DNA from: Amphibalanus amphitrite
Lineage: Eukaryota; Arthropoda; Thecostraca; Balanomorpha; Balanidae
Assembly: GCF_019059575.1 (NCBI RefSeq)
Contig: NW_024883018.1
Location: 62,001 to 126,000, forward strand
Direction: 5' to 3'
Length of the DNA stretch: 64,000 nucleotides
Below the pieces are notes generated by a model. It did not search any database and was not told where the DNA came from. It saw only the letters and a list, made by a program, of their open reading frames with translations. The position numbers and the translations under genes are program-made. Positions 1 through 64,000 of the stretch are shown here, in pieces. How positions within the stretch are numbered: the stretch's first letter is position 1; each line of letters begins with the position of its first letter.

Positions 1-806
1 TTCACCAGACTCGCTAGCACTTCAGTGGCGGTTGATTCGCTGACCTCCTTTTGTACCTCTGGTTCTTCCTTGGTTCTTGCAGCATGAGACGCTTCTTCCT
101 CACTAGGGGTCTCTCTTCTTGTCTCGCCCTTCGTAATAGGGTGCTCCGACTCGCTCATTCCTTCTTCCCTTTCGAACTTAAGCAGAGCTTCCTTCTTTGC
201 TGTAAGTATGTCATGTTCGGTCTCCAATTCCAGCTCTCGCATTTTCCACTCCAGCTCCTGTCGCTGACGCTCGATCGCCAGTCGCTTCTTTGCTGCAGCA
301 GTCCTGGCCTCCAGCTCTGCTCGCTTCTGGGCATCTTCAAGGTGCATTAGACTTATCTTCGCCCGAACGGAACTTCCTGAAGATTTGAGAGAGATCGATG
401 GTTGTGCGTCTTGTGTCTTGTGGGTTGGCTCCAATCTCCCTTCCATCTCTTCCTTCATCGTGTTCATGTCATTCATGACATCTTGGTGCCTCATTGTACG
501 CTCTTGTCGTTCGCCTTCTGAAAGGAGTACTAGCAGCTCACTGTTTGTTTGAACGAGACTGATGTAGGCTCTCTTCCATTGGATGTACGCTTCCTTGAGC
601 GTCTCATCTTCTTCGCCTTCGTCAGAGCTCTTCAGACTCTTGATGATATCGACACCGGTTCTCTTCAACTCCTTCACACATCTCTGGTACTTCTTTTCCT
701 TCGTGTCGATCTGGAACTGCCTCCCTTCTTCGGTGAGTGTGACGTGCCTCCCACTACGGGATGTGAGACGGTCAACTCCATCAGCAGGTTCGCCACCTTC
801 TGCCAT
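1..806 (-). CDS. Retrotransposon gag-like N-terminus, partial (BEL/Pao-like)
   Basis: Reading the minus strand from the ATG at 804-806, one frame stays open to the left edge (about 268 codons, no stop), so the C-terminal part lies outside the window. The N-terminal third is basic and contains a short segment around TLTEEGRQFQ. The second half (about 350 down to 150) is a highly charged E/K/R/A/L coiled coil, followed by an acidic Ser/Glu-rich linker. This layout is typical of the N-terminal part of gag in BEL/Pao LTR retrotransposons of invertebrates. The family call rests on composition and general resemblance only, because capsid, zinc-knuckle and protease domains would lie beyond the edge. 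No LTR was recognised. A host coiled-coil protein is the alternative. Confidence 0.55.
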   Translation of the reverse strand, partial: MAEGGEPADGVDRLTSRSGRHVTLTEEGRQFQIDTKEKKYQRCVKELKRTGVDIIKSLKSSDEGEEDETLKEAYIQWKRAYISLVQTNSELLVLLSEGERQERTMRHQDVMNDMNTMKEEMEGRLEPTHKTQDAQPSISLKSSGSSVRAKISLMHLEDAQKRAELEARTAAAKKRLAIERQRQELEWKMRELELETEHDILTAKKEALLKFEREEGMSESEHPITKGETRRETPSEEEASHAARTKEEPEVQKEVSESTATEVLASLV

Positions 807-1889
807 TTTGGTGACCTTGCTTTCAATCAGTGGGAGTTAGTGGATGACAGAGACAGTTTCGAACTACTGATGTCAAGAAGGATGATATGACAACGCACAT
901 GGGTCTGGAGACTGGAAGTCAACGTTTGTTAATGGGTTAGTTAATGGTCTAAGCTGCTGGCAAGAGGAAGAGTTTTTTACTGATGTGGCCTCCGCCACCA
1001 CTAGCAATGTCTCGTCACTACTGACACATTGGGAATAAACAACTGGGTCGTTTCTTTCTACATCTATTGTCAGCAGTGCGTGTGTGGCAGCAGAGAAGTT
1101 GGTAACGACCAACTGACCGTAAAAAACCTGTCAATCACACCAGACAGAAAACAATGTAAAATGTTGCCTGAGCGAGATTGCGCCACTCTGACTGCATAAA
1201 TGCACACATACTTGTTCACACCAAGTGCAAGCAATATGAATAAATCTTAGTCAACTCAACATGATGTCTGAAACAAATACAAATACGTACGCATAATGCC
1301 AGGATTAAATCAGTTTTCCATTAACCAAGGGCGATTAGATTATACACAAACTTAATCAGCGCACATGACTAGAAAAATAGGAACGTACTCTTTCCAGGTA
1401 GGTACGCCGAGCAACACAATGTCCAACTTTCTCCAGACGCGTTAGCAGTTCGGGTCACATGCAGCATTCACATGCGGGGGACCCTGCCAGGGGAAAAGGC
1501 ATGGGTTAACGACACGTAGAACGCCGCAACAACAATATTTACTTTGGAATGAGTTTGCATGTCCTTAGTAGGGGAAGGGAATTATGGAGTCGTTTATTCA
1601 GATGGATATTTAATTTTACCTTGAGTTGAAAAGCCTGCATTTTGTAATAGGTACATCTTTAAAGAAAATCATGTAATACAGTGAATAAAATGCATTGTGA
1701 CATCTATGGATAAATCAGCCCACTGAGGCATATTAACATTTTGCAATGTTGTTTTGCAAGAATATTTTTTAGTCTCATTAACAATGTTCACAACTCATAT
1801 TACATAGGTACTTATGTTAATTCTGCTAATGTGAAAGCATTCATTGCTCCACAGTGCTGACATGGTATTTTGCCATTTGTCTGTTTCAG
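807..1889. other. No gene recognised; AT-rich spacer
   Basis: No ORF here has protein-like composition. It holds the region upstream of the gag-like ORF, which could include a 5' leader or LTR, and then AT-rich DNA up to a pyrimidine-rich stretch ending in CAG at about 1889. That could be the acceptor of the Crag 5' untranslated exon. Confidence 0.4.
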
Positions 1890-2063
1890 CTCGCTTTCTC
1901 CTGAATCTCAACACCATGCCCTCTCATCAGTGACTAGTGAGGGACTGCAGAAGTTTTCGGCTGTGGCTCATCCAGTCTTCACCGGATCTAGCCACCAAGG
2001 CATCCTTCGGTGAGGCGGCGTCGCTAGTGCGCGCGCGGCTGCGTCCGGCCTTCGGTCGTCGCC
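1890..2063 (+). other. Probable 5' untranslated exon part of Crag
   Basis: A pyrimidine-rich stretch ending in CAG at 1889 (tctgtttcag) precedes this segment, which runs into the coding ATG at 2064 without an intervening donor. It is therefore probably the untranslated start of the first coding exon, with the promoter and any earlier exon further upstream. Small upstream ATGs occur (for example at 1937) and are not thought to be used. Confidence 0.4.
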
Positions 2064-5000
2064 ATGGACGTGCCGCCCGACCGCCAGGTAGCCGACTACT
2101 TCATCCACTGCGGGCTGCCCGAGCAGCTGTGTGAGCTGGACGCGCCGCTCGAGGACTTTCCGCTCAAACCGTCCCACAACTATGCGCCGATCACGGACGT
2201 GGCCGTCATCTTTCCGTCCGAGGAGCCGGTGCCGTCCGGCTACCGGTGCATCGAGAAGACGCCCACAGGTCGGTGGCCGCGCTATGGGGCCGCGGGACCG
2301 GGGGAGAATGGCAGAGGGTAGGGTGCATTATGGGGAAGGCTGATACATTTTGGTGATGAACGGCTGGCTGTTTAACGTGACCTACCACGTTTTTATTCTG
2401 GGCCAGATGTCAGAAGGGTAAAAAGAAAAGGGCTACGTTTTTGCAGGGGTTTGACATTTCACGGGTATGAGATAGCCTGGCTTACGACCATAACTGGCTA
2501 GCCTCGGAATGCAGCGGGATGTCATCTTGTCTGCATAATGTACATTTATGTGCCATCACTGAGCACATGTGTTCCGTCTGCCGACATCTGGTCGTGAGTC
2601 AGGGGGCGGCTCTGCAGCTCACGTGCCTGTGTTTACGTTTGACAGCGTGTGTTCGTGTCGCCAGGTCTGTCGGCCGACCTGAACCACGGCAGCATCCGCA
2701 GTCCCGAGGTGCTGCTCTGCTACAAACGCGGCTGGGACAAACCGCCGCTCGTGGACATCGGGTTAGTTTCTTAGCCGGGGTGAGCGCGTGACCCTGAGTA
2801 CACACAAGTCACAAATAGACACAAATGTACAAGCGTGACATGTTAGAATAGTATGCTTGTCGCTAGTTTTACCGGCAAAGAGATACATGCCTTGCTTTGT
2901 CGGAACCCGTCAGCGGCCGGCCTGTTGGAGCGTTTGATTAATCGATATCGCCGGCTCTGTTCTGTTTTTGCGTCGTGAGCTGACGCACCGCTCCCGGCTG
3001 ACCTCGGAAACGCAATAGACACGGCGCTTCGCTGTCGCGTTGATACCTTTCAATCGCCTGCAGCTGAGACAAGTCACGCGGTTCGTCTGGAAATTCGATA
3101 CCGTCAGTCATGTCGTCACTGACGTGATCTGTCTCAATCGGAGCTCGGTCACACACCCTGGCAGCCGGCCGGGACGGCTATCTCCGGGCTGACCGAGCGG
3201 CGGTGGGGTCTGACATGTTGCCGCCCCGACACTGCACGTTTTCCTGCGGCATGACTCCGGGATCGGCCGCTTTCTCCCGCGTCCGGCGTGCTCGGCCCGC
3301 TCGTTTTTCCACGCTGTGTCGTGCGGCCGCCGGACCGCCCAGCTGGCCGGGTGTTTGGTAACGTGTGGTAGCGTTGCCCGGAGACGGCGCCGACAGGATC
3401 CGAGTTTCCTGACGGCATTATCTACCGCTGCAGACGACCGGCCATCACCCGAGGCCGCCGCTGTTTAGATAACAGTAATTTGACTCGGGCTCGTGCCGAG
3501 TTGATACGGCCGAGTGGGCGGCCCCAGCCGGCCGCGCCGGGCGGGAGCTCGGCGGATGCGCCGCGTTTCGGGGCCTGATTGTATAATTCGGTCGGATGAG
3601 CCGCGCGGCGGCGGCGGCTGCCGTTTGACGTCCGGCTCCCGCGGGCCCCGGGGGTCAGATTGGATTGGCCCTCCCCGCCGGTGGACACCCACAGTCCACA
3701 CTCGCTGCTCCCGTGGTCTGGTGGGTCTGATGGGGTAACCGCCGCGCTGTGGACACCCACACTCTCTAGGTCTATTGTAGGCCCACACTCTCTAGGTCTA
3801 TTGTAGGAGACGCCTGCGGGAAAAGTCCGATCTCACAACGAGACCGTTTGAACTTGTGGGTCGCGACTACGAATTGAAAGGAATCAATTCACTCAGAAAT
3901 CTCGCTACTATTAATTGACATTAATTAAGTGTTGCGTAGGTACTTTTTTATTCTTCAGCGTATTTTAGCACCCCTCGCCGATAAAATATTCGCAATCGTC
4001 GTCTTCCGTCACGCTGATTTCCTGGTTAAACGTGTCAGCCTTTTTTGTGGATGTTTGATAGGCTTTTTGCTTAGCGCCGGCTTCCATTCATTAATTTTGG
4101 CAGTAACCTAGTCGTAAACCATCGTTATTTGGGCACCTTGTCCTTGAGAGGGCTGAACTCCGATTGACTCATTCCCTGCGACAGAACCCGGACGTTTCTA
4201 TTTTTACCCCATATTTCCCCCTTTGTGCCTCCTCTATCTCCTTCCTCGATCACCCCTTCCTTCCCCCGGCAGTGCGCGTCTCACCGTTTCTCTCTCCCCT
4301 CAGCGTGCTGTACGATGGCAAGGAGTACGTGATGCCCGACTCGCAGGTGGTCGAGTTCACTCCCACCGGCCGGATAGCCAACGTGAACAACAGCACTGCG
4401 CGCACGTACATCACGTACAGACGTGCGTCCGACTCCTCGCCCTGCAACGAGCTGGTCGTCACAGACATTTGCGTCATCGTTCTCACAAAGGATGAGGTGA
4501 GACGGGAACGGGTGAGCAGGGTTAGAAGTGGCGAGGTGAGAGAGCCGCGTGGGTGAATGTCAGGAAAAGAGAGGAAGTGTAGCTAAATGTACAAAGCTGT
4601 GGCGTTTGTTATGATCGCCGAAAGAGGATAAAATGTATGTGAGACAAGACGCAATGTTAATCAACGAAACCGCTGCGTTAACGGAAGGTAATGGGTTGTG
4701 AATACCACAATAGTCGTGTCCATAAACGGTGGACAGTGGGGATTAGATGAGACATATATTTTTTAAACTTATAATGGTACAAGAGGCCGGTAAGCCCGCT
4801 TGTAGTGATATGAAAGATTCTCTTATGTTTTCAAGTGGAATGTAGAGAGGGATCATCATTCTGACAAGTACCGTCAACATGTGGTGCGTGTGAGGTCACT
4901 ATTGCCCTACCGCTGTGCCTGAGAGTATCAAGTCGGCTGTCGCGGCAGAGATAAGGAATTGAGTGAGTTAGCCGCTCCGTTATCCGCCCCCGCTGCCGTG

Positions 5001-8000
5001 CTCCCTTCCTGTTGACTCCATGTATCAGCCCGGTGACGCGCAGTCAGTGATCCGCCTCGTTTATCTAATAATGCCCACAATGGGTCGGCGCCGCACGCCG
5101 GCCCATGTCTGCCGGATCGTGACTGACATGTCTCTCTCCTGAGTCGGTGTAGTGACTGTATTACCGTCCCTCCAGGTACCGCCGCATACCTACTGTATCA
5201 TACCGAAGACCCTCAACAAGGGCATGGTCGGATCCGACGTCTACATCTGCTATAAAAAGTCGATGCGACAACCGACGCGGGTCGTCTACAAGCCAGGTGC
5301 GCCGTCTGTTGTGTCGATTTTTCCTTTGATATATTTTTTGTTGACGATTTATTTCTGAATGTCATTCGGGAACGTAATGTTTTATCGTCTTTCTTGGAAC
5401 ACAGCAACCTTCATATGTTCTATCACCTCTTCCGTCGTACTATTTAATTCCGCACACGAGTGGTCTGTGCCTGCTCTGACCGCTGCCTCCGTCTCCCTCA
5501 GGTCTGCTGGGCCGGTTCCCGCTGGAGGACCGTCCCTACTTCCCGCTGCCCGAGTCAGTGCCCATGTTCTGCTTGCCCATGGGCGCCACAGTCGAATGCT
5601 GGCCCTCGCAGGCCGCCACGCCCAAACCCGTCTTCTCGACGTTCGTTTTTACCGTGGCAGACGGCGCAGAGAAGGTGAGAACGCCGCCGCCGGGCTGGAT
5701 TGGGCGAAATTGAGTTTCGACGAGTGGTGATTGCCTGTGCGGCTGACGGCTGTCTGCCGAGCGGCAGTTATTGGCTCGTTGTTTATTTGGTGGACTGGTC
5801 GGCTGTAGTTCAGGTCAGTCGGGCGTGCGGTGCTGGCGCCGATAATTTCGATGTGTCACGAAAATTTTGATTAAAATGATTGAACGAGTGAACCCTGAAC
5901 GCGGTGGTGGAATATTGAATGTCATTATGTCTCCATCCAAAGTTGAAACAGAAATAATGAGGCAGTTTTGCCAGTTCTTCACAATTCTAAATTTCGCCTA
6001 TGGTTTCCAAACAATTCAATTATTCCAGCTAGCCCGCGTTCCCAAGGCTCCGTGGCGGCATCGGTTTCGGATGGCACTTCCTGGTGTGTATCGAGTTATC
6101 ACCCACCCCGCGCGGTGTCGTGTACTGGCCGACGGCGCTCTCCGCTTACCGTGGGGCCTGTAGTAAAACCCGTCTGATAGAGGTGTGACCGATAGCCGCC
6201 CCTCGCCGGGGCGGGGCCGTCTGAGCGATATCAGCCGCGGGGGCAGCACTCGGGCCCGGTTCCACTCATCGTTCAACAACGTGCCGATAGATAATGGGAT
6301 GGTTATCGGAGGTATTTTACCACACGTTTTAGTGTAGTGTTGATGTTACGCTACGTCATGCAGTATGACATATTGATAACTCGTTGCCGGTGGAAACGGG
6401 ATGCTTGTGTTTCTATTACAGTTTGTGTCACCAGTGGCTTTTTTATTAATTTACCGATTCTATTGAGTAGAAGCTAGATTGTTTCGTTTTGCTTCAATGA
6501 TGGTGTCCGTGTCGCTCTGAATATCAACGGTTTTGTTTGTTCTCCAGCCATTTCCGTAAAGCGGTCGCCTGCAGTATGCCACTCTCGATGTGTGAGCCGC
6601 CTGTTCGGCTAGTCCACTCCCAGTGACTCTGTACCCCTCCGCGCCAGGTGTACGGCAGCTCCATCACGTTCTACGAGCGTTACCCGGACTCTGGTGGCAC
6701 CGTACCCCAGTGACTCTGTGGTGACTCTGTACCCCTCCGCGGCAGGTGTACGGCAGCTCCATCACGTTCTACGAGCGTTACCCGGACTCTCGTCTGACGG
6801 AGCAGCAGCGCCTCCAGTTGGGCATCGACACCCACCATCCCTCCGAGATCTCCGTCAACGCCAACAAGTCGATCGGCGTGCTGTCCCACTGGCCCTTCTT
6901 CGACACGTTCGAGAAGTTCCTGCAGTTTCTGCACCAGACGGCCATCTCGGGCAGGCCCACATCCGTGCCGCTCGAGAGGTGAGAAGAAGGGAGAGTGCGG
7001 ACCGTGGGGAGAGGGAGGGAGCGATGCAGCTGGGAGTGGGTGGGGAGAGGGGAGAGTGGAGTGGACAGAGGAGGAGACACCGAGGAGAGGGAAGACCGAA
7101 CACTCCATATGAACACTCACTTACACGGAAAACAGTTATTTGACACCAGCAATGTGTATGTAAATACGGTAAGGCCCTCTGTCGTCACCTCCCACCGTCT
7201 CGCCTCTCACCGTCTCACCTCCCACCGTCTCACCTCTCACCGTCTCACATACGCCCGCCTCTTCCCCGTCCAGGTACATCAGCCACATCCTGCTGGAGGT
7301 GCCGTTCCCCTCCGTGGCTCGGCCGTACGTGCACGTGCAGCTGGACGGCGGCGCGCCGATCGTGGTCGCCCAGCCGTACTTCTCTCCGCTGCCCCAGAGC
7401 GGCGCCAGCTTCTGTAAGCTGCTGAAGAACCTGGGCCCGGACAACAGTCTGCTGGTGCTGCTGTTCACGCTGACGGAGCAGAAGCTGCTGCTGCACAGCC
7501 TGCGGCCCGACGTACTCACCAGGGTGGCCGAGGCCGTCTCCATGGTAAGGGGGGGGTACCCCCTCAGAGGCCGTCTCCATGGTAAGGAAGGAGTACACTA
7601 AGAGGCTGTCTCCATGGTAAGGGGGTACCCTCAGAGGCCGTCTCCATGGTAATCAGATGGCTGGGGTTGTGATGGTCTATTCTGATCAGCGTGTGGAAAT
7701 TGGGGATGATGTTATTTTTAGCTAGTACCGAAGCATAGGATGGATCTACATTCTACCGGGTGATCTTTGTCGAGTCTCATGGGTTTATCGATGAATATTG
7801 CCCGTTCCGATTTAAGGGGCATCTCGTGGCGCTGCCTGATTCATATGTTTGTTTGTGTAGGACGGTCATCACTTACCGGTTTTATCAATTCGCAGATGAT
7901 CTTACCGTGCCTGTGGCAGTGTCCGTACATCCCGCTGTGTTCGCAGATGAAGTGTCCGTACATCCCGCTGTGTTGTGTTCGCAGATGATCTTCCCGTGCC

Positions 8001-11000
8001 TGTGGCAGTGTCCGTAGACCGTACATCCCGCTGTGTTCTGTTTGCAGATGATCTTCCCGTGCCTGTGGCCGTGATGTCCGTTCATCCCGTTGTGTTCTGT
8101 TTGCAGATGATCTTCCCGTGCCTGTGGCAGTGTCCGTACATCCCGTTGTGTTCTGTTTGCAGATGATCTATCTTCCCGTGCCTGTGGCAGTGTCCGTACA
8201 CCCCGCTGTGTTCTGTTCGCAGATGATCTTCCCGTGCCTGTGGCAGTGTCCGTACATCCCGCTGTGTCCGCTGGGTCTGGCCGACATCCTGTCTGCGCCG
8301 GTACCGTTTCTGGTCGGTCTCGACAGTCGGTATTTCGACATGTACGACCCGCCGCCGGAGGTCACCTGTGTCGACCTCGACACCAACACCATCTTCGTGT
8401 AAGTGCTCCTTACGGCGGCGCGTGCAAGATATTGTGCTTTGCTTTTACACCCGGCTCTTTCATCCCATGCATGTTGGGGCAAGCATTGGCTATCGTGTGG
8501 TGCAAGAAAATTGACCGGGATGCGTTTAGGGATGGTCGTAAAAAAAGATTCCTGTTAGTTTTTCACTTCATTCAGACCTGAGTCTAACCAAGGTTAACCA
8601 TCTCGCAGTTGGTTAATAATTTTCTCTACTTTTACCAGCTGTTTAGCTAATGCCGGTATGTATTTTTTACCTAGAGCTTGTTAAATGGTGACTTGATCTC
8701 GTGAGTGCAAGGTCCGTGGCTGTCCCGGTGCTCTGTGACCGCGCCTGACCCGTTCCTTACCGACCGTACGCTCACAGGGCGGAGGAGAAGCGGCACCTGG
8801 TCACCAAGCTGTTGCCGAAGAAGGCCTGCAAGCAGCTGCGCCATTCGCTAGAAGCCGTGTTCGACCGGCTCTACTCCATGTCCAGGAAAAGGGTGAGATA
8901 CGTGAAGTTTTATGATGGCTGAGTGGCTCAGTTGTGGCATCAGTTTTGTTTTGATATCAGGAATCTGGTCTCAGTTCGAGTTCTGGCCCGTCTGGGATTC
9001 ATATTCCAGTATATTTTCGTTAGCTGCTGATTCGTATCGTGCCGTTCTGACCTGGTATAACCCCCCCCCCCCGCGGTCAGGTGAAGGGAGGCAGTCCGGA
9101 GATGGACCTGCGGGTGCAGAGGATGGAACACCAGCTCGAGATCGAGATCCAGGAGGCATTCCTCAGGTGGGCTCCCGCACAAGGCGGCACTGTGACTGTA
9201 CAATGGTCGTTTCAAAACACACACAAAAAATCCAAGAAAGAGCCTTGGCATCTGCCTTCTATGTGCAACTCGTAATGGATATGCAGTTTTGAGACGGTCT
9301 TTACTACTTTTCCCATCACCTTAGCACCATCCTTTTCTGTCTGAGCTATGATCACCCGCCGTAACTGATATTCCCTCTTTATGGCAGGTTCATGGCCACG
9401 ATTCTGCGCGGCTACCAGGCGTACCTGAAGCCGATCAAGTCCAAGCCCACCACCGGCACCACCGACCCCAGCTCACTCTTCAACCTCGACGGTAACGGAC
9501 GGACGGGATGTGAACAATTACTCCCAGGGACTCGTTGATGACCCACTGGAAACAAAGTGGGCTGTGGGAAACTTCCGGGCAGCTTCCTCAAGTCACGGGA
9601 CAAGGCGTACCAGTAGTCTATAATTGGTAGTTCTAACCCCCGGCCGTTACCGTTGGCAGGTTTCCTCAAGTCTCGGGACAAGGCGTACCAGTAGTCTATA
9701 ATTGGTAGTTCTAACCCCCGGCCGTTACCGTTGGCAGGTTTCCTCAAGTCTCGGGACAAGGCGTACCAGCCGTTCTACCAGATGCTGACGACGACGCAGT
9801 CGTTCATCAGGTTTATCGAGGAGCGCAGCTTTGTCTCCGACAAGGACGCCTACCACGTCTTCTTTGACGAGTGTCTCGCCAAGGTGAGTGGCTGGCGCCC
9901 TCTCAAGGAGAAAGGCCACAAAGGTCCGCACATGCCTTTCTGCTGTACTTTGCGTGAGATCGGCATAGAACGTTGCTGTTTCAAATGCTTGAGCTCAGGT
10001 AGTTCATATTCATCCTCCGGATGTGATTTCCGACGTGTCTTTGTAATTGTTTTATTGAAAATGAAATTTTTGTCAATGTATATTACCTTTCTGCTGTTAT
10101 TTTTTTCTTTTATTGTGCGAATAATTTGTCATACATATATTCTGGTATCGCTCGGTCGCCGTATCTTTCAGACTGAACCTGTTAAATGCTACGCTGACCT
10201 GCCTCCCCTGGATGTTTTAGGACCTGGACTCTCCTGACTGCCGTCTTCTGGAGTCGGAGACCCCTCAGAGCGAGAGGACCGTGTTCGTACCGCCCCCGGA
10301 ACAGATGGAGGGCAGGCAGTTCGTCTACCACGTAAGTTCGTGTGCTTATAATCGGACATTGTGATCTGAATGGACTCTGATTTCACTATGTAGGCTTATT
10401 TCGACGAATGATGTAATTACCACGTTTGAACTTTGAAGTAAAGTAAAATGAGTGGGAAAACTTAGGTATTCCCCATCGACACATGGTAAACAAGATTCTA
10501 TGCGAATGTCGTTAACATGGTCAGCCATTTGTAACGGACCCCTTCCCAGTCTGTGGTCATTCGCCCAACCCAATCCTCTATCACACTGACCTGAACCCCT
10601 CCCCCTCGGCAGGAGTTTGGAGAGTTATTTCTTCCTAAACTCACTGACTCCCCCCCCCCCCTCCCTCGGCAGGAGTTTGGAGAGCTGCACCGGGAGCTGT
10701 TTTTAGCGCGCGCCACCTCGCTGCAGGCTCTGCCGCGGCCGCTGCCGGCCGTCGGCTCGGCCGCGCAGCTGGCCGGCCTGGCGGCCTCGGGCGCGGCGGC
10801 GCCCTCTCCGCTGGTGCGCCGCACCAAACACGAGGTCATGTCGGCCCGCAAACAGGCGCTCAAACAGGCCGAGACGCCGGCCCTGTGGGCCCGCTACCTG
10901 GTCGGAACGTGCTTCAGGTGAGCCGGACGAGAGGGCGGCGTGGGGACTGGAAGGGATGGCTGAGTGAGGAGAGAGGTGGGGTGCTGAGAGGCTGAGGCGT

Positions 11001-14000
11001 GAGGTTTTGGTGAATACAGTAAGCTCACTGGGAGTGTCGAAGTCGGTCTGAAGTGTTAAATAGACAAGCCTATCAGGGGCTGAACGCCTTGAAAGGTGGG
11101 CTAAGCCGGGGCCTATGATCTAAATGTCTCGAGCCTTGCCGCCGCGACTGAGCCGTTTGCAGGATGTGTACGAAGACTAACCTCCTCATGCCGTGTGTCT
11201 GTGCTGCAGCCTGTGGTTCGTCCACCTGCCCAGCTACGTGGAGGTGTGTGACAACAGCAAGGCAGCCATGGACGAGGCCTTCCAGATCATGGTGGTCATG
11301 CAGAAAATACTCAACCAGAGCGTCGACGAGGTGGGTCGGCATCAGACACAAACCTGGTATTTGGTAACCGGGGATACGGAGAGGAAAATAATCGGACTTT
11401 AATGGGCATGCTGAAGCGAGATTTTAAGCATGGCATTGTTGTAGGGCGATATGTCCTGAATATAACCGAGCTGTGTATACACCCGTTTTTCACACTTGCT
11501 ACCGTATGATAATACAGCTGTGTGCTGTGTGATGTGTGCTGTCGGATACTGACGCCGTTGTGTGCTCTGTGTTACACACAGGTGTGCTACCGTGTGATGA
11601 TGCAGCTGTGCGGCCAGCACCAGCTGCCTGTGCTGGCTGTCAAGGTGCTGTACAAGATGAAACAGCTGGGCATCCACCCGAACGCGCTCACCTACGGCTA
11701 CTACAACAAGGCGGTGCTGGAGTCGGAGTGGCCCACCGACACCATCGCCATGGGACGCCTGCTCTGGAGCAAACTCAGGTACGGGCGGGCATCTGGAGCA
11801 AACTCATATACGAGCGGGTATCTGGAGCAAACTCAGGTAGGAGCGGGCATCTGGAGCAAACTCAGATACGAGCGGGCATCTGGAGCAAACTCAGGTACGG
11901 GCGGTCCCTCATAGACAAACTCAGACGCTGCAGCTGCTAGGGAGACTGGTCCAGAGTGAATTCAGGTGTGCAGACTGCCGCCAGCTCTGAAGCAGAGCAA
12001 ATCCAGGTACGCATGGTCCTCTGGAACAAACTCAGTTACAGCTGCAATGCGATCGGAGAGCCTTACTGTCTCCCCCTCTATGTCACCGGCTGCGTCTGAC
12101 TGAGCCCCTCTCTATATCCCCACAGGAACGTGGTACTAGCGGCGGCCGAGTTCCGGGCCGGTCCGCGCCGCTCCGACAGAAAGGGCTCCTCGTCCCAGCT
12201 GGGTAGCGGCGACCCGGCCGCCTCCAGCCAGTCGCTCGGACACACCATGCTAGGTACGGTTCACGGGTACGGTATACGGCGGCGACCCGGCCGCCTCCAG
12301 CCAGTCGCTCGGACACACCATGCTAGGTACGGTTCACGGGTACGGTATACGGCGGCGACCCGGCCGCCTCCAGCCAGTCGCTCGGACACACCATGCTAGG
12401 TATGTGATACAGCGGCGACTTAGTCGCTGTGTCTACAGGGGGAATCTGCGCTTCGTGCTTTCCGCTCGACCCAGTCCTCTATAGTACCCCTGCCCCGTCT
12501 GTCTCTGATCATCTGCGCTTTTCTGTATCTGTCTCCAGAGGCAGACCGTGCGTCGTGCTCCTCGCTGGGCAGCCAGTCGCTCGGCACAGTCCTCTGTACC
12601 CTCACCTGCCACTGATTGTGACCCCTCTGTGTTCACAGAGGCTGACCGTGCGTCGTGCTCCTCGCTGGGCAGCAGCCGCTCGGCACAGTCCTCCCGGCCA
12701 GACGGACGAGCCGGTGAGTTAAGTTACCATCACAACTAGAGTGCGGTGGACTCCAGCGTAATGTGCTGTTTTATCGGTTTATTTGAAAATTGCTATGTGA
12801 TTCACGTGACACGTAGTCTTAATTTTTACGGAGCGAGCGAAGCGAGCGTAGTCTTTCCTTAGATTAACGGAAATTTCTGAGTATGAGCGGGCCGGCCGGC
12901 CGTGGTCACGCTTTTGCGAGGCTTATATCTCAGCAACCACTTGACCGATTTACATGCGGTAATTTTTGTGGGATAGCTTCATTCCTTCTACCAAGTATTG
13001 GACTATTCCCGATGCATGTGGGTGACCCCTTATGCACGTGCCACGTGCAAAACGAAGAGGTGTCCGTTTTGTAATTGTTGCAATATCTCGGTAACTACTT
13101 GGCCGATTGCGCTGAAAGTTGGCATGTAGGTAGGCACCCACTAGGCACTGCATATCCATGTGCCAGAGTTGGGGGCGCTGCTGCACGTGCGCACGTGCAG
13201 GGGTCGATTCCAGATCTCGAGAACGGCTGGACCGATGGCGCTCAAATTTGGCACATGGTTAGGGACCGGTTAGTAGGGTGCCGTGCAAAAGTCAGTTGGG
13301 CCCCATTTTGCACGTGCGCACGTGCAGGGTGCCGCTTCCAGATCTCGAGAACGGCTGGGCCGATTGTGCTCAAATTTGGCACATCGCTAGAGACCGGTTA
13401 GTAGGGTGCCGTGCACAAGTCAGTTGGAGGTACCCCCTCGCAATTTCGCACGTGCAAGGGCCACCCTCTCGCTCGCTCCGTTAGTCGCCCCAAAAGGCGT
13501 TATACTGGTACGTAACGAAAACAGTTTTTTCATTTGACCCGGTATCAGGCGGAGCCTCAGTGCCGAGTGATCCTTCCTCGCCCCTCCTGATCTGACCTCC
13601 CTCCCTCGTCTCCAGCGCGTCCGTCAGTGGCGCGCGCGCTCAACTTTGGCCGGCTGGACTTCTCCGAGTCGGACCGTTTCCGATCGCGGGTGGGCAGCAT
13701 CGTCAAGACGTCCGGATCACGGATACCCGGCTCGCCGCAAGTGACCAACTGTGAGTGGGGGAAGAGGGTGGCGGAGTGGGGAGGGCGACCGTGACACCAG
13801 CACAACTGTGGGACCGAGTGGGTAGGGATAGTGAAGCGTAGAATGCTACGGTCATTTTTAATTTTTACGGAAAAGGTTGATTGCTACTCTTTGTGTATTG
13901 CGATTTTTGTTGACAATTGTTTTTTTGTCATTACCGTTTCTTTGGCATTTTGAAGCTGACATCATATGTAAATATCATTCGTATCAAATGTCACACTGGA

Positions 14001-17000
14001 GACATTCTGACAACCTTGGCCTTATTGGCGTTATGGCCCCCTCAGACGACAGCTCAGCGGGCGTTCTGATGGTCTCCCCCCCCCCCAGATGACAGCTCTG
14101 TCGGCGTTCTGATGGTCTCCCCCCTCCTCAGACGACAGCTCTGCCGGCGTGCTGATGGTCTCCCCCCCCCCTCAGACGACAGCTCGGCCGGCGTTCTGAT
14201 GGTCTCCTGCCCTGAGGACGCGCCCTCCGCCGGCCCGCTGAGCGGCGGCAGCAGTGCGGGCGGCTCGGCGGCACCGGCCTCCGCCCGCCACCCCCTGGAC
14301 TCGCCACACCAGGAGGAGTTGCGGGCCAGACACCTGAGCTGCAGCGAGACGCCCGAGCACCAGCAGATCTCACTGCTACGGTGAGAGAGACGTCCACACC
14401 CTGATTTTCATCTGTGTATGCGGTTAGAGGCTAATGTTTAGCTGCTAGATATGTGGTCTATAATATTAGAGAGATGCTAAGAGAGGCTGGGGATACCACG
14501 ACGCTGATATGAGGTTTGACGCAAGGTCTCGAGGCTCAAGCTACTTGTTACGAATTCCAACGAACTGACTGTTTTGTCCTCCATTTTTCTCTGTGCGTTT
14601 TAGGTCGACCAGTTTCGCGGGCGATGACCAGATTCTGGCCTGTCTCCGTGAGATGGGCCACGACAGTCTGGACTCGGCCGTCGCTGCTGCTGCCGCCGGC
14701 GTCCCGGCTGGTGCTGGGGACCCCGGCGCTGCCCCCGGCCCCGGCCCCGGCGGGGGTGTATCGGCAGCCTCCACCCCTCCCCCGGCCGCTCCGCCCGCCG
14801 TCCGCTCTCGCTCAGCCAGTCAGGACATCAGTTTGGAGGAGCGCATCAACGAATACTACAGCGGCGAGGGCGACCGGCGGCGCAGCGACAGCCGGGAGCG
14901 CAGCGCTGACACGCGCAGTGTGGACAGTCTGGAGCTGCCCACCGACCCGCTGGGGGTGTGCGGCCTGCAGGCGCGCACCCCGGTCACAGAGAACGACCCG
15001 CTGGGGGCGCTGGGCCTGTCAGAGAGCCCGACCCGCACGCCGCCGGCGGCCGGCCGGCTGTCCGCCTCGCTCTCCCAGGCGTCCAGCTACCAGAGCAGAA
15101 AGGCCAGTCTTTTCAAGGTGAGTGAGGGCTAGAGATAGGCTTCGGACTAATGTGATGTGAATGGAGGGTGGTTGTCACAGGGGAGGCTGAGGCAGGCGGC
15201 GGACTTTCGAGTTTGTGTATGCCGAGTGAACGAATGATGGAAATGTGTTGTTAGAAAGTCACTTCTTTGAATAATATCCCATCTCATTCGCCCTCTCTAC
15301 TCGCCCCACATCTGACCCCCATCTGACCTGTCCATGTTGGTTCCCTTAGGCGGAGCCGTTCTCGGACGGGTTCGACCGGCCGGGCGACCAGGTCGAGAAG
15401 AACGGCAAACTGCCCAGCCCGGGCTCCGGGTCGGCGCTGGCCGGCTTCCGACTCCCGTTCAGGTACGGTGGCGCCGTGCTGTGGCAGGCTCGGCGCCCGG
15501 TGCGGCGCGGTGGGGACCGTGCATGTGAGCAGTTACAGCGGTAACGGATCGCTCGACTGCGGTTGGATAGAGATAGGCAGCGTGGGATGTCTAAGTGGCT
15601 GTGCCTGCAGTCTGATCATTCAGTGATAAATAAAGGGTCCTTCATCTAGTTAACTTGCTTTTTTGTTGGGATAATAACCCTAGATGTAAGTAACTTTACC
15701 CGTGATATATGGGTGGGCAGTTAACAAAAAGGCCTTTGATTTTATCGGGATAACAATTGCTCGGGTGGGTCGAACCCTTGTTTAAACTATCCTGGTTAAA
15801 CATGACTAACGCAAGAACCTATCGGAACGCTTCGTTCGTGGTTCATGGACTGACCGAATCTACTTGATAGGCTGTTGAAACGTTTCACTACGCTAGAACT
15901 GCTAGGCCTGCCTTGATCGTTGCCTGACACCGTTCGCTTAGCGCTCGACTGCTAGCCGTTACCGATTATTTCAGCATGCCGTTTTCCCTGATTTTGCCTA
16001 GCCCTGCATTGAGTGCGCCTGGCAGTCGTAGCACGTCAGCTCGTGTGTGGTAGATCCAGTACGAGCAGTGTGTCGCCACCCTGCATGCCCTGTTACAGCG
16101 CCAGTAGTAAGCTAGGCCTGGCCTCCAACCTGGCCTCGTACAACCTGCGCCGGGCAGAGCGGCGGTTCCGCCGGAGCATCGACACCATCACGCCGGAGCT
16201 CGACGGGCTCATGAAAACCTACAGGTGGGTGCCGAGTGGGCCAGTGGTGGCTCAGTGAGCGGCCGTAAGGAGCTGTTTTGGAGATATGTGAGCTATCGGA
16301 GCTGCAACGCTGTGGTGAGCAGCTGTGGAGCTATGAGAGCTGCTGTGGTGCGTCGGTGGTGGCCTGGAGCTATGGGAGCTGTTAAAGCTGTAGCGCTATG
16401 GTGAGCGGGTTTGCAGCTATGGTAGCTGCCGTGGTGAGTTGGTGGTGGTTTGGAGCTACGCAAAGCTTTGGTGGGCCGGCTCGCATTCGCAGTTTCGATG
16501 AACTGGGGCAGATCTGAGAGCAGTCAGCTTTGGTGAGCTGATAGATAGTCAAGGACCATCAGAGCTTGTGGAGAACTCTCGAGTTCTTGGTGAGCTTTTA
16601 GATAGTCACAACACTCTCTGGGACGAGAAGGTGATGGTGGATCTATGGAAGCTTCGATGACCTGGCACAGTCGACTCCCAAACATTGGACCAATGGACTG
16701 GATGACTGCGGGAACTGGTGAGCTGCTCTCGATCTGTCAAGCTGCCGTGGTTTGCTTACTCAGGTGCCAGTTCCTAAGGTAGACCCTCGGTGCGCCTGTG
16801 GAGTGTGGAGGCCATTGTGGAGACAGACCGGCACCCGGGGGCTGTCTACTTATGTTGCTAATTTGAAACACTGTTGCGTTGTTTATTTTGCTTTTAGATC
16901 TCTCGCAAGTATGCCATACTGGCAGAATGTTGTAGCCTGCGGCATGTAGCGTGCTTGAATTCCGCCGTATCAGCTGACGTTTCCTCGCGATGCATGACGC

Positions 17001-20000
17001 TTGTTATTCTTGTGTGATTGATTTCGAGGAATGCACCATTTCTTGCTCACTTCTTGCGCTGGAGGAAAATCGCCCCAAATTTCTAGCAATATTTTGCCAA
17101 GTTGACTCCTTTCCGTTTCTACATACCTTAGGAGAATGGTTCAATTAGTGGTGAGTTTTACGTCCTGATCTGAACGAACTTTTTAATATTATACTGTCCA
17201 TCCCCACTTATTTTGCCCCGATACAGTTCAATTAATTGCGTTATAATTTCAAATATCCTGTATTTTCAATGTGGCTTAGTGCTGACCGTCGTGTGACTTC
17301 CTGTGTGGGACTCAAGCTGACCTCTATTTGATCCCACCTGACCCGAGTATGACCTCTACCCCTCCCATAACCCACAGCCCTGCCAGTCTGAAGAACCACG
17401 AGCTGGTCAAGTCGGGGGTCAGCTCCATCCGCTCGGCAGCCACCTCGATGTACAAGAAGCTGGATGAGCTGAAGGAGGTCATGTCGAGCCAGAGTCCGGC
17501 GCTCACCAAAACCATGAGCCTGTGAGTTACCAACGAGGCGGAGAGCACGACTGAGTTGGTGTGAGTGTGAATGTGTGTGCGACTGTGTGCGTATGTGTGT
17601 CTGTGTGTAAATGTGCGTGTTTTCTAGTTAAATGTCCATATGACTGGGTTACGAAGGTGAAAAGTTGAAAGTTTTCCTCTGCCACCTTCACTGCTCGACC
17701 GCGGTCAGGCTGAACCTGGCTAAGTACTGCGCTTCCTGGCTGACTGGCTGATCACCTTGGTCTGAGCACTGCCGCCTGGCACGGGGAGGGGAAAAAGGGC
17801 TCTAAGTGACACTCGGGGCCCGGTGGATGGCGGGTGCCGGGCCACTACCAATGCACCGACTGCTGAGACCGACTGCGGGCGGGCGAGGCTCCCGGCCGTG
17901 AACGAATGCCGCACGTGGACAGACACTCTGATGGAATGAAGTGGTGTGCTTAGCGTGTGAATCGGTGTGCTTGTTTGGCTATGACGCATCCACACTTAAG
18001 GCAATAAGTCCATTTGGAATAACGAAGCTTCCATACATCTATCAGAATATGACGGTCCTTTGAGACTTTCGTATCGCAAAAACTACATCACAAGCAATTC
18101 CGCTACTAATTTCAATGTTTTATAAGTGTTTGGCATTGAGACACCTGCCCCCTCTGTAAATGGCTGGTTGGCCCCACTATCTCTGTGTACGCCCGGCTGC
18201 GCGCGGCTCTTATCTCACCTCAGTCCGTGCTGGTTCGCAGGCTGGGCACTAGTATGCCGTCGAATTTCCAGTACACTGCGTACAGGTACCCGTCGGCGAG
18301 CAGCCGCGCGCGCGGCGCCCCCGCATGGCTGTTTATCCCGCTCTGTCTGACCGACCGGCCGGTCCGGCGCTACCCGCATGTGTCCATGGCTGTCACTGGG
18401 GCACAGATTCGCACACTGACCTGCGCCGGGCGGCGGGGAAGATTGACAATGACAGGGGCTGATTTGTAGTGAGCTGATGCCTTCCCGAGTTGTGTTGTTA
18501 GAAGGGAAACATGTGAGACAGATGTTTTGGTGTCCTGATGATGAACTGTTTTGTGTGTGGCAAAACATGCGCTAAGGAACCCAGTTTGACAGGCTTTGTT
18601 TGATGTTTGTTTGCTTCGATGGCTTTTGTTTTGTTACTTCATCTTTCGGGTCTTATGATCAGTTTTACACAACACATACACCTGATTTGTGTAGCAGGTC
18701 CTTCATTTTATGACAACAGCTCCCTACCTCGAACAATTCCCTCTGCCGTCTGTGTCAAAGCGAAGAGATCTGTATTCGCAGGGGTTTGACTTACAGTGTT
18801 TGTTTAGTAATCGATGGCACAGTGATGTCTGTGCTGCATTGTTCTCTTCTATCCTTTCTCGTAGCTAATAGGCATGCCAGCATCAGCTATTTGGACTACC
18901 CTTTTCTCGCTTCTTTCCAATATAGTCTTGCTCGTCTTTTAATATCACCGAGTGTCGCACAATAACAGTAAGCATTACAATTTAGTTAGTACCCAAGTAT
19001 CTGTCGGCCTTTTCTCTTTAACTTGACATGACGGCTATTATTTCAATTTCCATTCAGGACAACTATTTACAGGCTTTGTCGGAAATATGAGCCGTTCGCA
19101 TGGACCTAATAAATTTTCAGTTTATCTACTAATCTGTTATTCGCCTACCGGCAGAGCAGCCTGTTTCTGTTCCGTGCGAAGTTAGTTGCATGCCGTCAGT
19201 TTTGTCCGTAGTTTTCACCTTACAGACATGTGTAACCCATCCCACTTCTGACACCAATGACTTGCTCGCCCACACCTGACCCCCTCCCCCGCCCGGACCA
19301 CACCGGCTCCTGGCGCCGTCACAACCCCCCCCCCCCCTCCATCAGGACCAGTATCGGCGAGGATGACGTGTTGGACGACATGCGTCACGCCGGCTCGGCA
19401 GAGGTGATCCCCGGCTTCTCCGAGGCCTGGTGTGACGGACTCTTCAACGACACCCACTCCAGCTCCGGTAGGTGGGACACCGCCAGCGAGAGAGAGCGAA
19501 CGGGTGGGCGGACGGACGTGTCTCTCTTTCTCAATCTGCTCTCGTCGATCCCTCTTCCTCCATTCATAACTTACGTCACGGTTACCGATTGGGTTCCTTA
19601 CGGAACTATTACACGAGTGTCCTGGAACCTCATCTGTATGTGTAATGAGACGTTATATGTATGTCTGAGCCCGCGTATAGCGGTACCATGACCCGCTTCC
19701 CCTCCCCTGTCCGCAGAGCTGGCGGTGCCGGCGCCGCTGCCGCCCGCGCTGCCCGCGCCGCTCGCCCCGGTGGCCGTGGAGCTGGCCCTCACCTCCTGCA
19801 GTCGCTGCTACAAGTGCCAGGCCACCGTGTACGACGAGGAAATCATGGCCGGCTGGTCGGCAGAGGAGAGCAACCTCAACACCAAGTGAGACAGACGCCC
19901 GGCTGAGTCGCAGATGATTAGTTTGTCATGAGATACAGCTGTGAGGCGAAGTACGAACGACGTGGCCTACGTGTGTAAAAATATTTGTAAAAATATTATG

Positions 20001-22449
20001 ATTTTGATGATTATGAGGCAGAAGTTCGTTAGGATCGTGTCAAATACTGTTACGTACTGGATAAGCGTCGAATTGGAATACAACTGAGATATTCGTCTGA
20101 TACCGACACCCACCAGCACAGTCCCGAGTCGTCTGACCCGTCCCGACCTGCCCCCCCCCCCCCCCGTCAGGTGCCCGTTCTGCCGTAAGCCGTTCGTGCC
20201 GCTGCTCACGGTGCACGTGCGCGACTTCCGGAACGTGAGCCGCGAACAGCGCGCCGCCGAGCAGCTCCAGCAGACGGAGGGAACCGGTGAGTGGGTTCTC
20301 CAACAGACCGACATGCTGAGTGTAACGGTGTCCGTGCTGGCTGGCTTCAAACCGCCGCGCTGGTGCCGTGGCAGGAGACTGCCTGGTGAATTGTTTGCCT
20401 TACAGGAGACGTCTGGTCAGGCATCTAGAGTTGGGTCCGAATGGTGCACTGTGCCTCCACGGGTGTTGATTCCTGACGGATGTATTTAACTTCAGTGGGT
20501 GTTACACCTCTAGGTGATGTATTTTATTCTCTACTTCGGATGTTACACCTCTGACTGCTCTATTTCATCCTCTGCAGCGGGCTTTTACACTTCTGATGAG
20601 TGCTTTTATCCATGGAGTGGGTGTTACACCTCTGACGGGTGTATTTCCACCCCCAGCGGGCGTGCTGCTGGACCCCATCACGCTGCCCTACCTGAGTCCG
20701 CTGGTGCTCCGTAAAGAGGTGGAGAATGTGATGGACCACGACGGCCAGGGCTGTCTGTCGGCGGCCACCTTCGTCGACGAGCACCCCATCATCTACTGGA
20801 ACCTGGTGAGGCCGGGCGGGCGGTGGAAAATGACGATACCTATTTCTTATCGGATATAGTGAAAAACGGGCAGTGGGAACGCGCAGTACCTGTGAGGGAA
20901 GGCGGTGGGAATGCAATACCCGGTATACTACTGTGGAGCCTTATGTTTCACCGATGTTCTCGTTTGCGTAACCCCCGCGTCTCCACAGGGCACGCCCCAC
21001 CTGCCTGACCTGTGTCTGTACTGTGTAACGCTTCCCCGTGTCCCCACAGGTGTGGTACATGCAGCGGATCAGTGTGCCGTCCCACCTCCCCGGCCTGTGT
21101 CTCCACTGCCGGCTGCTGGAGGAGCGGGGAGCTCCTGCCGACGGCTGGGAGCAGGCCTCCTGGAGACACGTCCAGGTCCGCTGTCTCTGGGACAACCCCA
21201 AACTGCACGACGAGGTGAGACGGGGAGAGGGCGCAGCGGGACAGCCAGGGGATGGGACAGGTACCCGGGCGTCAGGGACACAATTAGAGCTGTGTGAGGT
21301 AGGGGATGAGACATTTGCTTGGATGCAATGGAAGGGATTTTAGAAATAATTTGAACTGCCCGTTCTGCATTTAACGTACGGTCTAGTCGATATTACTTTA
21401 TTTTCCCTCCTGTCTGCTTACGTTACACCCTTGACGCGTCCCGCCCTGACCTGACCGCTCTCTGTCCTACTCTCAGATTGTGCAGCCAATGTACGTCCAG
21501 TGGAAGGAGTCGCCGCTACGATCATCGCTCGTCGATGCCCTCGTCACCGACGATCTGGCCTTCTCGAAAAAGTGAGCCAGCACCTGACGTACATACTTTG
21601 ATGGGGTGTGACAGTCGCTTGCATCTCGTATCATGGATGGCTAACAGCGTGTGTCGATTTTACGTTTTGCTGTGTGCATGCTACGTGCAGTAAGAGCAAC
21701 TGAAGTGAAAATGTCTTTAACCTCTTCATCCTCCCCGCTACAGCACGGAACAGTCGGTGCTCTCCTGCGTCCAGTGCCCCTCTGACCCCTGACCCTGCCG
21801 TTACAGCTCAGTGCACTGTGCAGTCAGTACTTTCCTGCGTCCGGTGTACAATTCTGACCCCCCCCCCCCCCTGTTACAGCACTGTGCAGTCGGTACTCTC
21901 CTGCGTCCAATGCACCACGCTGGACGCGGCGCTGTGCACGCTGAGCTCCAACATCGGCGCGCGCCGGATGCGGGACAAGCACTTCTCCACCTACCGGGAC
22001 ATCATGTTCCTGGCGTTCGCCGCCATGGGCAGGGAGAACATCGACCTCAGTAAGTAGGACGACAACGCCTCGGGGTGATGTGGAGAAAAAGTCAAACGAT
22101 GGGCTGTGGGGTGGACTGATGGAGCGGTCGGTGGTTGAAGGTGTAAACGTTGGTTGGAGGGCTCTTAGGCCCTTAAGATGGATCGGTGGTGGGCTGTTGT
22201 GGCGGTATTCCCCGACATTTTAAGAGAAGTTTTTAGCGGACAGTTCGTTCCGGCTGTGCTAATGTACCTCGCTGGCTCGTTTGAACCGCTTCCCCTATCT
22301 ACCCCTTCTCAGTGCTGTACGACCGCGAGTACCGGCGGGCCTACGAGGAGCTACCCGAGGAGGACCGACAACAGCTGAACGAGGCCGACCGGCCGCCGTC
22401 GAACGCGGCACTCCTCTGCCGCCGCTTCTTCCGCGAGCTCGAGACCTGA
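2064..22449 (+). CDS. Crag: DENND4/Crag Rab guanine-nucleotide exchange factor (33 exons, 1733 aa)
   Basis: Exons: 2064-2268, 2665-2761, 4304-4496, 5176-5296, 5502-5674, 6746-6978, 7274-7544, 8223-8398, 8778-8892, 9081-9166, 9388-9491, 9738-9883, 10221-10331, 10673-10917, 11210-11330, 11582-11778, 12126-12253, 12639-12713, 13616-13750, 14176-14380, 14604-15117, 15350-15462, 16099-16224, 17378-17521, 18241-18285, 19346-19467, 19717-19885, 20171-20286, 20657-20805, 21050-21214, 21477-21571, 21880-22049, 22313-22449. All introns are GT-AG and all phases join (5202 nt). The start ATG has a strong context (cgccatgg). Order: MABP domain (about 42-195, [16 protein letters not shown]), uDENN (200-360), cDENN (375-500, [15 protein letters not shown]), dDENN (550-640), a PPR-like segment (800-860), a low-complexity Ser/Ala/Pro linker (870-1390), then a four-Cys cluster C1428/C1431...C1458/C1461 and a conserved C-terminal domain ([19 protein letters not shown]). 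DENND4/Crag proteins activate Rab10- and Rab11-class GTPases in polarised secretion. Length fits the family. Exons 22-25 are the least certain. Confidence 0.95.
6619..6790 (+). repeat. Duplicated acceptor plus first 45 nt of Crag exon 6
   Basis: Intron pyrimidine tract, AG and the first 45 exon bases (15 codons, [15 protein letters not shown]) occur twice, at 6648-6692 and at the used position 6746-6790, with essentially identical sequence. The first copy then diverges into ggtggcac and does not continue the reading frame. Confidence 0.9.
7532..7655 (+). repeat. Four-copy donor array at Crag exon 7 end
   Basis: The segment ggccgtctccatg|gtaa (one copy has ggctgtc) recurs with donors at 7545, 7582, 7617 and 7649. 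Each copy contains exon-end sequence plus the GTAAGG or GTAATC donor and a short intron tail. The first copy continues the conserved frame. Confidence 0.85.
7886..8270 (+). repeat. Seven-copy acceptor array at Crag exon 8 start
   Basis: The acceptor (cag) and the first roughly 45 bases of exon 8 (encoding [15 protein letters not shown]) recur with exon starts at 7896, 7947, 7985, 8048, 8107, 8163 and 8223. Units are about 38-63 bp. Only the last continues into the full cDENN coding exon. Confidence 0.9.
9570..9780 (+). repeat. Three-copy acceptor array at Crag exon 12 start, 77-78 bp unit
   Basis: Unit = intron tail, cag, then 33-35 bases of exon 12 ([10 protein letters not shown]). Exon starts lie at 9583, 9660 and 9738. 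In the first two copies the exon sequence runs directly into an in-frame TAG after the CAG codon. Confidence 0.9.
10604..10690 (+). repeat. Two-copy acceptor at Crag exon 14 start
   Basis: The sequence ctcggcag|gagtttggagag occurs at 10613 and 10673, 60 bp apart. The second continues as exon 14; the first diverges after 12 exon bases. Confidence 0.8.
11762..11912 (+). repeat. Five-copy 29-bp donor array at Crag exon 16 end
   Basis: The unit ctggagcaaactcag|gtacg recurs at exactly 29-bp spacing, with junction positions 11779, 11808, 11837, 11866 and 11895. Copies 1, 3 and 5 keep GT; copies 2 and 4 carry AT or GA instead. A sixth degenerate copy lies near 12020. Confidence 0.9.
12195..12401 (+). 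repeat. Three-copy 73-bp donor array at Crag exon 17 end
   Basis: The last bases of exon 17 (cggcgacccggccgcctcc onward) plus donor repeat with a 73-bp period. Donors lie at 12254, 12327 and 12400. Read-through into copies 2 and 3 shifts frame and meets a stop at 12397-12399. Confidence 0.9.
12530..12700 (+). repeat. Two-copy acceptor and exon body at Crag exon 18
   Basis: Exon 18 (12639-12713) has an upstream near-copy starting at 12539, also preceded by a pyrimidine tract and cag, 100 bp away. The copy resembles most of the exon ([12 protein letters not shown], read [16 protein letters not shown] upstream), so it could be a mutually exclusive or pseudo-exon. Confidence 0.8.
12828..13481. 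mobile_element. Intronic short inverted-ended repeat element
   Basis: In Crag intron 18 the segment begins acggagcgagcgaagcgagc and ends ctctcgctcgctccgt, so about 14 bp are inverted at the two ends. Inside, a 125-130 bp block starting cagatctcgagaacggctgg is present twice (13211 and 13339). No coding sequence is seen; it looks like a non-autonomous element. Confidence 0.5.
14038..14215 (+). repeat. Four-copy acceptor array at Crag exon 20 start
   Basis: The unit (C-rich tract, cag, gacagctc..ggcgttctgatggtctcc) recurs at 43-44 bp spacing, with exon starts at 14046, 14089, 14132 and 14176. Only the last continues into the long exon. Confidence 0.9.
21741..21915 (+). repeat. Three-copy acceptor array at Crag exon 32 start
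   Basis: Pyrimidine tract, acag and exon sequence like cagtcggtactctcctgcgt occur at about 21744, 21807 and the used position 21880. The copies are 63-73 bp apart and slightly diverged. Confidence 0.8.
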
Positions 22450-22515
22450 GACGACGTGAGTTCTGAGACAGCTGGGAGACGCGGGACGTGGGTTCTGAGA
22501 CAGCGGGGAGACGGT
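22450..22515 (+). repeat. Two-copy donor-like repeat just after the Crag stop codon
   Basis: gacgtgagttctgagacagc recurs 32 bp later as gacgtgggttctgagacagc. The GTGAGT at 22456, 6 nt after the stop, matches a strong donor, so a 3'UTR intron starting here is plausible. Confidence 0.55.
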
Positions 22516-23394
22516 AGCTGAGAGCCACCGGCGGTTGGACGCGGATGGAGCCGCGTCGCGTCAACCGGGGAGTACGGGACAGAGACCGTGAGTTGAAGTG
22601 TTCATGTGTGTCTTTTGTGATTAGGAAGGGATGTTGAAAGGTTAGACTGTTGGGAGAGGAGAGGGGTAGTTGAGCGGCCGGCTTTCGGACCGGCTCGACC
22701 GGTGAGAGCTCCCGCCACTCTGACATACGGGGTGTCCTCGGCTCCCGGCAGCTGCTGGGTCAGCCGCTGAGCTGCCGCCGTTGTTTCTCGTTCACCCCTG
22801 GCACGACCCGCGGTGACGCTGACGAGTACTAGCAGCTGTCTCACGTCCCTCCCCTCTCGGGGCTTTGTTGACTGGCTCGGGGTCTGCGATGGCCTGACGT
22901 AGGAGCTTACACCGACGCTGGTCGCGGTGGAGGCGGCAGTCGGGCCTCGTCTCTCATATGTGTTCTGACGTCGATTTGTGGCGTCTTCAGCTCCCCAGTG
23001 GTCCTGTTGCTCGCTGCATTAGACCGGTCGTGTTGGACGTTGAGAATACTAACGTCTGGTGTGAGTGGGTGGTCTAGCTCTGACAGGTTACCTAGGCGTT
23101 ATTCCCGTTATACGTGATCAGCCGCCCGTGGTGTGCCCGTAAGCCCAGCTGTCAGCTGTTCCTGTGTTCGCTAACCCGCCGCTCACGGCTGCGTTTTCTA
23201 GCTATTTAGTCGCGAGTTTCTGCGGCGTCACTGACTGTGTTATTGTGGTGTGTTCCCGGCGGCTGCCGTGTGTGTTCCGTTATTGCTGTGTGCTCCGTGT
23301 GAGTGTGGGTAGGCGCGTCTGCCACTGAGTCCGGTTTTAGTGCGGGCTGAGGCGACATGGCAGTTAGGAGCTTATCATATCACCTGGCGCCGTC

Positions 23395-23645
23395 AGTTGC
23401 TAGATTGAACAGAGGTTTATCGGCCTTTTGCAGCTCTGATAGCCCGGCGACGGGCGGGTTTATCGACCGTTCACAGCTCTGATAGCCCGGCGACGGGTAG
23501 GTTCAGAGTTGGTCGTTCGCAGTTCTGACGGTCGGGTTCAGAGTAGACCGTTCGCAGCTCTGACGGGCAGGTTTCAGAGCTGGCCGTGCGCAGCTCTGAC
23601 GGGCGGGTTTCAGAGCTGGCCGTGCGCAGCTCCGCGGCCAGCCGC
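23395..23645 (+). repeat. Six-copy ttcgcag-ctctga tandem repeat downstream of Crag
   Basis: The segment (t/g)cgcagctctgacgggcgg and variants recur about six times (CAG positions near 23432, 23475, 23520, 23556, 23594, 23630), roughly 37-43 bp apart. Each looks like an acceptor (pyrimidines then CAG). It may be the acceptor array of a 3'UTR intron whose donor is at 22456. Confidence 0.6.
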
Positions 23646-24128
23646 CGGCAGCCTATATTCCATGTTGTCACGATGCTAGTCCTCTGGGTGATATGGCCGC
23701 TGCTAGCTGTGTTTTCGATAGTTTCTCACCGTACGAACGAGGCGGGACGTTTTGGTTTTCTTCGCGCATGTTTTGATATTAGGGACTTTGTGTTGCGCCG
23801 AGCCGTCCGGTGTCTGAGGTGACCGTGTCGACTCCGGGGGCGGCGAGTGTGTGGTCTTCCATGTCTATTCTGTACGAAACCCTGCCGTGTACCGCTCCGG
23901 GCTTGGTTTGTTGCTGCTACTGCTGAGCCGTAGCGCTGCTACCGTAACACGGCTGCTACTCTCCCCTGAATCACTAATAGAGCCGACTGGTGCGCCTCCG
24001 TCCGCTGTCACAGACCGGATGCGTTCGTGGGTGTTCTGCGCGCGAGCTCCGCGCCGTGTTGTCACGTGCTGTAGACAGATCTAGCTCGACTCTATGGTGG
24101 CCGTTACGGGCGCAGTTGTCGCGTCTGC

Positions 24129-24188
24129 CGGTAGGTGGCAGCGCTGTCGTGTGCTCCGTCGGGCGCCGGTAGATGGCAGTAGTGGCGT
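24129..24188 (+). promoter_or_regulatory. Two CTCF-like motifs at the convergent gene boundary
   Basis: cggtaggtggcagcgctg at 24129 and ccggtagatggcagtagtgg at 24167 both resemble the core of the conserved animal CTCF motif (AGGTGGCAGC type), in the same orientation, 39 bp apart. Recognition is by eye; binding is inference. Confidence 0.4.
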
Positions 24189-24771
24189 GTTGTGCCCGCG
24201 CGGTAGCGGTGTTGGTAGCGGGCTGCATTTCGGGAGATTTATATTGACTGTATCCGTGTCCATATTTGTACTGAAAGCCATCGAGTTACGGGAGAGGCCT
24301 GTGTGCGGACGTGTGTTCGTGTGTGTTCACGTGTACGAGTATCATGCCAGCCAGCACTATACATACCTATATAAACGTAGCTTGACTCGTGCTGCTACTG
24401 CACTGAACTGGAAATACAACCAGAACATTATTGGCACGGCTGTTTTCGCATATAGCAGGGCATCGATTCATGTATGTACTTGAACGCGGTTTTTGTGGGA
24501 ATCATTCGCGTATGAACAGGAGACGGTGGCCATTCCAATGCTTGAAATTCAGGGCGGCTTAAAGCGAGCAACATCAATAAGTTCAATCTTCATTATTCAG
24601 CGGTGCTTTCTCAGCGGAAGTGCTGCCCACATAATACACATACTTGCGAGGCCACCGTGTTATCAGAACGTCCCTATGACTACCCAGAATCCTTCTTATG
24701 TGCCCCAACCACCCTAAAACATCAGAAAACTAGACAGTGTCACCCCCTCCCCCTCCTTCGTCCTCCCCACC

Positions 24772-27622
24772 TCAGTCGTGCACCGATATCATGATCTTGA
24801 TGCCCCGTCCGTCGAGCGCCGCCTGGAAGGCGCTCTCGCTCTCCTCCAGTGTGAACCGGTGGGTGACGAGGGGACCCAGCTGGACGCGTCCGGACGCCAC
24901 CAGGTCCAGGGCCAGAGGGTAGCTGTCGGCAGAGACGGGCAGGTCAGGGGCGAGAAACGGGAGGACCAGGGCCGTGGGGGCGCAGGCGGCTGGTGACTCA
25001 AGGGTAGAGAAGTAGGTATGATTGACTGGACAGAAACATGCTTCGTAAGTGCTCAACGTCTGTCTAGGATCTTGTTTATCCTCTGATAAGTTCTCTCCAC
25101 GATTTGCCTATTTCAAGTCATGAACTCATGCATGAGACCGTTAACGCTAGTGGAAAAGTCCCCTTTTACACTACCCCTGTGCACGATAACGCTCCCGTAT
25201 GCACCCTCTGAGACAGCACAGGGTGCCTCAGTCCTCAGATCCTTACTATCCACCCCGCCACTCACCAGTTGGCGTAGCGGAAGACGCCGTTGATGTCCAG
25301 CTCCTTGGCGGCTATCGTCACCATGGGCAGGTCCATGTCGGGCGGCCCGCGACCCACGAACGCCAGCTTCGCGCGCGGAGCTGCCGCCTGCGACACAATA
25401 TAGACAGGCAGTGAGAGAAGTTGGAGCAAGAGAGGGCAGAGGAAGCGACGTAGGGGCTCGTTTTACTTAGGTACCGCTGGCGTAGTTCGTGAGTCCTATC
25501 CTTGTTTTATGCCAACATTCAGCACACAACAACGGACAACCTCTCCATTGTATCTGTATCCCTGCACATCAAACACAAAAGCCATTCCAGCCTCCCCACT
25601 TCCCAGGTAGGTGACTCCTGCTGACCTGAAGCGCCATCCGCACGCTGGGTGCGGCGCCGCAGCATTCGAGGATGGCGGTCGGTGGCCCGCCAAGTGCTGC
25701 CACCACGCGGCCGGCCAGCTCCTCCTCACTAGCGCCATCTATAAGCACGGTGCCGTCCGCGCCCTGGCCGGTGGCAAACTCGAGTCGAGACGGCGAGATG
25801 TCTGTGGAAAAGACGGTGAGGTCAGCGGGGTCAGAGAGGTCAATAAGGGAAGGCGGGATCACTATCAAGGCCGGTCATTGAAGACCACTGAGGTCATCGA
25901 GGTCAAACAGAGGTTTAGCGAGGTTAACATGAGGCAGGTGGGGTCACTGAGGTTCACAAAAGGTTCGGCGAGGGTCGTGGGACATTTTATTACAAAATGA
26001 AAAATGCCCTTTACTCTCAGGTAGCCTGTCGTCCGACTTCTGTCCGTGACCAACTCCTCATAGTGAGTTATCTCCCTAAGACCCACTCTCCCTCCTTCTC
26101 TCCCCTCTCTCTTCCCTCTCACCAGTGACACAGACGCGGGCGGCGGCCAATGCGCGGGCCGTCAGCAGGCTGACCACTCCGATGGGTCCGGCGCCGCACA
26201 CCAATACACGGGACCCGAGCCCGACGCCGGCGCGCTGGCAGCCGTACACGGCCACCGTCAGCGGCTCCAGGAGGGCGCCCTCCTCCAGAGACACGTGGTC
26301 CGGCAGCCTGCAGACAGCGGGCGGTCAAAGAGGTCACTGCCGACGGCATGAGAGACCGTAGCGCACGGCAAGGGATATCACTGCCGACGGCACGGGAGAT
26401 CGATCACCGCAGATGGCACAGGAACTTCGGACGGTACGAGAGCTCACGGCCAGTCAAAGTAGCTGTAACGCTCTCTAAAAGCATCCTATTTGGATATTGG
26501 CATTGAGCTGGCGATGCCCCATGAGGCAGCCGCATTGAGACTGCGTCTCGGCCCGTCGCGTTGCTCTCACTTGTAGCAGAAGTCGGCCGGGTGTCGGTAC
26601 AGCCGGGTCAGCGTGCCGTCTACCGGCGGGGTGGCGCAGAACTGCACCGCCGGACACACGTTGTAGCGGCCCGCCTTACAGATGGGGCACAGCCGGCACG
26701 GTACGCCCGGCTCGATGGCCACGCGGTCCCCTGGCGCAGAGAAAGGGCAGAGGTTGGAGAGAGGTCACAGAGAGGTCAGAGGTCGCATAACGAAGGCAGC
26801 TGTCACAGAGAGGTCACATAGTGAGGGTAGAGTCAGAGCGAGGGTAGAGGTCAGACGGTATAGACAGGGGTCGCATTGAGAAAGCAGAGGTAACACCGCG
26901 AGGGTAGAGGTAGAGGTCAGATAACGAGGTCCCAGAGGTCACATAGGAAGAAAGGGGTCTCATAACGAGGCCAGGGTCACATAGGGATCACATACAGATG
27001 ACCGACGTCATACACGAGGAAGTCTCAGGAAGGCGGAAGTCCCAAAATGAAACTCAGCATCCGTATCTGCCTGTGGCCCCGCGCTAGCCCAGCAGTGCCG
27101 GCTGCCGATCCCACACCTACCGGGCCTCAGGTGGGTGACCTGGCTGCCGACTGTCTCCACCACGCCGGCCGCCTCGTGGCCCAGCACCATCGGCGACTGG
27201 ACGACGAATCGCGCGGTGCGGCCGCGGTGCCAGTAGTAGACGTCCGAGCCGCAGATGCCCACCTTGTGGATCCGGATCACCACGTCTGCAGAGCAAGGAG
27301 GGGAGATGGTTCGGGGAGGTCAGTAAGGTAGAGGGACGGAGGGCAGCAGGCGAACGTTTGGAGAGTCAAAGCAATTTGTTGACCGCGCGGATGGCCACGT
27401 GAGACGTTAGCTTCGGTCAGTTAGACCTGACAAAAAAGCAGGAAGGGTCATGAGATGCAGGAGTTTGGTGGGCCAAATTCTTAGTGCCAAGCTATGTCTG
27501 TGCGAAAATGCGCCTTTGTTCCTCTCACCCTGCGGTCCCGGCTCGGGCAGCTCCTTCTGCTCCAGCCGCAGGTCCCGGGCCTTGTGCAGCACCGCCGACA
27601 GGTTGTCCCGGCTCGGCGCCAT
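24772..27622 (-). CDS. Sodh: Sorbitol dehydrogenase (zinc-containing alcohol dehydrogenase family), 7 exons, 350 aa
   Basis: Exons, 5' to 3' on the minus strand: 27622-27529, 27285-27121, 26730-26571, 26307-26123, 25801-25626, 25387-25266, 24922-24772. The introns are GT-AG, and the phases join to 351 codons including the stop, close to the usual 350-357 aa. The enzyme oxidises sorbitol to fructose with NAD in the cytosol. Visible features: catalytic zinc ligands C43 in GICGSD and H68/E69 in LGHEA; a structural-zinc type cluster [21 protein letters not shown]; the [11 protein letters not shown] segment; Rossmann glycine motif [18 protein letters not shown]; and C-terminal PLVTHRF, GIKIMI. Start: MAPSRDNL, because the upstream in-frame ATG adds residues with no family counterpart. 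It lies head-to-tail behind the MKK7 gene and converges with Crag. The symbol follows insect usage. Confidence 0.95.
26740..27010. repeat. AGAGGTCA-rich intronic tandem repeat in sorbitol dehydrogenase
   Basis: The second intron holds irregular tandem copies of short units such as agaggtcacagagaggtcag, gagggtagaggtcag and cataacgaggtc. No gene is present. A milder version of the same composition occurs at 25820-25980. Confidence 0.7.
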
Positions 27623-27744
27623 CGTCACCCGGCGCTCTACTCTGGCCCCTCCGCCGCTCGGCAGCCACTGCTCGCTCCTCCCGACCACTTCTCCCCTCTG
27701 TCCGCACTGCCCTCACACCATCCACATGTGGGACCGCTGCCGCC

Positions 27745-27845
27745 CCTACTGACGCGCGGCCGCTCCTACCCCTCTGAAGCACGGCAGCTCACGCCCCAAC
27801 TGTCGCGCGGCCGCTCGCGCCCCCACTGACGCGCGGCCGCTGCTC
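27745..27845. repeat. Three copies of a NotI-like GC-rich unit upstream of sorbitol dehydrogenase
   Basis: actgacgcgcggccgct recurs near 27748, 27799 (as actgtcgcgcggccgct) and 27826. The block sits 120-220 bp upstream of the start codon, in the likely promoter. Confidence 0.6.
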
Positions 27846-28046
27846 GTCAGCGGCGCCAGATGGCTCTCAAACGGCCCGTTCCAACTTCCAAGGTCACGAC
27901 TCCAGTACAAAACACAGCCCCGCCTCTGGCCCCGCCCGGCGTCCGATGTCTCCCAGAGTCTGGAGCGGCTGTCACAAAACTAGAGTTATATGAGTTCGTC
28001 ACGTCAGTCATAACAGAGACCAAACCATCAGCTCGGATTGTCGCAC

Positions 28047-28052
28047 TTTATT
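28047..28052 (-). terminator. Poly(A) signal AATAAA for the MKK7 gene
   Basis: The plus strand reads tttatt, so the minus strand reads AATAAA, about 800 bp after the stop at 28847. This places the MKK7 transcript end immediately before the sorbitol dehydrogenase promoter region. Confidence 0.5.
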
Positions 28053-28354
28053 ATTCAGAATACACGGTTAGAAAATCGCGCGCACGATCACTTTCCTGTT
28101 CGCCGGTTCTCGTCACACACATTTACTCACACGCACATGTACGCCGCCGCCGACTGGGGAGAGAGGAGACGAAACAGAGGCAGAGGGAGAGGAGGGGAGC
28201 GGACCTGGGAGAACCGGAGAGAGGACGGGACGGGCGGCGCTCAGATTAGGTCAGGGCAGGTCAGGGAAGGGGAGATCGTATCACAGAGTGGCGACTCTGG
28301 CCTCGCCACCTCGGCCCGCGATCCGCTGCCGCGGTGGAACGTCGACAGCGACGA

Positions 28355-28408
28355 TGACGTCACGAGCCGATCGACGATGACGTCACGGGTCGTTCGGCAG
28401 TGACGTCT
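28355..28408. promoter_or_regulatory. Cluster of three CRE/ATF-type motifs
   Basis: TGACGTCA at 28355-28362 and 28378-28385, and TGACGTCT at 28401-28408, all in a GC-rich stretch about 750 bp upstream of the sorbitol dehydrogenase start. Consensus CREB/ATF sites; function is inference. The stretch also overlaps the predicted MKK7 3'UTR. Confidence 0.45.
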
Positions 28409-28846
28409 CGGCCGGTCCGCCGGCCGGGATGATGAGCAAATGGGACGGTTGTGAGCGGCCTCCGAGCGGCGGACAGCACCCTTATGACGGACGAGCGGCG
28501 GGCCAGGGACTGACGGAGCGCCAGACGCCTCCAGCGGGCCGCACACGCCGGCCCCAGACCGGCGCCAGGCGCGCAACCAAACCAAGACGGACCGATGGTA
28601 CAGCAGGCATACATTTTGATCAGAATGCTTGAATCATTGACTAGCTTTCTCTCAAAATACTGGACACTAAACGCTACAAACAGGCAAAATCTCGCTGTGG
28701 CAGCGCGGCCACTGTCGCCGTACCGCTGCGCGCGCGCGTCAATAAATAGATAAGTAGGGGGGCCGAACGGAGACACGCCGGGCGGCGGCCGAGGTGGCGG
28801 GCGGCCGTTTGAACTTGCTGAGGTAGCCCGTCCAGCGGCGCGGCGG

Positions 28847-31800
28847 CTACGGTTGGCTGAACATGGGCTGGTGCGAGTGGTGCGGAAACGGCCGCCGGTG
28901 CGGCTCCGGGGTGAAGAAGGCGCGCCGGTCCAGCGGCGGACGGCCAGACGGAGACCTACGGAGCACGACGGTGGAGAGTCACACCGCGGGATCTATCACC
29001 ATAACTCGGCCGAAACTACAGACAGGCAAACTTATCACATACAACGGCCGCTCATCATATCATGCGACACAAAATCACAACACAGAGCGATACGATAAAG
29101 CGCGCGGCGAGATAGTGAGACAGACGAGCATCCGAATGACACGACACTCGTTAACTCTGCGCACCCTAGACATCAACTCACGCCCGAACCATAACACGGC
29201 CAAATCCCCCTTCACCCCCCCCCCCGCCCACACACCTCGTTACGACCGCGGCGTGCACCGCCACCTACCCGTGTGACTGTGACGTTGAGGCATTTGGCAC
29301 AGACTGAGAGCCGCCACCGCGGCCCGCGTCCTGGCGTCGCATCATCAGCGGAGACGCCATCGAGTTGTACCTGAAACACGCGCGGTGTGGTTCGTATAGG
29401 GGCGGGGGCGAGCAGATGGGCCGGAGGGTCCAGTGGCCAGCGCCGGGCGGGGAGCGGGGCCCGGGTCAGGAGCCTGGGCTGCTGCGGGGCGGCGGCACTG
29501 CGGGGTACCGTAACCAGCCCGTGATGGGGACCAGAAGCTCAAAGCTCGAAGCTTAACAGTAAGCGTGTCTGGAAAGCAAAGCCACTTAACCACTTCAGTA
29601 ACTCAAATCACACCGTAGAAGCAAGCTAAAGATCGACAGATTCATTTAAGACCAGAACATATTTGCAATTCAATCACCAGATAAGTGACTTTCTCACAAT
29701 AAACAAAGCTAAGCTAAGCCTGCTGAGGCTACTGGCGAGGCTTTTTGACACCACCACCATCGCCTTTCCACCGACGGGCGCCGCCGTACGTACCTCGGCT
29801 GGCCATCCGCGCACGGATTCAGCCCCAAAAAGTTGTAAAGCCCCGAGCGTTCTGAGAAGCGTCCGCGCGGCGCCCACGACTCAGGCGTGAACCTGCGCGT
29901 GCACCGGGGTCAGCGGGTCAGACGGTGGGGGGAGGGGGCGGCCGGCCGGCACAGCCCACGGCGCGCCATCCGACACAATATCCGACAGAACGCCCAACGG
30001 CCACTGGTCATCAATGTGTGCCAAATGTTCAGTAATGTGCGCCAACTGTCTATATACAGGATATGTCCAGTGGAGACACTGATTTTAAATACACCACGAG
30101 CCGGTGTTTAACAACACATGTTTATTTTGTTCAAGTACTGTTTATTTGGGCCGCCCCGGATATTGTGTCGGAGTCGGTGCCCAGCTCTGGCGGCCGGCCG
30201 GCGGCGCCGTGCGACAGGCGTGGTGCGGGTGCCCACACAGACATACACACAGAAGGCGGGGGGGGGAGGGGGGAGTTTGTGCACCACCGCGACGCCCGAC
30301 CACCACCGTGGGCGTTGGGGAGGCGACTGGGAGGCGCTGGTGCCGCTCATGTAGCAACATCCTCCTCCGCTGCTATAGCATCGCCACTCCCATAGCTGCT
30401 CAGTGATGACATATTTGTTTGGAGCATATGGAAACGAGCTGATAGGTTTGTTAAATACGTAAGCGGTATGAAAGAGAAGATGGCATCAGATAATTTATCT
30501 AAATTTGTTTGAGAAGCTGCAGTGTTAATTATGGATGTTAGCAATACCGACTACTACACAGTTACACACTGAGGTTAGCATATCTTGGCTGGGAAGACAA
30601 AGAATTTCATATCAAATCAAAGGAAGAGTGTAACCCCAAGACTCGTCTGCAAAAGGCGTGACTTCAAATTTCTCTTTTTAAATTAATATAGACAAAAAGA
30701 GCTTAAGAGGACACTATGCTATTACACGAGCTTCCTGACTCGAGTACACCCGGTATTTCTACAACTCCTTTAACTTTGTTCCGTTGACGACGGGACACCC
30801 CACACCAAAACCATGCGCGGCTGACCCCGGACGGCAGACCTCAGACCCCCCACAGGACCAGTCCATCACCGCCGTAGTGACCAAAGCGAATATCACACCG
30901 TTTACCGAGTCCCCAAACCAAACCAAACCACTAGCACCACCCGTCACCACCGTCCGCGGTCCGGTCACCAGTGGTGCCCGCTGCACCACCGGTCACACTG
31001 TCTGTGCACGGGCTGTGGCCTCCGCTGACGAGCATGCACAATGACCATAGGACAGCAGACAGACATGCAGCCCCGACGACACCGGTCTGATTCCTGAGAA
31101 CGAGTCACGGCACACCCCACTCTGCCCCAACACGCGGAGATGAGAGAAAAGGGAACTGGCCGCCGAGCTGGAAACGTTCGGTGTCAAACTGTATGTAAAC
31201 CCGACACAACCAGACACATCCAGATACTCTCCCAATCATTCAGAAGAGACACAAAACGGTCTGTCCCAGTCGCATCTCACAGTCCCACAATCACACACAC
31301 ACACACGTCACACGGCCACACATCCCCGGTCCGTGACGGTCTGTCACGGTCCGCCACAGTCCGTCACAATCTGTCACACGCGGCAGGCGTTACCGGGGGG
31401 CGGCGGCGTCGCCGTCAGCTGGGACAGCGGCAGCAGCAACACAGCCACAGAGAGCTCAGCGACCACTTGAGCGGCCGGCGGCTGCCAGCGGCGGGCGGAC
31501 GCGGTCAGCACACACAGGCGGTCAGCGAACAGCCTCACAGCCCGCTGACCGGTCAGCACAGCCCGCTGACCGGTCAACGTCGGTCCGAGACAACCGAGGA
31601 CCGACAGAAATGGCACAGGACACGACACGACTTGACGAGACACAGCTAGGTCAGAGGGCACAGACCCAGGCGCGGTCGACTGGTACAGATAAAGATAGAC
31701 AAACTCCTGTACCGCTGACGGGACTGGTCGGCCGGTTCACCTCTCTGCTGCGGGCCCTGTCAGGAGAAGCGGTCAGGAGATACGAATCAGCAGGTAAACT

Positions 31801-34800
31801 GAACACAATGTGGTCGGGAATGGGATGTTAGCAATGACATTTAGCTCGCAACTGAGTGACGAACGGAATCAGCTGCATACCCTGTTGCTGAACATGGGCA
31901 CACGAGTCAGAGTCGTTAGATTAGGGTCAGGCATGCCCTGTTGTAACACTGCGCCATCACAAACCGAGGTTGATTATTATGTTAGAGCGGCCGTCAAACA
32001 AATACTACGGACGATCCCGTACATATGTTACTGCGATGGATACCAGAGCACTCAGTACCGCCTGGCAGCCGGTGTGTTCTGGACACGGAGACACACCCAT
32101 GAACAGCCCATGGACGACCACCTGGGCGGCGGACGCAGTGTATCCAAAACACTGGCTATCCTTAATACGGGGTCCCGTCGCAGCGTAATTCGACTTAATA
32201 ATCAAAGTACGGAAACCAAAGGTTCTCCAAGACTGGTGACAGCCATCCCTGGCTAAGGGTTGTGTCCCCCCTCTCAAGCCCAAACCGATCCCACTAGTTC
32301 TCCCAAACCCCGACTGAACTCCCCGGCTATGGTTGCCCCCTACCCCCTCCCCCAACCCACACACACACCCACCCATAACTGACCTCTTTAGCTCCTGATG
32401 GTCCCCTTAGTCCCACACCCCTGACTGACCTCTCCGGCTCGGGGTTGTCCCCCCCCCCCCTTAGTCCCGCACACCGGTGACTGACCTCTCCGGCTCCGGG
32501 TTGCCCCTCCCTGGACGTCCCGTCCCGTCCCGGCCCGACCTGACCTCGCCGGCTCTGGATGCGTCCCTGGCCCCCCACATCTGTACGTTGACTGACCTCT
32601 CCGGCTCCGGGTTGCCCATTCCCCTGGTCCCCGCACCCGCTGACTGACCTCTCCGGCTCGGGGTTGCCCATTCCCCTAGCTCCCCGCACCCGTGACTGAC
32701 CTCTCCGGCTCGGGGTTGCGTCTCCGGCTGTGGAAGGGGTGGTGGGGAGAGGCGGGCGGCGGCGTTCGTCTCCTCGTTGTCGGCGTTTTGATACCGGACG
32801 TCTGTGCCTGCACATCTGAGGACAGGGAGGGGTGCTGTCAGACAGACAGGGAGCGTCTCAGAGACGGTGAGGGGTCGCAACAGAACAGCAGCGGCAGGAC
32901 AACACGCAAAGGGGACAGATTTAGCAGCACGAGAAGTCGAGCACCTCTTTGAGCGCCCATCCCTGAACCAAAAGCAGTTACTGAACCAGGAGCTGACACT
33001 GAACCAGGAGCTGCCAACCACCTCTGAACCAGGAGCTGGAGCTGAACCAGGAGCTGACACTATACCAAGAGGTGACACCCACCTCTGAACCAGGAGGTAA
33101 CACTGACCCAGAAGGTGACACCCACCTCTGAACCAGGAACAGTCACTGAACCAGGAGCTGACAGCTGCCACCCACCTCTGAACCAGGAGCAGTCACTGAA
33201 CCAGGGAATGAAACACACCTCTGAATCAGGAGCTGACAGCGTCACACCCACCTCTGAACCAGGAGCTGACGTCGACCCGCATCCGTTCCGATTTCTTTAT
33301 GAACTCGTGGTCCAGCAGCCGCTTGTACTTGGGTCTCTGTTTGTAGTCTTTGGTGAGGCAGTCTTTGACGAAGCTGCGCAGCTCGGGGCTGAAGCCGCCG
33401 CCGTCCGGCAGCAGAGGCGCGTCGTACTTGAGCACCTGGCGGTCAGGAGAATAACTGATGGTACCGCAGGCGGCCACAAACGGAACGGTGGCGCAGGAGG
33501 CACAGAGGGAGAGCAGGGAACAACAGCCTCTCGGCAGGCCAACGTGACCTCAACTCACGCTAGATCTCAACGCATTTGTGTAATTTCGATGCAAGGGCGT
33601 GCATAAAACTTCATACGAATGTGTTGAAAAACCTAGTCTACAAAAAAGTAACCTTGACCTTCACTAAGAACATATTTTTCCCAATTGTAAGTGACTCGCA
33701 CGACACAATTAAAAGTGTCCTCACTTCACCTACATGGCAGAGTCACCGTTTCTGCCCATCGAATAAAGCGCCTACGTCCCACTCCCCCTAAGACCCAGCC
33801 TGACAGCGCGCCTCCGCCGTACCCTGGTGAGCGCCTCGAACTCTGACGTGCAGTCGGCGTAGGGCAGCACGCCGGTGGCCAGCTCCACCAGGGTGATGCC
33901 CAGCGACCAGACGTCGGCGCGGATGTCGTAGTCGGGCCGGTCCGGGTTGGGCGGCTCGATCCGCTCCGGCTGCGGGAGGCAGAGGGCGTCAGACGGGCAG
34001 AGGTGAGGGGTCAGAGGGACAGGGACAAAGGCGGAGGGGCGCGGCAGGACGTCAGAAGGACAGCGGAGCAGAGCTGAGAGGTCAGAGGGACTAGGGCAGG
34101 GGTAGTCAGGGGTAGGACATGTCATGGGCCAGATTAACTTGGATGTCTAAGATAAAATGTTGCAATTAAGAGGTCACTGTAAAGTCGAGCACTGTGAGGA
34201 AGAGAGGACAAGCGGTGAAAGCTTGAATGCCATGTTCTCGGAACTTACAGTCAATTATTTGAACAGATAAACGAAACTGCCAACCATAACCGATACTATA
34301 GTCACAACGATTACTGATTACCGTACAGATGTACCGATTACCATCCTTTAAAACCGTTCCTCTCCGTAGCTGTGCTGTGCACCGCTACACCTGCACACCC
34401 GCTCAGCGGCCGACCTCCGCTGCCACCAGTCTACTCACGGCCATGTAGGCTGCCGAGCCGGCCGTGCGCGTCTTGGCCTTGGAGTCGACCAGCCGGCCCG
34501 AGATGCCGAAGTCGCACATCTTCACCTGCCCCATCTCGTCCAGCAGGATGTTGGAGGGCTTGACGTCGCGGTGGATGACGCCGTGCTGGTCCTTCAGGTA
34601 GTGTAGCGCCTTCACCGTCTGTGGACAGGGAGGGTGCAGCGGTTAGCGGGGAGCACGGGGAGCCGCATATGAAGAAGAAGGCAGTAGGGAGCGAGAGGAA
34701 GCCCGAAAGTTTGACGCACGTAGCAAAACAAAATGAAGTTGGCGGTCGGGAAGATACTTTTGTTTGCAGACGTGGAACGGGTAGCGGGGCGCGGAGAGGC

Positions 34801-37800
34801 AATGACGGCAGGTTTTGTCACCAGAAGACCACAGCTTTAAGAGAAACAGTGATGGAAATGGAGCAAAACGATACCGACAACAAATTAAATAACGAGTGAT
34901 TCGTCTGCGACGTCTGTCCGACTGCTTATATATATTCTTGGGGTTGCGATCAACAATGCACATTAACATATTAAAAATAACTGGGAACTTCTCTGGCTTC
35001 CAAGAGTTAGCCCTATACATTTCTTCTTGCTTCATAGGTAAAGGCCCCCTAAGCTTTGGGGTCATTACTAACGCCATGCTTCCCCGGCAACTCACGGAGA
35101 CGGTGATTTTGCCCAGTATGGGCTCCGGAATGGGCTTGTTGCCCATCTTTTTGAGCAGTTTGTCGAGGCAGGTGGCCATGAGCTCCATACAGATCCAGAC
35201 GTCGGCGTCGGTGATGAAGCAGCCCAGGCACTGGACAATGTACGGACAGTCGTGCGACTTGAGCACCACGTCCAGGTCCATGATGATCCGTTTGTTCTCC
35301 TCCGGGTTACCGCTGCGGCGCATTTGCTGTAACGGTCGGGGAGGTGGGTCAGACGGCCGGTCGCGGTGGGTCAGGGGAGGGATGTCAGAAGGACAGACCC
35401 ATCGCGCGTCGGGGAGGAGAGTTACATGGTTAGCAGTAGCACACAGAAGTCAGAACAGATGGAGGGACATTAGGAGGGTGAGCGGGTCGGGTAGGAACGT
35501 CAGATAGATGGGCTATCCATCAACAGCTACACGCAGCACAGGAAAGGCACAAGGCAGGTGACAAGTGAGCACTTCTGTGGTGCCAAGTTGTAAGGCTGCA
35601 GATGTGACACTAGGCTGTGATGACTCTTTTATTGTGAATATTCTAAAAACCGACTACTTACCAAGTACGGCAGGGCAGAGCCGTCTTTCTGAACTCGGAA
35701 ATTCGTACGGTAATCGGTTGAAGTTTGAACGCTCTATCGAATGAACAGCAGCAGATAAGGGGGCACTTACTTTGACGGCCAGCACCTTTCCGCTGGGTTT
35801 GTGGACCATTTTGACGACGTGTCCGCAGCTGCCGGTGCCCAGCTCACCGACGTGCTGCAGGTCCTCCGGCGAGGCTCGGTACCGCTGCAATCAGACCAAC
35901 CCAGCGCCGTCAGCGACGGCCGGCGGGCGGCACGATAGACAGGCAGCCGTCATCGAGAACAGGACGGAAAGGCTCTGCTACATCAGGCAGCGTCGTTAAC
36001 GTAGCGGCAAAGAGTTTTGAAGTTGATCATCAAAATGAGCGGCGACGTCGATATCAATGCCAGCTTTCCGAGATGTTTAATCAAGTAACAAAAGTCAAGA
36101 GGGTATACGGCCCGAATCCCATGTTGAGTATATGATCACAGCACAAAGCTCATCATTTATTGTGACCTCAAAGCCGTCGTGACAGCAATCATTTATTGCA
36201 GTTGCACTCTACATTTATGTATCTCTTTAAAACTTCAGGGGAGGCAAACAGCACGAGAAAAGGCACATACATTTATGAAACCCTAACCCAGACCACCACG
36301 AACGACTACGGACTAATCAGCACCGTACGACTGACCATCGTTGAGCGCTCAACCATTGGCGGGGACTAACCAGTGACTAGCGCCCCACCGGGGGCGGGGA
36401 CGGACCACCGTTCGGCCGGCGTGCGGACTCACCACGCCGTCAATGGTGAGTATGCCGGTGAGCTGCATGATCTCGTTCATCTTGGTCTGGATCTCGGCGC
36501 TGTTGATGCGCCGAAACGGCTGCTGGTGCGACGGGAAGTGCAGGTTGCGCGGCGGTCGGCGCTGCTCGTCCGACCGCCCGGGCGCGAACTCGGCCGTGAT
36601 CGGTACTGCGCGCGCACACACGCACAGTCAGACGGAGCCAGAGGGAGTGCACCAGGAAAGTCAAAGGTACCCAAATGGTCGGACACACCACAACAGGGGA
36701 GTCAAGGCCCAAAGGTAGCCCAATGGGCTGGACAAAATGCACCTGATGGGTGTCAGAGACAGCTGGTAGCTGGGCTGGAGTCAGAGAGTCAGTTATATCG
36801 ATGTGGCTTCTCAGCATATCTGACAAGGGTTCAAGAAAGACATGATAGTTCAACATATGGTCTACATTGTTGTAGCCAGTCGAGTGGTCAGAAGGGAGTT
36901 TCGCTATTGTCAGGCTTGTGTTATTTGAGCTGGTGGATTGGAGTTGTGCCTTTCATGAACTGGATTGGAGGCTATTTTCTTCAATTTCAATGAGTCTCAG
37001 AAGCATTAGGAGAGGATGTGAAAATAAAAGAAGACAATGTATATTTGATTTTAATAACATCAGTCAGGAGGTCAATAATATTTCATCCTTGCAAAGAATA
37101 CTTGTTATACAGCCTTGTGCACAAAATCAGCTGTATCACAGTTGTGTTAGTGTAACACAAAATGGTTTATAAAAGGGGTTAAAGGTGATTCATTCATGCC
37201 AATATGATGGCTACACCTACCAGGCCAGGCAAAGTGGAGTTCTGCACCGTCTACAGTCTTTTCAAATATGTTCAAAGCTATGTTATAGACAAGAATGTCA
37301 CACTGCTGATCAGTAAGTAGCTATACCAAATGCTTGGAATGTTCCATGGCAGGAAGGTTCCGATAACACAGTTCTTGTCACATACACATATACCTATCAA
37401 TATTACACTAAATCACTGAAATATCCCTACATCATACAATACAGATACTGCTAATGTGCATATAACGGGTGAGCACTAAAATTTTGCACAAAATTCATTT
37501 GTTTATAAATCACATTATATTCAGCAGATTAGCGTACAACTTTCATAGACTGGAGATCTGTACCTCCGCTTTCACATGCTGCTTAGTGGACGCAGGTATT
37601 GGCTCCTGCACGTGCAGCGTGTTGCACGCGCTGTGGTACCCCCTTCATCATCTTGTGCACTAATTCTTGGTCCGTGTATCTGATGCCCTTCTAGATTTTC
37701 CTAATGAGCTGGGTGTCATTCGTCGCTTTCCAGCCTCCTGCGTATGTTTTGGCCTTAATCATAGACATAGACCACTGACGCTGCACATGGGTCTCAGCTG

Positions 37801-38838
37801 TATGCACTCAGTGGGCAGCATGGCTGGCTGTCACCCTTCGGCACCGACGGTATGCTCTCATGGAGCACCTCTTGCGTCTCACGAGCGTAATGGCACGATG
37901 CCAGTTCCGGCCAGAACATAATTTCGTCTCCACTATGTTTTTCTTCGATGAAGAGGACAAACATCTTGGTCACGCGCTGTTTTCGGTAGATTTGACCACC
38001 CAGGGCACCTCCGCTTTGACAGAAGAAGGGCTAAAATACACCTCTTTCGCTGACGGCAAGCCACACAATTATTTTCTACGGAAACTTGTTTTTTTAGTTG
38101 AACCGAACATGCTCAGGATCTTCCTGAAGAGGACCCGATGTATAAAATCCCTGGTTTTCCGGCCACGGAGTGCCTTACGGTAAACGGTTTACCGAGCTCA
38201 CGATTTTTTCGTTAAGTTTCGCCACCCCTTTTAACAACGCATCTTTCTTCTTTGGCTCCGTGTTCACGATTGGCAGGGCAAAACAGCTTATATTGCATAT
38301 GAACAGAAAGTATTTTTCCCAACCTTTCACCTGGTAGTTGTTGTTTTCACGGGCATCAGGCAATTAATGTTCTATTGACATACAAAGTTTGTGCAAAAAT
38401 TTAGTGCTCACCCGTTATTCATAACTCATATTATACATGTGCCTTAACAAACAAGCTAGCTAATTGGTAGTTAAGTAGCTAATTGACATTCATTACCTAA
38501 TTGCATTCTTTCATTGCATGTTATCACCAAAACCCACCAAATATCCATGCATGTCATATTAACAACTAAAATTAGTCCATAAAAGGTTCTCATTACAATT
38601 ACCAAACCATAAATTCACAACTCGTTCATTTTCTAGCATACATACATGGTCTTGGTCTCCGACTCGGTTGGCCTTCCTTCGGACGAGAAAAATCCAGATT
38701 GAGGCCACGGTCTGCATCCCTGGATTCATTTTCCTCTTGTAATCTATTGTGAACATCTCTCACATTTAATCTTAGCCCAGACATTGCTGAGGCTGAAGGC
38801 CTAGTTCTTGGGGTTGCCCCCGTTGCTGAGGCATTCAT
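28847..38838 (-). CDS. hep: MAP kinase kinase 7 (hemipterous/MKK7), 9 exons, 481 aa
   Basis: Exons 5' to 3' (minus strand): 38838-38646, 36605-36433, 35884-35771, 35326-35096, 34618-34439, 33969-33823, 33435-33252, 32815-32701, 28955-28847; GT-AG throughout, phases join to 482 codons. This dual-specificity kinase phosphorylates and activates JNK. Visible: an N-terminal docking/coiled segment ([18 protein letters not shown]), glycine loop GTGSCGHV (138-145), K160, [16 protein letters not shown]-like region, catalytic HRDVKPSN (D255), DFG (273-275), activation-loop SKAKT with S283 and T287, [10 protein letters not shown], and the C-terminal DVD docking region ending SSWFRDV (about residue 410). 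The last exon is inferred: donor GAGAG|GTCAGT at 32701/32700 joins in phase to an exon encoding FFTPEPHRR and stop. Alternatively exon 8 simply reads on to a TAG at 32676-32678 (453 aa). Large introns carry repeats. Confidence 0.92.
28956..32369. other. MKK7 last intron: no additional gene seen
   Basis: GC-rich to mixed DNA with short ORFs of arginine/proline-rich, low-complexity character on both strands. Simple repeats include an (ac)n stretch near 31290 and small duplications of the unit gcccgctgaccggtcag near 31540-31580. I see no conserved protein segment here. Confidence 0.5.
32370..32720 (-). repeat. Seven-copy donor array at the end of MKK7 exon 8
   Basis: On the minus strand a unit containing CCCGAGCCGGAGAG|GTCAGT recurs about seven times (plus-strand gactgacctctccggct near 32376, 32420, 32476, 32539, 32588, 32640, 32692) at roughly 45-63 bp spacing. 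Each copy holds the exon end (PEPER) plus a donor. The 32701 copy, nearest the exon body, gives the preferred model. Confidence 0.8.
32960..33262 (-). repeat. Multi-copy donor array at the end of MKK7 exon 7
   Basis: On the minus strand, AGCTCCTGGTTCAGAG|GTGGGT (exon end SSWFR plus donor) recurs in six or more variably diverged copies, seen on the plus strand as cacctctgaaccaggagctg. The copy at 33252 continues from conserved kinase sequence. Confidence 0.85.
37462..38418. mobile_element. 957-bp terminal-inverted-repeat element in MKK7 intron 1
   Basis: The left end ataacgggtgagcactaaaa is inverted at the right end (ttttagtgctcacccgttat with one or two differences), giving a TIR of about 30 bp. 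No clear target-site duplication is visible. Internal ORFs (for example 37860-38183 +) are short and unrecognised, so it is probably non-autonomous. Confidence 0.7.
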
Positions 38839-40343
38839 CTTGAAGATTCACACTAAAACACGATGCCTTCGAAGTCCCCAAATGTATGGGGAGTGGCAAC
38901 TTCGTCGTCGTATATGTATCGTTATCGTGAGCGTCGTGAACGGCGTTTCGATTTAATACAAAATATTTTCACTATCTACTTCACGATATATTATCACAGA
39001 ATTAAACACAATACACAAAACCCCACCGACATTTTTCGATAATAACAAAACATGCGCTAGATTTGTCGCAATTTACTTATCCGCAAAACTCTACCGGACT
39101 GCTTTCTGTCTACTAGTTTCTACCGTTCGTCATGAAAACAGTTGCGCTAAATAATTATTATTGATGACAACTAAAACTAATCGCATCTGGTAAGTGATTT
39201 CCAAGCAGGGAGCCGAAGAAACACACAGGTTATGGGAGACAGGGGCAATGGCCAATGGGCATACCAGGGGCACACAGTATAGGTATAGGGCCTTGGGGCA
39301 TACGGGCCCGTATCGTATCCCCCATACGAACCTGCAGGAGGCCCATTTGAGGTGGCTTTCGGCCGCTTCAAGTGAAGGTTATATGGCCTTGGAAGGGCCA
39401 CTGCAGGTTGCGGTGGTCCCACACGGTTTCTTAGGCTTCCGTGCGGCTTCTGGTCTAGGGTCATTAGGACAGCTTCTAAAAACCCTCACGACGGCCCGAG
39501 CCGCAAATTTTGTCACTATCGTGTTCACATGATCGCAGGCGTGTCGAATGCTATGCCTAAATATGAAAGTTTTAGGGTGCTGACTTCATTCATGTCAAGG
39601 TCAGGCCACGAAACTCTCATATCACGAAGCCAGTTGAGGAAGGTCATGTTGCATAATGCATATCGGGTAGGGCTGCTCGATTCGGCTTGTTTTCTGAGCC
39701 AATTGGTGACTTTACCGAATCGCTAAATTGATTTTATCGGGAGTCCGGGACTATTGACAAAAAAAACGTTGTTGACCTGGCGGCTGGCCTTCGCCCTAGA
39801 TTTCGCCCAAATGAATGAATAGGCTGCTTAGGGGCCAGGTGCCTCGCCTCGCTAAGCAGTGCTTGGTACAAATGATATCATGGACCCGTCACCCACCACC
39901 CGATCTTGCCCGCATGCCTGGTCCACAGGAGATAATTAATCGAAAGTTCAACGCCGTGCACTGTGCAGGACGCAGGTAGATGGCGGCATGGTCCTCCGGG
40001 TCTAGCGTTGACGTCATATAGGTACCTACCTATGACGTGACGACGTGTCGTGACGGGGCGTGACTTATGTGACGTCATACATAACGCCACGCAAGGTCAA
40101 CTATGCAATAATGAAGCATCGGACCTTCCAAGAAGTGTAGGTACCTAAAGCAGGGTTACTTTTACAGGAAAAGTCGAGAGGGGGAATAAAGTTCGGGGCA
40201 AGGGCGGATCCAGGGGCATCTGAAAGGGGGCCCAATGCCATAAGGTTTTTGTTAGGATGGCGCCTGCAGAACCTTACCTACCCCCATGAATCCTACTCTC
40301 TTCCCGGATTCTGGCCACTTTATATTGTTAGGTTGCCAAAAAA
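38839..40343. other. Upstream region of MKK7 and repeat remnants; no gene
   Basis: The first part is the 5' flank of MKK7. From about 39590 to 40130 it is related in parts to 62040-62290 (agtcaattggtg, tgacgtcat, cacgcaaggtcaac), so it is a copy of a dispersed repeat. cgcaggtagatggcggcatg at 39971 again resembles a CTCF core. Confidence 0.4.
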
Positions 40344-40700
40344 TAACCCTCCAGGGGGGTTGATGCCCCCCCCCCCTTCTAAGGTTTTTCGCGAATAACT
40401 CGCGTAAAAAGCGGCCGATCGCGACGAAACTTTAATTACCCTCGCATTGATCAATTTTACACCTACCCTGAAAATTTCATGACCCTGACCCCAATGACCT
40501 TTGACCTGTGACCTCTTTTCCGTGACCATGTTTGGCCGAAATCGCGATTCGGCGTATGTCGGCTCGCATTAGCCGCGCGTTTGCAAGCTTTTCGTGGTTT
40601 CAAACGTTCAAACATGTGATTTGATGTTGCTCCCATGCATTAGGGTGGGTGTCAAGGTCACCTGAAGGTCAGGTCAGGTCAAAAGGTGTTCCGCCGCCAC
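40344..40700 (-). repeat. Truncated reverse copy of the AGGTCA-rich repeat family
   Basis: The plus strand here reads as the reverse complement of 44780-45130 and 52930-53265 (shared landmarks: gcaagcttttcgtggtttca, caaacatgtgatttgatgtt, accctgaaaatttcatgacc). It ends at a poly-C tract at 40369-40377 and lacks the left half of the full element. Confidence 0.8.
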
Positions 40701-40775
40701 TGTAGGTAAGTATATTTTTTTAATTGTATTTGTACCTATATATAGCCGCTGCAGCCGGGGACACCTAGGTACAGT

Positions 40776-41714
40776 AGGTAGGGGAGAGTGGGGCAAAGCG
40801 GCCACCCGGGGCAAAGCGGCCACCCATCGTTTTAGCCCTTCATAGCTGGCGTCAGTTCCAATTTATGGTTTCCAATTATACTTCTCTTCACGGTCGTTCG
40901 AATGAGCCAGACCGGGGTTTCAGGCCCATCGCCATTGTTCTGTGAAACACGGAAAAGCATTTCTTGCCAGGTTACCAACTATGTTTACAACTTTTAAATG
41001 TTATGTTATTCCATAACCGTTTGGAATTTTAAGCGTTCTTGTCCATGTATTGCATGGTTATCGTACCTACATGTATTCTACCAATTTTAATGTTTTTTAC
41101 CCCACTAATAGCTTAACTGGAATAGGTATTTTTGTCTTGGACGGTATGCGCGTGGCAAAGTGGCCGGGGCAACTCAATATGGGTACCTACCCTGCAAAGT
41201 GGCCACCCCCCAATTGGCCATAAGTTGCTTCCATCTGGATAAAAAACATTATTTATATTCAAATGTGTCGTCATGCATTCATCTTGGCCACTTTTCAGTT
41301 GCATGAGTTACCAAATAATGCAATTAAATGTTTTTTTTCATGAAAATCCTTTGTTTGTTTACCTACAAATGGAAGATGATAAAGTAAACATCCATCCTCG
41401 CTTAACCTTGTCACCATCAAATACACTAGTCGTACACGAGGCAACTATTTTGTTTCTCATATCTGGCCGACTTGAGAAGACGCCGGTGGCCGCTTTGCCC
41501 CAGGGTATGGGGCAAAGTGGCCAATATGCATAGGTTTAAAGTTTTGTCAATATCTTTCATATGTGAACGCCTTTGGAAATAAAACGCAGTTGAAATAAAA
41601 GGCAACTTAATAGGGATCACATTGATATAGAAAGAATCTTTCCAAGTTTAAAAATGAAGCGTTGGCATCGTGAGAAGCGTTAGGGTGGCCGCTTTGCCCC
41701 ACTCTCCCCTACCT
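40776..41714. mobile_element. TIR element with GGGGCAAAGCGGCC ends
   Basis: The left end aggtaggggagagtggggca is perfectly inverted at the right end (tgccccactctcccctacct). TIRs are about 30 bp including GGGGCAAAGCGGCCAC. Internal copies of ggggcaaagtggcc occur near 41505. Short ORFs only. The ends allow a TA target duplication but this is ambiguous because the flanks are themselves palindromic. Confidence 0.75.
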
Positions 41715-42454
41715 GTAATCGATCAGGCTTGGATTCAAGGTTGAGTAGACATCCAACGGCTTAGCTCTGTGGCAGGCGGCAGCATGTCCCGAGAAATCGT
41801 GAAAAGTCAGCCGCTGACGCCGACGCGAACTTCCCGGATATCCTTTTCGCTAGTCAATCGTCGCACCGCGGTAGTCGTCGTCGCACAGCGCCACTGGTCG
41901 CCGCACTGCGCCAGATTTGATTACGTTCGGCACACGCCGGCTGACGACGCGGCTCCATAGACGAGCCGCCCGCGGGCAAATCCAATTGCCGCTCATCAGG
42001 CGAGCCGCGTCGGTAAACTTACCAACGTAATCCAGTTCCACCGCCGACCAACTGTGAAACGTCGGCGTCGACGAGCGCGCGCCGCCGCCGACGACGACCC
42101 GGCACAATCCTGTTATGGAAATTCGGCCGGCCGGCCGCCGGGGGACGCCCGGGCATTGTCGAAAGGTGACGATTTACACACCCGCGGGGCCGAAATGTAT
42201 CGGTCTGGGATGTTTGAACTGGGATCGGCGCCGGCGGGGTGTCGGGGACCGTCTGTGTGGAGCCGAGCGGACTGCGGCGCCGGGCGAGGGTCGACTGCCG
42301 GCCGGCGCAGAATGGACGCCGCGCGCAGGAGATACGACCAGTCACCGGCGCCGCTTCCGGTGTCGGCCGGTCTCTGAATGGTCCGCTACCAGTCTCCCAC
42401 GCCGAACACTACTAACACCGACCAGAATAGGGACGGCACAGGTGCAGAGTCATC
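41715..42454. other. CpG-rich stretch, no gene recognised
   Basis: From about 41760 to 42380 the DNA is GC- and CpG-rich with overlapping open frames on both strands, all of arginine/alanine-rich low-complexity type. It may be a promoter or CpG-rich island, but I found no conserved coding segment. Confidence 0.4.
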
Positions 42455-43185
42455 ATCCCTGGGACATCTGAGACACCGGTGACTCGCCAGCCGTCACCGA
42501 GACATCTGAGACACCGGCGGCTCACCAGGCAGCGGACCCTGAGGCATCTGAGACACCATCGACTCTTCGGCTAAGAGCCATCCATCCCTGAGATACCCAT
42601 CTGAGGCACACCGGCGACTTATCAGTAGAGGTGGCAAATTGTGGACCCGAGGACCCGGTCCAAAGAACCAGTCTGGACCCATATGGGTCCAGACCGGTTC
42701 CTGAAAATTTTCTTACGGGTCCAACCGGGTCCTACCATAAACCATGCACACTACACATGATTCCAAAATATGAAGTGAATGAAAATAAAACATTTGCTCT
42801 TGTGTGTGTGCTTTTTTTTTGCACACTAGCTCATAAGTATTCCCAGTGGGAAAAAAGCTGTTTTACTTGATGCAACTAATGATATCTACAAATACCTAGT
42901 TTGCATTAATTGACTTTTGGGGAACGGGTCCAACTGGTTCCGATTTTACCTTAGACTGGGTTCGACTGGTTCCAGAAATGTCCAGTCGGGTCTGGTTCGA
43001 ATCTGGTTCCCAAAATTTTCACATTTTGCCACCTCTACTTATCAGGCATTCCTGAGACATTTGAGCTACCGGTGGGCGGTGACTGTGTCCAGCTATGAGC
43101 CATCCTTGAGACATATGAGGCACCGGCGACTGCCAATCTACGAGCCGACCTTGAGACATTAGTGGTAACGGAGACTATCCAGGCA
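42455..43185. repeat. Degenerate tandem repeat interrupted by a MITE
   Basis: Units resembling gagacatctgagacaccggc, about 40-45 bp, recur from about 42462 to 42620 and resume from 43048 to 43180. The interruption is the hAT-type insertion at 42626-43037. Confidence 0.7.
42626..43037. mobile_element. 412-bp hAT-type MITE with perfect 8-bp target duplication
   Basis: Ends TAGAGGTGGCAAA...TTTGCCACCTCTA, flanked on both sides by CTTATCAG (42618-42625 and 43038-43045). An 8-bp TSD and this terminal sequence are diagnostic of hAT elements. The interior is made of short imperfect repeats around gggtccaaccgggtcc and has no transposase. Confidence 0.92.
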
Positions 43186-43506
43186 GCAAAGCCAAGAGAA
43201 GGCGTGACTCGAATTCTCGACTTTAAGTGTAATACGTAAATATAAAGCGCAGCCTTACATGCAGTGATATATAACTACCATGCGTAAGATGCAAAAAAAA
43301 AACTTGTCGACTTTTGTTATCCCACCTTCTTCCATGGGTACATTGATCTAAACAAGTTTTTACTTATAGTTCATTCACTAGATTTTTTAACTGAAGCCAT
43401 CACTTTACGTATACTCGTATGTATTTATTATTTCTATGGAATATCTTAGGCCCTAAATGCAACGCAGGTATGTATGTACCCCTACTCGTTATGCCTGTTC
43501 CTTGTA

Positions 43507-46500
43507 CACTGAAAAAATTTTTTACTCAGGCCAGGCATTACTCAGTAATAACTCATGAAGAAACTCAGTGAATACGATAGTGGTGCTCACTTATTGGCTG
43601 ATCTAACTCACATCACCAGGGTGACTTCGTTATGCGTGAGTTCTGAGTGCTTAGTTTCGTGAATTCGAACTGAGTCGGAAATGAGTTTTGCTTGGGCAAA
43701 TCTAGTTTCCTGCGCAATGCATGAGTTCTCGCGAATTCACGTGCAGTTGTGCGTGAGGTACCCCCGGCTTGAAGATGCGCGCATGCGCGGCAGGGTGAGT
43801 TTCCTGCGTGATGCGTGAGTTCGCGTGATGAGTATTATAGCCGTTGCGTTCGAAAACCGCGACGCGCGCTTCAGTCCGTTGCGGTGACTCGCGTAGTTCA
43901 CGTTGAATTGTTGAGGCTATTGTGAAATTGTGCGGGAGAGTGCAGGAGCGGGGAAGGCGTGCAGCGAAGGATGGGACCGGTAAGTTATCTGTGAAGAGCT
44001 CGGTGATTGTCGATGAAGCCTTTATCAATCGCATGCGCCGCGGAGAACAGGGAGGTGAACTGATGGACCAGCAGACATTCCCCGCCGGCGTCAGGAGGTC
44101 GGTGCCAACCGTGAACGGCGGAGCAGATCGATCGAGAAACTGAGGGATACCTACCCGGCATAGTTCGAAAAAGAAGAGGTGAGTTATGTTATATTTAAAT
44201 TTAACCCTTGCATGTGTGCGGCGTTTTCCAGCTTCTAATGTGTAGGGGGGGGGGGGGGGGGTCGGTTGGATTTAACCGATTTGGTCGGTTAAATTTAACC
44301 CTTGCCGTTTGGCCCCTGATCGAGCTAGAGCTTCGCGGAAAAAAACGAGCGTGTTGCCCGTGACGAGAGGAAGCCGATGATACCCAATTTTAAGGTCCTA
44401 GGTCATTGGTTGACCTTCCAGGTCAGGTCAATGACCCAAAGTCGGGAAAATCGGGACCTATTAGAAAGTCGTAAAGTGTGGCTGCTAAGGGGTTTTTCGG
44501 GGTACTGATCACGAATATCGTGTTAGTTTTGATCACAGATGATGTCTTTAAGCATTTAGACCAGGTCGGGTCAGGTCAGGTCAGGTCAATCAGTAGGCGT
44601 CGTGACGGGTATTCGTAGTACGTGTCAACCGCCTCTGACAGCTTCGTAACATGTTACGAAGGCACCAAAACTACTTCGTAAGTGTTCAAATGGTTGTTAA
44701 ATTCGAATTCAGCTCCAAAAACTAGCCTAGAAACATGTAAAACTCGAAAAAGTGAACCGAGGTCACCCGAGGTCACCAAAGGTCAATGACCTGACCTGAC
44801 CTTCAGGTGACCTTGACACCCACCCTAATGCATGGGAGCAACATCAAATCACATGTTTGAACGTTTGAAACCACGAAAAGCTTGCAAACGCGCGGCTAAT
44901 GCGAGCCGACGTACGCCGAATCGCGATTCCGGCCAAACATGGTCTCGGAAAAGAGGTCACAGGTCAAAGGTCATTTGGGTCAGGGTCATGAAAGTTTCAG
45001 GGTAGGTGTAAAATTGATCAATGCGATGGTACTGAAAGTTTCGTCGCGATCAGCCGCTTTTTACGCGAGTTATTCGCGAAAAACCATGGGGAAAGGGGGG
45101 TCAATCCGACCCCCCCCCCCCCTACACATGCGAGGGTTAGAAAAAAAACATGTTTGTGGGATAATGTTGTCCTTATCCTAAAAGAACGTTCATTTGACCC
45201 TTTTTACTTCTTTAAACAAGAACTCCGTCACGACCCGATGTTTTTTTTGGGGGGGGGGGGGCGAAGGTTGTTTGAAGTCGATTCTTTCCATGCAGCATCC
45301 ATAGGCACAATGTTAAAAATGTAAAATATTGGGGGACACGTCCCCCGTACCCTTCCCCCCCCCCCCCCGGTGGTGGAGCCCATGGTCTTAATTCCGCTCG
45401 CTGAACCGTTTAAGATTCTTTTGTCTCGTTTGTGCTTATTATTTTTCCACTGTTATTATTTTTTCCGACTGTTTTTTTTTTTAATGCCTACACACATATT
45501 TTCGCACACTATTCGATTTCAGCGAGCATTTTCAACCTTCCTTACATATTAGATTATTAGATACCGCGGCGAGACGCGTTTGGACGTGACATACTTATTT
45601 CCATTACTGTTAAGTATAACACATTTTATGTGATTGTTTCAAGCTGATTTTAATATTGGACGCCCATGGAAGTGTTTTGCGAGACTAAAACCCGAATGTT
45701 AAGGTGACCATCCGACCTTCACCCGCGCTGTGCTGGGTGGCGTTTTACGCCCCCCCCCACCCCGCCCCCTCAGGTTTTTCGCGAATATCTAAGAACGGCG
45801 GCGCGCAGCGCCACCATTTTCGGCACACCTGCTCATACATTTGTTTCTGCATATGAAGAAATTTTAGACCCAGGTCGTTCAAGGTCAGGTCACGTCAAAT
45901 GACTTAACATCGGAAAAATTTCAATGGTCGCTGACGATCGCACCGTTCGCAACGTGCCATGGAAACCGTTCGATATTTTTGTCATTTTCGCTCAGGGAAT
46001 TCACCGCTCGATTTCACACCAGTTTGAGGTAAAATGTCAAAAAAATATCGAACGGATTTCATTGTATAGCGTTTTTGATACTGTCCCATCACCATGTCTC
46101 AAGTATCAACCTTACGGCATGTATAAAATATGTTTGCTAGTGCAATAAAACACCTCATATGTGTTCAGCTTGACGGTTTGGATCGACTGATATGCAACAT
46201 GACCTGGTCAGGTCAACCTAAGGTCAAGTTTTAAATATGGCCTTTCAAGGTCTAATTATAGTTCATTCGTCCCGACGAGAAGAACACTATGCTAACGGCA
46301 AAATAAATGTCGTGACTCTTGAGTGGAAAGTATTACAGAAAACATTTTGGTAAAAACGGCTTTTTAGAGTTTTTGCTCTCTGGAGGCTTAATTGTTGACC
46401 TGAGGTCAAATCTGAGATCAAACGCCAGCAAGAAAAAAGTCGAAAGGGCTTTTGACTGCATTTTTCCGCGGGCAGCTCTTTTGGTTCCGAGTTAAGCACC

Positions 46501-48034
46501 AGTTTTTCGAAAATATTGAAATAAGCAAAATTTGGCCTTTCCTGACCTCTGGTGACCTGGCACTTGACTTGACCTTAAAATTACCCAAGTATTTCCTTAA
46601 ATATCTTTAATGCTTTTTCGAAAGCCGCTTACGGCGTGTCGCTACGTGGCCCAACCCCAACAGCCGAGTTAGAAGAGGGGACGTGAAGACGACCCCCTCC
46701 CCTCAGTACATCACGGTAAACTCAGAGCACCAGCACGGCGCGGTTTAACATTAATTTTGAGCTGAGGTAACTTGATAACTTTTGATATTTCAATCACCTT
46801 GCATGCCCTATAACTTCCGTTTCTCTTACTGGCAAAAGAAAATCTGATTTTTTATTGTGTTTTCAGGGAACGGCCCATTGAGCCTCCTCTGCATCTTGGC
46901 GGAGAAGGCGTCAGTGGTGGCGTACACGGGTGACGAAAATTTGGATCACCCCTATCATAACAAGTCTGAAGAAAACGAACGGTGCCGCCTCATCGTGGAG
47001 CGAACGGAAGTCTTGTGGGGATCCATGGTTTGGAAGGGAGTCTTTTGCTGTGGGCGACGGCGCACTTTGTGCTCAGTCAACAAACGGCGCACAAAGTGCG
47101 AAACACGCTGTGGTTTGTGTGTATCCATGTGCTCCACACACCATTCAATGCTGAGCGCCAGCCACCTGTAGGCGCGAAGACTGAGGTCGAGAAGCTGGCA
47201 AAAGAGTGAAGCTGAGCTGACGTGGAGTTGATCCCCCCCCCCCCCCCCCCGACGCAGTTTGGCGTGTGTCAGAATTGAAATACAGCGCAATGCGACCGTT
47301 TCTACAAACATGTATTTCTTGTAAGGGCTGGGGCGAATAGTGCAAGACTAGACGTTGGTCGGGCATGGTATAATACAGATATGTATGCTGGTTTTGGGCA
47401 ATGATTCGTTATATATTGGCCAATCCCAATATATAGACTAGCTGCCTGGTAGTGGCTGTTGTATGAGCATCATGCATGCATATTGCATAATGCTGATGCG
47501 GCAGCTGTTATCATGGGCGGCGAGCCTATACATTGGCTTGAGCCAATATAAAACGAATCCGATCAGCCGTTTCAGGCGGCGCCTGAGTAACACCCGAGTA
47601 TCGTATGAGTTATCGACGTGAGTACGTCCTGAGTACAGCCCTAGTTTTCACTGAATAACCGATGAGTTCCAACTGAGTTATGGCCGTACTACCACCTGAG
47701 TTATACATTAGTACCAGCTGAGTTACATGTGAGTTACTTCCTAGTTTTTCATGAGTAATGACTTACTAATACCTGAGTTTGGCCTGAGTTGTCTGAGTAG
47801 GACATGAGTTACGCATGAGTACTTACTGAGTTTTATCTGAGTTTTACCATCGGACAAAATGGCAACTCACTTTGTTACTCACATGCTACTCACTTGCAAT
47901 GAGTTTTGCCCGAGTTTTACCTGCGTTCCGCCCTGAGTTTTACCTGAGTACGCGGATTTAGAGTGAGTTTTACCATTGGACAAAATGGCAACTCAGTCAT
48001 TACTCAGAAAAGTGAGTAAAATTTTTTTTCAGTG
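43507..48034. mobile_element. 4.5-kb CACTG-ended DNA transposon, CMC/EnSpm-like, probably non-autonomous
   Basis: Left end CACTGAAAAAATTTTTTACT, right end AGTAAAATTTTTTTTCAGTG, flanked by TA on both sides. Behind the left end are many ACTCA words (43528-43620) and before the right end dozens of TGAGT words (47585-48015), an inverted pair of subterminal repeat arrays. CACTG ends, a 2-bp duplication and dense subterminal repeats fit animal CACTA/EnSpm-type elements. Inside are a short ORF near 43922-44143 followed by a good donor (agaggtgagt at 44180), a nested AGGTCA-type repeat at 44201-45139, and a 104-aa ORF at 46857-47171 of unknown nature. No transposase motifs were recognised. Confidence 0.65.
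44201..45139 (+). mobile_element. AGGTCA-rich repeat family, copy 1 (nested)
   Basis: Begins ttaacccttgcatgtgt and ends acacatgcgagggtta, so about 17 bp are inverted. Just inside each end is a G-run/C-run hairpin. The body is rich in AGGTCA/TGACCT, including ggtcaggtcaggtcaggtca near 44570. Over 90% similar by eye to 52370-53264. Confidence 0.8.
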
Positions 48035-48786
48035 TAGTTAGCGCCGGTAGGCATTAGCTCGGCATAGCCGGTAGGCGAGTGAAATGTCGAGTGCCTCGTT
48101 GATAATTCTGGTGAACGTAGCTAAATCCGATCACGGATGACCTGAGCAAATTTTGCTGTGAAGACGTGTCAGTTGGTTGTGTGTATGTAAAATCCATGAG
48201 TTGCTAATGTGAGCGCCCGATGAGCGGCAGGCGCGGGTCTGATCAATCGACCTATTCATTCCTCAGAGACGGTTTTCAGCCTTCTATCGTTTACGAAGTT
48301 TCTGTATTGACAACACCATGCATAACTCTACGAGCATCACGTTCCCGAGCTCAGCTCGGGTCACGTATAGAGCCGTTCCTCGACCAGCCGCTCGCGCCGC
48401 CCCCGAGCACACGCGCGACCAGATCAGCGACCAGGCAGTCGCCCTAAGTAGTAGCGACGGATAGCAGCGCGCGCCAGCCGACTACACCCAACGGCAACGG
48501 CCAATGCACATATCTAACTTGCAACAGATAGTTTATCTTAGAGTTTCTGATAGGATAATTGGCCTGATGCCAGCTAATAGATATATTACTGTACAAACAG
48601 TGCTTGCTGTAATGTCCCACAATCATCCAGTTTAAATCTACATTTCATGTTAAGAAAATGCGAGCATGTGCAATGGGGGTAATGGGCACAAACGCTCCCC
48701 TCCGGCTTCCCTTGACATCCCTTGACGTTCGGCAGACGGCACCCACTGCCAGCACAGAGCGTCCCCTCTCTCCGGTTTTCTTTTCG
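48035..48786. other. No gene seen; downstream flank of the SMUBP2-like gene
   Basis: It would hold the 3' untranslated region of the minus-strand helicase. No clear poly(A) signal or ORF with protein character was found. Confidence 0.4.
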
Positions 48787-51090
48787 CTAAAAGTCGTCAT
48801 AATCCCAGCTGTAGCTGCTCACTACAGGCTGTGCATGGCTCGTGACAGTTCTGGCCCTTCTGACCGTCGTCCTGGCCTGACCCTGTCGCCCCATATTGGC
48901 CTGTGTAGAAGCTGCGGTGTTTTGAAACTGTCCGTATGTTTTGAAGATTTGCGTTGGTCTGGCCGCCGAGTGGCCCCCGTTTGCCTTGGTTGCCACCCCA
49001 CTTCTTCTGGAGGGCGTCGTCACGCTTTTTCTCGACACGGCATGGCCCTCGGGGTGCTTCAGCTTCATTGCGCCGAAGGTGGCCGTGAGTTTCGTGATGT
49101 CGCTCGCGGATTCTTCGCGGACGGCACCGTCGCTGCTGTCCTTATTGTCACCAGAGTGGCCACCGGGCGGTCGTCGGCCGTTGAGGGCGGATAGCCTGGT
49201 GCCGCTCTTCGCCAGGTACAGGACTAGAGACCGGACGAAGTGGTGCTGGCACACGGTGACCATGTCGCAGACGACGAACAGGTGGCGGCGCGCGCGCGTC
49301 ACCGCCACGTTCAGGCGCCGCACGTCGTCCACGAAACCCAGCTGGCGGCGCGGGTTGGAGCGCACCAGCGAGATGAGGATGGCCTCCTTCTCGGCGCCCT
49401 GGTAGCCGTCCACCGACTTCACGTCCACCTGGTCGAGTCGCGCGGCGCCGAGCAGCCCTGCGATCAGCGACACCTGACCCTTGTACGGCGTGATCACACC
49501 GATATCCTCGGCCTGCAAACCAGAATCCATCAGCAGCCTGACGTGTTCGAGAACCAGCCTGGCTTCTCCCTCGTTCTGGTACGACTTGGTCTTGCCCTTT
49601 GCTTCTGTCATTCTGCAGCCGGCGGTGTCCATGAGCGTCAGAGTCGGCTTTGTCCAGTGCGTGCTGCGCACCCCGGGTAGGTCGGTCAGTTGATGACTTG
49701 CCACTAGCGGTGCGGCCTTCAGCTTGCCATCGTACAGAGTCTTTGAGGACCACTCCTGGATCAGCGCGTGCATGCGGTACTGGGTGTCGAGCATGTGGAC
49801 GATACCCTCACCATGCAGCTTCATCTGCCGCTCCATCAGCGAGACGGCCAGACCGCGGCTGGCCGCCTCCTGACTGAGGACGGTGGGCGGCAGCTGGTGT
49901 GGGTCGCCCGCCAGCAGCACCTTCTTGGCCAGTGGGATGGCCAGCCAGCAGGCGGCCTCCGTCGCCTGGCCGCACTCATCGATCACCAACAGGTCGAAGG
50001 TTCGATATGATGAGTCGTCTTCTTTGGGGGCGGAGGTCAGTGTGCTCATCACTACCAACGCCCTCAGCCGTGCTGCGTCCTCTAGCTGCTCATCAGTCAC
50101 CCGTGAAAGCAGAGTGGGATTCTGCGACCTCAACTTTCGTCTTAGCTCTTTGATTTGCGCTCGAGGTGAGAAGCAGCGATGCTTCTCATCCACCCTCGCT
50201 GGGTGGCCAATGCGGATGATTCCACCCCTGCTGAGCTTACAGCGAGGGGTCTTCGCCATCTGTTTCAGCAGTCCTTCGAGCAGGTTATCGACGGCCTTGT
50301 TGGATGGCGCGCAGACCAGCACGCGCTGACCGCGCTCCACGTGCTGCAGAATCACCTCCACAATGGTGGTGGTCTTGCCGGTGCCGGGCGGGCCGTGGAG
50401 GACCGTCAGCGGGCGGTCGCGCAGGGCCATCTCCACCGCTCTGCCCTGCGACCTGTCCAGCTTCGAGTTGAAGTAAGCAGTGCTGCTCCCGCTGATGTGG
50501 TCCATTTCCAGAGATTTCCCGTCGCGGGCATGTTCTTTGAACATTGCTCGCACCACCGGAACTGTATGCTTGTCCGCAGATGACGCCCGCGACGTGTCGA
50601 TGTTTTTAAGCCACGTCATTGCCTTTGTTAGCTGGTTGATTATGAAGGCATCTTCGACTGGCTGTATGAACAAAGTCTTGGGATGGAATCCTTCTTCCCA
50701 GCTCTTCGGCTTTGATGGAAATACAACCGTTAGAATGAGTTGTTCTTTGGAGTCTTTTTTGGAGTCTTTTTGAAGTTTAACTTCAGTCACCACTGCAGAC
50801 GGCGGTTTTGGTGTGGTCTTCTTTTGGTCGTCTTCAGAGTTCAGATCTTGCTGAGGTCGTGTCGTCCACACAGAAACCGTGCCGCCCTTCTCAATGCTGT
50901 GAGCTACCTTCACACGCGTGAGAGTGAGCTCATACATATACTCGTCTTCGTACTTCTTAACCACGTTGACTTCTAGCACTGACACTCCTCCTTTCTTCAT
51001 ATCATTCTGTCTCTTCTTCTCTGCCTTTTGTTCCAGCTGAATGAGCCTCAGATGAAGGTCTGCCAATTGAACTCTACTTCTTGGCTCCAT
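48787..51090 (-). CDS. IGHMBP2/SMUBP2-type SF1 helicase, intronless CDS, 767 aa
   Basis: A single uninterrupted frame encodes a UPF1-like superfamily 1 ATP-dependent DNA/RNA helicase. Numbering from the in-frame ATG at 51126 (subtract 12 for the preferred start): Walker A GPPGTGKT (245-252), CAPSNKAVD (272-280), Walker B VIDECGQA (381-388), AGDPHQLPP (406-414), DTQYRMH (447-453), SVDGYQGAEKE (571-581) and NVAVTRARRH (606-615). The N-terminal 200 residues form the diverged beta-barrel/stalk region; a Ser/Gly/Arg-rich tail of about 130 residues follows. The R3H and AN1 zinc finger of vertebrate IGHMBP2 are absent. Start choice: the ATG at 51090, because tatctttttcag at 51102-51100 looks like a splice acceptor 9 nt upstream, implying a 5'UTR intron and excluding the 51126 ATG. 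The lack of coding introns contrasts with neighbouring genes. Confidence 0.93.
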   Translation of the reverse strand: MEPRSRVQLADLHLRLIQLEQKAEKKRQNDMKKGGVSVLEVNVVKKYEDEYMYELTLTRVKVAHSIEKGGTVSVWTTRPQQDLNSEDDQKKTTPKPPSAVVTEVKLQKDSKKDSKEQLILTVVFPSKPKSWEEGFHPKTLFIQPVEDAFIINQLTKAMTWLKNIDTSRASSADKHTVPVVRAMFKEHARDGKSLEMDHISGSSTAYFNSKLDRSQGRAVEMALRDRPLTVLHGPPGTGKTTTIVEVILQHVERGQRVLVCAPSNKAVDNLLEGLLKQMAKTPRCKLSRGGIIRIGHPARVDEKHRCFSPRAQIKELRRKLRSQNPTLLSRVTDEQLEDAARLRALVVMSTLTSAPKEDDSSYRTFDLLVIDECGQATEAACWLAIPLAKKVLLAGDPHQLPPTVLSQEAASRGLAVSLMERQMKLHGEGIVHMLDTQYRMHALIQEWSSKTLYDGKLKAAPLVASHQLTDLPGVRSTHWTKPTLTLMDTAGCRMTEAKGKTKSYQNEGEARLVLEHVRLLMDSGLQAEDIGVITPYKGQVSLIAGLLGAARLDQVDVKSVDGYQGAEKEAILISLVRSNPRRQLGFVDDVRRLNVAVTRARRHLFVVCDMVTVCQHHFVRSLVLYLAKSGTRLSALNGRRPPGGHSGDNKDSSDGAVREESASDITKLTATFGAMKLKHPEGHAVSRKSVTTPSRRSGVATKANGGHSAARPTQIFKTYGQFQNTAASTQANMGRQGQARTTVRRARTVTSHAQPVVSSYSWDYDDF

Positions 51091-51720
51091 GACCTCTATC
51101 TGAAAAAGATAACATTGTGAGTCCACAACTCACATGAAGTTGACACCGTGCCGCCAAATCAGACTGTGGCTCGTACCTAGCTTATTAATATTTTTTTTTT
51201 TATAAGAAATTTAGCCCGAATGGATGAATGGGTGATTTAGGGCCTGGATGCCACGATAGCTGGTGTTTGTGGCGAATGAAACCACGACCTTTCACCCGAT
51301 CTTGCCCGCGCCTGGTACACCGGCGCTAAGTTTACTTTAACCCGCGACCTCCTGGGGGGGGGTCGGATCCGACCCCCCCCTCCGTTTTTCTTAAATAACT
51401 CATGAACCGCTTACGCTATCTACTTGAAACTTGGCATACCTTCTCCCCCATCAATTTGACGTCTCCTGTGCAATTTTTAAGGAAAAAAATCATTTTTTAT
51501 AGATATATTGATTTTAGTGACGTAACTACATGGCGTTTTCAGTCAAAAAGTGGTAAATGTTTAAAAAATCGCCAAAAATCAAGGTTTGAATCAAATTGCA
51601 AATTAAGGATATGAATAGACGCAGCTCAACGAGTTCTTTAAAATGGCTATCTCGGATTTTCCATAAAATGCGTTTTTTTTACCCCTAAAAATTCAAAAAA
51701 CTATATTTTTGGAAAACAGG

Positions 51721-53584
51721 TAGGGTAGCCTGGGGCAAGACGCCCCAGATAATTTATTTTGCTACATAACTGTTGTCCCACATCACCTGAAAGACCAAAC
51801 TTGTGCTCAATGCGTTCTCTGGACATTTTACTTTAAATTCCACCCCTCAAATTCATTCACTTATGATCGGACTCCCAGCTAGGAAGTGATTTGTGAAGCA
51901 ACTTTGCAATTTTGCCCCAACCCCAGGGCAAAACGCCCCACGGCCTGGGGCAAGAAGCCCCATACTCTAGATTAAAGATTAAACACGCTAGCTGACTAAA
52001 TCTTATGTGAGAGGTCCGTTAGACCTTGGGAGGCACGGCACTGAAGTTAGCACCTTCCATCCTGTCAGGTGTCCAGCTATGACACTATTGTATGAGCATG
52101 TTTTTCACCTGCCTCATAAGGCCAAATAATAAATTATTGCAATGCAAATGTTAACAAAATACTTCCTTTGCCATTACGTTCCTGAGAAAAGTACATATAA
52201 ATGCATAGAAACTTACTGTTCGCCAGCTACCGAACATTAGGAAGTGGGTAGTCCGAACAACACATGAGGTAAAACGCCCCATGGGGCTTTTTGCCCCGCG
52301 ACCTACTGGGGCGTTTTACCCCATCGCGTACTTCGGTCAGAGAACAACGCCTTGCACTCCAGCAAGACATAACCCTCGCATGTGTGCGGCGTTTGCCAGC
52401 TTCTAATGTGTAGGGGGGTGGGGGGTCGGTTGGACCCCCCCCCTTGCCGTTTGGCCCCTGATCGAGCTAGAGCTTCGCGGAAAAAACGAGCGTGTTGCCC
52501 GTGGCGAGAGGAAGCCGATGATACCCAATTTTAAGGTCCTAGGTCATTGGTTGACCTTCCAGGTCAGGTCAATGACCCAAAGTCGGGAAAATCGGGACCT
52601 GTTAGAAAGTCATAAAGTGTGGCTGCTAAGGGGTTTTTCGGGGTGCTGATCACGAATATCGTGTTAGTTTTGATCACAGATGATGTCTTGAAGCATTTAG
52701 ACCAGGTCGGGTCAGGTCAGGTTAGGTCAACCAGTAGGCGTCGTGACGGGTATTCGTAGTACGTGTCAACCGCCTCTGACAGCTTCGTAACATGTTACAA
52801 AGTCACCAAAACTACTTCGTAAATGTTCAAATGGTTGCTAAATTCGAATTCAGCTCCAAAAACTAGCCTAGAAACATGTAAAACTCGAAAAAGTGAACCG
52901 AGGTCACCCGAGGTCACCAAAGGTCAATGACCTGACCTGACCTTCAGGTGACCTTGACACACACGGGAGTAACATCAAATCACATGTTTGAACGTTTGAA
53001 ACCACGAAAAGCTTGCAAACACGCGGCTAGTGCGAGCCGACATACGCGAAATCGCGATTCCGGCCAAACATGGTCTCGGAAAAGAGGTCACAGGTCAAAG
53101 GTCATTTGGGTCAGGGTCATGAAATTTTCAGGGTAGGTGTAAAATTGATCAATGCGAGGGTACTGAAAGTTTCGTCGCGATCGGCCGCTTTTTACGCGAG
53201 TTATTCTCGAAAAACCATGGGGGGGTCCATCCGACCCCCCCCCCCCCCTACACATGCGAGGGATAATTTAGCACGAACCAACCCGGCATTATAAGCGCTA
53301 GACAATAGTTGTTCAAAATACATAAAAGTCGGTAACCTGATGTGGACCATAAAAGAACGCCATGATGCATAATCTGACAACAAAACTTAAAAATCACTCC
53401 AAAAACACATTTTTGGCTATATCTCCATAAAGAGTTATCACAATTTCTTTCCAGTCTGCTCATATAATGATCATATAGTGCACGTTTTATAGAAGAGCGG
53501 ATGTTTCTCCAGAACCTTGCCAGTTCCGAGAAACATCGTTGAGGCGTTTTACCTCGGCGGGCCGACTTGCCCCGGTCTACCCTA
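51721..53584. mobile_element. TIR element with TAGGGTAG...GGGGCAAG ends, carrying a nested repeat
   Basis: The left end tagggtagcctggggcaaga is inverted at the right end (tcttgcccc-like, ending gtctaccctaa). The interior has several short palindromic words of type ggggcaaaacgcccc, for example at 51926 and 52276-52320. It is related in design to the element at 40776-41714. A copy of the AGGTCA-rich repeat is inserted at 52370-53264. Confidence 0.65.
52370..53264 (+). mobile_element. AGGTCA-rich repeat family, copy 2
   Basis: Starts taaccctcgcatgtgtgcgg and ends cacatgcgagggata. It is nearly collinear with 44201-45139, including gatcgagctagagcttcgcg, agcttcgtaacatgttac and acagatgatgtctt. It has G-run and C-run hairpins at both ends. 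Confidence 0.8.
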
Positions 53585-55122
53585 ATAAAATCCAAAATTT
53601 TGGGAATTTCAAAAAAACGGAATATATGTTATAGAGCTCTATCAGAACATTAGATGTCCCAAATTTCAACTTTCTATTTTAATTTTTGACCCCCAAATTG
53701 TAACAAATAGCTCCAACATGCATAGGGCATGGTGACGTCATAAGCATTTTCGTGAATTAGAGGCACTTCTGAACATCGCATGTGAAGACAAATGGCACCA
53801 CTAGATTCCTGGGACAAAGCTCGTCTAGAAAAGTGCATTTTTATGTCAAAAATAAAAAGTTGAAAAATTGACTTTTTTTCTTAGCCCTCGTTTAGTTATG
53901 TATGGTATACGTTTTTTATGCTTCCAATGCACACTTATCACCAGCACAGTGACTTGGGGTCACATATAACCATTACCATCGGATTCGGCGTGAAAAATAA
54001 GCCATAAAACATGTGTCGCACGCCCAAGTAGCAGAAAGTGAAAACCGTGACCTTTCGTGACCTGACCTGACCTTGACCCGTACTTAGTATGACCCCTATA
54101 CTCACATGGTACCTTCACTAGGCCTTTGAGGTCATTTTTGGTGAGTTTCGAGCAGCAGCTATCTATTCCGCTGTCCGTAAGCCTAATCATGCAAAACCCC
54201 TGAATTTAACCTTTGACCTGATCTTGACCCGAAAGTTGACCTCAATCTTAAAATCTTAAGAGTGCTTTGGGAAGGTCTCGTAGAGACCTTTCGAACGCCG
54301 CCTCGCGGGGCTCGATACGACCATTGGTTCTCGAGATAACAGGGGGGGGGGTTCGGATCCGACCCCCCCCCCCCCAGGCTGTCGTGGGTACGGAAATAGC
54401 CCAGGCGGTGCCGGGTTAAGATTAGGCGCCAATGTGAATCAACAACGCTCCGATCAGTTGTCAACTCAAACGACACATATGTGGGTACTGATCTGCTTGG
54501 GATGATATAATTTTCACACCTCTCATATCAACGTAGCAATGTAAATGGATGGATATGGCTTTTATTTCAATGATGCTTAGCAGCATTTCAAGCAGGCAAA
54601 GGAATGGATCTTTTATAATCAAGCTGCAACAGCATGGCCCATTTAAATTTGAAGTACATATGTCGATGGGTATCTTTCCACAGCTTAACTTGTCACGTGC
54701 CACTAACGGAGCCTCATGTTGGAATGTTATCGGCAATGAAGCAGACTGCCTTTATCAGTGATGTGATTGCGTCCAATCAATGTTTTGTTCTCAGAACCTA
54801 AAAAAATACAGCCTGAGTGCCGACAAAACCGGCGGCGCAGATAACCGCTGTCCCCGGGTGTCGCAGTTCAGACACGGGTGGACCCATATCCGCTCCCGGC
54901 TGTGAGATAACAGGGCTTTGGATGTTCTGATCGGCGGGCTGGCTATTGATCTCTGCTTGAGACATGACGTCATCGACTGTGATAAGCGTAACAGAGACGT
55001 CGGGGGTTCACCCTCTTTTACCATGTAGCCGTCTTTTTTTAAGCTCACAAAAGCTATGAGGTAGGGAACGATGACTGTCAAAGCTCAGGAAAGTACCTGT
55101 TCGGCTCGAGCTAAAATATCTA
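53585..55122. other. Repeat-derived DNA; no gene seen
   Basis: AT-rich sequence with several TGACCT words and a G-run/C-run palindrome at about 54341-54376 centred on ggatcc. Short ORFs show no protein character. Confidence 0.4.
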
Positions 55123-56716
55123 TTAACCCGCGCCCCACTGGGGGGGGGGGGGGGGGAAGGGGCTATTCATAGCCCCCCTCCCGTTTTTTTGCAATAACTT
55201 CCAAACCGCTTGACGAATCGACGCCAAATTTTTAGTTCCTTCGGCTGCATTAAGTTGGCACCTTGTGTCAAAATATGTACTTCGTAGCTACCATAGGTCG
55301 GCTTAAAATGACGTCGAGTGACGTCACGTTTGGCCGATTTCGACGCAAAACATTGAACCACGGCAATCGCTCCCAAGAGCTCAGGTTTTAAGCTACAGTA
55401 GATCCAATTTTTTTGCATGAGAGGACTCATAATAGACTGCACTATCTAACTGCTACTCTCAAAACTGACTGCACTCTGAAAATTATGAAAATTTGAAAAA
55501 TGATATACAATGAACTTAAAAATTTATTTCTTTATATTTTTTCTCAAACTTTTTGACTTAACCCGCGCCCCACTGGGGTCTGCGTATAACACGCCCTACT
55601 GGGGGGCTCTCCATAGCCCCCCTCCTAACTCCAAAACTACTGGGCCGATGGTCTAAATTCAAACGGCGTCTGATAGCCCCGGAAAAACTGTCGAGCAAAA
55701 CCTAATTTCGTTGACCTCGAGGTCACCGATGACGTCACAGGTCAGATCAAAGTAAAAATTATTAGCATTTCGCCTTGTTCACCTTTTGGGCTCTGGCCTA
55801 CATCTTACAAGTCAGATCAGGCTCATTTTTGGTTTACACACTCGTGAACAGATGCTCTAGATACCTTGAGGGTACCAAACTTGTACTTTGATTTTCAGGT
55901 CAGGGTCAGGTCATCACAGGTCACGGAAATATTATATCATGCGTCGGTCACGTGACACGTGTTTTATGGTCCTTTTAGAACATAGATTTCGAATTTGATG
56001 TCGTCTGTGTCATTTGAGGTCATTTTGGGTTAGGTCAGGCCACCTTCAGGTCAAAAAAGGTCAAATTTTGCAAGCTTAAATTTTCAACAAAAAAATTGTC
56101 TATTGGATGCAGTTTGAGCTCCGGAACGCGATGGTGCTATTCATATTGGTGTACGATGTCAAATACGTACTGAAAAATTGATTTGAAAAATTAAAATTGT
56201 GATTTTTTTGCAATAATGCGTATAACTTGGCCATTTTTGAAGATATTTAGCTAAAACTTGCTAGAGTTAGTCATAATCATGGGTTCTGTCACATGCATTC
56301 CGGTTTTTTTCGAAAAGTCAAAAACTTTTTGAAAAAATATAAAAAATATAAATTTTGAATAACATTTTCGCAATTTTCACAATTTTGAAAATCCGAGATA
56401 GCAGTTTGATAGCGCAGTCAATTCTGAGTCCTTTCATGCAAAGAAATTGAATCTAGCTTAAAAACTGATCTCTTGGGAGCGATTGCCGTGGTTCAATGTT
56501 TTGCGTCGAAATCGGCCGAACATGACGTCACTCTGACGTCATTTTCGGCCGATCTATGGTAGCTACGAAGTTCAAATTTTGACACAAGGTGTCAAAATGA
56601 TGCAGCCGAAGGTACTGAAAGTTTGGCGTCGATACGTTAAGTGGTTTGGAAGTTATTGCAGAAAAACTGGAGGGGGGCTATGAATAGCCCCCCCCCCCCA
56701 GTGGGGCGCGGGTTAA
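55123..56716. repeat. Foldback repeat A, arms of about 330 bp
   Basis: 55123-55459 is matched in inverted orientation by 56396-56716. Both outer ends read ttaacccgcgccccactggg, followed by a G-run, ctattcatagccccc, and collinear sequence such as caatcgctcccaagag and gcctaccatagg-like segments. Arms are roughly 85% identical by eye. Confidence 0.85.
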
Positions 56717-57495
56717 CGAAGCAACCAGAATATATGTGATAGAACACATGCTTATGACTTAGGTAGGTACTCTAGCAAGTTTTAGCTAAATATCTTCAAA
56801 AATGGCCAAGTCATACGCATTAATGCAAAAAATAACAAGTATAAAATTTTTCAAATCATTTTTTCAGTACGTATTTGACATCGTACACCAATGTAAATAG
56901 CATCGTATTCCTGAGCTCAAACTGCATCCAATAGACACCTTTTTTGTTCAAAAAAAAAAAAAATTAAAAATTTCACCTTTTTTTACCTGAAAGTGACCTG
57001 ACCTAAGCTAAACTCAACTCAAAATGACCTCAAATGACACAAATGACATCAAATTCGAAATCTATGGCCTAAATGGACCATAAAACATGTGTCACGTGAC
57101 CGACGCATGATATAATATTTCCGTGACCTGTGATGACCTGACTCTGACCGGGAAATCAAAGTACAAGTTTGGTACCGTCAGGGTATCTAAAGCATCTGTT
57201 CACGAGAGTGTAAAACAAAAATGAGCCTGATCTGACTTGTAAGACGGCGGCCAGAGCCCAAAATGTGAACAAGCTTAAATGCTAATAATTTTTACTTTGA
57301 CCTGACCTGTGACGTCATCGGTGACCTCGAGGTCAATGATATTAGGTTTCGCTCGACAGTTTTTCCGGGGCTATCAGACACCGTTTGAATTTAGACCATC
57401 GGCCCAGTAGTTTCGGAGTTAGGAGGGGGCTATGAAGAGCCCCCCCCCCCCCAGAAGGACGCGTTATACGCAGACCCCAGTGGGGTGCAGGTTAA
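55558..57495. repeat. Foldback repeat B, arms of about 710-725 bp
   Basis: 55558-56266 is matched in inverted orientation by 56770-57495. Shared landmarks include ccggaaaaactgtcgagc, atatcatgcgtcggtcacgt, gtacgatgtcaaatacgtac and tggccatttttgaagatatt. Its ends also start ttaaccYgcRccccactggg. The left arm lies inside foldback A, so the two hairpins interleave. Confidence 0.85.
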
Positions 57496-57814
57496 AACCC
57501 GCGCCCCGTTGACGCCTGGCAAGTTTCAGGTCCTGTTGGGGGGGGGGGGGGGGCAAAGGTAAGCATCGCAGGTATCTCTGGAACCAATAGCCGGATCAGA
57601 GAAATTCAAACGGCATTCGAAAAAAATCATCGAGATACACAAGATGTTGTGTCGATGACCTCGATTTTAGACATTTTACCTACGTCAAAGGGAGGCCAAA
57701 CAAGGTCAACTATGTCCAATTTACAATGACAAGTCGATCCTAAAAAAGTACATTTTTGTTTCTAAAATGAGCCTGGATATGAATTATCTCTCGCCGGCAC
57801 AGGCCATTTTGCGT

Positions 57815-58669
57815 CCTTCGACGGCACAAGGGGGTTGGTACGACCCCCCCTCGCGTTTGGCACCTGATCGAGCTAGAGCTTTGCGGAAAAAAACGAGCGT
57901 GTTGCGCGTGACTAGAGGAAGCCGATGATACCCAATGTTAAGTTAAGGTCTTAGGTCATCGGTTGACCTTCCAGGTCAGGTCAATGACCCAAAAGTTGGG
58001 AAAATCGGGACCTGTTAGAGCATTGTAAAGTGTGGCTGCTAAGGAATTTTTCGGGGTACTGATCACGAATAGCATGCTAGTTTTGATCACAGATGATATC
58101 TTTATGCATTTAAGCCAGGTTTGGTCAGGTTAAGTCAGTTTAACCAGTAGGGGTCCTGCCGGGTATTCGTAGTACCTACGTGTCAACCGCCTCTGACAGC
58201 TTCGTAACATGTTACGAAGCCACCAAAACTACTTCGTAAATGTTCATATGGTTGCCAAATTCGAATTCAGTTCCAAAAACCAACATAGAAACATGTGAAA
58301 CTCGAAAGAGTGAACCGAGGTCACCAAAGGCCATTGACCTGACCTGACCTTCAGGTGACCTTGACATCCACTCTTATGCATGGGAGCAGCATCAAATCAC
58401 ATGTTTGAACGCTTGAAACCGCGAAAAGACGGCAAACGCGCGGCTAATGCGAGCCGACGTACGCCGAATCGCGATTCTGGCCAAACACGGTCTCGAAAAG
58501 TATTCACAGGTCAAAGGTCATTTGGGTCAGGGTCATGATATTTTCAGGGTAGGTGTAAAATTGATCAATGCGAAGCTACTGAAAGTTTCGTCGCGATCAG
58601 CCCCTTTTTACTTGAGTTATTTGCAAAAAACCTAAGGGGTGCATCACCCCCTGTGCCGACAAGGGTTAA
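57815..58669 (+). mobile_element. AGGTCA-rich repeat family, copy 3
   Basis: Collinear with copies 1 and 2 (gatcgagctagagctttgcg, acagatgatatcttt, agcttcgtaacatgttacga, tttgggtcagggtcatga). Its ends differ, reading ccttcgacggcacaaggggg and cccctgtgccgacaagggtt. Confidence 0.75.
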
Positions 58670-61701
<3,032 letters not shown>

Positions 61702-62732
61702 TTATCCCTTGCCGGACCTATTGGTTTTCTACATACGCGCCGGCCGAGGGGGGGGAGGTACGACCCCCCCCCCTCGCCGTTTTGCCCCTGGTGGGGCTAG
61801 CGCGTCGCGGAAAAAACGAGCGTGTGCGCCGCTACAAGACGCAGAGATTGATACCCGATTTTAAGGTCTTAGGCCAACCGGTGACCTCTGAGGTCAGGTC
61901 AAGTGCCCCAGGGTACGGTTCAGTTTTTGGTGAATAACTTTGCAAAAAACGGCCGCAGAGCTGCGATTTTGCAGCATCGTGTTTGCCTCGCTCAGGCGCG
62001 TCGAATGATATACTTTAATGTTTGGGTTAGGTCAACTTAGGGTGTTGACCTCGGGTCACGGTCAGGTCATCGCCCCCAGGTCGCGAAGTTGGTCGAAAGA
62101 GGTCATGTCGCACATCATTCGACTCGGCGGGTCTTCCTGAGTCAATTGGTGGCTTTTCTGACTCGATAGCTCAATTTAATCGGAAGTTATTGACGAAAAA
62201 CTAATTTGACCTTGATGACGTCATAAATGACGTCACGCAAGGTCAACATTGCAAAAGTGACGCATCTAACCTTGCAAGGAGTGCATCAAATCACGATTAT
62301 GTGTGCTTGAGATAGTTGGAGATCGTTCCCGGCGCCAGAATAGCAGTTTTCATTTCATAGCAGCAGTTTTTTTCCCATTGACTTATAATGGTGAGGTCAC
62401 GAAAATGACCTGACCTCATGACCTTTAGGAAAAATCCGAGATATACAAGTTGTGAGACTCGTAATGGATACTAGATCCTGCAAGTTTCATTTCCCTGTGA
62501 AAGCTCCTCCGGCAGTGAGGGCGCGGCGAAGTTGCGACATCTGAAGACCGTGGAGAGGTTCACTTATGACGTCATAGGTCAGTGACCTGACCAGACCCGA
62601 AAATGCAGCTTGTGTCAAAAGATCCGGCTTGAATCAAAGGTCAGGTATGCCAAGTTTCAGCTCTCCCAGCGTGTTCGGAGCTAGCGCGAAAAATTCCTAT
62701 GGGGGCGGCACCCCCTCTGCCGGTGAGGGTTA
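61702..62732 (+). mobile_element. AGGTCA-rich repeat family, diverged copy 4
   Basis: Begins ttatcccttgccggacc and ends gccggtgagggttaa. It carries the G-run/C-run hairpin at 61749-61774, aaaaaacgagcgtgtg shared with the other copies, and AGGTCA/TGACCT and TGACGTCAT words throughout. Part also matches 39590-40130. Confidence 0.65.
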
Positions 62733-62914
62733 AAATTTCAAAAATGGGGTATTACCTAAGCATCTGTGCTACTCAAACTGATAGCTTTTAAGATACACAC
62801 CGAACCTAACTTGACCAAAGCTGCACCTAATTTGGCCAAATCCGCACCTAATGCAGGGGCGGATCCAAGGGGGGGTCACATGGGTCATGGCCCCCCCCCC
62901 TTGAGGCCCGGGGG

Positions 62915-64000
62915 CCCAAAGACCTGCCAGGGGCACCACCGGCCGATCAGGGGAATCACAGTCCTGACAGGGGCACCACAGGACCGCCAGGGGCACCACA
63001 GGCCTAGCAGGGACACCACGGGCCTGGTGCCCCTGGGCCCTGACAGGACTGTAACGCCCCTGACAAGCCTGAAGTGTCCCCGGCAGGCACGTGGTGCCCC
63101 TGACAGGCCTGAGGCGCCCCTGCAAGGCCGGTGGTGCCCCTGGCAGGCCTGTGGTGTCCATGGCAGGCCTGTGGTGCCATTGCTAGGCCTCTGGTGCCCC
63201 TGACAGGCTTGTAATGCCCCTGGAAGGACTGTGGTGCCCCTGGGCCCTGACAAGCCTGAGGTGCCCCTGACAGGCGAGTGGTGCCCTTGCTAGGCCTGTG
63301 GTGCCCCTGGCAGGCCTCTGGTGCCCCTGACAGGCTTGCGGTGCCCTTGGAAGGACTGTGGTGTCCCTGGGCCCTGACAAGCCTGAGGTGCCCCTGACAG
63401 GCCCGTGGTGCCCTTGTTAGGCCTGTGGTGCCCCTGGCAGGCCTCTGGTGCCCTTGCTAGGCCGCTTGTGCCCCTGGCAGGCCTCTGGTGCCCTTGCTAG
63501 GCCACTGGTACCCCTGCGCCCGGAGAGGACTGGTGCCCCTGAAGAGCTGAAGTGCCCCTCGGCAGGCCCGTGGTGCCCCTGACAGGCCCAAGGTGCCCCT
63601 GCGAGGCCGGTGGTGCCCCTGGCAGACCTCTGGTGCCTCTGGCAGGTCTGTGGTGCCCCTGGCAGGTCTGTGGCGCCCCTGGCAGACCTGTGTTGACTGG
63701 TGCCCCTGCTAGGTCGCTGGTGCCCCTCACAGACCTGTGGTGCCCCTGGGCCTTGACAAGCCTGAGATGCATGGCTATGACAGGCTCGTGGTGCCCCTGA
63801 TAGACCAGTGGTGCCCTTGCTAGGCCTGTAGTGCCCCTGGCAGGCCTCTGGTGCCCCTGCTACCCCTGCGCCCGGAGAGGACTATGGTGCCCCTGAAAAG
63901 CCTGAAGTGCCTCTCGACAGGCCCGTGGTGCCCCTGGGCCCTGACAGGCCCAAGTTACCCCTGCGAGGTCGGTGGTGCTCCTGGCAGGCCTCTGGTGCCC
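62915..64000. repeat. GC-rich minisatellite of about 20-bp GTGCCCCTGACAGGCCTG-like units, running off the window
   Basis: More than 40 tandem variants of gtgcccctgRcaggcctg, with occasional longer inserts (gtgcccctgggccctgacaa, cccctgcgcccggagaggac) that form a higher-order pattern from about 63235 onward. No boundary is seen on the right. Open frames in both strands come from the 3n periodicity of parts of the repeat. Confidence 0.92.

Follow-up and report, generated by a model that had tools for sequence, protein, structure and literature searches.

Tandem arrays across splice junctions of barnacle genes resemble the mirages of lancelets

Why do short tandem duplications lie so often across exon-intron junctions? 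The question is raised by the window, the whole 64,000-nt stretch of Amphibalanus amphitrite DNA analysed here, for which a preliminary description had listed such duplications at 13 junctions of two genes, Crag and MKK7. Twelve of these junctions indeed carry tandem copies that include the splice site, and the thirteenth, at 22456, lies just past the Crag stop codon. We searched for arrays with Tandem Repeats Finder, a gapless self-alignment scan and direct reading of the sequence; the scan misses the array at the Crag exon 16 acceptor and scores those of exons 18 and 32 as intronic.

Arrays in the two alleles of Crag

The spliced coding sequence of the Crag/DENND4-like gene is 5,202 nt long, with an open frame to the stop codon (22447-22449), and encodes 1,733 amino acids; a Pfam scan of the first 1,046 residues finds uDENN, DENN and dDENN domains. 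The Crag copy on contig C71 differs at 163 of the 5,202 coding positions and encodes an identical protein, which, together with many other loci paired on two contigs, supports the conclusion that the two copies are alleles. The gene, its putative mirages (arrays of the kind known from lancelets, discussed below) and the neighbouring repeats are as follows.

2064..22449, + strand: Crag/DENND4-like gene, 33 coding exons and 32 introns
6623..6790, + strand: putative mirage, exon 6 acceptor (junction 6745/6746); 2 copies at a spacing of 98 bp; 1 in the other allele
7528..7652, + strand: putative mirage, exon 7 donor (7544/7545); about 4 copies of about 32 bp; other allele about 3
7889..8267, + strand: putative mirage, exon 8 acceptor (8222/8223); about 6 copies of about 56 bp; other allele about 7, with more regular spacing
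9578..9769, + strand: putative mirage, exon 12 acceptor (9737/9738); 78-bp unit, 3 copies, the outer one partial; other allele 2
10596..10684, + strand: putative mirage, exon 14 acceptor (10672/10673); 2 copies at a spacing of 60 bp; at least 3 in the other allele
11497..11605, + strand: decayed putative mirage copy upstream of the exon 16 acceptor (11581/11582); clearer in the other allele
11762..11904, + strand: putative mirage, exon 16 donor (11778/11779); 29-bp unit, about 5 copies, with a further decayed one at 11979-12039
12205..12402, + strand: putative mirage, exon 17 donor (12253/12254); 73-bp unit, 2.7 copies
12427..12673, + strand: putative mirage, exon 18 acceptor (12638/12639); copy at 12536, decayed copy at 12427
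14036..14207, + strand: putative mirage, exon 20 acceptor (14175/14176); 4 copies of about 43 bp; other allele 1
21730..21913, + strand: putative mirage, exon 32 acceptor (21879/21880); 3 copies; other allele 1
22453..22513, + strand: tandem repeat 3' of the Crag stop codon, containing GTGAGT; a candidate donor of a 3'UTR intron only
3755..3807, no strand: intron-only tandem repeat (counter-example)
7184..7248, no strand: intron-only tandem repeat close to the exon 7 acceptor but not spanning it (counter-example)
16279..16458, no strand: intron-only tandem repeat with an 86-bp unit (counter-example)

The decayed array at the exon 16 acceptor (11582) was absent from the preliminary list. In the other allele, the exon 16 donor has a decayed copy only, the exon 17 donor has a 92-bp unit in three copies plus two decayed ones, and no array was detected at the exon 18 acceptor. 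Spacings range from about 29 to 100 bp, as first described; copy numbers, originally put at 2 to 7, run from 2 to about 9 when decayed copies are counted. An own-intron score of 14 or more was reached at 11 of 64 Crag junction probes, against 10 of 33,761 probe comparisons with introns of other genes.

By junction probes, 11 of 64 Crag junctions bear an array in the window allele and 8 of 64 in the other. Of the 11 junctions affected in the window, seven also bear arrays in the C71 allele, and these differ in copy number, unit or spacing; the remaining four have none there, and C71 has one array of its own. Over both alleles, nine acceptors and three donors are affected, with homologous arrays at seven of these 12 junctions and single-allele arrays at five.

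This allelic pattern bears on the suspicion that the copies are false, having been created in assembly where a conserved exon meets a diverged allelic intron. The animal is very polymorphic, the assembly contains its two alleles, and the arrays lie where these align poorly, as such an error would have it. However, merged alleles would yield two copies, whereas some arrays have 4-9, a number of them with distal decay, and the two alleles carry homologous yet different arrays. In addition, a comparable lancelet case was confirmed through other sequence data, according to PMC3902484. An artefact is thus very unlikely.

The excess at junctions within and beyond Crag

Arrays of the same kind occur at the MKK7 donors 33252 and 32701, confirming the initial assignment. 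The identity of MKK7 is based on PDB matches and a Pkinase domain. The relevant features on the minus strand are:

32956..33268, - strand: putative mirage, MKK7 exon donor (exon end 33252); about 4 diverged copies
32236..32720, - strand: putative mirage, next MKK7 exon donor (exon end 32701); the real site and about 8 copies
24782..27622, - strand: alcohol-dehydrogenase-like gene, 7 exons assigned, outer ends placed by eye

The array at 32701 has a first spacing of 52 bp and decayed distal copies. In the alcohol-dehydrogenase-like gene, none of 12 junction probes was positive in the window allele and two of 12 were in the other. The two genes first named prove too few, since further junction arrays lie in unrelated genes: a MIOS-like gene (C60), a gene on C380 and a myosin (C472). 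The MIOS-like gene has three junction copies on C60 and two on its allele C148, with the older decoy common to both. No junction array was found in C140 (28 junctions) or in one myosin (14 junctions). Separately, the cuticle-protein family PF00379, mainly an arthropod family, gave 150 matches among 705 candidates, those listed all being above the cut-off, which supports an arthropod origin of the DNA.

To count arrays against expectation, tolerated duplications were placed evenly. In the window allele of Crag, 8 of 14 arrays lie across a junction versus 2.12 expected (p 1.8e-4). Outside the window, with automatic gene models, the count is 7 of 10 intron-touching arrays versus 1.15 expected (p 1.8e-5), two of the seven reaching just some 6 nt into the exon and another, on C100, being a doubtful GC-rich repeat; under a rule of 10-nt exon overlap it is 3 of 10 versus 0.89 (p 0.05). 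The gene finder was trained on Crag alone, where it recovered 63 of 64 junctions with 3 false. Exons on C60 and C380 that had been added by hand after the arrays were seen were later found by the automatic finder as well; an earlier model set lacking these and an added MKK7 exon put the outside count at 3 of 9 (p 0.011), and at 0 of 9 under the 10-base rule. The outside count omits C220 (retroelement-like) and, in its stricter version, also C100; because chains with a score under 60 or fewer than 3 exons were left out, C20, C180, C260, C300 and C340 have no model. Pooled, 16 of 25 arrays are at junctions versus 3.24 expected (p 9e-10).

Local repeats were also found at 566 of 7,961 intron-interior probes (7.1%), a share little lower than the 26 of 254 junction probes. 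The interior count includes mirage copies and other repeats, and it was not used as a control since mirage copies are themselves intronic. Crag is an outlier, and 11 of its 12 arrays cluster in exons 6-20 (p 6e-4, for a range picked after the arrays were seen). Duplications fall on junctions more often than chance, as the preliminary description had proposed in setting them against intron interiors; the support is strong in Crag and less certain outside the window.

Such an excess could arise by persistence alone, if duplication were even and exon-containing arrays stayed recognisable longer since constraint acts on one copy's exonic half. The exonic halves of decoys are in fact better preserved than their intronic halves. 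An effect of about twofold would be expected, but with junction arrays detectable twice as long the pooled count is still 16 of 25 versus 5.54 (p 3e-6), and a factor of 3 leaves p 1.7e-4, or p 0.04 for Crag alone. We therefore regard persistence as quite an unlikely full account.

Drift of the decoy copies and origin of the arrays

The copies besides the real site, or decoys, might be competing splice-site arrays, as had been suggested at the outset, and be maintained by selection for alternative or robust splicing. AG or GT is retained in 48 of 51 decoys, versus 41.5 expected from whole-copy identity, and we initially read this as selection; the reading was dropped after the exonic and intronic parts were separated. 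Decoys are 92-94% identical to the real copy in the exonic part and 85-89% in the intronic part, the pattern expected with only the real exon and its dinucleotide constrained. Their AG/GT bases are kept at 110 of 115 positions (95.7%), against 1,478 of 1,589 exonic positions in the same copies, so that the dinucleotides are not clearly conserved beyond what neutral drift from a constrained reference would give. Nor did frame or site strength give a sign of selection: the distance is a multiple of 3 in 15 of 48 decoys, and the decoy is at least as strong as the real site in 28 of 48 (p 0.48). At first the units had seemed centred on the junction; this idea was likewise dropped, since the exonic share varies widely among arrays. 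Moreover, at 5 of the 12 affected Crag junctions just one of the two alleles has the array, and RT-PCR of lancelet mirages suggested regular splicing (PMC3087553). A splicing role is unsupported because the decoys drift like neutral copies and show no frame preference; functional arrays are highly improbable, and what we see looks like harmless genomic wear.

By copy identity alone, the other allele's exon 17 donor array declines with distance (0.99, 0.87, 0.86, 0.76) and the MKK7 32701 donor array from 0.98 down to 0.74; at exon 8 the other allele's array has no such gradient.

We consider it likely that the arrays are mirages, namely minisatellites seeded by tandem duplication of a 30-100 bp segment straddling a splice junction and then turning over. 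A local duplication of this kind would be tolerated because the copy attached to the exon body stays the working site while the other copies become intron. The exon-attached copy, presumably the working one, gives an open frame, a result covering some of the alternative choices of copy. The array would then grow, shrink and be homogenised, probably through unequal exchange or slippage, so that alleles come to differ, and its copies would decay into ordinary intron. What carries this reading is the anatomy of the arrays, the differences between alleles, decoy drift that fits neutrality and the junction excess. Its weakest step is the source of the excess, which may lie in more frequent duplication at or within exon edges, wholly exonic duplications being purged by selection.

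Two other mechanisms were considered. In the first, repair or meiotic exchange between diverged alleles would be anchored in exons and misalign where homology ends. The genome here is highly polymorphic, and decoys agree with the other allele at 26 informative sites and with their own allele at 28, nearly even numbers; however, that ratio is also expected from old arrays with shared polymorphism, and introns with mirages show no extra substitution divergence (identity 0.865 versus 0.855 in the others, p 0.79). Recombination at the edge of homology is possible but unlikely. In the second, slippage would occur at C-rich polypyrimidine tracts or other breakage-prone splice-site sequence, an idea already raised in the preliminary description. 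The nine acceptors to three donors in Crag point this way, as, slightly, does the share of poly-C acceptors affected (4 of 6, versus 5 of 26 among the rest; p 0.038, uncorrected for the several tests made), but donors lack such a tract and are hit in Crag, MKK7, C380 and C472 too, making this origin rather improbable.

Mirages, related systems and meaning

Mirages are little-studied minisatellites across splice junctions, reported in the Adh, globin, troponin C and PGBD5 genes of lancelets, which are highly polymorphic animals; somatic length instability was reported for the Adh3 mirage. Although no named system had at first been recognised, our arrays share most testable mirage features. The unit spans the exon-intron boundary (Crag in both alleles, the MKK7 donors), is tens of bp long and is present in two to several copies; both 5' and 3' boundaries are duplicated in Crag; haplotypes differ in copy number (Crag, and the MIOS-like gene in C60 versus C148); and most copies retain AG/GT. 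Outer copies are more diverged in some arrays but not in all. Unlike the cephalochordate cases, ours are in an arthropod, affect 11 of 64 junctions of one gene, come with a measured excess over intron interiors and are known from assembled sequence alone.

Introns reportedly also arise by internal gene duplication or from tandem arrays, as Zhuo 2007 and Gao and Lynch 2009 are said to describe. There too a segment bearing a splice site is duplicated, but no intron gain is seen here, the arrays enlarging existing introns. Human genes in segmental duplications have internal tandem repeats at exon-intron boundaries, likewise minisatellites with units of about 30 bp. PMC2812944 links them to gene duplicates of recent origin and to introns that are new or altered, in contrast to the present case of two alleles of one conserved gene whose protein is unchanged.

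As far as our literature search reached, mirages so named were confined to a handful of lancelet genes, and their presence in an arthropod, with a measured junction excess, is new. Extreme diversity is reported for a barnacle in PMC8270832. Tentatively, exon edges might be a hotspot of short tandem duplication in very polymorphic animals, reached independently in arthropods and lancelets, with successive waves of duplication and decay at junctions as a main source of new exon-adjacent intron sequence. For annotators, one array can present several equally strong wrong splice sites. With several arthropod genes, a measured excess and allelic pairs to compare, one can now test whether exon edges attract a mutational process, and by what route introns grow and turn over.

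Genes and junction arrays in the window

The window is C1521:62001-126000 (C numbers denote contigs of the assembly, which comprises 807.6 Mb in 2,644 contigs), and the features considered here are as follows.

2064-22449, plus strand: Crag/DENND4 gene, 33 exons, found by reading the sequence
In the window, minus strand: alcohol-dehydrogenase-like gene, with an ADH_N match
In the window, minus strand: MKK7, with MKK7 as its top PDB matches and a Pkinase match
48787-51129, minus strand: long open frame (780 aa), judged helicase-like by eye, with the nucleotide-binding motif GPPGTGKT
59748-60086: large minisatellite with a 9/27-bp unit, outside the named genes
62916-63936: large minisatellite with a 20-bp unit and higher-order periods, outside the named genes

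The 33 exons at 2064-22449 are joined into an open frame of 5,202 nt (1,733 aa), and the gene was identified as Crag/DENND4 by the uDENN, DENN and dDENN domains within residues 1-1,046, the scanned portion. The arrays that the preliminary description had named at junctions of Crag and MKK7 were recovered by Tandem Repeats Finder and by gapless self-alignment. Its "probable" donor at 22456 lies inside a repeat immediately 3' of the Crag stop codon and is a candidate donor.

To score junctions, probes taking 25 bases from the exon and 15 from the intron were compared with their own introns (up to 350 bp), and scores of at least 14 were taken as positive. Eleven of the 64 Crag junctions in the window allele were positive, versus 10 of 33,761 comparisons in the foreign-intron control. 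Over all 12 gene sets, which include both alleles of three genes and one hand-added C60 exon, 26 of 254 probes were positive, one of them in a retroelement-like stretch (C220). The array at the MKK7 donor at 32701 was shown apart from this list, because the next exon was then unknown. At the Crag exon 30 acceptor (window ~20987-21030), a possible very old decayed junction copy scored 11.6 versus 9.0 for the best control, which is under the threshold used and does not exceed some controls of the 12-gene-set comparison.

Two Crag alleles and genes elsewhere

A search with one array matched a second contig, C71, which is collinear with window ~1.5-43.5 kb, with gaps, and carries all 33 Crag exons at 92-100% identity. 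Of the 5,202 positions of the two equally long coding sequences, 163 differ, none of them changing an amino acid. The pair thus behaves as strongly constrained alleles, and the agreement supports both gene models. Silent diversity between these two alleles of one assembly is very high. Many further loci occur twice, on separate contigs, and both haplotypes therefore seem to be retained in the assembly.

Arrays at the exon 7, 16 and 17 donors and the exon 8, 12, 14 and 16 acceptors are common to both alleles, those at the exon 6, 18, 20 and 32 acceptors are confined to the window, and that at the exon 10 acceptor is confined to C71. Between alleles, the shared arrays vary in unit, spacing or number of copies. 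At the exon 16 donor, the window carries about five copies of 29 bp and C71 one decayed copy; at the exon 17 donor, the unit is 73 bp in the window and 92 bp in C71, where two decayed copies follow. Separately, Crag intron 18 of the window allele holds a dispersed element (12831-13509) that itself contains a 128-bp duplication; this intron is 902 bp long, against 219 bp in C71, where the element is absent; a relative occurs further along C71 (~717018-717879).

Outside the window, the scan covered ten stretches of 20 kb taken at fixed positions, together with four containing myosin genes, which came from a Pfam search and were picked regardless of repeats; gene models were produced by a simple finder trained on Crag. 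Clear arrays were seen at an acceptor of a MIOS-like gene on C60 (3 copies; zinc_ribbon_16 match) and at one donor and one acceptor of a gene on C380, and a myosin gene on C472 has a clear case of a decayed copy at a donor. In C148, the allele of C60, the older decoy (a copy other than the exon-attached one) is present and the younger copy is absent. The C380 donor region is identical to C547 over 611 bp (C380:115090-115700, C547:444061-444671) and the acceptor region is 98% identical, so neither array differs in copy number between alleles. The 100% identity of this pair compares with ~72-97% in aligned parts of Crag introns. Myosin genes at C1366:116359-119022 and C1447:139102-141640 give three adjacent matches to one profile stretch (~376-436), resembling mutually exclusive exons.

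Excess of arrays at junctions

As the null, duplications of the observed unit length were placed uniformly over positions preserving the coding sequence, within an intron or across a junction. Counting the two alleles of a gene, which are non-independent, arrays lay at junctions in 8 of 14 cases in the Crag window allele (2.12 expected, p = 1.8e-4; up to 2.6e-3 across the thresholds tried) and in 5 of 6 in C71 (1.04 expected, p = 5.6e-4). Both arrays of MKK7 and the dehydrogenase gene in the window were at junctions (2/2, 0.13 expected, p = 0.0045); their other alleles had one array each in the same scan, 0 crossing a junction. Among ten arrays in the automatic models outside the window, seven were at junctions (1.15 expected, p = 1.8e-5); leaving out C100, the count was 6 of 9 (0.98 expected). 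Since copies with a constrained partner may decay more slowly, the junction weight was doubled, and the pooled excess still gave p = 3e-6. Requiring an overlap of 10 bases instead of 6 lowered the outside count to 3/10 (p = 0.05), and an earlier outside model set without the exons that were at first added by hand gave 3/9 (p = 0.011), or 0/9 under the 10-base rule. A cruder count found some local repeat at 566 of 7,961 intron-interior probes, a figure that includes mirage copies and other repeats. The earlier proposal that duplications favor junctions is thus strongly borne out in Crag, and outside Crag the excess is likely but less secure.

Decoys, known systems and origin

The exon-attached copy was treated as the presumed working site, because choosing it gives the open frame. 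AG or GT is kept in 48 of the 51 junction-including decoys; these 48 do not differ from the real sites in predicted strength (mean 5.70 vs 6.03, p = 0.48), and 15 lie at a distance that is a multiple of three. Identity of decoys to the real copy is 92-94% at exonic, 95.7% at dinucleotide and 85-89% at intronic positions, as would be seen if the copies drift without constraint while selection preserves the exon and the dinucleotide of the reference copy. Neither these positions nor strength or frame supports the suggested splicing role, and among the 51 decoys the strength, dinucleotide and per-position comparisons give no sign of selection against them.

The preliminary description knew of no named system; the arrays are most likely mirages, a kind described in lancelets, minisatellites whose unit straddles an exon-intron junction. 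According to the lancelet report (PMC3087553), units are 10-160 bp, either intron boundary may be duplicated, one globin gene has 6 vs 3 units in two haplotypes, inner units are homogenised and outer units are not, and RT-PCR suggested regular splicing. A second report adds PGBD5, with repeats reported as confirmed by additional sequence data, and troponin C (PMC3902484), and human exon-intron boundary repeats are described in another (PMC2812944). We found no report of mirages outside lancelets in the literature searched, where coverage of subscription papers was thin and some queries were narrow.

Crag mirages are concentrated in exons 6-20, a range picked post hoc (11 of 12 sites of both alleles combined, among 30 of 64 junctions, p = 6e-4). 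Mirage introns resemble other introns in substitution identity (0.865 vs 0.855, p = 0.79) and have a lower aligned fraction of length (0.67 vs 0.84, p = 0.007). Poly-C acceptors are hit somewhat more (4/6 vs 5/26 others, p = 0.038, uncorrected), and informative decoy sites resemble the other allele in 26 cases vs 28 for their own. None of these results, on clustering, divergence, poly-C or allele-likeness, fixes the cause of the excess. We favor a duplication rate raised at or within exons, with duplications wholly inside exons presumably purged by selection; recombination at edges of homology would rank next after a raised exon rate.

Taken together, the junction arrays are a real feature of several genes, unevenly spread, and represent a known kind now in a new phylum, in an arthropod. 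They are most likely a neutral by-product, and the link of mirages to exon edges is worth testing.
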